Assembly (NCBI GenBank): GCA_944989445.1
Contig: CALYLW010000181.1
Location: 647,764-711,763 of the forward strand
Direction of reading: 5' to 3'
DNA length: 64,000 bases
Source: Ampullaceana balthica
Taxonomy: Eukaryota > Mollusca > Gastropoda > Lymnaeidae
The position numbers were made by a program, and so were the translations under genes. This document shows, piece by piece, positions 1 through 64,000 of the stretch; position 1 is the first letter of the stretch; the number at the start of each line of letters is the position of its first letter. Below the pieces are notes generated by a model, which was given only the letters and a program-made list of their open reading frames with translations, was not told the DNA's origin and did no database searches.

Positions 1-1545
1 GCTTCGAATGGGTACCAACACCAGTTAGGGAAACAAAGGCGGCTGTGCAGTGGCGTAACAACGGGTTGGCATCGGGGCAGTTACTAAGGGCGCCAGCTCA
101 AAAGGGCGCCACTAAATCTCTAAATTTTAAATTTGTATTTAAATAAATACAATCGGACCTCTCTAAGTCAAACTCAAAGGAACCCAAAAAAATCGACTTA
201 CGGAGTTTTTGAGTGTGGGAAAATGGCGTAAAAGGCGCCGATTAATCAATGACAATGTAAATATTGAGAGGTGTTGGGTGTATTCCACGAGGGATTAAGC
301 GACCCTTGCAAGTACCAAAAATGACAAGGACAAGAAAAAGGAGTGGTAACTAATTCGCGTCCCTTCATTCTGTGACTCTTTTTAAAAAGAAAAATCTTAC
401 TATCCCCATCCCAGTGTCAAGGGAGTAAAGTGGGGGAGGGGAGGGAAGGTGTCTCCTCTCACGGGCTTGTGTCGGTATGTCAAAGCAAGTTGGCTCCTTT
501 CATATGAAATATCAGACACCGCCTCTTTTTCCTGTCTTGAACAGCCGCTATGGCTTCACCACCCCCCTCTCAATATCAACATTATCCTTGACTAATCTGC
601 GCCTGTACGCCAGTTTCCCTAACTCGAAAACTGAAATTAATAAAGAGCAATTTATTATCGAAATCAAATGCTTCTAACAACAAATGATTGAACTATTGCA
701 AAACAAAAAACCGGACGACATGTTTCATTTAGATCTTCTAAATGTTCTCGCTAAAGGCAATTGAAAGAATCGTACCCAAATATCGAACTATCTCTAAAAA
801 CATTTCTTACAATGCAATCCACAGTAGCCATTGATGAAAGGAGTTTCAGCAAACTAAAAATTATGAAAAATTACTTGAGATCGAATTCGGTTCAACAACG
901 CACATCATCTATAGCTCTTCTTTCCATCGAAAGTGAACTTACCAGTCAAATAAACTTCGATGAAATAATCACTAATTTTGCAAACATTAAAGCAAGAAAG
1001 GTTAAGCTTTGAACCTTTGATATAGGACATAGGAGCGGATCGGTGGAGTGTTACTTAAATTTACTTTTAATTGTGAGTTTCTATCGTTATGTATGAGATC
1101 ATGAGTATGACACATTGATACTATAGTTTTTATTTATAATACATGATGCTTCAACTTTTGCTGTAGCCTTTATTATATCCCGTTTTATCCACCAATTTAT
1201 TTGGTATTATTTAGTAAATAATCAACTGCAAATTTGTATTGTTCCGGTCTTATGCATTTTTTTATATTCACGTTGTATGACTGTCAGTCTCAGACTTCGT
1301 AATTATTGTCATAAATAAAATAAGAGAAATTCAATTATTTTTTCTTTAAAAAATGAAAAAATCGCAAAGCTGAAAATTAATTAGCCAAGGGCGCCAGCAA
1401 CCTAGTTACGCCTCTGCGGCTGTGTAATGCGTGAAACCCTCATAGCCGTGGCATGTGAACGCTGCGTCAATTGCCAACTTACCGGGATGTTCTGTGGACG
1501 CAATAGTAGGAGGGTCTGTATAGATGAGACAAGACAAAGGAAAAT
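1..1545 (+). repeat. headless SINE copy split by a hAT element
   Basis: Bases 1-47 and 1417-1545 together match the body and 3' part of the SINE at 34374-34656 (GAATGGGTACC, GCGGCTG, TAATGCGTG, AGCCGTGGC). The join point is the 8-bp duplication CGGCTGTG at 40-47 and 1417-1424. The tRNA-like head lies off the window or is missing. Confidence 0.75.
48..1416 (+). mobile_element. hAT element with transposase remnant, 8-bp target duplication
   Basis: The termini are CAGTGGCGTAAC and GTTACGCCTCTG (11 of 12 inverted matches), flanked by the exact 8-bp duplication CGGCTGTG. Inside, 761-1012 reads SLKTFLTMQSTVAIDERSFS then KLKIMKNYLRS and ALLSIESEL, the C-terminal dimerisation region of ZMYM1-like hAT transposases. 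A frameshift just upstream (about 755) separates it from matching codons. A pogo-like TA-flanked terminus (CAATCGGACCTCTC) starts at 150. A longer relative is at 36500-38189. Confidence 0.85.
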
Positions 1546-2970
1546 TAATGACTGGAAAAGCCTTCCGAAGGGATCAGTTGAGGCTACAATAATTGACGCA
1601 TTTGTGTCTTTGGCCTCCTGTTCCCAAACCTAAGCCACTGATACTCCCAATGATGAGCAGCCCTGAAGAGGATCATCTCCAGGGATGCATTGACAAAACC
1701 TCAGCATTCATAAGAATAAGAGTCTTTGTGATATGAGCATTGACAGCCGGGCCTTAAAGAAATAGAAGAAGTAGTTTTTAAATATAGAATTAGTTTGAGG
1801 TCGAAAATATTATGGAATAAGGTATACTTTTGTTTTTAATTATTAATTGAATATGATTATATTTTTAAAAATAGACATCGTTAACAGAATCAATTATAAT
1901 ATATTATGCGTGGGACTTAAGATTACATACATGTTCTTAACTTCAAAACGTTAATCAATCATACAATTTTTTTTAAAATGACTTATTAACTTTAGGACAA
2001 TTTTTTTTAAATGACTTATTAACTTTAGGACAATTTTTTTTTAAATTTGTGTTTTTCATAAATTAAAAAAAAAGATTTGTTTAAAAACCCTAGTAATATC
2101 GTTTGCTTTGAACTTGCGATAGGTGAAGTACTTGAGGCTGAAAATACTTCCTTCTTAAAACGTAATTTAATCGTATTGAGATCCACTTGGTCCCTTATGT
2201 GAGATCCGCTGAATGATAAAATCTTTTACTGCCTCTCATTTAAAACATGCCTGCTTTAATTTAAATTTGGATGCTTAAAAAATATCAACAAATTCTTTTA
2301 AAAACAAAATTTAAATTTCTATTGTTCATTTCTCTTACTCAGCTTATCCTGATCCCTTAAAAAAATATCCTTGTTATATTCTCATGGACACGTGATTCCA
2401 CCACTTTGAGATAAGTGCCATGGTATAAAGTACAAATACATTTAAAAAAAAACTACAAACAACTTAAAGTTATTTCACTTCCTGGCCTCATAAGAAGGAA
2501 GTCCATTAATTTAATTACGTTAGTCAAATGTAGGATACGAAAGTGATGCAAAATAGTATAAAAATTAATAATAATAATAATAGAAACATTAGAATCTTCT
2601 AGCAGTGGCGTAACAGTAAGAGGCGTGTAGAATTAATTCTATTTCTTATATAAAAATAATTTTAGTTAATTGGATACAGGTAGTGTCAAGTAATTTTCGT
2701 AGATAGCCACCGGAATTTTTTTCTTTTTGAAGGTGATCTTTGACCTTTCTGTCTTTTGTATTTAAATTTTTCTTCTTAATAATTAAATAATTAAAACTTA
2801 ACATAAAGTGTATTATTTGGCTTAACTCTATGTCTCATATATAAAGTCTTTAAAAACGGATTTCATTACATTCACACGCCATAGCCTTTAATAAATTTTA
2901 TACCTGAATGCCTCCAGTATCCCATCGCATGTGGAATTTTTGTTTTTGCTGTTGTCTCTCTCTTGATTAG
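1546..2970. other. AT-rich flank without recognised genes
   Basis: Only simple features are seen: a near-tandem repeat of TGACTTATTAACTTTAGGAC at 1979-2036 and AT-rich filler. An upstream exon of the DSL gene could lie here, but I found no convincing one. Confidence 0.5.
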
Positions 2971-3062
2971 CTTATGTGTTCCATGCTCTACTGGCGTTAA
3001 AAGGCTTACTGGCCATACTCTGTGTCTGTGTTGCACTTTTGTGTGTGTGTTTATTTCGTCAT
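2971..3062 (+). CDS. candidate leader (signal peptide) exon of the DSL gene
   Basis: A long pyrimidine tract ends in ATTAG at 2970 and a GTATGT donor follows at 3063. In the frame that joins phase 0 to the next exon the segment reads [17 protein letters not shown] followed by Arg-His, a strongly hydrophobic stretch like a signal-peptide core. It sits directly before the MNNL exon, 124 bases away. No ATG lies in this frame, so a start codon would have to come from an exon further upstream. This could be a chance hydrophobic run in T-rich DNA. Confidence 0.4.
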
Positions 3063-6000
3063 GTATGTGTTCAGCAGATCAGGGAATAACGCCGTCAGTT
3101 ATCTTTGTTAAATCTGGTGGCATTATTTATTTAAGTAATACACTAAGAGTGGTAACAATTTTAACATCTCATATATTTTTTTACAGGGTTTATTGAGTTA
3201 CGGGTCTTTTCAGATTAAATTCATGAGTTACTCAGACGACTGTTATGAAATAAGTTCACCATGTGACCCCATCTTTTCGTTCTGTTTAGGAAGTATATTG
3301 AAGTAAGTTTTCCAGCTTATTGGGCCTTAAAAAGGTGTAGGTATAAATATATATAAGAGATAACTAGTTTTGATATAAATTGAAAATGTTTGGAACTACT
3401 GATTATGCTTAACCTTCGATCTAAGTTACAGCGAACGTTTTATCATGCCGGGATGTAAGGTTTCGACGATGTTATTGTATTCATTAAAATAAAATTATTT
3501 TGTTATTTACAAAGTTGCTATATAATATTTTACGTATATTATGTCAACAAGGACTGATTGGTAGTTTTACTGCGTTTAACATCATGTTAAAATCCTGGAC
3601 ACAATTTTATTTTTGTAATTTCTTCAACCAACGCCAAAAGCGCTATAAAAACCCTTTTAAACTTCGAATTTTATTTATGTAGTGATTGGAATGGCTACTT
3701 TATTTCTACAAGAGATTAAATATTTCTTTAACAGAATTAAAATTGTTCAATTGAACAATTTTAATTGCGTTGAAAATATAACGTTTTAGGATGAACCTAC
3801 ATAATGAGGTTTCAAGGAGGTCCTTGATGACCGGTCAAGGAGATCAAGATAAGAGGTCAGGAAGGTCCGTGATAAGAGTTCACGGAGGTCCATCCACTAT
3901 GGCAGGATATGGAGGTCCACAATGGGAGGACAGTGAGGTCCACGATGGGAGGGCAGGACGCTCTTTAAAAAAAAAGTTCAATCTTTATACAATTGTTGAA
4001 CATCCGTATTATTTAAAACTAGCTGACCCGCGGCGTAGCATACGCCGCTAATGATTAATTGACGGGTGAAGACTTCCTGAAAGATACAGTTGTCAAAATG
4101 GGGTGGGTTTGGGCTGTGAGTGAATGAAAAGAAGGAACTCTGGAGAGACCCGCGGCGTAGCTTACGCCACAGACTTGCTCATTATAGAACGTGCAAAGAA
4201 CCGTTGTGACAGTACAGACACACAAAAAGCAGCACTAAGTAAATATAAAATAACGAGTAAACGTAAAGACATGCACACTGAGGTGTTGTTACCCGCCTCC
4301 CATTTATTAACCGACGTTCACTCGTGTTGTTTTGATTTCTTCGTGTTGTAGTTTGTGTCCGTTCTTTCCCCACTCTCTTTGCACTCTCCATGTGCAAGTC
4401 TGTGGCGTATGCTACGCCGCGGGGCGTCTAGTTTCATAATAATTATAAATCCTCAAATCCTATTTTTACATCGTTCCCTTTTCAAAAAATTAAAATATAA
4501 GCTCAAACAATGACGTCATAGAATATTTTTATACAAAATCGATCGCAGCGCCACCTAACTTACATCCATACAGACAACGGGAATCAATATACATAATTAA
4601 CATAAGTAACTTATCCGTGTTTGATAAATAGGAAATATTAAACTTGCTGAAATGTACACAAAGTATTAAACAATATAATTTGCAATGTCACGTCTGTAGT
4701 GTCTGTCCGTGACGTTATTAATTTTAGAAAGCAGTGCACCAAATTACTGCCCCAATGCATCCAAAGGTGTGCAAATGAAAGATGCGCTGTAAAAAATATT
4801 ATATAACGTCATTGTTTTAGCTCATATTTTAATTTTGGAAAAGGGAACAATGTAAAAAAAAACGTAAAAAACCAAGTTTTTACTATAAATCCTTATGTAC
4901 GAGACATAACTAAAAGAATGTTCATTATAATACGCAGTGCAAGACCATCCAAAAATACAAAATTGTAGTTGTCTCGTAAAACGTGTTTAATATAATGCGC
5001 ACCGATCAGGAATATGTTTATAAAAAGTGTTGTCAATAAAATACGCACCTTATTGCGCGACAGGAAAGGACGTTCGATACGCACCGCGACACTCTATCTC
5101 AAAAATTTAACATGATACATAGAGATAAATAAATAATCTAAAAATTCAATAATTGAATTACAGTACATGCGATCGATCTGAAATTTTGATACATCGTTTT
5201 TATCATCGGCACGAAACTGCCTGCAAAATTTCATCTCGCTAGCTTACGAGGACGTGGGTTAAAAATTGATCCAAAGTTTTTGTGACAAGCAAGCAAGGGC
5301 GCAAGCAGACACCACGAGTTAATATAAAGGATTTAAAAAGAGGATTTGATGATGGTTAATTTTATATTAATTTTAAAAAACCGTTTAAAAAACCAAGTTT
5401 TTGACTATAAATCCTTTATGTACGAGACATAACTAAAAGAATGTTCATTATAATACGTGGCGCAAGACCATCCAAAAATACAAAATTGCAGTTGTGTCGT
5501 AAAGCATGTTTAATATAATGCGCACCGATCAGGAATATGTTTATAAAAAGTGTTGTCAATAAAATACGCACCTTATTGTGCGACAGGAAAGGACGTTCAC
5601 TACGCACCGCGACACTCTATCTCAAAAATAAAAGTAAAAAAATGATTTTTAAAAACCACGTTTTTACAAGCGGACTAAAAAGAAGAAAATAATTTAAAAC
5701 TTTTAAGTTCAAGTACTTTGATTTAATATGACTAAAAACGTGGGGGGGGGGCGCTTATGAGGTTTAACATATGCAGCTCACTCATACTCTCACTTACAGA
5801 TCTCTCTTTTGCCTTCTAAATTAGAAATCTTTTGAGTCATATTAAATAAAAGTACTTGAACTTACAAGTTTTAATTTATTTTCTTCTTTTTAGTCCACTA
5901 ATAAAAACTTGGTTTATAAAAATAATTTTTTTACCTTTATTTATTTTATTCTTTTTAGTCCACTAATAAAAACTTCGTTTTTAACAATATGTTTTTACCT

Positions 6001-9000
6001 CTATTTATTTTACCAAACACCTCACAAGCGCCCGCCCAACGTTTTAAAAACATTGTGATGTGGTCACGGGGGGAACTCATGGGTGTCACCAAAAGCCGAC
6101 GGTACAGATATAGACTATAGATAAACTAAAAAGTTCAATAATTTAATAACAGTACATTCGATCGATCTGAAATTTTAATACAATGCATTGTCATCCAAGA
6201 TCTATCTGTGGTAAAATTTTCAGATCTCTAGGACCATCAGAAGTGGTTCAATTTTACGTTAGCAGATTTGAAAAAATCTTGGACAAACCAACAAACAATG
6301 CCACACCAACGAAAGCGAGTTAATAAAAACGTGGTAATAAAACAAACCTGTAAAAACAAAGTCTTTGACTATAAATCCCTTATATATGAGACATAACTAA
6401 CAGTATTGATTATTTTCCAACGCCACAAATATTTACAGACTGACACCGAGTGATGTCCCTTGTCTTTTAATGGGGGATGGGACGTGAGGGGGTGTCGGCA
6501 CGACGGTCGACGTCTAAGCGTCAACTCAAACTCACGTGGAAAAAAAAATAACAAACCGTGAATTTGAATTACATACCTCATATAAGGATAAACTAAAAAT
6601 GCATTAATTTAATTACGGTACGTTCAATCGATCTGAAATTTTGATACGATGCATTGTTAGGTGAGACGGGTCCGTGTGCCAAATTTCAGCTCGATCGGAT
6701 CCGGGAAGTGGGTCATTTTTCACTTTTGTTTTTCCACCCGCCCAAGACAGAGAGAGATGACAGACAGAGAGAGAGAGAGACGTCGGTGAAGTTAATATAA
6801 GGGATTTAAAAATAACATAATACATAGGAATAAATAAAAATAATCTAAAAAATCAATAATTTAATTACGGTAAATGCGATCGATCTGAAATTTTGATACA
6901 TTATTTTTATCATCGGTACAAAACCGCCTGCAAAATTTCAGCTCGCTAGCTTACGAGAAAGTGGTTAAAAATCGATCCAAAGTTTTGGCGACAAGCAAGG
7001 GCGCAAGCAAGTAACCAGACACCACGAGTTAATATAAAGGATTTTTAAAAACAAAGGGGGCGCCGTAGACGCCCTAAAACCCCAATCATATATTGTGTAC
7101 ATTTAAGGTAGTTTAATATTACGTATCTATCATACAAGGACAAGTTTGTTGGGCTTTTGAAAAAAGTGGGCGCCGTTGGCGCCCTAAATAAAAGTGGGCA
7201 CCGCAGCACATCCTATATTATATACATACTTTGTGTACATTTCATGAATATTTCGTATTTATCATACAAGGATAAGTTACTTGGGCTTTTGACATAAAAA
7301 ATAAAATAAAATAAATTAAAAACTATTATAAAATACTTTGTGTACATTTCAGAAAGTTTAATATTTCGTATTTATCAAACAAGGACAAGTTAGTTGTGCT
7401 TTTGAAAAAGTCGGCGCCGTAGGCGCCCTAAAAAAGTGCATTTTTTCAAAATAAATAGATTTCAGCTGAAAACTTTCGTCATTTTTGACGGGGTGATACG
7501 CTAGTTTCATAATAATTATAAATCCTCACATCCTATTTTTACATCGTTCCCTTTTCTAAAATTAAAATATAAGCTAAAACAATGACGTCATATAATATTT
7601 TTATACAAAATCGATCGCATCGCCACCTAACAACATTATTCCATACATAAATACATACAGACAACGAGAATTATGTATATTGATATCTTCTGTTTCTGTT
7701 TATGATTTGTCTTCACCAAAATGGAGCCCAAAAAAATTCAAGTGTATCATTTTCACTTCCCATCAGTGACTCGTGCTCTTATAAATTTGCCACAGCAAAC
7801 AAAGACTTTACTGATACTAACTTCATCAACTTTTCAAGAATGGGAGATATTAAGGGCATACCAAACCCTTGGAGCGTCGACTTCAACCAACTCAGTGTAA
7901 GTACTTCGTACGCTAAAACCTAGAGTATAAAAACACTCTACATCTTAAACCAGTCATGGGATTGTCAATGGGTTCCAGTTATATACTGAAACGCATTCCC
8001 ACACAGACACATTCCCACTTAGACACATTCCCACACAGATACATTCCCACTCAGACTAGAAATTCACGATTGAATCTATATATATATAAAAGCAAAAGCC
8101 CTCACGACTGACTCATCACGAATTCTCCAACTTCCCGTGTAGGTAGAAGCATGAAAGTTTTGGTAAATTGTTGAGTACTCTTCCGCAATGGTAACAGGCG
8201 AAAAAGAATTTTGAAATTCACACTCATGGGGGCCGGGGGCCCAACAAATTTCCCCCCTAATATGGGCTATATAAAAATTATAAATCACTCATTCTCCTAT
8301 TTCCCGTGTAGGTAGAAGCATGAAAATTTGGGAATATGCTCTTATGGCGATAACTGGTGAAAAGAATTTAAAAATTTCCACTCATGGGCGGTCGGGGGCC
8401 CAAAACCGGTTTTTCCTTATATGGGCTATATAAAACGGAATCAACACTAATTCCTCATCGTCCTGTGTAGGTAGAAGCATGAAACTTTGGAAAGTTGTTT
8501 AGTATCTTCCCGCAATGGTAACAGTCAAACAAAATATAAAAGTATCACTAACTTGGGGGCCGGGGGCCAAAATGTCGTTTTTTTTTAAATTGAGCAATAT
8601 AAAACAGGCTTATCATTAAATTTCAAATATCCCGTGTAGGTGGGAGCATGAAAATTTGGGAATATGCTCTTATGGCGATAACTGGTGAAAAGAATTTAAA
8701 AATTTCCACTCATGGGCGGTCGGGGGCCCAAAACCGGTTTTTCCTTATATGGGCTATATAAAACGGAATCAACACTAATTCCTCATCGTCCTGTGTAGGT
8801 AGAAGCATGAAACTTTGGAAAGTTGTTTAGTATCTTCCCGCAATGGTAACAGTCAAACAAAATATAAAAGTATCACTAACTTGGGGGCCGGGGGCCAAAA
8901 TGTCGTTTTTTTTTAAAATTGAGCAATATAAAACAGGCTTATCATTAAATTTCAAATATCCCGTGTAGGTGGGAGCATGAAACTTTGGGAAGTTGTTGAG

Positions 9001-10570
9001 TATCCTCCCAAAATGGTAACTGGCGAAAAAATATTTAAACTATCACTCACTAGGGAGCCGGGGGCATGAATGTAGTTTTTTTTTCTTATATAAAACTGTC
9101 TCAACACTAATTCTCCAACTTACCGTGTAAGTAGAAGCATGACACCTTGGCTAGTTTTGATTACCCTCCCGCGATGGTAACAGGCGTAAAAATTATAAAA
9201 TTATCACTCACTAGGGAGCCGGGGGTCCAAATGTAGTTTTTTTCCTTATATGAGCTATATACAACAGACTCATCATTAAATATCCAACTTCCCGTGTAGG
9301 TAGGAGCATGAAACTTTGGGAAGTTGTTGAGTACCCTCCCGCAATGGTAACATAGGAAGAAAAAAAATTAAATTAACAGCTCGATAGGATCCGGGAAGTG
9401 TGTCATTTTTTACTTTTCGTTTTTGCTTTTCTGCGGGACCACGACAGACAGACAGACAAGACGGTGAAGTTAATATATGTAGTATATCTATCATGATCCA
9501 GATTGAAATCAATTGGTGTTTTAAATTTGTGTTACGCGGGTTCTTAACGGTAACTGAGATCCTAATTTCCTAGAAAAGCGCGGGTATTTTGCTAGTATGG
9601 GGCCGTCCATAAGGTACGTCACACTATTTTTGACCATTTTTAACTCCCCCCCTCCCACCTGTCACAAACTGTCACACATCTCGGACCCCCTCCCCATAAA
9701 GTACGTCAAACTTTCGAACAAAAATGTAGTTTTTTATTTACAAAATAATCAAAATTTAATATAAAACAGCGTGACGTCACACATGGCCGGACCCTCCCCC
9801 CTGTCACAAACTGTCACACTTTCTTACACCCCTTCCCCCCCCTCCGGAGCGTGACGTACTTTATGGACGGCCCCTATACTATATAAATGACAAAACTGCA
9901 ACGCGTTTCAAAAAAGGTTTGATCATATTTTTTTCAAACTAATTTATTAGAAAATGAAACAAATTATTGAGTATAATAATAGCTTATATTCAGAACCCAA
10001 GCTCCATTTTTCGGACATTAAAGATTTTAAAAAATCGAATAAGCAATTGATCAATATAATAAAATATGTGGTCATGCAGGTCAATTGTTAGCACATATAA
10101 TTAACTTCCGACATGGTTTGACTAGAAAATAAGCTCTAAACGGCTATTTATTTCTATATTATCATACTTTCTTAACAGGACCCTTACTTACGTCTCAGAA
10201 TAAAAGTGATGGATGATGACTTCGGCCCCGATGATGACATGGTCACTTTCACTACAAATTTGACAGTTCCATCAGTGGCGACAGATGCATGGTCAACAGA
10301 ATTCTATCTAATAGAACGGATATCAGACATTAGATACTCGTGAGGCCATTAATTAGATGCACTCGTTTGTAATTATTTGAAATGTCAGAAATACCATAAT
10401 TGTGACAATCTATCTATCTAACTACCAACCAACCAACCTACCTACCTACCTACCTACATACCTACCTACCTACCTACCTACCTACCTACCTACCTACCGC
10501 CTGCCACCTGCCTGCCTGTCTGCATGTCTGTGTGTCTGCATGTCTGTCTGTCTGTCTGTCTGTCTGCCTC

Positions 10571-10650
<80 letters not shown>

Positions 10651-10651
10651 A

Positions 10652-10684
<33 letters not shown>

Positions 10685-13600
10685 GACCTGAATTAAGAAA
10701 AAAGCAATCTTTCTGAGGCAAAGTCTTTAATTTGTAAGCAGCAGACACAACTATCTGTTTTCAGCAAAGAACGAGTCACTTCAACTGCGGCAAGTTATGC
10801 CATCGCTTGGAATACTTCTAGTGCTAAACGACCTCATTCTTATGGAGACTTTATTAGGGATAGTATCGAGGATTAGTTTCAATTAGGGCTGCGGAAATTA
10901 ACTATTAATTTCTCGATTCATCGTAAAAAAAATTTAACGATTAAATTTTTGTTAATAGACCCACCACTTATAAATGTATTGGAAGTCAAAAAGTAAAATA
11001 TTTCGTCCGATAAATATGAACTAATTTCCGGACGATTACACGATTTTTTTGGTTTTAAACTAATGACTGACGTGAATGTTCAAAATGTTGATAAAGGTTA
11101 TTGTGTCCATTGAGAGAAATCGTTTGCCTATCATGCAATGTTCCCTCTATGTCTAAGCTCGTTGTTTCGTGTGCAAAGTTTTAAAAGAACTCGTGTGCAA
11201 AGTTCCCCAACGTCCATTTTTTGTGCAAAATTTACACAATTTTCTGCGCGGTGATTCTAAACACCTGCGTGGCGTCGGTAAAATATCTGCGCAGCGGCGC
11301 TGCATAAAGGGAACATTGCTACCATGGTTCTAACACTTCGCTTACATATCACCTGTAAACCAAACATCCACTACAGTATTAGAAACTTCAGTTGAGACAA
11401 TCTAAAGCTATGTAAACGATTTTTCAGCTCGGCTGGTTATATTATCAATAAGACCCGCTCTGAACCAAATAATGTCAATACACTTGTCTGTTTGTGTTCT
11501 TGGTTAAAAGATGTCATGTAAAGAAGACATCCCAGTTGATCCCAGTGTTATTTCGATTTTCTTCAAGTACGTTTAATAAATGTTACTTATGACACCATAC
11601 ATTTCAATTTTTGGCTTTAATCGAAATTAATGATTAATTAATCTTTATTTTTACAAAAGTTTACAATTAATTTTAAATTAATCGATAACAGCCCTAGTTT
11701 CAATATTAGATTTTTAAAAATTCCAGACTTTGGCGACTGATATCACATGATGCTTCAGTGCGGCTGTCAAAACTTTTTTTATTTTTCAAAAAGCTCTCAG
11801 TTACTACAGGTTTTCCTACCGCTGTACTAGTATAACGCTAAATACTTCTTGGATCTTTAAAAAAATTGTTAAATTATATTTTCTGTATTCTTTGTTGTGA
11901 TGAACCCCAATATTTTCGTGACTTTGTCCATGCACCAATGTAGGAACTCACCTAGTATTTAAAAACTCATTTTAATTATTTTTCATTTCATTTAATGTTC
12001 CAATCGGAATTACACCAAAAGCCCTGAGTTTAAGACACCAGTAGATCCCCTAATTCGAATTGGATTCTATAGGAGCTAAAAAAAACTTCCCCCTCCCCAC
12101 CCCAACTGATAAGGCGTAAACCTCAGTGACACCTACCGGGCGATCCACCCTAGACTCAACCCATGCCAGTCGTTTCCCTTCCCCGGGGGAAGTTGCATCA
12201 GATCTGATGACCGCAGAGATCTTTGCGATACTTATTTGCTAAAACTTAAATATTTACCACTCACGAGACTGTCCCTTAGGACAGTTGTATCCAAAGTCTG
12301 GTCCGCGGGCCAAAAGTGACCCGACTTAAATTTAAAATGGCTCGCGGCCTCGTCCTAATAATTAACTGACTCTTTGATGCTTTCTGTAACGACAACATTA
12401 TATTTTTCAAGATAGCCGAAATATTAAGAGATTTTGAGTACAAAAACGCTGATGTCAAATGAATGCAAAAATATATAAAATTGTATTGCTTACCAACGTG
12501 AGTATTCATTTTAAAAGAGCATATTCAATAAACTGTTATGTACTGGTAGGTGTACGAAATTCGATGACGTTCGATGACAAAAATGTATGTCATAATATTT
12601 TGTTTTTATATTTTCTAACTCTGAAAAGGAAATGAATGTGACGTTATGTAAAATGTTTTTTTTGCATAAGATTTGTAAGTCTAAAATTTTCAGAACCAGT
12701 TATATTTCAACACATTTTATTTATTTAGCGACGTAGTAAATAGTATCAAATATTCATTCCATAATTTGGCCATTATTTATTAAATTTTTATAATTTTAAA
12801 TGATCGAATAAGGCATTTATAAAGTGGGAGCAAAAAAATAATTGTATTATCTCCTTTTCCTTCACCAAAATATCACTATTAAAAATTACAAACAAACAAC
12901 AAACAAATGATTTAAAAGCCTGTACTCAGTCTCAACATATGTAATTTTTGTTTATTCACCTTATCCTGCCCCTCGCATACCTTTACGTCATTGAATATAG
13001 CCCACTTTGAAAAAGGTGTGTACGCAATTTTGCCTTAGGATAACCAGTGGCGTATCGATAGGGGGCAAATGGCCCGATTGTCACTTTGTTGAGGCGGCAA
13101 ATAGCTCTTATTAATTTTGCTTCAAAAATGTTTTAATAGAAAGTGGAGCTTTTTATCAAAATAAAATAAAGTAAACCAAATAAATTGATAAAAGAATAAC
13201 GGAACAATCCTAACGTATTTAAACGTTTCACCACTTAAACTTTTGACTCCATATAGGAAATCTTCTGATACTTATGCTACTGAGGTGAAAAACCAAGAAG
13301 CTTAAGTGGTATGAGAACGTTTAACTGATCCGCTGGTAACTTTATTTATTCTTCAAATTCGATTGCCCCTCCTGTTGTAAAAGAAACAAAGATATAACCC
13401 TATCAATTTCAAACATGAGCCAATCTAATGCTCCGGTGCCACTTTTTTGGGGTGGCTAATTTCTCGTTGTTAATTAGCTTCTAGCTACGAAAAACGTTAA
13501 AACAATGTTTGATAAGATAAAAGAACAGCCAAGGTAAAGATTAATACATATTTCATTTCATTTAATAGCTCTCCATATGTTTCACATAATGATCAAACAA

Positions 13601-15734
13601 GTCCAGTTATGTTATCTTATCTTATCTTATGTTACATGTAAATATTTGAAAATCAGACATTAGGCGTTGAATCTTTCAAACACTTCATTGGAAAAAAAAA
13701 TAATCTGCTTACGACAATTCTGAAATGATTTAAAATAAGTTAAAGCTGGTGGTCTCAAAACAATATACAAGTAGAGGCCAACGTGTGTAAATACTTCTTC
13801 ATGGCTGGAAAATATACAGAAGTTTAAGAAAAAATCAAAGATTTAAATCTCAATGTCAAATTAAATTATTAGTACGACATACAAAAAGCTAAACGAACGC
13901 AGGAACTTTTCTAGTCACAATGAAATCTTTTTCTTTTCAATTTTTTATTTATTTATTTGATTGTTTTGACATTTTTTACGAAGTAATTGGTGCCCAAAAT
14001 TACTTATAATCGTATAGTGCTAATACAATGCTTTGCTACTCACAGAGAAACTAATTAAATTCTTAAAGGATTCTTTGAATTTAACTAAAATTGTATTTGG
14101 AGACCTTATTTTAATTGAATCTTCCAGTCAAAGTGCGAGAGAGCAAATTTTCGGCGATAAAAGCAAATATGTAGAATGTAGACATATGCCCAAAAAAAAA
14201 CAGTTGAACGTAAGTATATTTCTTAAATTCGTTTGAGTTTTGGCATGTTACATAATTCGGAAAACAGATATTATTTTCGTACACCAGCTAATCTACTATA
14301 CTTTGAAATTGTGCCTTTAAATGAGAGTATAAACGTATCTCACACTGTGAAAGGAGGATTATTTACCTCATGGGTAAAGAAAAATAATGAAATAATTCAC
14401 CCACTTGATTTATCCAAGTTTATTAAGATATTTGGGCTCGAAGCTATCCTGCCTGATATAATATATTAACAATGAATTTTCCTTATAAATTTTGTCATTA
14501 GTAATTAGTAATGCCAGATGCGCGAAAAGATTCTCTCAAATTAAGCTTCCTAGTGTCCTAATAAAAAATAATCAAAAAATCAACATATTTTTCTGGGAGG
14601 GGGCGGTAAACCTGGTTTCTGCCCCGGTGGCACATATCCACGCTACGCCGCTGAGGATAAAAAACAATGTTTTCGCTGGGGCTTGAACCCAGGACCATCG
14701 ACGTATGAGGTGGACGTGATAACCAGTACACTACGAATCTCACATTTACTGTGAAAGGACAATGCAAGTGAACGCAAGTGCATTGTTGCCACCCACTCCC
14801 CCCCCCCGTTTTTTTTTCATTTCATCCCACCACGCTTGCCAACAGTGTTTAGTTGACCTGGGCGAGGGTCATTCGTCATGCTCTGTTGCCCATACTTGCA
14901 GCTTGTTGCCTCGCAGGGTCCGACCACGAAGAGAATCACATATATAGATAGATGAAGTTTTATATTATCTCTGTGTTTCTCTATGTCCTTATGCTAGTCT
15001 GTCACGCGGTGCGTATTATATTGAATATAACTTTTATAATATTTTCACGATCTGTAAATGTTTATGCTAGACAGTCCCTCTTTAAACCCCATCAACTGTG
15101 GCTTCTTTGCTTAAAGTATGTGGAGGATGTGTGAATGGAGGCACTTTCAAGTTTCAGTAATGGTGCAATAGAGTCTAGACAGGAGTTGTTCAATAAATCA
15201 AAAGTTAATGGATGAGATGGATCTAGTCCAGGTCTCCTTGATTCTTTATTTCCAATCCACTCCATAAACTCGATAATTGAAATACTGGTTAAGGACACAA
15301 TATGTGTGTAGCCACCCCTTTGAACTATGTCTAATCGTAGCTTCGGTGTCACGGCCAATGTTTCCTTTAACTTTACGGTGCGCGGCTGCGCAGTAGCTTA
15401 GATATACCTTGCAGAATTTTGTTTTGAAATATTGCACCAAAATAAATAAATGAATAGTGTGAAACTTTGCACATGAGTTGTTTTTTTCTTTGCACACGGA
15501 CCAACGAACGTTAGAGGGAACATCCGTCAGGGCCAGGGTGATTTCGTCTACAAACCCCATCCATATCTGCTGCAAATCTCGATCCTGGGGATCTGATGGT
15601 AGCAGGCAAACGAAAATATCACACAGATAGAATTAATGGTTGTTTATTTATGTTTTTGTGTGTATGTATGTCGTGAGTGTGTGCGCGCGTGCGCGTGCGT
15701 GTACGTGTGCGTGTGTGCGTGAGTGTGTGTGTGA

Positions 15735-15797
<63 letters not shown>

Positions 15798-18700
15798 GCA
15801 CTTTAGCATCACTTGATAATACAAGAATAATAACAAGAAGGTGACCAAGATTCTTTAAAATCCTTATACCTTGATGTGGTCACGTGACATGACATCTCGA
15901 CGACTACCAAAACAAGGCCCAAATATCGATACTAATTTTTTTCGAAGTGTTACTTGCTAGGGTGGTTAAGAAAGTACGATTGTAGCAAACACTAGACGCC
16001 CCGCGGCGTAGAATACGCCGTAGACTTGCTCATGGAGAGTGCAAAGAAAGTGTAGAATGAACGGACACCCCTAACTTCTATGAAGTCAGCTATAAAACGA
16101 TAATCGGTTTAAAATCGGAGTTACATAATCGATAATCGGTTTTTCACCCAAAAAAACAGCAACAACAACACGCAATTAACAACCTTAACTATGACTAACC
16201 CTCGCTAGGATCGGCCAATCACAGATTATGTTTAAGGGATGGTAGTATTAAATGGGAGGCGGGTAACAACAACCTCAGTGTGCATGTCTTTACGTTTACT
16301 AGTTATTTTTTATTTACTTAGTGCTGCTTTTTGTGTCTGTACTCTCACCCCCCCCCCAACCATTCTTTGCACTGTCTGTGATGAGCAAGTCTGCGGCATA
16401 TGCTACGCCGCGGGCTCTCCAGAGTTCCTTCTTTTCATTCACTCACAGTCGTTTGCCCAAACCCACCCCATTTTGACAACTTTGTCTTTCAGGAAGTCTT
16501 CACCCGTCACTAAATCATTAGCGGCGTATGCTACGCCGCGGGTCAGCTAGTCTTGGCAATAAAGGGATGAAAGAACGGGGATAAACAGACATTTTTAAAA
16601 ATTAAACAAAAAACAATTTTTTCGCTGGGGCTTGAACCCAGGACCTTCCCCGTATAAGGCGGCCGTGATAACCAGTACTCTACGAATCTCACGTTAGTCT
16701 GTGAAGGAACAATGCAAGTGAAACGCAAGGACCATTGTTGGTCTCGATACATTGGTCGACCCCAGCGAGTGTCATTCGTCATGCTCGGTTGCACATACTT
16801 GCGTCGTGGTGTCTCGCATGGTTCCATGAAGAGAATTATATATATATAGAATATATATAGATGGGAATTCAACAGACGTTAGAAATTTATACGATTGGAG
16901 CAACATGTATAATGGGATTGACGTTCGGGTCAATTTACTTTCATTTTATCATCTACAGAATCAGCTTTAAGTACAGGTATGCTTGTGATGCTGATGTCTA
17001 TGGTCAGCTTTGTAACTGCCGGCCACAAAACACGTCTACTGGACATTACACATGTGACGCTGTGACAGGGGAGAAGATCTGCCTGCAGGGTGTGTAGGAA
17101 TGGAGAGATTAAAAGATTGCTTTCGTTTTTGACTAAAATTGTTAGGATAAATGAATTTTATATTTTCTTAACAGCATTGAACATTCAGGCACAATCCACC
17201 TAAATCATGTAAAGAAAAGTTTAACAATTAATTTGTAATTTTATTTTCATAATTTTGTCCGGATTCGCAACTTAACTAATTAGTTGGGTTTTTTTCGTTT
17301 CAAGCCAATTAATTTTTTTTTAAATGCTATTTTTTAAAGGGAAAAAAGACGTAATAATTATTGCTCATTTTGAATGCCTGTAATGACGGCTATGTCACCA
17401 ATAATTTCAACCAATTATATGAAGATTTGAATGTTCTCCATTTGTGTTCTATGTAGGATGGCAGGGTATTAATTGCGCAGATGATATTGATGAGTGTAAG
17501 CAAAATTACTGCGCCAACGGACTATGTCAAAATTTACCTGGAGATGTCACCTGCATTTGTCCTGGTAATTACACAGGTAAAGGAGGGAAAAGATAGTAAT
17601 CATGAGACAGAAATTATAAGGTAGACATTTTTTACTATTTATGTAGATATGAACACAAAAATAGACTGCAAGGAAAGATCACGAGAAAAACAGATAAAAA
17701 TCAAAAGAGTATGAGGGGTAGAAAAAAGAGTTTTCTAGAAGAAAGAGAAAAGGATTGATATTTAGATGAAAGTGTATATGATTTTAAAACTTTTTCGAAA
17801 ATTTAAAATGGAAAGATTGTGTCTGTTGTGCACGATATTGACAATAATCAGTTGCTTTTTTAATTGAAAGGTATTTTGCCTTAAAAACCTGATCCTTAAA
17901 TAACAAAGGATTTCTTGTCTTCTGCTGAGATGACAGGGAACCTGGGTAATTGGAAATGGCATTGGCAGGGGGCAATGATCGGTGGTTATTAATTGTGGAA
18001 TTTGGAGGTGGCAATTAGAGCTGGCGCTGGGAGGAGGTAGTAAGAGTATGAAATGAGAAGGGGTAATGAGAGGTAAAAATGTGAAGTGATAATGACAGAA
18101 AGGCCCGGTCAAAATGGCCCCGGACAAATTGTTTAAATTTTTAACACAAAATGTACCAATTTTTTTAATTTATTTTTTCATTTAACCTTTTGTCAATTTT
18201 TTCATCTTTTAAAAAAAGTGGTCAAATTGTAAAATTATTTCTTGCGATGCTATTATATTAATTATTCTCAACAAACAACCGTGACTTGGTACCATATCGA
18301 GTAACTGCTATTAAATTCTTTCTTGTGATGTCATTATTATCAGTGGCGTAGCGAGGGGAGGCAAGGGGTGCGAATGCCCCAGGCGGCACTTTGCCAGGGG
18401 CGGCGAATTCCCAGTAGTTTTTTTTATTAAGTTTCTATCAATGAAAATTTTATAAGAAGGTGAAGCTTTTAATCAATATAAAATTACAGCCAAATAAGAA
18501 ATTAATAAAAGAAATAAAGGAACTATCTTAAAGAATGTGAACATTTCAACTGCCAAAACTTCATAAATTATTCTGATACTAATGCTACTGTTCCGAAAAA
18601 CCAGAGCCTGATGTGGTATCAACTGAACTGGTTCTTAAAATTTGACAGCTTTTCCTGTTGTAAATGCAAATCTGACTGTATCCTATCAATTTGAAACATG

Positions 18701-21700
18701 AGCGAATCGTTTCTCCGAGCGGCACATTGTTGGGGGGGGGGAGGGCGTGAGGGCGGAAAATTCCTCCTTGTTAATTAGCTTCTAAAAATAAATAACGTTA
18801 TAATAAAGTTGAACGAAATTAAAGAAAAAAAAAGATTTTTTTTTAAAGGAAGAAACTATATTAAAATTCGTGGACGTTTCTAATTCCAAAATTTCCAACT
18901 CCTATTCTTTTATTAATCTAAAGACTTCTAATTCTAATGCTACTGAGCTGAAAAACCTTGGGGCAGAAGTAGTGTACGAACATGATAATTATGTGCTGGT
19001 ACATTTATCGATTTTAACGTGGGTAAACTACTGGAACAAAGTTGTTGGCGTAGTTAAATGGTTTATTCTTTCAAAGCAAAATTATTTTATTGTTAATGTC
19101 TTTATTTTGTGGAATAAATAATATCCATGAATAAAATTGCTTATCTAATGGAATTTAAACTTGGCACACAAACACAAAAGTAGCCACTCATGAACAAGTG
19201 CTCAACATTACCAAAGTTTTTTGCAATTGGAAAGAATCAGAAATTGGATTAAAAGAACAGACTATTAATAACGAACAAAACAAAGTGGCAAGAGGTTCTT
19301 ATGACATTTCTGAAATTAAAATAAATTAATCATAATCTTAAAATAATGGACTGCAGAGGCCCTACTTGTGTAAATACTTTTTCATGGCTGAAAAGTTTGC
19401 AGGAGTTCAAGAAAGACGCAAATGTCAATGTTAACTCTCGCTCATCATTTAACCAAATTTCTTTACATGATATGCCTACTGAAACAAACTCTCTAACTAT
19501 TTTAGTACACTAGAATGTTATTACGCATTCTTTTCCATGTCCATACTTCGTTTGAAATATCACACTGCTTCTACAAGCAATGCATTAAACAGAATTCAGG
19601 ATACAAAATAGTGAGTATACCACTGAGCCATTTTGAGGTTATTTTTAAAGCTATAGAAGAATTGATAAATGCAGAAAAAAGCTCAACACACGAACTGAAG
19701 CAGGAACTTTGATAGTCAAAATGGAATCTTTTTATTTCCTAATTTATATCAAAGATGTCCGAAATTATTTACAAACGTATAGTGTAAAAATTGCTTAACA
19801 GAGGCTTCTCACAGAGAAACTAATGGAATACTAAAGGATGCTTTGGCATTTAATAAAATTTTATGTGGAAACCTCATTGTTTTAATCGAATCTTTTAATC
19901 ATAGAACGAGAGAGCAAATGTTTGGTGATCGAAGGGAATATCTTCCATGCTGTGAAGAAAAACAAGTTGAGAAGAAAGTAATATTCTCCATAACAGGTGA
20001 TTACTGTAGAAATTCGTGTGAGTTTTTGGCAGTTAAATCGAATTTAGAGAACAGATACGATTTTCGTACACCAACTATAATATACTTTGGCTTTGAAATG
20101 TTGCCTTCAAATTAGAGTATACAAATATTTCACTTGTCATTGTCAAAAAAGGAATATTTTAACCCCATGAGTAAAAAGCAGAATAAATGAATTCAAGACC
20201 AGTTAACTTATTCAACTAATTTTTTAAAGTTAAAAGTTATTTAAGGCTAGTAGTTCCCCAGCCTAAAATAAAATCATTCATTCGAAAATTCTTAAATTCT
20301 TAAAAAATGCAAGGTGTTAAAACAGCTTATCTAAAATTAAGATAATAAAATTAATTAAGATAAATTATAAATACACCAATATTATCTAATCAATAGTTAT
20401 TTTGGCTATTGAGCGTGGTGTGCTATGGCGGATTAAGGGGGGAGGGACTGAACGGGCTAAAGCCAGGGGCCCCCGATGATTTAGGGGCCCCCAAATTCAG
20501 TATAATTTATATTAAAGGTGGACAAATGTTTGCATGAATCCCTAAAAATATCATAAATTAAATAAATTAATAAAATCTATCTATTAATCTGATCGCTATT
20601 CGGACCGGTAGCCCCATTATCGAAAAACTTGATTTGATTGGCTCAATAAGAGAAAATATTAATAAATACTATTTATATCTTTTAAATTTTGTTCAAACAT
20701 CAAGATCTCGTGGTCTTGAGGCAACGTGTTGTCTTGTGGCGCAAGCGGTAGCGGGTTCGATTCCTGGCGGGGTAATATGTGTTTTTTTTCATTTGTCTTT
20801 TTTTTAAATTATCTATTTACACTCCATTTTAGTTTCCAAGCAAACAGTTATTTCTTTGTGTTCGGTTTTTTTTATGAATCCGATCCCGGAGTACAGACAC
20901 ATTATGAACAAGAAACCAATGGACGATCTAGTTACAAGTTACAGTCTTATATTAGCTGCTAGAAATCATTTTACAGGGACGCTAGTTGGATAGGGCCCCA
21001 GTTTGAATTGCAGCCAGGGGCCCCGTGCAGTCTTAATCCGCCCCTGGTGGTATGGCTCAAAACATTGATACATGAATGATTGTGCAATGAGGAAAAAAGT
21101 AAAACTTCAATTTCATTCCAGAAGTGAAGCTTTTCTCTTTATTTCTAACATAAATACTTATTGTTTCCTTATTATTACTTTTTTATAAAGACCATTTTTA
21201 CTTTAGGGGCCATCCATAAATGACATCACGCGATTTTGGTCAATTTTACCCCCTCCCCCTCGTAACACTTCGTCACAAAAACTGAGACCTCCCCTCCAAT
21301 ATGACGTCACGAAGCTGTGATTCACCCATAAAAGCAATATTTCCTATTTGAAAATGAGCATGTTTCAAATCAATTTATTGTCATTTTAGTATTTTTTTAG
21401 TATAAGACTGCACTCTTATATCGTAACACGCGTGAATCCATGCAAAACGTCATACAATAAAAAGTAAGAATCGAATATTTAAGTGGAAGTTTGATAAAAA
21501 GTAACGTGTTTTGAGGTGACGTTACAATTCTTAAACTCACTCCCCCTCCCCCTCGTCACACATCTCACAATTGTGGGGACCCCCCCCCCACTTCCTCCCT
21601 GGTGGGTGACGTTATTTATGGACTGACCCTTATAGCATTAACATATTTTTCGGCAAATTTGGGTTCTGCCCCGGGCGGCACACACCCATGCTACGCCGCT

Positions 21701-24700
21701 GATTATTATTGTTTCTTGTGAACTAAACCTGACGCTGAATCGGTGAGTAAAAATACTTAAATAATATTTGATTGTATTTTCAACTATGAATCCATCTATT
21801 AGTCCAGGACCTTTTTGTCGGTTAACCGCAACCCCTTTTTTTTTATGAGCAAGTTTCTTCGTTCATGTTTCATGGCAATGTTTCTATTTGATTTAAAAGC
21901 TTTTTATACTACCTATTAATTTTTTTAACACCACATTTTGATTGTATATTGTATTCAAATAGGTAAAAATTGCAACCAGGAGTGTTCGTCTCCACCTTGC
22001 GAAGACGGTGGTTGCTTCTTGCAACCGTGTAAAAACAATCGCACATGTAACATCATGTAAGTTCTCTTGTAAGGCTTATACAATTATTATTTCTTATTGA
22101 AAATTTATAATTTGTTTACCAAAAAAATATTTTTAAAAATTAAACTCTTAAAAAATAAGCCATCCCATCGTCTACATCAGTGTTGTACCCCGGAAATTAC
22201 AGCAGTGACTGCTTTCGTTCACTTTGTACTTGCTGAAGTGGATTAATAGAAGACGCAATGAAGCACTCCGCAGACTTTTTTTAAAATGCTTCTCAGACTT
22301 ATAAATCTGTAAATGGTAAATGATTAAACATTTACGTCAAGTGGTTTTAAAAAAAATTAAAATGATGTAATGACTAACTACCTTGATGATATTGATGAAA
22401 TTAGAAGTAAATTAAATGCTTATTTGGTTGTCTTGAATTTTATTAAATTAGCTCATTCAAGACGAATCAGTCTTTTGGCACAATTCATGGAAAACTGTAC
22501 ACCGTTCGCGTAGTTTGTACTGTATTGAAGATTTATGGTGCAGCCACTCGCTAACAGTTACAGTTTTAAACCACTTAATGGAGATTTTATTCTTCATATT
22601 TCTTCATTGCCACTTAAAGGACTAAAACATGGTAGAAAATATTACGATTTGATAGGTGACCTTTGAAACGCATCTATTTTTTTAAAATAATTAATTATTT
22701 TTCATGTGGTTCAAAAGAGCTTTAATTGTAACAAAATTGTTGATGGCCGCCAGAACTAACAGGGGTGCTGTATGTGTTTGCCAGTATCCATTGACTGGGG
22801 CTTACTGCGAGACACTGGTAACACAGCCACCAACTACAACTACAGAAATGCCAAGTAAGTGATAACAAGAGAAGAAACACCAAGTTACCCTAGGCCTGTC
22901 AAAGGGTACCTGAGAACCCGGGTACCCGTTGCCGTGCGATTAGCCTGGTAGTAAAATTTGCTTTGACACTAACTTTGCTTTGAAATACGCCGACATTGGT
23001 TTAACGATATAGACCAGCCAATGCTGTTTATCCACCCCCTCCCCTCCTCCCTCCACTCCTATAACCCGCACCCTTTCCCCTATCGCTTGGATTTCTTGTG
23101 TTCGTTAACAATTGTGCCTAGCCCCAAAACTGATTTTAATAATACACCTAAAGTTGTCAGTTTTTAAAGTCAATAAATTAAATTGTTACTAAAAAGTGTA
23201 AGATGGGTAAGACGTCGGCTGTGTGGCTACTTTGTGAAATGAGGTGCATGGATGATGGCTAGGTAGCATTGTATAGCGGTCATGATGGGACAATTATGCG
23301 ATGTTTTGAACAGGTAACCCGGGTACCCGTTCGAAATTTGGATGGGTACCCGGGCAGCTTTTTTTTTCAACAATGTTGACAGCCCTAGTTACCACTTGCT
23401 TAAGAAGGCTAGGTAGCTGTGATGGACCACCAAGAATGTATTATAAAGGTATATTGATGACTTAATTTCGAATGACTCAAATGTTTCGTAAATGACTTTG
23501 AAAATCATGGCTACCGACCCGATGGCATTATTACTATATATAGCTACACCACTGAAAGTACGTTTCAACATATTCCCACTTTAATTCTTTAAAATAAGAT
23601 ATGTATAAATAATATTATTGTATTAATGTACTTTTAAAAAATTAATTCTAATATTTATACTTTGGGTATAAAGATTCGCCATTTAAACACGTGTAATCTG
23701 ATGTTTGCTACACATCTTTGATATCCAATATCTCTGATAACGTCAGTCTTTTTTGTTACCATCAGCACATATATGTACAGATTTAACAAATTTAACTCAC
23801 TATTTTACTATTTTTACATGATTTATTTGATAGAGGTCACGCTTAAGTTCGAATATTTTTCTTTAAAAAACGTATTTACTTCTGCCCAAAATGTATTTTC
23901 TTTTAAAATTACATCTTTTCCCAAAATATTATAGACACAACAGATGCGCTAAAAACGGACACTGACAATCAAGCTCAGGTAACTCCCTTACATTATTCAA
24001 AGTATCAATAATTATATATACCTACAGCAAACAAATAGTTTATTATTCGGGGGATCGGGAAAGCTACGGCTTTCAATGAAACGATTCATAAGAGCGAAAA
24101 TTATCACCACTATAATTTCTTTTATAGCGTTGCATCCAAAATTGAGACTGCATCACAAGTATCGGAATACAATAAATTTCAGTCTTATTATGTTCTGAGC
24201 TTATTGTATTATTGCAAAAGATTTTGTATTCGTGTTTTAGAATGCAGTTACTTTTTTTAAAATAAGTGTTTGATTTATAAAATGCAAATACTAATTGTTG
24301 TCTTTTTTCTTGTAAATTTCTTTTGAATTTTGAATATCCTTTTAGAATTATTTCAAATTATTATATTATATAAATATAAATTATTATATATTAATATATA
24401 TTATTTTCTATAAACAAACTGACATGATAAATGCATACATATATACTTATGTATATGCATATGGTTATATCAATAGCGGCTGGATAGCAAAGCCGGTAGT
24501 GCACTTGCCTCACAAGCTGAGGTGCGTGGGATCTAGCCCACGCTAAGCCACATTATAAAGTTTGATATATGTTTATCGGTAAAAAAAAATCCCTCGCTGA
24601 CTTGGAGAGGAGATGGGCGACGCCAAGTGTACCAAGCCCCGAGATAGTTCTAATGGAAACCCCCTACGGCCACAAAAAATATATATCAATATATATAATT

Positions 24701-27700
24701 TGCTATGTATGTTCGTGTTCGTTCGTAACGTTATTTGTCTCTACATTTTCTGATTATTTACTTTTTAAAACTGATTTCAGCTGAAATATATTTATTTTGA
24801 AAACTTCCGTCATTTTTGACGGGTAATAATAAACTAGTAAAAAAGTATATATATACTTTCCCCGGGTTTAAGATAAGGTTTCCTGTAGAAGCGTACAGTA
24901 CTGTTTATTTCCATGCAATAAAGGGTACATTTAACTTAAAGCAATGTGATAGACAACATTTTTGGCAGTTCCATTTGGAGTGTGTACAAAAGGATTTTCC
25001 TCTTTCCAACTCTGGAGCAGGCCACATACAATTGTCCATGAGAAAAGCATGGTGTCTGCAAGTCTATACCAGCAATCCCAAGAGACTGAGTGATAATTTA
25101 TATAATTTTTTTTACCTGTTACCATCGCCAAATGATACTTAACAACCACCGAAAGTTTCATGCTTCTACCTACACGGCCCCCAGTATCTTATATATATGG
25201 AACGAAATCTGTTTAAGAACTTTTCCCATCGAATTTTGTCTATGTGTACCAAATTTCACGTTATTTGGTTGTATGGATATTGATTTATTAGGGAACAGAC
25301 AAACACACAACAGATGCGTCTTATATGTATAACATTTTGGCCCCCGGCCCCCCCAGTTAGTGATAAAAAATATTTTCGACTGCTACCATCGCGGGAGGGT
25401 ACTCAACAACTTTCCAAAGTTTATGTTTGTACCTACAAAGAAATATGAGGAATTCGTGTTGATTCAGTTTTATATAGTCCATAAAAGAAAAAAACGGTCT
25501 TAGGCCCCCGGCCACCCATGAGTCAAATTTTTTAAAATTAGTTCGCCAATTATCGTCATAAGAGTGTATTCAGCAAGTTCCCAAAGTTTCATGCTTCTAC
25601 CTTTACGGGAAGTTGAAGAATTAATGTTCAGTCAGTTTTACATATAAGAAAAAAACTAACTTAGGGCCCCCGGCCCCCAGTAAGTGATGATTTTATAATT
25701 TTTTTTAACATGTTACCATCGCCAAATGATACTTAACAACTACCGAAAGTTTTATGCTTCTACCTACACGGGAAATATGATATTTTTTTATTTTTTTTTA
25801 TAGAGCTCATATAAGGAAAAACTACATTTTGGGCCCCCGGCCACCAGTATCTTATATATATGGAACGAAACCTTTTTAATAACCTTTCCGGTATAATTTT
25901 GTGTACGTGTACCAAATTTCACTTTATTTGGTTGTCTGGATCTTGAGTTAATAGGGAACATCCAGACAGGCGACAGACAACAAATGCGGTTTATATGTAT
26001 ACTAGGGGCAAGTACCCGGCTTTCCCGGGTTTAACAACAACAGCAACAACAACAAAAACAACAACAGCAACAAAACAACAAAAACAAACAACAAAAACAA
26101 AACAACAACAAACAACAACTACAACAACAACAGCAACAACAACAAAGCAACAACAACAAAACAACAACTACAACAACAACAGCAACAACAACAGCAACAA
26201 CGACAAAAACAACAACAGAAACAGCAACAGCAACAAAACAACAAAAACAAAACAACAACAAAAACAACAAAATCAACAAAAAAACAACAACAAAACAACT
26301 ACAACAACAACAGCAACAACAACAAAGCAACAACAACAAAACAACAACTACAACAGCAACAACAACAAAGCAACAACAACATGAAGGACATTGTCGTCGC
26401 AGGGCAAGGGATGTGGACAACAACAACAACAGCAAAAACAACACAAAAGCAACAACAGCAACAACAACAAAAACAAAACAACAACAAAAACATGAACAAC
26501 AAAACAACAACAAAACAACAAGAAAGCAACAACAACTACAACAACAGCAACAACAACACAGCAACAACAACAAAACAACAACTACAACAACAAAAGCAAC
26601 AACAAAAGCAACAACAACAAAGCAACAACAACAAAGCAACAACAATAGCAAAACAATTATTTTATGGCGATAGTTGCCTTCTTGTTAATCTTGACACCAA
26701 AATGTTTATTATTTTGCGTCATTATTTTACGTCTTAATTTTCAATAATTTTTATTTTATATAGCTCATATAAGGAAAAACTACATTTTGGGCCCCCGGCC
26801 CCCAGTATCTTATATATATGGAACGAAACCTGTTTAATAACCCTTCCGGTATAATTTTGTGTACGTGTACCAAATTTCACGTTATTTGGTTGTCTGGATC
26901 TTGAGTTATTAGGGAACAGACAGACAGACAGACAACAAATGCGTCTTATATATATAGAGACTAGGGGCAAGTACCCGGCTATGCCCGGGTTTAACAACAA
27001 CAGCAACAACAACAAAAACAACAACAGCAACAAAACAACAAAATCAAACAACAAAAACAAAACAACAACAAACAACAACTACAACAACATCAGCAACAAC
27101 AACAAAGCAACAACAACAAAACAACAACTACAACAACAACAGCAACAACAACAGCAACAACGACAAAAACAACAACAGAAACAGCAACAGCAACAAAACA
27201 ACAAAAACAAAACAACAACAAAAACAACAAAATTAACAACAAAACAACAACAAAACAACTACAACAACAACAGCAACAACAACAAAGCAACAACAACAAA
27301 ACAACAACTACAACAGCAACAACAACAAAGCAACAACAACATGAAGGGCATTGTCGTCGCAGGGCAAGGGATGTGGACAACAACAACAACAGCAAAAACA
27401 ACACAAAAGCAACAACAGCAAAAGCAACAACAACAGAAACAACAACAGCAAAAACAACAAAAACAACCACAAAAACAAAACAACAGCAAAAACAACAAAA
27501 ACAAAACAACAACAAAATCATCAACAAAAAAACAACAACAAAACAACAACAACAACAGCAACAACAACAAAGCAACAACAACAAAACAACAACTACAACA
27601 ACAAAAGCAACAACAAAAGCAACAACAACAAATCAGCAACAATAGCAAAACAATTATTTTATGGCGATAGTCGCCTTCTTGTTAATCTCGACACCAAAAT

Positions 27701-30700
27701 GTTTATTAATTTGCGTCATTATTTTACGTCTTAATTTTCAATAATTTTTATTTTATATAGCTCATATAGGGAAAAACTACATTTTGGGCCCCCGGGCCCC
27801 CAGTATCTTATATATATGGAACGAAACCCGTTTAATAACCTTTCCGGTATAATTTTGTGTACGTGTACCAAATTTCACGTTATTTGGTTGTCTGGATCTT
27901 GAGTTATTAGGGAACAGACAGACAACAAATGCGGCTTATATATATAGAGATATATAGAGATAGATAGATAGATATAGATATATATATATATATATCAAGA
28001 ACAATATAAGATTTCAATGCAAATTAGTGAGTTGTGCGCACACCACCGATGGTTTCTAGGCTGTTTTAAACTTTATAAAAATACACCGTTTCCGGCTGTC
28101 GTCCCTTTAAGTCTTTTGCTGATTAAATTAGCTTAATTTATATATATAAATACAAATTTAAAATGAGTAATGGATATATGGATATAAAACAATCTTAGTC
28201 ATGAAAACTTGATGATACATTAAAATAATTTAGTGAGTTAAAATCATAATTTTACACGACTGTTCCGCATATAATTTTACAAAATCTCCCAGTCTTTCTT
28301 TGTGGATAATGATGAGCTAAATATAATTTAAAACATAACTTTTATGGGTTGATGTATCTACACCAATGTCAATGAACAAACATTGGGTTACCCATACGAA
28401 AATACTGAATGTAATTGGATAGCAACTACTTTGGAGCGAGGCGGGGGAAAGATATCCTTCCGGGAACGGGACCACACCAGAAACGAGAACCACTGGGAAT
28501 GGAACCACACCAGAAACGAGAACCACTGGGAATGGGACAACACCAGAAACGACAACCACTGGGAATGGGATCACACCAGATACGAAAATCACTGGGAACG
28601 GGATCACACCAGAAACGAGAACCACCGGGAATGGGATCACACCAGAAACGAGAACCACTGGGAATGGGACCACACCAGAAACGAGAACCACTGGGAACGG
28701 GACCACGCCAGAAACGAGAGCCACCGGGAATGGGATCTCAAATGTGAGTGGGATCCAATCTAGGAACGGGGTGTTTAAAATAGTTATTATAAATGTGTTG
28801 TTTGTAGACATAATAATGAATAATTAATTTTATTTATTAAAAGAACATGTTTTTTACGTGGTCCTAAATTTTGATTTTTTCCAAATGGCTGTAGATTTGT
28901 TTATTCCTAATCCATTTTGGAAAATTTAGAAATTCTGTACTTTATTCATGGCCTTATGACATCCTCAAGCGTGGGAAAACCTTATGATTCATTTGTGTAC
29001 CCACCATGCGGTACAAACTAAATGCTAATCCAAAAGTACTTCAATCAACATTTTAAAATTCATACACTTTCTTTCATTGAGTGGCATTGCATAGCATGCC
29101 AGGCACGGTATTTATAGTATCAGATTGATTTGTTTAATAAAAACATAGTTATTTTTAGGGGTGTACCGGATTCAATTTTTTTTAAACTCCGGAGCCGAAC
29201 CCCGGTACACCACTAGTTATTATGAACAATTAATAGATTGATCATAGCCATTAAGATATATATACATATCATAACCCAGCCTAAACATTGACACTCTACA
29301 GTTCTACACGATGACCATCAGGCATTTTAAACATAAAGTTTGAACAGTCCTTTTATAATATTAACTGCAAATTAAGAATTTTTTTTACAAAATCTATTAT
29401 TTCGAACTATTTTAGAATGAAGAAGAGGGCTTCAAGCCTTGGTATGGAGCTATTATCTTTGTTGCCATCATTGTTCCGATTGTTGCCGCAGTATTTGCTT
29501 ACATCGTGTTTAAACGTAGAAGGTAATGTATTTTATTTAAGATTTTAAATATTGTTTACACATATTAGTTTTGCATACATATGAGGGACAAATTTTACGC
29601 ATAAATAAGTAAGAAAATTGATAGATTGTAAACAGAGAGGTCCAAAAAGCGAAAAGAAAATGGCGTTTTGAAAATTGACCTTTTTTAAAACTCTAACGGC
29701 AAAGGTGACATATATTTAAATAAGAATCTAGAGATAAAAAAAAGAACTCGGTTATACTTCATGTTCACAGAAATATACTTGAAGTATTATAAAATTTAAA
29801 TAATAACTAAGATCGTAAATTTGATAATAACATCATATTCCGACACATGCTGAAAGAAATAAGGAGAAAAGACTACTTTTCTGCGTTAAGTTTAAAACAA
29901 CGGAAATGTAACCAGGGCTACTGACCACACGCTACACCACCATGCGGCGATGACTTCATTTCGGACAACAGAACATTATTGTATGTCACGAAATAAAGTC
30001 ATCGATGCAGGGTTTATTTTAAAACAAAGTCTGCGGGGAAGACTTTGTTTTAACATAAAGACTCCGTGGTTTAAAAAAAAAGTCCCTTAATTATATTAAA
30101 TTATTAATTAAGTTTTTTTATTAACGTTTATGTCACAATATGTATTGTATTTGTGCCACAAACATGTTTGTATAGCTATTGGAAATTCAACGATTATAAG
30201 CTTAGCCAGAGGCGTAACAAGTTGAAAGCAAAGGGGTTGATTGCACTTTGAGAGAGACATTTTTAGGGGTGGCTAATTGACCAGCATTAATATTAACAAA
30301 AAAAATTAAAAAAATAATTTTAAGAAACTGAACTGAAAAAACAAAGATGATCAAGTAATACGGGAATGTGACACCATTGTCTTGGTACATGTACATATAA
30401 TTCCTTCTTTACGTTTGCCATGAGCTCCCGTGGTAAGGACTTCAAATTTTTCTTAAATTTGTATTTGTTGTCACATTTTTTTCCAAAAAAAAATTCGGGA
30501 GAATGTTCCACAATTTTGGTTTACCGTATAACAATTGTAGAACTTAATAAATTATTTGACTACCCTATAAATGAAAATAGTATAAAAATAATAATAAGTT
30601 ATTGCAATTATATAAATCAATTTAGGCTAAATCCATTTAAATGACATAATCTTGTAGAACTATTATTTGATACCTGGCTCACATCTCGCGTAGGTTCTTC

Positions 30701-32514
30701 ATCTTGCCTTCTCATGGACTCAATGGCTTGTCCTTTTTTTTTAAATTCTGAATTTTATACCGAAATTGATGTGGAACTGACTTCTGCGATGGTATATTCT
30801 ATAAGTAAGCAATTTCAATCCGATTGAACACATGGAGTTTGTGCGCTCTACCGTATCTAGGAATAATACCAGCCCATTCCTACAAACAAATACTGCCTTT
30901 TTACAATAAACGTTTGCCTTTTAACACAATTGATTAGAAACTACATTGAATGTGCTAAAACCTTTTTAAAAATAACCAAAAAATTATTCACGTTGATATG
31001 CAATTTTTTCAATTTTTGTCACGCCACTGAGATGGTGTCACAAGAGGTGATACCCTCCTCGCACCACTCTAGCTACGCTACTGCCATAAGCAGTATTAAA
31101 GTAAACGTGCGATTAAAATCATAACTAATTAATCATTACTAGCTGACCCGCGGCGTAGCATACGCCGCTAATGATTTAGTGACGGGTGAAGACTTCATGA
31201 AAGACACGGTGTCAAAATGGGGTTGGTTTGGGCAAACGACTGTGGGTGAATGAAAAGAAGGAACTCTGGAGAGACCCGTGGCGTATCACCCGTAAAAAAT
31301 TACGGAAGTGTTCAGCTGAAATCTATTTATTTTGAAAAAATGCACTTTTTTTAGGTCGCCTATGGCGCCCAACTTTTTCAAAATCCCAACTAACTTGTCC
31401 TTGTTTGATCAATACGAAATATTAAATTTTTTGAAATGTACACACAGTATTTTATAACTTTTTACATTGTTCCCTTTTTACAAAATTAAAATATCAGCGA
31501 AAACAATGACGTCATATAATTTTTTTTTACAGCGCATATTTAATTTGCACACCTTTTGATGCATTGGTGGAGTAATTTGGTGCGCTGCTTTCTAAAATTA
31601 GTATCTGTTGAACATACTTGCAGCTTGTCTCGCAGGGTCCGACCACGAAGAGAATTATATAAATAGATTCTAGCGTTGTTTTTTTTAGCGATCATTTTGT
31701 ATTATATTAAAAGTGTGATCGGGTCGGAATTATTTCGGGGCGGGGGGGGTGCCTTATTTTACAGCATGGGAATAATTTATTTTAATGTGACGATTTATTA
31801 TCAATTAATTTCGGCGTGCGGGGACTCTGTACGGGGGAGGATTTGTTTTGCGACACCGGCACTGACGTCACGAACTAACGCAACCAATCGTCGGGTCACT
31901 ACGAAACCCATTGATTGGAGGTGTGGGAAGTTCTAATCTGATGGGTTCAAAAGAGGAGCTGTCATCGTGAATACCACATCATGCTGTTGGGGCCGCCATT
32001 AATGACATCGTGCACCTCGGGAGGGGGAGGGGGGTCACACATTTGAGACGATGTGTGTCGTTTTTTAAAGAGTTGTTAAGTCACAACAGATATGGCGCAA
32101 CATTAAGTAAAAGTTCCATTTTAGTATTGGATTGCTCACAATTTATTTAATGACGTTTTAAATTGCTTCACGCGTGTAACGCTGCTATAGAGTGCAGCCT
32201 TATTTACTAAATACATACTTAAGTGACAATAAAGTGATTTGAAACATGCTCATTTTCAAATAGGAAATGCGGCTTTTATTGGCGTGGGGGGGTAGCCTAG
32301 ACTTCATGATATCGTATTTTATGGGACGCCTAACATTTGTGACGAGGGGGGAGGGGGGAAATCGGCCAAAATCGCGAGATGTAATTTATGTGAAATTATT
32401 AGTTTTCTTTCCAGAGCCCCACAGGAACAGCCCGAAGTACAGCACAGACAAACTACAGGTGCAGATACCGAGAGTCAGAAACTGACGTTTGTAAATAAAA
32501 TCTTTCATATTTAA
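2971..32514 (+). CDS. Notch-ligand-like (DSL family) transmembrane protein gene, about 12 exons
   Basis: The joined exons are 2971-3062, 3187-3302, 7743-7896, 10179-10339, 16959-17089, 17457-17576, 21963-22056, 22763-22854, 23935-23978, 28423-28743, 29416-29522 and 32415-32514. Every junction has GT/AG borders and the reading phase carries through without a stop. Domain order is hydrophobic leader, MNNL/C2-like region, DSL, two EGF modules, Thr-rich repeat stalk, one membrane span and a tail of about 36 residues. Known DSL proteins are single-pass ligands that bind Notch EGF repeats on a neighbouring cell through their MNNL and DSL modules. Here there are only two EGF modules, closer to short ligands such as nematode LAG-2 than to Delta or Jagged with many EGFs. 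The initiating Met is not identified and an upstream exon is probable. The DSL-to-membrane part is secure. The first three exons and the last one are less so. Confidence 0.85.
3187..3302 (+). CDS. MNNL N-terminal exon of the DSL gene
   Basis: A T-rich tract and TACAG precede the exon and a consensus GTAAGT donor follows at 3303. The frame reads 38 codons plus two bases. It contains [15 protein letters not shown] and [13 protein letters not shown], which resemble the start of the Delta/Jagged MNNL module (a Gly-x-Phe-x-Leu/Ile strand, then Cys-x-x-x-Phe-x-x-Cys-Leu). The paired-Cys segment seen in Jagged is not obvious here. The link to the next exon completes an Asn codon. Confidence 0.7.
3735..3766. 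repeat. 32-bp perfect palindrome
   Basis: The two 16-base halves (AATTAAAATTGTTCAA and its exact reverse complement) meet without a spacer. It lies in the large intron of the DSL gene. No function can be assigned. Confidence 0.9.
4019..4432. mobile_element. Helitron-like element with hairpin ends
   Basis: The left end is CTAGCTGACCC followed by the hairpin GCGGCGTAGCATACGCCGC (4030-4048, 8-bp stem, 3-base loop). The right end has GGCGTATGCTACGCC, a few bases and then CTAGT (4428-4432). Helitrons end in a hairpin and CTRRT without target duplication. Here both ends carry the hairpin, as in inverted-repeat Helentron types. A third hairpin copy lies inside at about 4150. No coding sequence. Confidence 0.6.
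4468..4858. mobile_element. non-coding inverted-repeat element (ATCGTTCCC family)
   Basis: The left end (CATCGTTCCCTTTTC, TAAGCTCAAACAATGACGTC) reappears inverted at 4800-4858. The two arms are about 55 bases. The interior has no coding potential. Partial copies lie at 7535-7640, 31463-31600 and 62185-62372. Confidence 0.6.
4887..5334. mobile_element. AAATCC-ended non-autonomous element, copy 1
   Basis: It begins AAATCCTTATGT and ends ATATAAAGGATTT, a short inverted repeat. Internal blocks CGATCGATCTGAAATTTTG and AAATTTCATCTCG recur in all copies. The minus-strand frame of about 60 codons it contains is not conserved as protein. Confidence 0.6.
5409..5630. mobile_element. AAATCC-ended element, 3'-truncated copy
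   Basis: This matches 4887-5098 closely, including the block around GCACCGATCAGGAATATG, then ends at CTCAAAAATA. Confidence 0.55.
6373..6807. mobile_element. AAATCC-ended element, full copy
   Basis: AAATCCCTTATATATGAG at the left and ATATAAGGGATTT at the right form a 13-bp inverted repeat. An adjoining 3' half copy fills 6808-7044. Confidence 0.65.
7045..7510. mobile_element. GGCGCC-hairpin repeat ending in CTAGT
   Basis: Three blocks carry GGCGCCGTAGGCGCC-like short palindromes, each with ACAAGGACAAGTTAGTTG-type flanks, ending TTTTTGACGGGGTGATACG and CTAGT. Other copies are at 24760-24837, 31291-31460 (inverted), 35760-35970 and 62400-62616. Confidence 0.5.
7743..7896 (+). CDS. second MNNL/C2 exon of the DSL gene
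   Basis: The open frame ends at a GTAAGT donor (7897). It encodes one cysteine in SDSCSYKF and the segment [11 protein letters not shown], matching in order the Jagged/Delta region where a Cys-Ser/Thr-Phe/Tyr-Gly turn is followed by a Pro-Phe-x-Phe-x-Trp strand. The acceptor at 7741-7742 was chosen because it alone keeps phase with the preceding exon; its pyrimidine tract is weak. The same frame is open back to 7684, so the 5' border could be earlier. Confidence 0.62.
8089..9510. repeat. tandem satellite, about 165-bp unit, eight units
   Basis: The motif CCCGTGTAGGTAGAAGCATG recurs near 8138, 8303, 8468, 8634, 8796, 8961, 9124 and 9293. Each unit also has GGTAAC and GCCGGGGGCC blocks. 8321-8595 and 8648-8920 are nearly identical, so a two-unit block was duplicated recently. 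Inverted arrays of the same unit are at 25090-25990 and 50340-50700. It lies in the intron between the second and third DSL-gene domain exons. Confidence 0.8.
9599..9874. mobile_element. short inverted-repeat element, GGGGCCGTCC family, 276 bp
   Basis: It starts GGGGCCGTCCATAAGG and ends TTTATGGACGGCCCC, with a 3-bp flank TAT on both sides. It has no coding sequence. A near-identical copy is at 57362-57638. Confidence 0.75.
10179..10339 (+). CDS. C2-like exon of the DSL gene
   Basis: The acceptor is CTTAACAG and the donor GTGAGG. The 53 codons begin [20 protein letters not shown] and end ERISDIRYS, so the end leads straight into the DSL domain. The acidic DDDFGPDDD loop resembles the calcium-binding loops of C2 domains. 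Notch ligands are known to have an N-terminal C2 fold that can bind membranes; calcium binding here is inference. Phase 0 in and phase 2 out agree with both neighbours. Confidence 0.75.
10420..10685. repeat. compound tetranucleotide microsatellite
   Basis: A run of CCTA/ACCT units, then CTGC/CTGT units, then about 28 CTAT units follow one another, 80 bases after the donor of the C2 exon. Confidence 0.95.
10884..11696. mobile_element. hAT non-autonomous element with perfect 8-bp duplication
   Basis: The termini TAGGGCTGCGG and AACAGCCCTA are flanked by GTTTCAAT at 10876-10883 and 11697-11704. No transposase remains. Another hAT element (11136-11318) sits inside it. Confidence 0.85.
11136..11318. 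mobile_element. CAATGTTCCC hAT-like MITE nested in another hAT
   Basis: CAATGTTCCCTC and GGGAACATTG are its inverted ends. Flanks are CTATCATG and CTACCATG (7 of 8). The interior has CTGCGCAGCGGCGCTGC. A relative lies at 15356-15525. Confidence 0.78.
11705..13036. other. intronic stretch with little recognisable
   Basis: It contains one hAT-like block (CTGGTCCGCGGGCCAAAAG near 12298) with no partner end found, and AT-rich sequence. 12040-12235 is unusually C-rich for the region but matches nothing I know. Confidence 0.4.
13045..14653. mobile_element. hAT element, decayed
   Basis: It starts CAGTGGCGTATCG and ends CTACGCCGCTG, with AGGATAAC at 13037-13044 and AGGATAAA at 14654-14661. Short frames at 14033-14469 ([17 protein letters not shown]) match those in the element at 18341-21701 ([15 protein letters not shown]), so both descend from one autonomous element whose protein I cannot place more exactly. 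Confidence 0.8.
14662..14945 (-). repeat. tRNA-like repeat (minus strand)
   Basis: On the minus strand a tRNA-like region reads AGTGTACTGGTTATCACG and later GGTCCTGGGTTCAAGCCCC, a good B box with tRNA-Val-like D arm. The anticodon stem has a mismatch and the copy is followed by unrelated sequence, so it is not a working tRNA. A second copy is at 16612-16860. Confidence 0.6.
15356..15525. mobile_element. CAATGTTCCC hAT-like MITE
   Basis: The ends are CAATGTTTCC and GGGAACATCC, flanked by GTCACGGC and GTCAGGGC (7 of 8). Confidence 0.72.
15660..15795. repeat. GT dinucleotide microsatellite
   Basis: A mixed GT/GC tract grades into about 28 pure GT units. Minus-strand frames of His-Thr repeats here are artefacts. 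Confidence 0.97.
15992..16551. mobile_element. Helitron-like element, second copy
   Basis: It starts CTAGACGCCCCGCGGCGTA and ends with the hairpin GCGGCGTATGCTACGCCGC (16521-16539), GGTCAG and CTAGT (16547-16551). Interior blocks (AGTGCAAAGAA, GGAGGCGGGTAACAAC, CAGAGTTCCTTC) match 4019-4432 in inverted order. It lies in the intron before the DSL exon. Confidence 0.6.
16612..16860 (-). repeat. tRNA-like repeat, second copy
   Basis: Minus strand AGAGTACTGGTTATCACG and CCTGGGTTCAAGCCCC match 14662-14945. The plus-side end is an AT run (ATATATATAGAATATATATAG) 98 bases before the DSL exon acceptor. Confidence 0.6.
16959..17089 (+). CDS. DSL domain exon
   Basis: The frame contains [17 protein letters not shown], then [13 protein letters not shown] and ICLQG. 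It joins the next exon to give GWQGINC. The spacing of the six cysteines with the CRP, GHYxC and GWxGxxC motifs is diagnostic of the Delta/Serrate/LAG-2 domain, which binds Notch. Two in-frame acceptors 18 bases apart (ends at 16958 and 16976) are both usable. I chose the first because it has the better pyrimidine tract and adds ISFKYR, resembling the residues before the DSL domain in Jagged. An Asn-Thr-Ser glycosylation site lies in the loop before GHY. Confidence 0.93.
17457..17576 (+). CDS. end of DSL plus first EGF module (calcium-binding type)
   Basis: The exon lies between TATGTAG and a GTAAAG donor. It completes GWQGINC and then starts [18 protein letters not shown], with VTCICPG further on. 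Asp-Ile-Asp-Glu-Cys is the usual start of a calcium-binding EGF repeat. The sixth cysteine is supplied by the next exon through the GKNC junction. The intron before it is only 367 bases long and lacks recognised repeats. Confidence 0.92.
20423..21046. mobile_element. nested hAT element carrying a tRNA-like core
   Basis: The ends CTATGGCGGATTAAG and CTTAATCCGCCCCTG are inverted, flanked by GTGGTGTG and GTGGTATG. Subterminal blocks CCAGGGGCCCC are also inverted. The centre holds a tRNA-like stretch (20712-20775, B box GGTTCGATTCC). Confidence 0.75.
21206..21629. mobile_element. GGGGCC family element, long form, nested
   Basis: It starts GGGGCCATCCATAAATGAC and ends ATTTATGGACTGACCC with TTA on both sides. 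The interior has C-rich blocks and CCTATTTGAAAATGAGCATG, shared with copies at 31989-32401, 41971-42286 and 51336-51744. Confidence 0.72.
21963..22056 (+). CDS. EGF exon of the DSL gene
   Basis: AG at 21961-21962 and a strong GTAAGT donor at 22057 border 94 bases. The frame reads [17 protein letters not shown], then a short link and [10 protein letters not shown]. It closes the first EGF and opens the second. NRT is a possible N-glycosylation site. The 4.4-kb intron before it carries a nested hAT element with an intact 8-bp target duplication. Confidence 0.9.
22763..22854 (+). CDS. second EGF end and start of Thr-rich stalk
   Basis: The exon follows ACTAACAG and precedes a GTAAGT donor. It reads [18 protein letters not shown], giving the CxC and GxxC ending of an EGF module, then [11 protein letters not shown]. 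The switch from EGF to threonine and proline marks the membrane-proximal stalk. Confidence 0.88.
22891..23387. mobile_element. hAT-like element (CTGTCAA ends)
   Basis: TAGGCCTGTCAA and TTGACAGCCCTA are the termini, with GTTACCC before and GTTACCAC after. Subterminal GGGTACCCG blocks are inverted. Related pieces are at 35405-35553 and 55150-55680. Confidence 0.7.
23396..24473. other. intronic AT-rich sequence around the micro-exon
   Basis: Apart from the exon at 23935-23978 there is only AT-rich DNA, including a TATA/ATTA-rich run at 24350-24480. Confidence 0.5.
23935..23978 (+). CDS. 44-base stalk micro-exon
   Basis: The acceptor ATTATAG and the donor GTAACT enclose 44 bases that read [14 protein letters not shown] in the frame required by the previous exon. 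It leaves phase 0, as the next exon needs. Low complexity and small size make it less certain, but both splice phases fit. Confidence 0.68.
24474..24680 (+). repeat. tRNA-derived SINE-like sequence
   Basis: A tRNA-like head (GCCGGTAGTGCACTTGCC, CTCACAAGCTGAGG, degenerate B box GGGATCTAGCCC) is followed by a body with GAGATGGGCGACGCCAAG and TTCTAATGGAAACCCCCTAC. The acceptor stem does not pair well, so it is not a tRNA gene. Confidence 0.55.
25090..25990. repeat. inverted array of the 165-bp satellite
   Basis: The motif CATGCTTCTACCTACACGG, the reverse complement of the 8089-9510 motif, recurs at roughly 165-base spacing with GGCCCCCGGCC blocks. The last part runs into the AAC-rich repeat. 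Confidence 0.7.
26003..26960. repeat. AAC-rich repeat unit 1
   Basis: Opening ACTAGGGGCAAGTACCCGG, about 620 bases of imperfect AAC/GCAACA repeats are interrupted by the unique block GACATTGTCGTCGCAGGGCA. A shared 3' block follows (AATTATTTTATGGCGATAG to GACAACAAATGCG). Long frames of Gln/Asn/Thr or Cys/Val/Leu are artefacts of composition. Confidence 0.9.
26961..27950. repeat. AAC-rich repeat unit 2 (tandem duplicate)
   Basis: The same order of blocks is repeated with the same GTCGTCGCAGGGCAAGGG island (near 27355) and 3' block. It ends in an AT/GATA run (27940-27995). Confidence 0.88.
28423..28743 (+). CDS. mucin-like stalk exon with eight 11-residue repeats
   Basis: The only stop-bounded frame that joins both neighbours in phase 0 runs from the acceptor GGATAG to a GTGAGT donor. 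After 13 residues it carries eight tandem 33-base units (28462-28725) of the type [11 protein letters not shown]. Variants include [11 protein letters not shown]. Five units hold an Asn-Gly-Thr glycosylation site and all are rich in Thr for O-glycosylation. The repeat is open in other frames too, because the unit lacks stops. Those frames lack fitting splice phases and give charged His/Trp or Gln/Lys peptides unlike a stalk. The copy number is probably variable between individuals. Confidence 0.85.
29156..29215. mobile_element. 60-bp minimal hAT-like element
   Basis: TAGGGGTGTACCGG and CCGGTACACCACTA are the ends, with GTTATTTT and GTTATTAT as flanks (7 of 8). Almost nothing is left between the termini. 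The ends resemble sequence at 35565-35670. Confidence 0.65.
29416..29522 (+). CDS. transmembrane exon of the DSL gene
   Basis: After TTTTAG the frame reads [11 protein letters not shown], then about 23 hydrophobic residues including [20 protein letters not shown], then FKRRR. An acidic and aromatic extracellular border followed by basic residues gives the usual type I orientation, with the C-terminus in the cytoplasm. The donor is GTAATG. This exon fixes the product as a membrane-bound protein. Confidence 0.9.
29523..31138. other. intron between membrane and tail exons
   Basis: It holds AT-rich DNA, the hairpin at 30019-30053, and a hAT-like GGCGTAAC block near 30212 (its possible partner, CTACGCTACTGCC near 31072, would make a decayed element). 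No coding sequence. Confidence 0.45.
30019..30053. repeat. 14-bp perfect stem hairpin
   Basis: TTAAAACAAAGTCT and its exact reverse complement flank a 7-base loop, GCGGGGA. It lies in the intron between the membrane and tail exons; function unknown. Confidence 0.85.
31139..31290. mobile_element. truncated Helitron-like end
   Basis: CTAGCTGACCC and the 19-base hairpin are followed by the same bases as 4019-4150, then the copy stops at GAGACCCGTGGCGTAT and another repeat type begins. Confidence 0.55.
31989..32401. mobile_element. GGGGCC family element next to the last DSL exon
   Basis: It starts GGGGCCGCCATTAATGAC. The interior matches 21206-21629 in inverted order (TCATTTTCAAATAGGAAATG). The right end is eroded (GATGTAATTTATG) and stops about 13 bases before the last exon. 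Confidence 0.6.
32415..32514 (+). CDS. cytoplasmic tail and stop of the DSL gene
   Basis: The acceptor TTTCTTTCCAG ends at 32414. In phase with the membrane exon the tail reads [16 protein letters not shown] and ends [11 protein letters not shown] before TAA. Using the next AG two bases later would give a different 26-residue tail, so the exact tail is unproven. The ending Phe-x-Ile fits a class II PDZ ligand (hydrophobic at positions -2 and 0); several Notch ligands do end in PDZ motifs. The tail has few lysines for the ubiquitin-driven endocytosis that these ligands need. Confidence 0.68.
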
Positions 32515-32539
32515 GGTGTATGGTGTCCGTTGAGCTTCG

Positions 32540-32545
32540 AATAAA
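32540..32545 (+). promoter_or_regulatory. candidate polyadenylation signal of the DSL gene
   Basis: AATAAA lies 26 bases after the stop codon and is followed by a T- and GT-rich stretch. A second AATAAA at 32494-32499 overlaps the last codons. Either could end the message; the first would give a very short 3' UTR. Confidence 0.45.
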
Positions 32546-33659
32546 ACGGTGAAACTTTGTGACTTTCATGTCGGATATGTAAATAGGATCTTTCATTTAT
32601 TTTAAAATTATTGGCTTCCAACACTTGGGTCACACATTTACATATATACACCTGCATGCTTGGTAAAGATGTGAACAGTCGATCTATTGCAATGCTTGAT
32701 ACAAGCCCATTGGTAGCATAATTTGTTTTGTTGGTCAGATACACATTGCTCTAGCAACGCTTGTTAAAAGACAATTCTTAGTTTCCACTACCAATTAACA
32801 AAAGACGTCATTTAGTGTTCAATTCATGAACCTGAAATACGTTGCGTTTTTTTTTAAAATTAAGTACGCATAGTTTGACTTTCATCAATTCCATTTATTT
32901 GAGCTCAGACCCACTATATTGCTTGTATAAAAGTCAAATGCTTAATTTTCGCAACGAATAAAAACCATTATAACTTTAGTCTTGTCTTAGATTTTTTCCC
33001 CTTTTTCTTTTCATTATAACCCATGAGCAAATGTTCAACCTAGAAATTGGCTCCTCTTGAAATCATGTTAATCCACTCCATAAAAAAATAAAATCCACAG
33101 GGAAAAGTGTGTTTTTGTTTGAATTTATTGATCTAAATATAGTTTATTTATTATTTTATATTTAAATAAATAAAAATTTAATCTAAAAAATTTCTTCTCC
33201 TGGTGTTAGATTCAAGTTTTCAGTTGTTTCCAGTTTTAAAAAAATTACGCACATGTTTCAACTAGATGAGATTATATTTCTATTCCCTTAAAACTAGGTC
33301 TGATTTTTGTACACGCAGTCAGTGTACTGAGTGTTATAAGAAATTTAACTAGCTGCTCCGGACATCTAGCGAACAGATAAAAACAATGTATATTTTTTTT
33401 AGCTTGAATGTCGACCGGATTTGGTACAATTTGAAACCCTGCGATGACTTAATATCTATTTACTTGGCTTCAATGTAAACCCCTTTTATTAATTATTTAA
33501 AATGATTTAGAAAGCTGTGTTGTTTTTTTATACGTTGACTGTGTTGGCTGCAGAATGTTGGATGTACCGAATAGTGCATTGGTGAATTTAACGTATGTCA
33601 TGGAAAGAACTTTGCTGTGTCTAGCTACGATCAAATAATCTTTCACACACAATCTAAGG

Positions 33660-33980
33660 CAGGGGTCTGGAAACTTTTTGCCTGAGAGAGCCATAAACAC
33701 CACATATTATGAAAAGTAATTTTGTGAGAGCCATACATTATGTTTAAAACTAAAAATGCAAGTAAATATGTGAATTTTTGTGAACAATAAAAGTACAATA
33801 ATTATGTCTCTAAATTATTTTAATAACATTGTTTTGCTTTTTTTAAATATGCAATTAATATGTAGATTAAATGAGTCTGAAGAAACATTTTTTTAAAATA
33901 ATCGAACAAATGTCTGAAAGCCAGATGCAGCAGTCAATAGAGCCACAAATGGCTCGCGAGCCAATGTTTCCCGACCCCTG
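33660..33980. mobile_element. hAT MITE with perfect 8-bp duplication
   Basis: CAGGGGTCTGGAAAC and GTTTCCCGACCCCTG are the ends, flanked by ATCTAAGG at 33652-33659 and 33981-33988. Internal GAGAGCCATA and ATGGCTCGCGAGCC blocks are typical of hAT MITEs. No coding sequence. Confidence 0.88.
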
Positions 33981-34239
33981 ATCTAAGGGATAAAAGTAGT
34001 ACATTATTATTAACAATTGTTGAACTATATTAAATCCCTAAAAAATGTTCATTAATAGTAATAATTTTCTTATAAATTGTAAAAATGTTTACTAGATCCC
34101 ATTTCAAATACCCGGAAATTTTCTTACTTAATGCAGATACATCGTAAAATAATTTTGTAAAAAATTCGATGCGAGCTTTCCATCTCATTTCCATGTATCT
34201 CCTTGTTTTACTTTCAATATTAATGACAACTCTTGACAA

Positions 34240-35370
34240 ATGTTGTTATTGTAACGACCAAATTTTGTGAATGAATAAAAAGTTTTTTGTTTTTTTGTTT
34301 TCTAATGCATGACAAATTGTTGTAAATTCAAGACAAATTGTTATATATTCATGATAAATTTTAGTAAGTTATTGAACGCGGTGGTCGAGTGGCAGCGCAG
34401 TGGACTGTCGTACCGATGGTCACGGGTTCGAATCCGTGTGAAGGCAAGGGTTTGTTCCCGGGGCCTAGGGCGCCCCTGAGTCACCCCGCTCCGAATGGGT
34501 ACCTAACACTACATAGTGTTAGGCGGCTGGGTAATGCGTGGAACCCACAAAGCCGTGGCCTGTGAATGCTGCATCACTTGCCAACAGATCATCCGTCATG
34601 GTCTGTGGACGCAACTATCTTCTGCATCGTCTGTAGAGATAAGATAAGATAAGAAATTTGGTATCTTAATGAGCAATTGTGAATGCGTGACAAATGTGGG
34701 TGAATCAGTGACAAATTCTTGGGAAATCAGTCTGAATTTTTTTTATATTTATGACAAAATAGTGTAAATTCGTTACAAAATTTGGTATATTAATGACCCA
34801 TATTCGTAAATTCATGACAAATTTTGGGCAATGCTATTAAAGTAAATGACACATATTTGTAAGTTTTTTTACACATTTTTGTACACTAATGAACAATTTT
34901 TGTAAATTCGTGACAAATTTACTGTAAATTCGTGACAACTTTAATTAAAATTCGTGAAACGTTTTTGGAAATTCGTGAAAATTATTTTTAAATTCGTGTA
35001 AAAAATGTTAAGAAATTTAGATACTAATTAAAGTAAATTTACGGGAAAAAAATTAGGAAATTCTCGACAATTTTAGTAAATTTATGTCAACGTTTTGTAA
35101 ATTCGTAACAAAATTTTATAAATTCATGGCAATTTTTTGTAAATGCGTAACACATTTGTTAGATTTATGACAAATTTGTGAAAACTCGTGACAACGTTTT
35201 GTAAATTCATTTAAAATTTTGATAAACTTGTGACAATTTTTTTAATAAATTCATGACAATTTTTATTAAATTTATAACAAATGTTTGTAAATTAATTATT
35301 CATTTTTGTAAATTCATAACGAATGTTTGTAAATTAATAAACAAATTTTGTAAAGTTTTTAACAGAAGGA
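34240..35370. repeat. degenerate AT-rich minisatellite
   Basis: Variants of GTAAATTCGTGACAAATTTT recur about every 20 to 40 bases over the whole stretch. A SINE (34374-34656) interrupts it. Confidence 0.8.
34374..34656 (+). mobile_element. tRNA-derived SINE, full length
   Basis: The polymerase III A box TGGTCGAGTGG (34382-34392) and B box GGTTCGAATCC (34425-34435) are well spaced. The body has CGGGGCCTAGGGCGCCCC and GAATGGGTACCTAACAC. The 3' end, ATCTTCTGCATCGTCTGTAG and GATAA repeats, matches the LINE 3' end at 60379-60450 (reverse strand). Other copies: 50709-50951 and 55884-56163 (minus), 1-1545 and 44545-44660 (headless). Confidence 0.88.
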
Positions 35371-35680
35371 ATAAAAGTTTGTAGAGCACAATGTTATTTT
35401 TTTGGAAGTATGCTGTTAGCTACTGTGTGAAATGAGGTGCATGGATGGTGGCTAGGTTGCATTCTATAGCCGTCATGACTGCAAAAATTATGAGGCGTTT
35501 TGGACAAGTACCCGCGCAGCTTTTTCAACAATATTGACAGCCCTAGTTACGATTAGGGATGTACTGGATTTCGGCTCCGGCAAATCCGGAATCCGACCAA
35601 TTTTACAAATCCGGCTCCGGCTTCAGCAGAATTTCACTTCATATAACCGGCTAAATCCGGCTTTCCACTAGAGCCAATAT

Positions 35681-35757
35681 GGGGCCGTCCATAAATGACG
35701 TCATACAATTTTGTCCGATTTTTCACCCCCTCCCTCCCCTCGTCACGCGTCGTCATC
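35681..35757. mobile_element. GGGGCC family element, left end only
   Basis: GGGGCCGTCCATAAATGACG and a C-rich block, cut off at GTCATCAAAAAAC where a GGCGCC repeat starts. Confidence 0.6.
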
Positions 35758-36499
35758 AAAAAACAAAGAGGGGCGCCGTAGGCGCCCTACAACCCTTTTA
35801 ATAAAATACTTTGTGTACATTTCAGAAAGTTTAATATTTCGTATTTATCAAACAAGGACAAGTTAGTTGGGCTTTCTAAAAAGGTCGGCGCCGTAGGCGC
35901 CCTAAAAAAAGTGCATTTTTTCCAAATAAATAGATTTCAGCTGAAAACTTCCGTCATTTTTGATGGATATACGCTTGTATATTATATAGATACAGGACGA
36001 TTCCTCAAATTGATTTCGATCTTATAATGACAGTTTTCCTGCTAAGTATATGCACGTCAAAGTCATTTAATCTAAAATTTCCACATTGATATCAAATCTC
36101 ATGTTTTCTAAAAATTATTTGGTATGCGCTGGAAGAGGAATATGGAGAGTACTGTACGAAGTACGAACCCCACATTTGTACAGGAAAGTAGGGTGTCATC
36201 TTGTGCGTCGCAAAATTTAGTAATTCCTGCAAGTTGAAGACTGAAAATACTATGACATTAATAAAATATCCAATATAATCATAGCTTTTTACTCCGAATC
36301 TCACGAGGTTGTTTTTTTTTGTGGTTTTTTGTTATTTATTTATTTTTTAAATTTTGTTGGTTTTTTTTTCAAAAATATTTTTTTCACGATTTCAAGTACG
36401 TCACACAAGAGTTGTAAATATGATGCCACCAATGGACGAGGCTTATTTAAATTGTTGAATTCTCTTGTGGAGTTTATAAAATAATGAAAAATACATGGC

Positions 36500-38189
36500 C
36501 AGTGGCGTAGCAACGGGTTGGCATCAGGGCAGTTGCCAAGGGCGCCGGCTCAAAAGGGCGCCACTAAATCACTAATTTTTTAAATTTGTATTTAAATAAA
36601 TACAGTCGGACCTCTCTAAGTCGAACTCAAAAGGACCCGATAAAAAAAATTGACTTACTGAGTTTTTGAGTTAGGGAAAATGGCGTAATAGGCGCCGATT
36701 AATCAAGGAAAATGTAGATATTGGGAGGTGGGGGGAACAGCCATACCGGCTAGTAGGCTTTTCAGAAAGAGGTGCGGTATCTATGTTTCATATGAAAGCA
36801 AGCCAACTTGCTTTGAAATGCCGACACAAGCCCGTGAGAGGAGACACATTTCCTCCCCTCCCCCACTTTACTCCCTCAACAGTGGGATGGGGGGAGTAAG
36901 ATTTTTCTTTTTTAAAAGAGTCACAGAATGCAGCAAAGTGACGCAAATTAGTTACCACTTACCACTCCTTTTTCTTGTCTTTGTCATTTTTTGTACTTGC
37001 AAGGGTCGCTTAATCCCTCGTGGACTGCACTAAGATAAGATTTTACGTCCACTTACGTGGCTTTATGGAACACGTGTTCTGAAATGTCACTCCAGAATAA
37101 TAACCCAAATGCCTTGGAAAATTCGACTAAGAGATGTTGAAAGCCAAAAATCTTAAGGAGATCTAAAATACATTAGTCTTATTGAGTTTGGCCGGGACCT
37201 AACAATTAATTGATATACGGAGGTTTTTCCACTTAGGGAAGTTCGACTTAGCGAGGTCCAACTGTATTTCACTTTTATCCTTGATTTAAAAAAGTGAATA
37301 ATTGATTATATTTAAATATATTTCATTTAAACCATTATAATATTTTTATTATGCTTGTGGCCCTTGCGGGACATCTTATCATACAGATGTCAATATGATT
37401 TTACATTCTTTCTTTTAAAAAGAAAAATCTTAGTATCCTCATCCCACTGTCGAGGGAGTAAAGTGGAGGAGAGGAGGGAAGGTGTCTGGTGTGTCAAAGA
37501 AAGTTGGAACCTTTCATATGAAACATTCACCGCCCTTCTTTCCTGTGATCCTGTCAAGCCTTATATTAGTTATATGCCCCTATGGCTGTTTCTCTCCCCC
37601 CCCTCTCAATATCAACATTGTCCTTGATTAATCTGCGCCTAATACGCCAGTTTCCCTAACTAGAAAACCCAGAAAGTGGAATATTTTTCCCCCCCATGAC
37701 TTCGACTTAGAGAGGTCCGACTGTATTAGCAACACGTCAATACTTTAGCTAACGGAAGCGCTGAGCTGTGGTCGGTGGAGTGTTATTTAAATTTACTTTT
37801 AATTGTGAGTTTCTATCGTTATGTATGAGAAAATGAGTATGACACATTGACTCTAATGTTTTTACTTATAATACTTGTTAATTCAAGTTTTGCTGTATTC
37901 TTTATTAACGCAACAATATCCCGTTTTATCCACCAATTTATTTGGTATTATTTAGTAAATAAAAAACTGCAAATTAGTATTGCTCCTGTCTTATGCATTT
38001 TTTATATTCACGTTGTTTGGCTGTCACTTTCAGACTACGTAATAATTGTCATAAATCATAAATAAAATAGGAGAAATTCAATTATTTTTTTCTAACAAAT
38101 GAAAAAATCGCAAAGCTAAAACTTCACAGTTTATCAAGGACGCCGAAAATAAATTTGCCAAGGGCGCCAAAAACCTAATTACGCCTCTG
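36500..38189. mobile_element. hAT element, relative of 48-1416, with nested pogo-like MITEs
   Basis: The ends are CAGTGGCGTAGCAACGGG and AATTACGCCTCTG. The outer parts match 48-1416 and its 3' part. No clear target duplication: TACATGGC before, AGTAGTCC after. Inside, a CAGTCGGACCTCTC to GGTCCAACTG unit (36603-37264) has TA on both sides, and another right end is at 37723. Confidence 0.7.
36603..37264. mobile_element. pogo/Tc-type non-autonomous element
   Basis: CAGTCGGACCTCTCTAAGTC and AGCGAGGTCCAACTG are inverted ends between TA dinucleotides. Copies or ends lie at 150, 37723 and 47168. No transposase is visible. Confidence 0.6.
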
Positions 38190-38715
38190 AGTAGTCCACT
38201 AGAAGTAAATAATTTTTTCCATCATGATGAAAAATGTCAGCTCCTATTTTTTCCCAAGGAAGCGTTGGAATGTCATGAGGTATCATGGGTTCTTTTTGCT
38301 GTGACCTCTGCACACCTAGACATCATGTCTTTGATCTGTGAGGACATTCCCGGCCAGAATATCACCTCCCTTGTTGTAGCCATACACTTATCTCGTCCTA
38401 AATGTCCTTGATGAAGTCACATGTTCTTAATTAAGAAAAAACACAATATGATTCCTCCCACTAACAGATCAATTGCATAAAAGATACATCAGCCTTTTTG
38501 TGTTTCAATATTATGACCGCATCTGCACATGCCTTTCAAACAAGTGACTGGCTCACATCGTTTTTTGACACCCCTGAAAAATGTATCACATGAATGAGTT
38601 TTCTTGCATTAATTACAATAGGGACTCCACGAATAGTTCCTACACACACGCCCGCCGCCGACCCACGAATTATCTTAGATGATTGTTTCCCCTTGAAATT
38701 TCCACACGTCCACAG

Positions 38716-38891
38716 GGTCTGTCAAACAGCTGCTTGCCTCCCTTGAAATATTGAACCAGCTGCCCCCGGAGACCCTCGTATGCCTTGGCCATGAAATGGA
38801 CTTGGAGGACCTGGAGTTGGCGGCCTTCATCGAGCCAGACAACATCAGCGCCACCCAGAAACTCGTCTGGGCGACCATTCGTCGACCATCG
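38716..38891 (+). CDS. internal exon of a glyoxalase II / PNKD family hydrolase
   Basis: The exon lies between TCCACACGTCCACAG and a GTGAGT donor. Its GC content and codon use stand out from the surroundings. The frame reads SVKQLLASLEILNQLPPETL, then VCLGHEMDLEDLELAA and FIEPDN, followed by QKLVWA. This matches the region of hydroxyacylglutathione hydrolase (HAGH) and PNKD with Leu-Pro-x-x-Thr, Gly-His-Glu, Val/Ile-Glu-Pro-x-Asn and Lys-Leu-x-Trp-Ala. The His of Gly-His-Glu is a metal ligand in glyoxalase II. The family is a metallo-beta-lactamase fold that cleaves glutathione thioesters. The exon with the THxHxDH motif was not found here, so this may be one exon of a gene with large introns or an isolated remnant. 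Confidence 0.75.
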
Positions 38892-39654
38892 GTGAGTTGT
38901 CGTTCACTAGCCGACGGCGGTAAGCGTAAGTAACTTTTCTCTGCGCGTTTTCACTGCATGCGACAATTTGTCAACGTTATGAAAAACATTTAAATCTATA
39001 TAAATGTGACATGAGAATTTCAAAAAAAAACATATAAAGTTGATGATATGCAAACATCATGTTAAGAAATATAACGTTTGTCAGTAGAGGATTTTACCTT
39101 TTAAAACTTTTCTCGGACTATTTCATAAATAAATAAATTTACTATTATGAAGTTTGAATATATTTTAACGTCATTAACGTTCGTGAAAGGAGTAGATTTC
39201 AAGCTCCGCGCTACTGTGTTGGCTGGCCACATTAATTTAAAAAGTGTCAATTTACAATGTATTTCTGCTCCCGCTCCTTGAAATACAAGATGGTTGTCCA
39301 AACCCTCCCCTACCCCCACACACAATTTTCCTCCGTTACAATGTCTGCATGGTGTCCAAGGCTACGGTGACCAACAGTATAAAAAAAACATCACATTAAT
39401 CTACTACAAGAGCTCGGTATATATTTATTCTTATAAATCTGAAAACTCTAATAAAAATGCAAGACTAGACATATACCATGGATAAGAGTAATACGCAATA
39501 ATCTTCTGTACAGGAGTAGTGTCTGTAGTAGATAAGAAAAGATATTATACACAAGTCAGTGAAAGCTGCAGTTGCAGAAATGGTTTGGGAGAATGTGGCG
39601 TAATTATGCAATGTCATATCTACAACTCTTTAATTTTATTATTATTTTATTTTA

Positions 39655-40640
39655 AAAAGTTGAGACTTCCATCCGTTAAACATGATCGCAGGTTGGTTGG
39701 TCTTAATGTTCTTTAAATGTGAGAAAGCCTTCTAAAAGGCATATTTAGAGCCAAATATTGTAGAAACAGATATACTCACATGCTTCAGTGTGTGGTATGT
39801 GACGGGAATCGGGTTACACGTTTTGACAATCTGCTTGTGTGCGTATTGAAGTTTGTTTCATTTCTTCCCACTTGTGTTGGCTCGCCAAATCTGCTTGTTG
39901 TCGTGCAAGTCTTTCCGAATTTTCATTCAGTGACTTGAACTTATTCATCGACATGTCTGATGCCTTCAGGTCAGCAGCTTGGAGCTCAAAATCTCTGACA
40001 GAGATACCGGGGACGCAACTCAAGTCAGTGCTGTCCACTGCACACCCGTGTGGATGGCTTAGGAACTTAAAAATACGGGTGTGCTCGCGAAATTCTCCAA
40101 AGCGTGCTTTAAATAACTTCAGGAGATTAGATGTGAAACCTGCTAGATACTGGATATTAAGATGTCGCGCAGGGTCACTTGATGTGCACGCATCTTTGGA
40201 AATCTCAGTTTTTCAAAGTGTAGTAAATGACCTGTTTCAGTGTCGGTGACGAAAAGTTCTAGCTTGTTTTCAAATGCAAACACTGCTTTTTGCAGGGATA
40301 AGATTGTATTTCCAGCACCTTGCATTTTCACATTGAACTGAATTAGATGTTTAGTCATGTCTACGAGAAAATAAAACTTCAGGAGCCACTCAGTGTCAGT
40401 CAACTCGGGATGCTTGACATTCCTAATTTCAATAAAAGTCCGGATTTCGCTCAGTCAAGCCGCAAATCGGCTGAGCACCTTCCCCCTCGACAACCAACGC
40501 ACGTTGCTGTTCAGAAGCAGACCAGAATAATTATTCCCAACCTTATCAAGCAGTTTTTTAAACTGGAGATCATGTAATGCTCGGGCAACAATAAAGTTGA
40601 CTACCCAAACCACCAGCATACAGTCAGCTGCAGATATGTG
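39655..40640 (-). pseudogene. hAT-type transposase remnant (ZBED/GTF2IRD2-like)
   Basis: Minus-strand reading gives LLLNSNVRWLSRGKVLSRF, then after an in-frame stop TEWLLKFYFLVDMTKHLIQF with FNVKMQGAGNTI. Next come SDMSMNKFKSLNENSERLA and ADLASQHKWEEMK, then PVTYHTLKHVSISVSTIFG and FSHLKNIKT. These occur in the same order in the domesticated hAT proteins ZBED5/8 and GTF2IRD2, ending in the hAT dimerisation region. Stops and at least two frameshifts make it a pseudogene. Its 5' end abuts the LINE remnant at about 40640. Confidence 0.72.
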
Positions 40641-41775
40641 TAATTTAAAAGCCAAGTACGAAAATATTAAAAATGCAACTGGCCCTCTGACGTCCAAAGG
40701 TTGCGACCCTAAAGTCCAAAAGTGGAGAAATTATCCAAGACCAGGCAGCGCAGCTAAAACGGTGGTTTGTGCATTTTCTTGAACTGTATGCCCACACAGG
40801 AAGAGCTGAGCAAAGCAATTGACTGCCTAGCTTATGGAAAAGCCCCTAGGAATGATGGCATACCACCAGAAGCTCTAAAGATCGACAAGACAGCTTTACT
40901 CCAACCTTTGCACGAGCTTCTGTCCCTCTGCTGGGAACAGGGCTACATCCCTCCAGGACCAAAAGGATGCAAATATAGTGATACTATATACGAACAAGGA
41001 CGATAGAAGTGACTGCAATTACTATCGCGGCATTTCACTCCTTAGTATTGTAGGAAAGGCTTTCTCCCGTGTCATATTGACACGATTACAGAGTTTAGCC
41101 TCCCGAGTTTATCTAGATTCTCAGTGCGGTTTCCGGGCTGGACGGTCTACCATAGACATGGTGTTCTTCATATGGCAGCTCCAAGAAAGATGCGGGGAGC
41201 AGCAGATGACACTATACACTGCCTTTGTGGATCTTACGAAAGCCTTTGATTTAGTCGCAACATGCTATTCCAAATCTTGCGTCGCATCCTTAGCATTAAA
41301 TGACAGGACAAAGTGCCAAATAGTGAAGCCCTGATGCGTGCCAATACCCAAAGCATGTTCTCAATCCTTAGTGAAAGACACCTGAGGTGGCTATAGGACA
41401 TGTAAGAAGAATGAGCCCTGCATGGTCGCATCCCCAAGGACCTCCTATATGGAGAACTGGCACCGGGAAAGAGGAAGAACAGGTCATCCTCGTCTGCGAT
41501 TTCAAAATGTCTGCCAAAGGGATATGAAAGCAGCCAGAATACGCACAAGTGACTGGGAATTTAAGGTAGAAGACCGATCTGCATGGCGCACAGTTGTAAA
41601 ATAGGGCGTCATAGTAGCCGAGGAGCGAAGGATGGATGTGGCTGCAGACAGAAGAGCCAGGAGAAAGGCCAAAACATTGGCAAGCACAGAACTAGTGTGC
41701 AAAAGCTATGGTAAGGACTGTCACTCAAGGATAGGACTGCACAGACACAAGAGGAAATGCAACCCAACCCAACGG
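40640..41775 (+). pseudogene. decayed LINE (Jockey/I-like) with internal deletion
   Basis: Three pieces in different frames form an RT remnant. First, PTQEELSKAIDCLAYGKAP with DGIPPEALK (about 40790-40890). Second, YYRGISLLSIVGKAFSRVIL with CGFRAGRSTIDMVF and AFVDLTKAFD (41010-41260). Third, a C-terminal part with GHPRLRFQNVCQRDMKAA and VEDRSAWRTVV (41470-41600). The catalytic DD block and thumb are missing between 41260 and 41340, so a large internal deletion has joined RT block 3 to the tail. It differs in sequence from the GATAA-tailed LINE. Confidence 0.75.
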
Positions 41776-41970
41776 TGATGCACCATCGTCTTGCGAGATG
41801 GAAGGATGCCGATTACACTTTTTATTAAATACCCGTTGTTCAAAATCCTTTTTCAACGGTACATAAAAATAATAAACACTGGTTTTAGCTTCGCAGACTG
41901 TATAAAAGGTGTTTTCTTAATTCCAGAGCTTTTTGTCAATATATTATACAAAGTTAATTAAACACCAATG

Positions 41971-42286
41971 GTGGCCGTCCATAATGACGTCACGCGAATT
42001 TGGCCGACTTTACCCCCTCGTCACACTTCTTTACAAAATCTTAGACCCCCCCTCCAATATGACGGTACAAAGCTTTGACCCCCCCACCCCAAGAAAAAAA
42101 AAGAAAAAAAAGAAAGAAAAAAAAGAGAACAGCCGTATTTTCTAATTGAAAATGAGCATGTTGCAAATTACTTTTTTTTTCATTTAAATGTGTATTTAGT
42201 GTAATTCTGCACACGAATATCGTAACACGTGTGAAGCCATTGAAAAAGTCAATTAAATAAAGTGTAGTAATCAATCAAATATTTAA
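41971..42286. mobile_element. GGGGCC family element, right end missing
   Basis: GTGGCCGTCCATAATGACGT starts it, and the interior has AATTGAAAATGAGCATG and CGTAACACGTGTGAAGCC as in 21206-21629. It stops before the right terminus. Confidence 0.6.
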
Positions 42287-42309
42287 GGGTAAATCCGAAG
42301 GGACCGTTT

Positions 42310-42740
42310 CGTCCCCCTCAGTTTACTAGCAACGCTATTGAGCGGTGCCGGTTTAGGGCCAGGGGCACCAGTACGGATTAGCAAAAGGTACCGTGAAGAA
42401 CGCAGTGGACGCCAGCTCTGAGGAAACCTTCCAGTGGGGGTTACACCCCAGGTAGGTCATTGATGATCCCCCGCACTGCGGCGGTCCTAACCATGGAGAC
42501 CTGTATGCTTTGCCGGGGTGGCGCCAAAGTTGTAACGAGTCGTAGTAGGGAATTCCACACCTCCTTGTGGGGTCAATCTAGTGGGAGGCATCTTCGACTC
42601 TATGTCCTGGATGCCCAGGTGGCCGCTTTAGAAAATACCGCTTCGTTCTCAGCTGTTAAGTCCCTTTTGGGGCCAGATAGCTGAGAGGGTCTCCCGGAAA
42701 AACCCACGAAGAGCATTAGGCTCGGGGCTTCTGATTTTCT
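42310..42740. repeat. GC-rich unclassified block
   Basis: The block GCCGGTTTAGGGCCAGGG to GAGCATTAGGCTCGGGG is much richer in GC than its flanks. The 74-codon plus frame inside (METCMLCRGGAKVVTSRSRE) matches nothing I know. It may be the 5' or 3' region of a retroelement. No inverted ends or tail were found. Confidence 0.3.
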
Positions 42741-43634
42741 TCCACATGTAGGATCATTAGCTCTGCTTTTATTTAAAGTTGCGTGTTTTTGATGTTACAA
42801 TCTATTAATACAGGAATACTCTCTCGAAGTGTCATCAAACATAGATTTGTTTTTAGACATACTCTAGAATAAAGTTTATAAAGTGAGAGTGACAAAACCG
42901 CGTTGTTGTGAGTGCGGTGATGCCGACGTCATCGGTACACGATCTGATTTCTTAGAAATAACACGCTAAAACAAAGGCAGTCGTAAATGAATCCCCTTAA
43001 ATCACATTATCTACTGATCACCTTGGCGTCACCGCTAGCCACAGCCTTGGTTACGGATTCCAATTGGTGTGCACAATGGTATGGTCACTTTATTTGCGGG
43101 TATTTGCAAAAACTCCCCATTTCAAAGCAGTTTTAAGGGGTCGGCTTATATGCGATGTAGGCTTTTATTCCAGTATATACGGTATATCTTATATTTTGAC
43201 CATGCGCATGACTTTCTGATTAGGAGAGTTATCTCAATAACGTGTTAGATAGACAACTTCACAACTAAACCCAGTCATAATACGGTAGATCAGGGATTAT
43301 TCGCAACAAAAAAAAAGTAACTTTCTTTTTTTTAAACCTAATTACCCACCGCAGGCATTAATTTAAATACTATAGCGGATGTCTATCACACCCATTTTCT
43401 ACCAAATTAAGGACATTTGCTAATACAAGAGCAAAAGATTTCTACAACTAACAATGGTTTTAACAGGCCTTGAACAAAATATGCTTCGCCCCAAAAGATG
43501 TGAGGTTATTTATTCCCAGTGCAAGAGCAATTACTGAGACTAGCAGTGATCATAAAAATATTTTTAAAACAAATATGTTACTTTCAACACAATAATCACT
43601 ACAGAATATTACGTTCATAATTTAATGATTTACT
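42741..43634. other. intergenic sequence
   Basis: No repeats with clear ends and no coding frames were seen. Confidence 0.4.
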
Positions 43635-43994
43635 TTAAAGATACAACTTTGACAAAGACGTGTCCATATTTAGATTAAATAACACTCCAATCTTGTTCAC
43701 GTTTTTTTTGTACTTCACATAGATATCGATAATCATATCTAGTACGTTTAAAAGGGACGTCATACATGCATTGTTCAGGGTAGCGGGCAATGCTGCGCTA
43801 ACGTATTCCACAATCACCAGCCAGCTATCCTTTGCATCAGTTGAGAAGTTCATTTTGTCCCCGTTTCTTTTAAACTCCCAAACTTTTCCCTGGAACGTGT
43901 CTGCACCTCCTGCAAGTATTTCGCGGATGCCTACACTACGAATAATTTTGACCATTGTTTCTTCTTCGGTCTTTTTTTTTAAAATATATTTCAA
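43635..43994 (-). CDS. unrecognised open frame, possible terminal exon
   Basis: A 119-codon minus-strand frame ends at 43635. From about residue 8 it looks like real protein, mixed in composition and not low complexity, with segments such as VKIIRSVGIREILAGGAD, VWEFKRNGDKMNFSTDAK and SWLVIVEYVSAALPATL. The first codons come from an A-rich tract, and an acceptor-like AAAAAG just before ThrGluGluGlu could start a terminal exon there. I do not recognise a family. No second exon was identified. It could be a single-exon gene, a last exon or old transposon coding sequence. Confidence 0.4.
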   Translation of the reverse strand: MKYILKKKTEEETMVKIIRSVGIREILAGGADTFQGKVWEFKRNGDKMNFSTDAKDSWLVIVEYVSAALPATLNNACMTSLLNVLDMIIDIYVKYKKNVNKIGVLFNLNMDTSLSKLYL

Positions 43995-44544
43995 TTTGAG
44001 GGGGGAAAATGGTTGTGTTGAGCACTTTATTTATGGTTGGCTAATTTATGATCCACAATTTATAAAACCATTAGTTGAGCAAAGTGTTTATTAAGTAGTT
44101 GTACATTTAAAAAATTATTTAGAGGAAGAATAAGCTTCCAGGTTGTTGTTTTTTTTTAAATTTTTTTCAAGTACTTCACATTTGGTAAAATCATAAATGT
44201 CTTGGCTGTCTCGTCCCTGTTTTTAATGTAATATCTGTGTCTGATTTGGTGAAGTAAATGATGATTTTGCGGACATTTTTCCCATTTCTCTGCATTAATA
44301 ATAACCGCAAAAGTTCATCAATACGTTCAACAAATTAACTTATTTCGGTTAAATTCCTGAATGTTCTTGAAATTTAATTGTTTACAGTAAATTTGTTTAT
44401 AGTACATGACGAGTTGCTGACAAATTTGAAGAATAAATAACATGTACAAGCACATTAATGCCACACTGCCCACACTCTTATACTTCTTCAATTTCAAGAT
44501 TTTGGACATTATTACCATTAGTGTGCGAACATTTTACATCCCTG

Positions 44545-44660
44545 ACCTGTGAACACTGCGTCACTTGTCCACAGACCGGCATGGTCTATGCGTTCTTATC
44601 AGAAGGTAGGACGCAGTAATCTTCTGAATTGAAGGAGCGTCTGTAAAATAAGATAACATA
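44545..44660 (+). repeat. SINE 3' fragment
   Basis: CCTGTGAACACTGCGTCACT through CTTCTGAATTGAAGGAGCG and GTCTGTAAAATAAGATAA match the 3' part of the SINE and LINE. No head is present. A smaller tail-like piece is at 39487-39535. Confidence 0.65.
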
Positions 44661-45654
44661 AATTAAACTTTTGTTCCTGATGAGATGCTATTGGGTAAAT
44701 CATTTATGTAAATTAAGATGAATAGGGCTTAAGATGATAGTGGTTAGAATTTTTTATTTATTTATATATTTTTAAAACGCCTCATTTTACTGCTATTGGT
44801 CCTGATTATCAATTATACAGTTGTAATTGGGAAAAATTGAATACTCTCGTTTCATTTTCATGGACCAGATATATCAAAGTCAGAGAATTTTTTTCTTTTA
44901 TAGTTAACTGCAAATATAAATGGACAATTACATGTATACGTTAATAAGATTCTTATGAAGTGATTTTTTAAAAAGTAATAATTTTATTAAACATGTTAAT
45001 TAAATTCTAAATAAACAAGTTCGGTTTTTATTATTAAAAGACAACTATCCATTCGGGCAATGGAAAAAAAAACTTTGAAAAAGAAGATTTCCATGCAACA
45101 ATCGTACTATGAGTCACAAAAGAGCAACGAGGGGAGAAAAGCGTACAAAAAGTTTAATTTGAAGAAATATTTTCAAAATAAAGTAAGTAACTTTATAAGC
45201 GACACTTAAAAGACTTTGGGTTTGAAAATAATCTAAATAATGGATTTCCGATTATTAAACGACGTGTCTACGTACACCGCGGCGGTACACCCAGCTAAAC
45301 CATCTTTGACTTTGGCCTGCTTCTTGTACCGCCGCGGTATCCGGTATTAATAGACCTAGGCATAGCAGACACTATCATAGCTAGCTAACCTAGGTACACC
45401 GCGGCTAAAATAAATGAGCTGATTTCACTATATTTAGGCTAAAGGTGTGTGATTCTTTTTCTATCTAATATTAAACAGTAGTCCTCAAATAATCAATGTG
45501 TGTATGCAAATTTCATGTGTAATGAATTTTTAAAGGTAGCACTAAGCACTCTAACTAAAAGTAAAAGTCTAAGCAGTGTCAGAAATTTGATGGCATTTAT
45601 AGGCCCCCATTCAAGGATAATTAGATATAACTTTAAAAAATAGATATTTATCAT

Positions 45655-45740
45655 GAGCAGCTCCAGCTGAATGGTAAGGCGCAGTGCATTTAAGGTTGCA
45701 TTGGTGTAATCGGGTTCGAATCTCGGTTAAGGCTAAGGAT
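45655..45740 (+). repeat. tRNA-like sequence
   Basis: AGCTGAATGGTAAGGCGC followed by GGGTTCGAATCTCG resembles A and B boxes with tRNA spacing. The middle is too irregular for a cloverleaf. It is probably another SINE head. Confidence 0.5.
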
Positions 45741-45789
45741 TTATTTCTTTTCAAAAGTCAAAACCACAATCACAATAAGGGTGCTCGCA

Positions 45790-45965
45790 AAAGGTGTTTT
45801 ATACTACGTGTTGATGTTGATTGTGTGTTGGTTTTTGTACTAAGTTCAGGCAACCCATTCCATGCAGAAATTCCAGATGGGAACAAAAATTGGCATGCGT
45901 TTGTTCTTGCATACGGAAAGGTGTTTCTAACAATCACCATCACTGTGTTACTGTGTATGACCCCT
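45790..45965 (-). mobile_element. LINE C-terminal fragment
   Basis: On the minus strand YARTNACQFLFPSGISAWN matches the end of the LINE protein. It adjoins the tRNA-like sequence at 45655-45740, which points the other way. Confidence 0.55.
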
Positions 45966-48325
45966 ATGTTTAACGAAAGGGCAGGGTTGTATTATTATTA
46001 GATTATCTGTATGTCTTATTAACAAGCTAATTTTGTTTTGTTTTTCAAAGTTGAGAACATGTTGTTTTCCAACCTACCCCCACCCCATTATAATAATATA
46101 TGAATATGTAACATAATTATGTAAATACTCCCCCCCCAACACACACACCAAAAGAAAAGAAAAACTAATTTTTATTTCTAAAATGTGTATTCTAAGGTTG
46201 TTAAGACCGCTCGTTTTTGAGGACCGGTTAACCGTTAAAAAAAAAGACCAGTTAACCGCTGGTCTCTATATCAACTATATGCCTTATGTTTTGAGAACCA
46301 ACGAGAGAATGTTTTTTCGCCTCACGCCGTCTGATGGTGGCATCAGAGCCCGCTTCCCCCGCATGTGTTCAGCTCTTTTTCGCAATGCCCTCAATTCAGG
46401 GAATTTTTAAAAAATAATAATAATAAATAACAATTAAAAAATAATTTTTTTAAAATTAAGTAAACAGTGATGGTTTATTATCAATTTTTAATTTGATTTT
46501 TTTTTGAGGACTCGTGATTAACCATTCTAAATAAGAGGACAGGTTAAACCGTTAGTAAAAATTAGCGAGGTATTTTTCCTTAGTTTAAAAGAGCCTCGCC
46601 TCGTCTGTTGGGATGTCGTGTTTACCTCTCTTGTGTCTGATGCCGGTCAACTCGCGATTTAAAAAATAGAAATAATAAAATTATACCGCTTATGGAGTAA
46701 ACCGTGATAATAAGATGGAATTTATTTAAATACCATATTATGTTTCACTCGTCAACTTGCCAGAATTATTGAATTTCGCTGCGCACACGACGATTCCCCC
46801 CCCCCGTCCCCCCCAAATAGGGTTTGAGCTACACTCGCAATTTTCCAAGGCCAGCGCATGCTCTGACTCATTTTAAAAAGAAAAATGTTTCTTCCCCCAA
46901 TCCACTATTGATGTATAACAGTGGGGGAGGGGAGGGAAGGTGTCTCTTCTTGCGGTCTTGTATTGGTATGTCAAAGTAAGAGGCTTCCTTTTATATGAAA
47001 CATCAAAGACCGGTTAAGCCTTCTAGCCTCCCCCACCACCCCTCACCACCCTCAATATCAACATTGTCCTTGATTAATCTACGCTTTAAGGCCATTTTCC
47101 CTAACTTGAAAACTCCGTAAGTCTTTTTTACCCCGGCCCCTTTGAGTTCACTTAGAGCGGTCCGACTGTAGTAACAGCTGCGACCTTTGACCGTTGTTCA
47201 CATCAAACGAGCACTGTGTGTTAGCTCTCTTACGGTGCCTCGACAACTAAGCAAATTAAAATTTTTGTTAAAAAGGCATTCCTGAGCTGGCATCCGGGCA
47301 GAATAGCGACTGTCAAAACAGCGACTTCAAAATAGCGACTGTATCAAAACAGCGACTGTCAAAACAGCGACCGTCATAATAGCGACTGCATCATAACAGC
47401 GACTGTATCAAAATAGCGACTTTTCTCTTTTGTTTGTGATAATGTTTGAAAAACATTTTGAAAAACTTACTGTGCCTAGCCTACAATGGAGTTTATAAAA
47501 TCAAGAAAAGTAAGACATTATAAGCCATGTAGGTTTTTTGTACAGAAGGGACAATAGAAAATTAAATACAATCAACTGGAGGTGTGTATAAATAAATGTT
47601 GGTGTTGTAAAGAGTGTTTTCGGGACACATTTTATTTTAATTCTGTAAAAAAAATATAACTGCTATTACTTCAGTCAAATATATTTTGCAGAAAGCTCGA
47701 TAGAGATTAACAAACATAGATGCAGTCAATTAATTGAGGGGGATTGCGGTGGTAGGGGCAGAGGTGGCGTGTGGCTGCTTTTTTAAGCTAGAGACAGTTC
47801 GACTACAATACTTTTGATCTCCGAATGTTTTGACCCTTTTTGTTTTAACCTCGTAAAAAAAAATTTTTCTAATTAAAAAAAATAAATAAAAACAATACAG
47901 TTAAATATTATTATCTATTAAAAATTTTAAATGGCATGAAATAGTTATTTCACACTTTTTTCAACGTTTAATTTAACACTAAAAAGTATACACACTGAAA
48001 ACCAATCAACATTAAGGGCGAATTCGTGATTGTGTTAAATGCACCACTCCTCTGAGGTAGCAAGTCCTTCCAAACATATCCAACTCCACCCCCACCCCAA
48101 GGCAATGTAGTCAGATAGTCCTTTATAACGGTACCTACATTCTCTCAGCCCCAATCCCTTTATTTACCTTATCCATAACACGGGGTCCGTGGTCGTCACT
48201 TAGTCTAGCCTTCGTAACATGTCATTATGTAACCCCCGGACAGTTTTGACCACAGGACATTTTGACAAGGGGGCTGTCAATATTGTTAAATAAAAAAGAC
48301 CAGTTAAAACAAAGTTTTTGACTAT

Positions 48326-48753
48326 AAATCCCTTATATATGAGACAGAACTAAAAGTATTGATTATGTTCCAAAGCGACAAACATTTACAGACTGACACC
48401 GAGTGATGTCCCCTGTCTTTAATAACGGGGGATTGGACGTGAGGGGGTGTTGGCACGACGGTCGACGTCAAACCGTCAACTCAAACTCTCACGTGGAAAA
48501 AAAACAATAACAAACCGTGAATTTGAATTGCATACGTTATATAAGGATAAACTAAAAATGCATTAATTTAATTACTGTTCGTTCGATCGATCTAAAATTT
48601 TGATACGATGCATTGTTAGGTGAGACGGGTCCAAATTTTAGCTCGATCGCATCACGGGAAGTGGGTCATTTTTTACTTTTCTTTTTCCGCCAGACCGACG
48701 TACAATGAGAGAGATGATGACAGACAAGATTTCGAAGTTAATATAAGGGATTT
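48326..48753. mobile_element. AAATCC-ended element
   Basis: AAATCCCTTATATATGAG and ATATAAGGGATTT are its inverted ends. The interior matches 6373-6807 closely. Confidence 0.65.
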
Positions 48754-48791
48754 AATCAAACAAACCCGTAAAAACAAAAGTTTTTGACTAT

Positions 48792-49276
48792 AAATCCCCT
48801 ATATATGAGACATAACTAACAGTATTGATTATTTTCAAACGCGACAAACATTTACAGACTGAATCTGTCTTAACTCAACTTGGCTCATAACCCGTTGGGA
48901 GAGGGGAAAATTCTGGTCACCGATCACTGGACCGAGCTCAGCGTGACATGTAAACAAAAGCACACCGGTACTTTGATGGGTCGCGTCAACGCGCGAACTT
49001 AGCTTTCACGTGAAAAAAACAACAATAACAAACCGTGAAATTGAATTACATACCTCGTATAGAGATAAACTGAAAATGCATTAATTTAATTACGGTGCGT
49101 TTGATCGATCTCAAATTTTGATACAATGCATTGTTAGGTGACACAAGTCCGTGTGCCAAATTTCAGCTCAATGGCTTAACGGGAAATGGGTCATTTTTGA
49201 CTTTTGTTTTTCCGCCCTCCCAAGACAGAGAGACAGAGATGACGACAGACGGCGGTGAAGTTAATATAAGGGATTT
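48792..49276. mobile_element. AAATCC-ended element, longer variant
   Basis: The same ends are found, with an extra block (48855-48990) not seen in the 6373 copy. Confidence 0.62.
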
Positions 49277-50149
49277 AAAAAGCTGCCCGGGTAACCATGA
49301 TTTAAATTTTATTTTTACTGAGCAGTTGTTTGTATTTGAATGAATCCGTGTATATATAGCATAAGTTAATTGTTTTAAATTTTATTTTAAACACAATTTT
49401 TAATTTCAATAAATACTTCATAAAAATGTTGCTATTTTTTTGAGTTTTTATTTGTTACTATGCATTTATGTAGTTTTTTCACTAGGGGTCCTTGGGTAAG
49501 TTTAGACAATGAAAAGGGGTCTATGTGTCAAAAAAGATTGGAACCACTGTGTTAGGTGAACGGTTGGACAAGAATAGCTATGTGGTGAAGTCGCTATTAT
49601 GGCGGTCGCTGTTTTGATACAGTCGCTATTATGACGGTCGCTGTTTTGTCAGTCGCTATTTTGAACCCGTGCCTCCTTAGCTGTAGGCGAAGTAAACTAA
49701 TAGTGATGACATGTATATTATTTATATACCGGAATATGGAGAACGCGATTTGAAGTCACCGTTGCTCAACACAACAAAAACTAAATCCGGGGTAAAAAGC
49801 TATTACAGGTTTATTGAAGTTGCGGTTAACCGGTCCTGATTAAATGGGACCGGTCCTGATCTGAGGACCAGTTAACCGTTAACAACCTTAGTGTATTCAT
49901 TCAAATTCAAAGATATTAAAATTGACACGATCTTCAAATGTTTACCTTATACATAAGGCGCGAACAAAGTGTTTTGAAATTTGTTCATTTTCAAATAGAA
50001 AATATGGCTTTTTTTTTGGTAATGTTACATATAATATACAGTAATGAACGACACCACAGCCTCATCCGCGTTCTAATTGCAAAATCTCGAAATTCAAGTT
50101 TCATATACTATTGAGTCTAATGACACAATATGTCTTCTATTCTTTCTAT

Positions 50150-50265
50150 TTATATTTTTGGTGAAACCTGTAGTAGAATATGCATCTTCTGTATGTGACC
50201 AAGTTACCAAAGAAAACATTGATAAACTGGAAGCATTATCCACACGGTTTTGGCTTTGGTCGTGA
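50150..50265 (+). mobile_element. short LINE RT fragment in plus orientation
   Basis: The frame VKPVVEYASSVCDQVTKENI then DKLEALSTRF matches the thumb-like region of the 60379-61366 LINE. About 110 bases remain. Confidence 0.6.
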
Positions 50266-50708
50266 GAATAGCGTCCAACGTTATCCTCATGGTGAACCGT
50301 GCGGATAATACCTAGCATTATTCTCACGGCCGCACTTTCCCCAGTGAGTGACAATTTAAATTTGTACTTCACCTGTTGCCATTTTGGGAGTGTACTCAAC
50401 AACTTCCAAAAGTTTCATGCTTCTCCATATACGAGAAGTCTGAGAATTAGTGATGAGTAAGTTTTTATATATAAGAAAAAAACTACCTTGAGGCTCTTGG
50501 CCCCCAATGAGTGATAATTTAAATAACTTTTTTTCCTGTTACCATCACGGGAGTGTGTTCAACAACTTCCCAACGTTTCATCCTTCTACCTATGCGGAAA
50601 GTTGGAGAATTAGTGATGATAAATTTTTATATAGCTCATCTAAGGAAAAAACCTTATTTGGGCCCCCAGTCCCCCATGAGTGGAAATTTTAAAGTTCTTT
50701 TTCGCCAA

Positions 50709-50951
50709 TTATCTTATCTATCTTATCTGTTACAGATGCTCCTTCTATGAAATGACCCCCTTTCCAGTCCATGACGGACTATGGGGCACGTGATGTAGCG
50801 TTCACAAGTTTTTAGCCACCACTAACGAGCAGGGGATTGTGTGGCCAGCACAATGCCCCCGGGGCCTTGCCAGTACCTGGGCTCGAACCCGCGACGCGGG
50901 ATGTGCCTCGGATCGATAGTCCAGTGCGCTACCACTTAGACCATCGCGCCC
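50709..50951 (-). mobile_element. tRNA-derived SINE, minus strand
   Basis: On the minus strand the head reads GATGGTCTAAGTGGTAGCGC, then GCGGGTTCGAGCCC (B box). The tail is the TTATC run at 50709. The interior differs from the 34374 copy, so it is another subfamily. Confidence 0.75.
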
Positions 50952-51090
50952 CTCTTACACACGCCTAGAGTTAGGGCATGAATGTTGCCTGTACTAATGC
51001 CTCTTACACACGCCTAGAGTTAGGGCATGAATGTTGACTGTACTAATGCCTCTTACACACGCCTAGAGTTAGGGCATGAATGTTGCCTGT
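50952..51090. repeat. three tandem 49-bp units
   Basis: Units starting CTCTTACACACGCCTAGAG lie at 50952, 51001 and 51050 and are almost identical, pointing to recent expansion between a SINE head and a LINE tail. Confidence 0.85.
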
Positions 51091-51305
51091 TCTTCTATAC
51101 AGAAGATTATTGCGTCCTACGCATATCTATAGTTTTTGTCTAGTCCTGCATTCTTATTAAAGTTTTTAAAGTAGATAGTGATAAAGTGTTGGTTTTCCTG
51201 GTTTCTTCAGGCAACCCATCCACACCCAAATTCCGGATGGGGAAAAGCAAGAATTTCTATGTGTTTGTTCTTGCATATGGAATATGGAATAAGAAAGGTG
51301 CTTTT
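51091..51305 (-). mobile_element. LINE 3' end fragment
   Basis: This repeats the CTTCTATACAGAAGATTATT block and the CAGGCAACCCAT region found at the end of the 60379-61366 LINE. The RT frame is broken. Confidence 0.6.
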
Positions 51306-51335
51306 ATCAGTGGCGTTGCTAGAAATTTGCAGCCC

Positions 51336-51744
51336 TTTTTAAGGACTTTCTATAAATGGCGTCACGCACCTGGGGAATTATACATTTGTTATGATGTGTG
51401 ACGAGGGGGTGTGTTTACAAAATGTGACGCCATACAAAACGCTCAACTTTAAATACAATTTCCACTTAACTATTTGATTACTGACACTTTATTTAATGAC
51501 GTTTATGTAAAATCCGTTATACCATATTAGAGTGCAGCTTTGCAATAAAAACATACTTAAATGACAAAAATTTGATTTGAAACATGCTCTTTTTCAAATA
51601 GAAAATACGTCTTTTATGGTGGGGGGGGTGTCAAAGCTTTGTGACGTCATATTGAAGAAGTGGTCTAAGTTTTTTAGGTGACGTGTTAGTGTTACGAGGG
51701 GGGGGGATTAGCCAAAATCGAGTGACGTCATTTATGGACGGCCA
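51336..51744. mobile_element. GGGGCC family element, inverted long form
   Basis: The right end GTCATTTATGGACGGCC is clear and the left end (ATAAATGGCGTCACGC) eroded. Interior blocks match 21206-21629 in inverted order. Confidence 0.62.
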
Positions 51745-52059
51745 CTTAGTCGATTATATGATGATTTTATAAATGAATAAATAATTGAAACGCAGTAAAG
51801 GTGGCAAACATGTTTACCATTGTATGCCATATTTATGTAAGCAGTTAAAAAAGAGGCCACATAAGATGATATATATACCTATAGCCAAAAGAAAGTTACT
51901 GAAAAAAAAGTTGCCAGTGACCATCCCAGGAGCGTACGCAAAAGTCTCCAAAAGTTTCATTGCAATCGGATGAATGGTTAGTCAGCTATAAAGGACATAC
52001 ATAACATACATACATACATACATACTTTGATTTATATATATATATAGATTATTTATTTA

Positions 52060-52740
52060 TTTTTACAAATTACAAACAATGAAATTGTATACATTAGTAT
52101 GTAAACATATTTACACATTTACTTTCTTAACTTTCATAATAAAAAAATGGTGTATTATGCTATCAAAATTTAAATTATTTATAATATCTTTTTCTATGGA
52201 CAATATTGCAAGATTTTATAGTCTTAAATCAGTCATTGTGCAACGAAGATAATTTTTTTATCAACTTCAGTTTGGAGAAGCTCCTTTCACAACTAGCGAC
52301 ACTGATAGCAATTGTTGAAAGAATTCATAGCCAAATTACAATGTCGGGTACTGAATTTTCCAATCTTACTGTTGAATAAATTTTAATAGATCAAGTGGGC
52401 CTTTTCCCCCGATTTTCTAACATAATGCCTCTTCTTGTAGTGTAGGTACAGCCATAAAAACCTGGGTCATTTTTCTTACAATATTGAACTGTTCTTTATC
52501 AATGTCCATAAAGTAATTTATTTGATGTTCAAATGCTTCATTTACTAGGTTACATGGTATTATATACAAATATTTTCTTGCAAGGAAATGCAACTCATCA
52601 AAGCGTTCTTTTATAATTCCATCCATGGATAAAAACATTTCTCGTTGTACTTCTTGTTCTAAAGATAGAACCACGTTTTCGTAATTTTCCCCACTCATAT
52701 TTTTTTTTCCTTTTTCACAACTCTTCACAAATTGTTTGGT
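52060..52740 (-). pseudogene. hAT (ZMYM1-like) transposase C-terminal remnant
   Basis: The 52728-52417 frame reads EVQREMFLSMDGIIKERFDE, like the alpha-helical region of ZMYM1-type hAT proteins. After stops, minus-strand 52335-52240 reads ISVASCERSFSKLKLIKKL, the conserved hAT dimerisation motif. The rest is too decayed to follow. Confidence 0.68.
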
Positions 52741-53047
52741 TGATATAATAATAATAATAAATTGATAATTTATATAGCGCTGTATCCCAGCAAGGAACTG
52801 GGCTCACAGCGCTTTACATGGAGATCATAACATACATATAATAATTAAATAACCATTCATATCATAATAAAAAACAAAAAGGACAGTATGTTACACATAA
52901 GCTTTTAAAAAATGACGGGTTCCCTCAAATTGAGATAACATAGAAAAGAAATTGCATTGGATTGAGTAAAATTCCTGCATCTGATCTCGTTTTACTAGTT
53001 ACTTCTTCAGATGTCAATTTTTCCAAGACGCTTGAAATTTTAAAGTA

Positions 53048-55089
53048 CAGTCGAACCCACTTACCTCGAGCTCGGTTAGCTTGACCACCCCACTAACTTG
53101 ACGTTTTTTATTGGAACCGCCAAATTCTCTCTTTGTCTTAGCATTTTCTCATCGGCTAATTCGATTTTTCTAAGTCGCCGAAACCTAATACCTCAAGCAC
53201 AAAAGAGGGCCAAATTTGCAACTTAACGTTGGTTAGCTCAATCCTCGTCGGTTGGCCTAGCAATGCACTCTGGCACTTTTAGTTCAAAACAGTGTTGACA
53301 TCTCGCTTTCTTCGAGACTTCCGGCTATTGTGTGATTCTACGAGATTTCAATAAAAATTACCGTATGTTATTATCTTCTTTTACTTTCGATCCATGTGTG
53401 AATTAGATGTATTCACCCGAGGTGCCCGTAAGTCGTGTTAGCGGTCTTTAATCCGTCATTATTTCGCAGTGCATATTATATTATTATTAAACTTAATTCA
53501 TTTTCTGATGCATTAATCATTTTATTTTTTAAGATAAACGAATATCTTTAGAAATGAAAATAAAGGTTTGTATCGAGAATCGACGGTGGTATTTATATAA
53601 TTAAATAAAAAATTATTGTTTTTTTAAAAGTTTGTTGTTGCTTTGTTACCAGTAAGATACGTGACTGTGACACTAACACGCGCGTGACGATGAAATCAAA
53701 TCATTATCTGAATGTGTGCCGCCCGGGGCGGCTAGCTACGCCACTGGCTTTTATCCTTATGTCTATCTGACGGTTGTATTAATGTAACTTTGTGTTGTAT
53801 TTCTAAATTAGAATTAAATGCTCTATGTATTATTCCTACATTACTCTTGGTTTTTCTATTCTCTAGTGTTTCGAGGTTTATTGATTTAACTAATGGTGTT
53901 ATTCTTTTGAATATTTTCTAGTAATGAAACTGGAAGGTCTTTTTTGAATTTGTTCTAGTTTATCAATGGTTTTTTTTGTTTGATGGGTCCCATACGGAAC
54001 CCGGTTAAGTCGACGGCCTAGGGGTTTGCCAAAAGGCGTCGAGATAACCGATGATCGAGTTAAACGAAAACCAATATGGCGGCAAAATATTAACATGTGC
54101 TTGAAATTTCTTTATGTACATGATAAGGTTGCTAACGGTTAACCGGTTAGTCGTAACTTCGTTATAAACTTACTACTCGGAGTTAATAGTTTGTTGTGTT
54201 ACGGCAGAATACCAGAACCAATACGCAAGTGACCGTGACATCAAAGCGTTTGCTTACTATTCCGGTCTATAAATAATATACACGTCATCACTATTAGTTC
54301 GTTCGCCTGCGGCTGAGAAAATTTTTTTTTAAATTTTACTTTGCTTAGATGTCGAGGTACTGTACGAGAGTTAACACTAACACATAGTGCGCGTATGATA
54401 TAATATTTAAACTCTCTTAGTTGACGAAGCGTAGTACAAGAACTAACACACAGTGCGGCGATGTTAAAATGTTAACATCGTTAAGGCGCGTGTTACTATT
54501 CAGCGCAAGAAAACAAACGGGCTGTTACGTCACATGTTCTTTGAAGTCACCATCAGACAGCACGAGGCGAAAATTTGATCATTGATTCACTCTCTTTGTT
54601 GCTTTTTGCCCGTGATGTCATGCAAGTTTAACAATAATATATCGTTCACTGAGAAATAATGACAATTAAAGACCGATAACGCGATTTTCGAGCACTTCGG
54701 GTGAATGCATACTCGGTAGAGACAGGTCAAACTAATTCACACACGGATCAAACTGAAACAAGATAAAAACATCTGGTAATTTTTATTGAAATCTTGTAGA
54801 ATCACACAATAGCCGGAAGTCTCGAGGAAAGCGAGATGTTGATGCTATTTTCAACTAAAAATGCTAGAGTGCGTCGCTAGGCGAACAGACGGGGATCGAG
54901 TTAATCAACATTAAGTTGCAAATTTGGCCCTCTTTTGTGCTCGAGATACTAGGGTTCAGCGACTTAAACGAATCGACATAACCGATGAGAAAATGCTAAG
55001 ACAAAGAGATAATTTGGCGTTTCCAATAAAAAATGTCGACTTAATAGGGTTGGCGAGTTAACCGTGGTCGAGTTTAGTGGGTTCTACTG
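53048..55089. mobile_element. pogo-like foldback element with long inverted repeats
   Basis: CAGTCGAACCCACTTAC and GTGGGTTCTACTG lie between TA dinucleotides (53046-53047, 55090-55091). The inverted arms run about 450 bases (53048-53495 and 54635-55089) with good matching throughout, for example ACACAATAGCCGGAAGTCTC against its complement near 53330. The centre has a LINE fragment (53755-53995) and a hAT end (from 54124). No transposase. Confidence 0.82.
53755..53995 (-). mobile_element. LINE fragment inside the pogo-like element
   Basis: Minus-strand sequence reads TIDKLEQIQKR and SSFITRKYSK, matching the RT end of the intact LINE copy. Both ends are cut, so it is a passenger of the larger element. 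Confidence 0.65.
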
Positions 55090-55679
55090 TATATTGGGCT
55101 TGATTTAAATTTGAAAAGTTGAAGGGAGCGATTGATTTGTAAATGGTTGGTGATGTAAACTGTCACCACCCGCCCACAGGTGTTTTCGCACCTCACTAAA
55201 ACAATTTAACAAAACCCCCGCCAGTTCCATTCGCTTGTGTTTCTTGTATGTAGGCCCATCACAAAAACTGATTTTAATAAGACGTACAAAGTTGTCAGTA
55301 TTTAAAGTTAATAAATTAAAAAGTTACTAAGTATTTAAAGTTTATAAATTAAAAAGTTACTACCGAAACCTAATAAACATAAATATTCAAGCTGCTGGGC
55401 CCGTATGACCTGACTGAACGTTACGTCATTGTTTTTGACATTATGTTTGAATTTTCAGTTTGCTGTAGTTTCAGTTTATGAGTATGATGAATGCATTTAC
55501 AGCAGGAATAAAAGTTTGTAGTGCACAATAGTATGTTATTGGAAGTATATAGGTGGCTAAGCTGCATTCTATAGTTGTCATTATGGCGAAAATTAAGCAG
55601 CGTATTGAATGGGTAACCCGGGTACCCATTCAAAATTTGGATGGGTACCCTGGCAGCTTTTGGGGGCAGTTTCATTGCT

Positions 55680-56490
55680 TAATTCTTTTATTAACCTGAC
55701 AGGCAATTCATCTGGGCCAGTAGCTTTGTTTATTTTAAAAGTATTTTAGGAGTGTATGTATACCTATCTCGTCTACAGTTATGTTACCTATTTCTTCAAT
55801 TTTATTTAAATTTATAAAAACTTCCTTTTTGTATGAGGCCGAAAAGGATGATGCAAAATATGTGTTATGGTATTAGCTTTAGTATCTTATCTTATCTATA
55901 CAGACGCTCCTTCTATGCAGAAGATTAATGCGTCCACAGACCATAACAGATGATCTGTTGGCAAGTGATGCAGCGCTCACAGGCCACGGCTTTGTGGGTT
56001 CCACGCATTACCCAGCCGCCTAACTAGTGTTAGGTACCCATTCGGAGCTGGCTTACTCAGGGACTCCCTAGGCCCCGGGAACAAATCCATGCCTTCACAT
56101 GGATTCGCACCCGTGACCATCGGTACGCCAGTCGAGCGCGCTGCCCCTCGACCACCGCGTCCCATTATCATTATAGGTTTTATTATTTGAGCCTTTTAGT
56201 GTGGCTATTCCTTTAGGTTCCATTTTTTTTACATTTGATAAAGGGCCATAAGTTTTTATTGTTATCTTTAGAAATTACATTGTTTAAAGGTTTAAAGATT
56301 CATTTTGGTGGTTTCGACTAAGTTTTTGTATCGGGTGTTTAATCTTTAAGTATTTTTTGTGTATCCTTTTTAAATTGGTGGCCTTAAATTTCTTAAATAA
56401 GTTCTCTTTTTGTTTGCATAGTTTTTTTAATTTAGAATTGAACCAGCATTTGTTAATTTTATTTGTTGTTGGGACATTCTCATCCATTAT
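55680..56490 (-). mobile_element. LINE fragment with connector and RT N-terminus, interrupted by a SINE
   Basis: Minus-strand 56487-56284 reads TTNKINKCWFNSKLKKLCKQ, the basic connector that lies between endonuclease and RT in such LINEs. Further on, 55725-55670 reads NKATGPDELPVRLIKELS, the start of the RT domain. A minus-strand SINE (55884-56163) lies between them. Confidence 0.7.
55884..56163 (-). mobile_element. tRNA-derived SINE, minus strand
   Basis: Reverse complement of the 34374-34656 copy: head GACGCGGTGGTCGAGG, a slightly changed B box (GGGTGCGAATCC) and a GATAA tail at 55884-55900. It is inserted in a same-strand LINE remnant. Confidence 0.85.
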
Positions 56491-56689
56491 AGTTTTTAGA
56501 TTTGTTTTTATATTTGTTAATTATCGTTGTGAGAGTGTACTCAACAACTTCCCAAAGTTTCATGTTTCTATCTACAATGAAAGTTGGAGTATTAGTATTA
56601 GTGATGAGTCAGTGAGGGCTTTGACTTTTATTAGTATTAGTATAGATAAGGAGGAAGGAGAATGTGTATGTATTTGTTCTTGCATAGGT

Positions 56690-57350
56690 CCTACGAAAAG
56701 TGTTTTTATCCCGATGTCTTACTGAGAATTGTATTAGCATATATTTTTGTTGTATTTTCAAACTGGAATTAACGTTATATAATGTTATTACTTTGCTCTT
56801 TGTTCTTCTATCTTCTACTATTCATAACTGTTACCGGGTTGAGGCCTAAAATGATTTAACTATAACTGTAAAAATATATTCTGCAGTTTTTCCTAAATTA
56901 AATTTAAAGCTCATTTTGAATTTATTCTAGTTTATCTCTGTTTTATTAGGTGGATGACTACCATATAGAAGGTGCACCTTTTAATTTTATAAAAGATTTA
57001 TTATTATTACATTTTGTAAAGTTTCATTTTATAAACCATATAGCCTATTAACCAAAGGTTTTGTTGATTTTTTAACTTACTTTATTGAAATTTGAATTTC
57101 ATGACACAGTGTCATTTATTATTACCAATAGTATTTTGAATTTTAGTTTGGATTAGTTGTTTTTCATGAATGAAATAGATTGCATTTATATGTATCTTTT
57201 CTTTGCTATTCTTAACATTTGGCACTCTTTCTGGATTAAACAAAATACTACAATGAGTCTAGTATATTTGGAATTCCACTTGGTTTCTTTGTAAGATTTA
57301 ACTATCTTGTTCTGATTTAATTGTTTTATAGATTATACAATCAAATAACT
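56690..57350 (-). mobile_element. decayed LINE 3' fragment
   Basis: On the minus strand this parallels the RT end of the 60379-61366 copy (for example the segment that reads as residues near HGKELTQTKDAKYLGV), but with many frameshifts. It has no recognisable GATAA tail. Confidence 0.6.
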
Positions 57351-57361
57351 TTTTTTTTCTT

Positions 57362-57638
57362 GGGGCCGTCCATAAAGTATGTCACGCTATTTTTGACTAT
57401 TTTAAACTCCCTTCCCCCTTGTCACAAACTGTCACACATCTCGGACCCCCCCCCCTAAAGTACCTCACACTTTCGAACAAAAATGTTGTTTTTTATTTAC
57501 AAAATAATCAAAATTTAATATAAAACAGCGTGACGTCACACATGGCCGGACACCCCCCTCCCCCCTGTCACAAACTGTCACACTTTCTTACACCCCCTCC
57601 CCCCCCTCTGGAGCGTGGCGTACTTTATGGACGGCCCC
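57362..57638. mobile_element. GGGGCC family element, short form
   Basis: GGGGCCGTCCATAAAGTATG and TTTATGGACGGCCCC with CTT on both sides. It is nearly the same as 9599-9874. Confidence 0.75.
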
Positions 57639-57879
57639 CTTCCTGATAAGTTATGGTTGGAAAAGTCCTATTTGTAAAGGGTAAATTAGGGTAGTTCATT
57701 GTGGTAAAAATGATCCTGAGTTCATCATTTTTTATAAAGATTCACTCCCATTTATTATTACATTTTGCTCTCTAAGAGTTGATTACTATTTATTGAATAA
57801 TACTAATACATACGTTTAAATTTTAATAACTTGCAAATACAGTAATAAAATTACTTAATATCTTTATTTTGTGTTTCAG

Positions 57880-58339
57880 ATGTTTTCAAGTGCAAATTGT
57901 GTACAAATCTACATAAAATGCACATTAAGTTGACATCAGAAAAAATATCATTAATGAAATAATGGCCAAATGATAGCAAAAAGTCTAAATAATAATGTAA
58001 TTATTTTCTCCTGTGAGTCCAGCAAAAGATAAAATTCAAATTATGAAAGAAAATATCTGACAACCTATTACAAAATACCACGACACTTTCAGGAGAAAAA
58101 GCTTTCAGATGTGTTCTCAGTGGTTTTACCTATCCATGTAGACCATTATTAGATCACAAAACAATAATCACAGGAGAGTAACATTTTAAAATGAATGTTA
58201 TTGGCATATGTCATATGTTATCAAGAAGCTCAACAAACTTAAAAGGATGAATTCAGAAAAAAAACACTTTCCAATGTGATGTCTCTGGGAAGTGTTACCA
58301 GATCTGGTATCCTCACTGTACACAAAATGACTCATAGAA
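57880..58339 (+). pseudogene. decayed C2H2 zinc-finger segment upstream of the intact array
   Basis: After a good acceptor (TGTGTTTCAG) the sequence starts VFKCKLCTNLHKMH, a zinc-finger-like Cys-x-x-Cys start. It then meets stops and frameshifts. Later pieces such as FQCDVSGKC and LTVHKMTH are finger halves in different frames. The 58035-58340 part is repeated at 59340-59645, showing it belongs to the duplication unit. Confidence 0.6.
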
Positions 58340-59269
58340 GTGAAAGAACTTGTACTTGTAAATGCAATGTCTGCTGAGTTTTTTTTAATCACATCTGGTT
58401 ACCTAAATGAATGCAAAAGAATGCATATGGAAGAAAAACCATTCAAATGTGATGTCTGTGGGAAATGTTTTACACAATCTAGTCACCTCTATATACACAA
58501 AAGAACACATACAGGAGAAAGACCTTTCAAATGTGATGTCTGTGGAAAATATTTTACCACATCTGGTAAGCTTAGAGAACACAAAAGAATACATACAGGA
58601 GAAAAACCTTTCAAATGTGATGTCTGTGGGAAATGTTTTACCAACTCTGGTAACCTAAAACAGCACAAAAGAACTCATACTGGAGAAAAACCTTTCCAAT
58701 GTGATGTCTGTGGGAAATGTTTTACATCTGGTAAGCTAACAGTACATAAAAGAACACATACAGGAGAAAAACCTTTCAAATGTGATGGCTGTGGGAAATG
58801 TTTTACCACATCTTATAAGCTAAAAGAACACAAAAGAACACATACAGGAGAAAAACCTTTAAAATGTGATGTCTGTAAAAGTTGTTTCACACAATCTAGT
58901 CAACTCAAAGTACACAAAAGAACACATACAGGAGAAAAACCTTTCAAATGTGATGTCTGTGGGAAATGTTTTACCACATCTAGCATGCTCACAAAGCACA
59001 AAAGAACGCATACAGGAGAAAAACCTTTCAAATGTGATGTCTGTGGGAAATGTTTTACATTATCTTACACGCTAACTGAACACAAAAGAACACATACAGG
59101 AGAAAAACCTTTCAAATGTTATGTCTGTTGTAAATATTTTAACAGAAGTTTTTACCTAAATGAACACAAAATTACACATGCAGGAGAAAAACCTTTCATA
59201 TGTGATATCTGTGGGAAATGTTATACCACATCTTGGTATCTCAATGTACACAGAAAAATACATACATGA
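58340..59269 (+). CDS. C2H2 zinc-finger protein, ten fingers
   Basis: One open frame of 309 codons carries ten tandem C2H2 fingers with canonical TGEKPF linkers, for example [18 protein letters not shown] followed by KRTH. An eroded half finger precedes them. Such arrays bind DNA in the nucleus, each finger reading about three bases; target and partners cannot be predicted reliably here. Finger four has one residue fewer between its Cys pair and first His ([10 protein letters not shown]). The last finger ends directly at the stop. No KRAB, BTB or other effector domain is in frame. The first Met lies in the eroded finger, so the true start may be on an upstream exon. Intact fingers in every unit argue for recent function, but a young pseudogene cannot be excluded. 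Confidence 0.82.
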
Positions 59270-59275
59270 CAAACG

Positions 59276-59925
59276 CCTTTCAAATGTGACGTCTGTGGTA
59301 AATGTTTTACATTATTATTAACTTACATACTAAACATAAAACTCAAGTTATGGAAGAAAATATCTGACAACCTATTACAAAATACATAGACACATTCAGT
59401 GATTCATGAGAAAGAGCTTTCAGATGTGTTCTCAGTGGTTTTACCTATCCACGGAGACTATAATTATCAGCTCACAAAACAATACACACAGGACATTAAT
59501 ATTTCAAAATTAATGTCAATTGCAAATGTATTCTGTGATATAGCTGCTAAACAAACTTAAAAGGATGAATTCAGGAAAATCTACTTTCCAATGTGATGTA
59601 TGTGGGAAATGTTTTACCAGATCTGGTATCCTAACTACACAAAATGACTAATACAGATGAAAGACCTTTTAAATGCAATGTATGCAGAAAATATTTTACC
59701 ACATCTGGTGACCTAACAAAACACAAAAGAACAAATACAGGAGTAAAACCTTTCAAGTGTGAGGTACATGTATTTGGGAAATGTTTTACCGATTCTGGTA
59801 ACGTAACAGAACAGAAAAGAACACATACAGGAGAAAAACTTTTCAAATGTGATGTCTGTGCTAAATGTTTTACTTTATCTCATTACCTTATTTTAAACAC
59901 AAAATTAGACCTACAAAATTAAAGA
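59276..59925 (+). pseudogene. second zinc-finger copy, broken
   Basis: After the stop of the ten-finger frame, a finger start in frame order ([10 protein letters not shown]) continues in the 3' flank. The 59340-59645 stretch repeats the 5' flank of the intact array. 59644-59922 then reads fingers with KCNVCRKYFTTSGDLTKH and KCDVCAKCFTLSHYL. It carries one insertion (EVHVFGKCF), a lost finger His (VTEQKRTH) and a premature end. Confidence 0.75.
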
Positions 59926-59981
59926 CCTTTCAGATGTGATGCCTTTTGAAAGTGTTTTAAGAACCTAAGTGAACACAAAAT

Positions 59982-60378
59982 CTTATCTTATCTGTTACAG
60001 ATGCTCATCCTATACTGACGATTATTACATCCTACGCTTATCTATGTTTTGTGTCTAGTCCTGCATTCTTATTAGATTTTAAAATATTTATGAAGTGTTC
60101 GTTTTCCTGGTTTTATCAGGCAACCCATTCGACGCCAGAATTCCTGACAGGAAGAATGAGAATTTGTATTTGACTGTTCTTGCATATGGAATAAGAAAGG
60201 TGTTTTAATCCTTATGTCTATTTGAGGGTTGTATTCAATTATTCTTTCCAATGTCTTGTATTTCTAAATTAGAATTAATTGCTTTATGTATGTATAATTA
60301 CTACTTTACTCTTGGTTCTTCTATCCTCTTGTGTTTGAAGGTTTATTGATTTAGCTGATGGTGTTCTTTTTGTCAGTT
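59982..60378 (-). mobile_element. second LINE 3' fragment, tail to head with the next
   Basis: The sequence repeats 60390-60780 with changes: the same GATAA tail (as TTATC on this strand), the same CTCCTTCT/AGAAGATTATT block and the same end of the RT frame, with frameshifts. It lies in the same orientation directly against the longer copy. Confidence 0.75.
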
Positions 60379-61366
60379 TTATCTTATCTTATCTTATCTG
60401 TTTACAGACGCTCCTTCTATACAGAAGATTATTGCGTCCTACGCTTATCTATGGTTTGTGTTTAGTCCTGCATTTTTATTAGAGATTTAAATGTTGATAA
60501 AGTGTTGATTTTCCTGGATTCTTCAGGCAACCCATTTCACGCCCTAATTCCGGACGGGAAGAAGGAATACTTGTATGTGTTTGTTCTTGCATACGGAATA
60601 AGAAAGGTGTTTTTATCCTTATGTCTATCTGAGGGTTGTATTAAGTTATCTTTGTGTTGTATTTCTAAATTAGAATTAATTGCTTTATGTATGATTACTA
60701 CTTTGCTCTTGGTTCTTCTATCCTCTAGTGTTTCAAGGTTTAATGATTTAACTAATGGTGTTACTCTTGTCAGTTTCGAATATTCTCCAGTAATGAATCT
60801 GGCAGCTCTTTTTTGAATTTGTTCTAGTTTATCAATGTTTTCTTTGGTGGATGGGTCCCATACAGAAGATGCATATTCTAGTGCAGGTCTCACCAAAGTG
60901 AGGTAGCATTTTAGTTTTATATCTCTATTACATTTGTTAAAGTTCCTTTTTATAAAGCCTAAGGTTTTGTTTGATTTTTTAATAACTTCATTGACATGGG
61001 GATTCCATGATAGTTTCTCATTTATTAAGACTCCTAAGTATTTTGCATCTTTAGTTTGGGTCAGTTCTTTTCCATGAATGTAATATTTTGAATTTATTTG
61101 TTTCTTTTTCTTTGTTACTCTTAACAGTTGACACTTTTCTGGATGGAAAGACATACTCCAGTTAGTTTCCCATTTTATCAATTCATCTAAGTCTTTTTGT
61201 AAAATTTTGCTATCTTGTTCTGATTTAATTGTTCTATAGATTATACAATCATCAGCAAATAGCCTAACTTTTGTACCTGTTGAGATGTTGTTGGGTAAAT
61301 CATTTATATAAATTAAAAAGAGTAAGGGACCTAGCACAGTTCCTTGTGGAACTCCTGAGTTTTGAC
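60379..61366 (-). mobile_element. 5'-truncated non-LTR retrotransposon (LINE), reverse transcriptase C-terminal part
   Basis: Read on the minus strand, the element opens with SGVPQGTVLGPLLFLIYIND and continues as one frame for over 260 codons (61337 to 60537). It holds the catalytic FADD box about 30 residues in, then KYLGVLIN and the thumb-like segment LEYASSVWDPSTKENIDKLE typical of Jockey/CR1-like elements. The frame runs on through FFPSGIRAWN-like sequence. The 3' end is a run of GATAA repeats. Loss of the endonuclease and early RT motifs is normal 5' truncation. It splits the zinc-finger tandem copies. Confidence 0.88.
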
Positions 61367-61589
61367 CATATTAGTGCCCATTTTGTGGACAGGTGGACAT
61401 AATGGAATATAACATTTCTAAAACAAAAACACACACATTTATTAATGAAAAAAAAAGTATAATCTAACTCAACTTCTACAAGAGATAGACAAATGACTTG
61501 GTGTTTTCAATGACTATTTAATTTTATTACCAATAATTAAAATTAACAAAGAAATGGCTTGATTTTATTTAAACATTTTTTGATCTCGT

Positions 61590-61935
<346 letters not shown>

Positions 61936-63196
61936 TAACCATAGGACGCATTCAATTGGGATGTCTGTGGAAGGTTTTACTACATCCAGCAACTTACTGT
62001 ACTCAAACTCAAAAGGATACAGTACAGGATAAAAATCGTTTTAATTTTAATAATATATATCTCAGAAAAGGGTCATAATAACCTTATCGTTATCAAACAA
62101 TGTAAGTTTCTAATTTATGTGGAAGAATGATACGTGCTGCAGTTATTTGTTCTTTATAATTTATATACTATTCTATTAGAATTAAACAATATAATTTGCA
62201 ATGTCACGTCTGTCCGTGACGCTACTAATTTTAGAAAGCAGCTCACCAAATTACTGCACCAATGCATCAAAAGGTGTGCAAATTAAAGATACGCTGTAAA
62301 AAATAGTATATGACGTCATTGTTTTAGCTCATATTTTAATAATTTTGGAAAAGAGAAGAGAGAACAATGTAGAAATAAGATTTGATGATGGTTAATTATA
62401 AAATTAAAAAACAAAGGGGGGGCGTCGTAGGCGCCCTACAACTCCTATTATAAAATACTTTGTGTGCATTTCAGAAAGTTTAATATTTTGTATTTATCAA
62501 ACAAGGACAAGTTAGTTGGGCTTTTGAAAAAGATGGGCGCCAAAAGTGCATTTTTTCAAAATAAATTGATTTCAGCTGAAAATCTCCGTAATTTTTGACG
62601 GGTAATACACTAGTTTCTTATTATATTGTTATGGCTCACTATGTCAGTATGCTCAACAAAACAGTAACACATAAATTACTATGTCGTAAGTATACAATAG
62701 CTGTTTTTTTTAATGAATAAGCAATAATAATACCAGACCTTAGATTAGAAATTAGAAAAAAGAAACTATAAGTACTATAGATTCATGTAATTTGATGAAT
62801 ATTCTTAATTTACCCCAAAAGGGAACAAGCACTCAACTGTTTACTATTATTACAATTACAGTAGTTAAATTCTCCATTAACTATTTGCCAAAAAAAAATT
62901 TAATTTTTTTTTGTTATTTAAAATGTTTTTGTTAAGTTTGTTGGCACCTCCAATACACCTTGTACTGAATCTTTTACTTGTCAAAAATAAAAAGATGTAA
63001 ACAATATTCAAATATTACATTTTGTTGAGTGTGTTTTTAATAAATTGTTACTTTTCAATGCATTAATTTTTTAATTATAATAACCCACACCCCACATTAT
63101 TTGATTATGTGAAATTTATCCACATATGAATTTCTAGACTGATCCATATGAGCTCTCATATAAGAAAAACCCGTAAAAAACCAAGTTTTTGACTAT
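61936..63196. other. repeat fragments downstream of the zinc-finger locus
   Basis: It contains the right half of the ATCGTTCCC family (62185-62372) and a GGCGCC repeat ending in CTAGT (62400-62616), then AT-rich DNA with no genes. Confidence 0.5.
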
Positions 63197-63656
63197 AAAT
63201 CCTTTATGTACGAGAAGTAATTAAAAGAATGTTCATTATAATACGCAGCGCCAGACCATCCAGAAATACAAAATTGCAGCTGTGTCGTAAAACATGTTTA
63301 ATATAATGCGCACCGATCAGGAATATGTTTATAAAAAGAGCTGTCAATAAAATACGCACCTTATTGCGTGACAGAAAGGTTGTTCAATATAATACGCACC
63401 GCGACGCTCTATCTCAAAAAATAGCATGATACATAGGAATAAATAAAATAATCTAATAAATCATTAATTTAATTACGGTACATGCGTTCGATCTGAAATT
63501 TTGATACATTGTTTTTATCATCGGTACGAAACTGCCTGCAAAATTTCAGCTCGCTATCTTGCGAGCAAGTGGGTTAAAAATCGATCAAAACTTTTGGCGA
63601 CAAGGTCGGTCGGTCGGTCGGTCGGCCGCAGACACCACGAGTTAATATAAAGGATT
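63197..63656. mobile_element. AAATCC-ended element
   Basis: AAATCCTTTATGTACGAG and ATATAAAGGATTT ends. Near the 3' end it has six GGTC/GGTCGGTC units (63605-63626) where other copies have AAGCAAGCAAGGGC. Confidence 0.62.
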
Positions 63657-64000
63657 TAAAAATATGAAATTTTCAAATGCTTGTCACCCGTTGAATGTTG
63701 TGACCTGAATGTGTTCCAATCCCCTTAACTACTACTACCCACTGTTAAAATAAGCTATATATCAAAGTTTTGTTTTCATTTCAATCCTTTGTGTCGGACT
63801 TGTTCTTCTGTAAAATATTTGCCAAGCACTGGAATATAACACAAACAGATATTGATTACCCGGAGTCTTAGAGTCAGATTAGGATCCACTGATAAATCTT
63901 TAAATGCACCTATTGTGATGCTACTTTGTACCTTGATCTCTTATCCAATTTCATGCCTATGTGTTATAGAGAAAATGTGTTGTCAGGGTTTTGGCCTGCG

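Follow-up and report, generated by a model that had tools for sequence, protein, structure and literature searches.

Notch ligands are usually recognized by their DSL domain, and it is on this domain that counts of invertebrate Delta-like genes are based. LAG-2 and APX-1 are short Notch ligands, and in many canonical ligands, not every one, the first two EGFs after the DSL domain are short and atypical (the DOS type). In the definition given by Gazave et al. 2017 (PMC5356439), Delta-like proteins consist of a signal peptide, an MNLL domain, a DSL domain, fewer than seven EGFs, a transmembrane (TM) span and an intracellular domain, and a Delta protein has at least nine EGF repeats. For lophotrochozoans that paper reports three Delta-like genes in Platynereis and two in Lottia, of uncertain origin. 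Delta and DSL genes are described as duplicated in molluscs (Delta2), with DSL tandem genes in bivalves (Sci Rep 2021, PMC8166818). Mammalian DLL3 is presented in PMC9001970, citing Ladi 2005, as a DSL ligand that has diverged and does not activate Notch, and as having no lysines in its tail. For Jagged-1, F199, R201, R203, D205 and F207 are reported to form the Notch-binding face of the DSL domain, the same face serving both cis and trans interactions (PMC3415683), and substitution F207A is reported to abolish Notch binding and strongly impair activation (PMC3888931).

We analyzed a window of 64,000 nucleotides from the gastropod Ampullaceana balthica (C181:647764-711763, where C181 is contig CALYLW010000181.1; exon positions are those of the window unless marked C181). 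Exons were assembled from the open frames around the interval of a preliminary description, which had proposed a short Notch-ligand gene there, by splice sites and phase. Between 3187 and 32514, eleven plus-strand exons (E2 to E12) keep phase when spliced and form a single open frame; every junction has splice sites, most of them near consensus. The product has a signal peptide, an MNNL/C2-like region that is weak by sequence, a DSL domain, two EGFs, a membrane span and a short conserved tail, in that order, and is encoded by the following exons.

E1, C181:645776-645847, outside the window, ending 1,917 bases before window base 1: signal peptide MTLILFAHRFPVVILYAFLSPRFK; found in both copies of the gene.
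E2, 3187..3302, plus strand, phase 0 in: first part of the MNNL/C2-like region; supported by splice sites and phase, and by the paralog, which has the same residue at 22 of 39 aligned codons.
E3, 7767..7896, plus strand: middle of the MNNL/C2-like region; start supported by the paralog.
E4, 10179..10339, plus strand: C2-like stretch with a D-x-D motif, also in four related genes; supported by comparison with the paralog and related genes.
E5, 16959..17089, plus strand: DSL domain, including five of its six cysteines (E6 encodes the last), the loop between cysteines 2 and 3 being two residues shorter; supported by Pfam DSL.
E6, 17457..17576, plus strand: end of the DSL domain (GWQGINC) and EGF1, an orthodox EGF; supported by PF00008 and the paralog.
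E7, 21963..22056, plus strand: two additional cysteines and the first part of EGF2; supported by cysteine pattern and the paralog.
E8, 22754..22854, plus strand: last part of EGF2 and beginning of the Thr-rich linker; start supported by the paralog.
E9, 23935..23978, plus strand: linker, 44 nt as in the paralog, which supports it.
E10, 28423..28743, plus strand, phase 0 to 0: possible cassette exon of 107 codons, a 33-bp minisatellite; unconfirmed, with no counterpart in the paralog.
E11, 29416..29522, plus strand: transmembrane span and basic stop-transfer; supported by hydropathy, a paralog counterpart and a similar exon in the related gene C64.
E12, 32415..32514, plus strand: cytoplasmic tail and stop, with AATAAA at 32540; supported by splicing and phase and by the paralog.

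The spliced product has a length of 391 aa, or of 498 aa if the 107 codons of E10 are included. A chain of small exons in continuous phase, yielding a single uninterrupted product that includes DSL, EGFs, a membrane span and a tail, was what the preliminary description had proposed, and both the spliced frame and the paralog confirm it; its end point was also exact, as the stop codon ends at 32514. Its extent of 29.5 kb has to be enlarged to 34.5 kb, since E1 lies before the window, and its first exon, at 2971, found no support: there is no ATG after the last stop in the fitting frame, the stretch meets a stop when read in the phase of E1, and no clear paralog counterpart was found for 2971-3062 (best tblastn E 2.1). 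The choice of 2971 is understandable, since the only frame of 2971-3062 compatible with E2 is open and hydrophobic. Within the window, one plus two other candidates for a hydrophobic ATG exon with a phase-0 end before 3187 were considered, none of them convincing. Searching the regions upstream of both copies for a hydrophobic start with a phase-0 donor returned a signal exon reading MTRISFARKFQVVVLLAFLSPCFR in the paralog, along with its counterpart E1, and the upstream regions around E1 of the two copies align over 656 columns at 70% identity. The signal peptide, a hydrophobic start with an ATG, was called in both copies by hydropathy and similarity alone.

Comparison with the paralog located E1 and corrected two splice sites. 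For E3, an acceptor at 7743 is weaker and has no support from the paralog, whose exon starts at the same place in the protein as 7767, the site adopted here. For E8, an acceptor at 22763 is in frame and likewise lacks paralog support; it was replaced by 22754 because both proteins then read TNRxAVC. The stretch 16850-16958, whose frames look plausible, was rejected as coding, as the phases of E4 and E5 fit without it and the paralog agrees.

The Thr-rich exon at 28423-28743 (E10) of the preliminary description could not be confirmed. Its donor is good and its acceptor weak, and its 33-bp minisatellite (28462-28735) is open in all three plus-strand frames because of the repeat. Between E9 and E11 of the paralog, both in phase 0, no counterpart was found by eye, and the best tblastn match had an E value of 9.2. 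Among the eight repeat units, synonymous and non-synonymous changes stand at 5:6 in the exon frame, against 1:10 and 3:8 in the other two; these small numbers hint that E10 is coding. E10 is possibly a cassette exon that only the window copy has, or else not an exon.

The paralog lies in tandem on the same contig (C181:608688-631898, loci L009-L011) and ends 13.9 kb before E1 of the window gene. It is complete, encodes 399 aa and lacks the minisatellite exon E10; its E1 is at C181:608688-608759 and its E2 to E12 fall between 619595 and 631898. When the product of the window gene was used as a query against the genome, the exons of the paralog were recovered in the same order, and the phases at exon start are identical for all 11 shared exons. 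No internal stop occurs in either spliced copy. At 240 of 390 aligned codons the residue is the same, with dN 0.265, dS 0.645 and dN/dS 0.41, and the window gene is a coding gene under purifying selection overall. By exon, over short stretches of 14 to 54 codons, dN/dS is 0.86 for E1, 0.51 for E2, 1.15 for E3, 0.36 for E4, 0.26 for E5 (DSL), 0.03 for E6 (EGF1), 0.42 for E7, 0.29 for E8, 1.13 for E9, 0.37 for E11 and 0.39 for E12. There is accordingly little or no constraint in E1, E3 and E9, and the EGF1 exon E6 is the most constrained (dN/dS 0.033 over 40 codons). Its dS of 1.28 indicates that the similarity of this exon between the copies is not due to recent gene conversion.

The N-terminal MNNL domain of the preliminary description has no match to Pfam MNNL and weak support against shuffled sequences. 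An MNNL profile score as high was reached by 8 of 2000 shuffles with the earlier E3 boundary and by 65 of 3000 with the corrected one (122 of 3000 for the paralog). Aligned to a Serrate-like protein, P0001, with the earlier E3 boundary, the region scored as high in 6 of 1000 shuffles globally and 32 of 1000 locally, and hhalign gave a probability of 5%. Position and exon order favor MNNL, and relatives with a similarly changed DSL have MNNL exons nearby, one passing the Pfam cut-off (C56) and one with the motif seen by eye (C7). All five E4-like stretches (window gene, paralog, C10a, C10b and C64), some of them weak matches with E values of 0.008 to 0.023, have a D-x-D in the loop before an MVTF-like strand. 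By hand alignment this motif falls at the place of Jagged-1 Asp140, reported as a calcium-binding residue (PMC3888931), and MAFFT shifts it by one against P0001. The N-terminal 292 aa of the product match the PDB chain of Dll1 with an E value of 2.1e-24, a figure summed over several EGF stretches of which the best scores 43.4 bits, and that of Drosophila Serrate with 3.7e-13; PDB chains of Jagged-2 and Delta also match.

The DSL domain is clear. The preliminary description had named beforehand, as its own refutation, a DSL score below threshold, and this did not occur: against a cut-off of 24.2 bits, Pfam DSL (PF01414) gave 36.9 bits in a first scan and 37.3 bits in the later one, and 45.6 bits for the paralog. 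Its two EGFs stand in part. EGF1 passes when scanned apart (PF00008, 21.9 bits against a cut-off of 21.5; 18.6 bits in the whole product) and also matches EGF_CA weakly, while EGF2 is recognized by its cysteine pattern and has no separate Pfam score in the window gene. Neither EGF_DL_JAG nor VWC matched the product up to an E value of 10. The transmembrane span in E11 has a hydropathy of 3.05 over 19 residues and is followed by an intracellular part of 36 aa from KRRR on; past this membrane-side KRRR, window gene and paralog have two conserved lysines in common. In the genome, the TM span and tail together find the tandem pair and one weak match in C64 (E 0.40), where a TM-like exon preceded by a splice acceptor reads SEEEANFLPWYGAII... 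A C64 match to the tail (E 0.39) was discarded as not significant, a reverse-strand match with stops having scored E 0.043.

The assembly searched (1.097 Gb in 3363 contigs) holds 15 DSL matches, including that of the window gene and one on the same contig at C181:622738. We aligned 20 DSL rows on the GH motif and compared the five positions of the Notch-binding face. Eight rows are canonical, comprising five of known structure and C397, C811 and C1790 of the same genome, and seven are called degenerate, a grouping made after the sequences had been seen (window gene, paralog, C7, C10a, C10b, C56 and C64). Four DSLs of C497, two of which keep D205, and one of C2054, without the GH motif, belong to neither group. 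All eight canonical rows have R201, R203 and D205, seven have F207 (C811 has L), and five of the seven that are readable have F199. In the degenerate rows R203, D205 and F207 are present in none of the seven, R201 in one, the window gene, and F199 in two, C7 and C56; the paralog has Y, L, Q, T and T at the five positions. The degenerate domains keep the cysteines and the GHY motif, and the spacing between cysteines 4 and 5 is 8 in six of seven, versus 7 in all eight canonical rows. In the window gene, two residues are lost between cysteines 2 and 3. At least seven DSL genes in this genome lack most of the residues by which Jagged-1 grips Notch. An E4-like exon and an orthodox EGF exon are common to five of them (window gene, paralog, C10a, C10b and C64), an E3-like exon was seen in four of these five, not in C10b, and the EGFs of C56 and C7 are arranged differently. 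A tree of 48 DSL columns resolved nothing: it had no starred branch, and neither a clade of the canonical rows (p 0.41) nor one of the canonical rows plus the window gene (p 0.18) was rejected.

Several other loci came to light in the same survey. Two loci with canonical-looking ligand exons, C397 (L019) and C811 (L021), have L at the place of F199, and C811 has L at that of F207 as well. On C497 (187000-196999, locus L020) an open frame of 1,378 aa by program count contains three DSLs, EGFs and a long Ser/Thr-rich part, with a fourth DSL about 4 kb upstream; it recalls the bivalve tandem-DSL genes, but with EGFs. Rows of DSL-EGF matches at regular intervals of about 1.93 kb at C112:467993-485704 and 626387-636383 are probably a tandem array of another EGF-like gene. 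Two Notch NOD exons lie 66 kb apart at C1257:107919-108083 and 173970-174128, possibly belonging to two Notch genes or to a duplicated assembly stretch.

By architecture the window gene is Delta-like. It has the signal peptide, DSL domain, fewer than seven EGFs (two), TM span and intracellular part of the proteins so named by Gazave et al., and like them no ATEV end to the tail; it differs in that its MNLL is not significant, its first EGF is orthodox, and it is one of two tandem copies whose tail is conserved. The spliced product, with two EGFs, falls short of the at least nine of a Delta, and the VWC domain and at least 16 EGFs of a Jagged are likewise absent. With the canonical ligands (Jagged-1, Jagged-2, Dll1, Drosophila Delta and Serrate) it shares a six-cysteine DSL, a GHY-type motif, GWxG and type I topology, but it keeps one of five contact residues, has a C4-C5 spacing of 8 rather than 7, and has two EGFs, no DOS-type atypical EGFs after the DSL, EGF1 being orthodox, and no ATEV end. 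The bivalve tandem-DSL and mollusc Delta2 genes are a parallel in that DSL genes were duplicated in a lineage-specific manner within lophotrochozoans; the bivalve genes are said in PMC8166818 to lack EGFs, whereas the window gene has a single DSL and two EGFs. DLL3, known here by description, does not activate Notch, and no activation is expected of the window gene, but some tail lysines are conserved in the latter. The label "LAG-2-type" in the preliminary description is an analogy.

A function as Notch ligand, also part of that description, is not supported by the Notch-touching residues, since only R201 of F199, R201, R203, D205 and F207 is kept. Its wording of a reduced or diverged ligand, perhaps lineage-specific, fits with two EGFs, a tandem duplication, six further genes with a similarly changed DSL face in the genome and the absence of a match in direct, though insensitive, protein searches. 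Because one DSL face is reported for both cis and trans interactions (PMC3415683), its loss counts against a role as a Notch ligand in trans and in cis alike. We consider the chances about even that the window gene encodes a single-pass Delta-like surface protein that is not a standard trans-activating Notch ligand but rather an adhesion or recognition protein, an assignment drawn from sequence; the retention of R201 and the DSL score are points against a non-ligand reading. Lacking the standard Notch grip, it would act in adhesion or recognition at the cell surface, chiefly through contacts made by EGF1, whose exon is the most constrained. Calcium and membrane lipid may be ligands of the C2-like domain and its D-x-D loop, and the conserved tail may have a part in endocytosis or anchoring. 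The canonical Notch pathway is probably kept, as the genome has canonical-looking ligand exons (C397, C1790 and C811) and Notch NOD exons at other loci. More tentatively, with the balance somewhat against it, we propose that the lineage expanded at least seven DSL proteins without the Notch-gripping face and repurposed them for Notch-independent recognition or adhesion, with EGF1 as contact surface, beside intact canonical ligands and Notch.

A changed ligand face could also be matched by a changed Notch receptor, and the gene might then encode a genuine short Notch ligand, its face having diverged together with the Notch receptor of the lineage. In size it would be similar to LAG-2 or APX-1. 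The order C2-DSL-EGF-TM and a DSL above the Pfam cut-off agree with such a ligand, the tail lysines conserved in the paralog could be ubiquitinated, and the two NOD exons on C1257 make a receptor duplication possible. We nevertheless regard it as rather unlikely, as four of the five contact residues are gone and the canonical ligand exons of the same genome keep RPRDD, EGF1 is orthodox rather than of the short atypical type that follows the DSL in many canonical ligands, and EGF_DL_JAG gave no match up to an E value of 10. Somewhat doubtful too, and accorded a small chance, is a protein that attenuates Notch in the same cell, as a cis-inhibitor or decoy. DLL3, a diverged and non-activating DSL ligand (PMC9001970), offers a precedent, but loss of the face weakens this reading as well, given that cis interactions are reported to use this face too (PMC3415683), and DLL3 is described as lacking the tail lysines of which two beyond KRRR are conserved in window gene and paralog. 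A pseudogene or a chance chain of open stretches, suggested by a signal exon 5.1 kb from the next exon, three exons with dN/dS near 1 and a possible exon that is a minisatellite, is highly improbable in view of two spliced copies free of internal stops, identical phases at 11 exons and the overall and EGF1 dN/dS values.

Direct searches of a set of 5.8 billion protein sequences, which are insensitive, returned no match to the window gene. P0001 belongs to the same set and, with E values of 0.027 (above the limit) and 1.5e-4 (well under it) against the search queries, was not returned; because a protein at 1.5e-4 went unreturned, these searches are weak evidence. P0001 was found only with a mixed profile, whose matches mostly reflect its Serrate rows and not the window gene. 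Within the literature searched, we recognized no published description of loss of the Notch face in such genes, and the words "residue" and "Notch binding" are absent from the main text of PMC8166818.

If DSL genes can pass the domain test without most of the contact residues, counts of Delta-like genes may overstate the number of Notch ligands. Should these proteins turn out not to bind Notch, they would offer natural experiments in other uses of the C2-DSL-EGF module, and should they bind it, they would be an example of a rebuilt ligand-receptor interface.

Rfam and tRNA scans gave no matches. The window also contains an open frame at 755-1012 with a hAT transposase dimerization region (Pfam Dimer_Tnp_hAT, 27.6 bits) and a degenerate 21-bp tandem array at 34895-35354 (about 21.6 copies, 65% matches). 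Two long and similar AAC-type arrays, at 26033-26656 and 26993-27653, have their starts 960 bases apart, and copies of a longer repeat (D8) flank the arrays on both sides and also lie between them. C2H2 zinc-finger arrays are found at 58331-59266, by Pfam zf-C2H2, at 59635-59919, as an open frame, and at 61490-61957, from the repeat listing.
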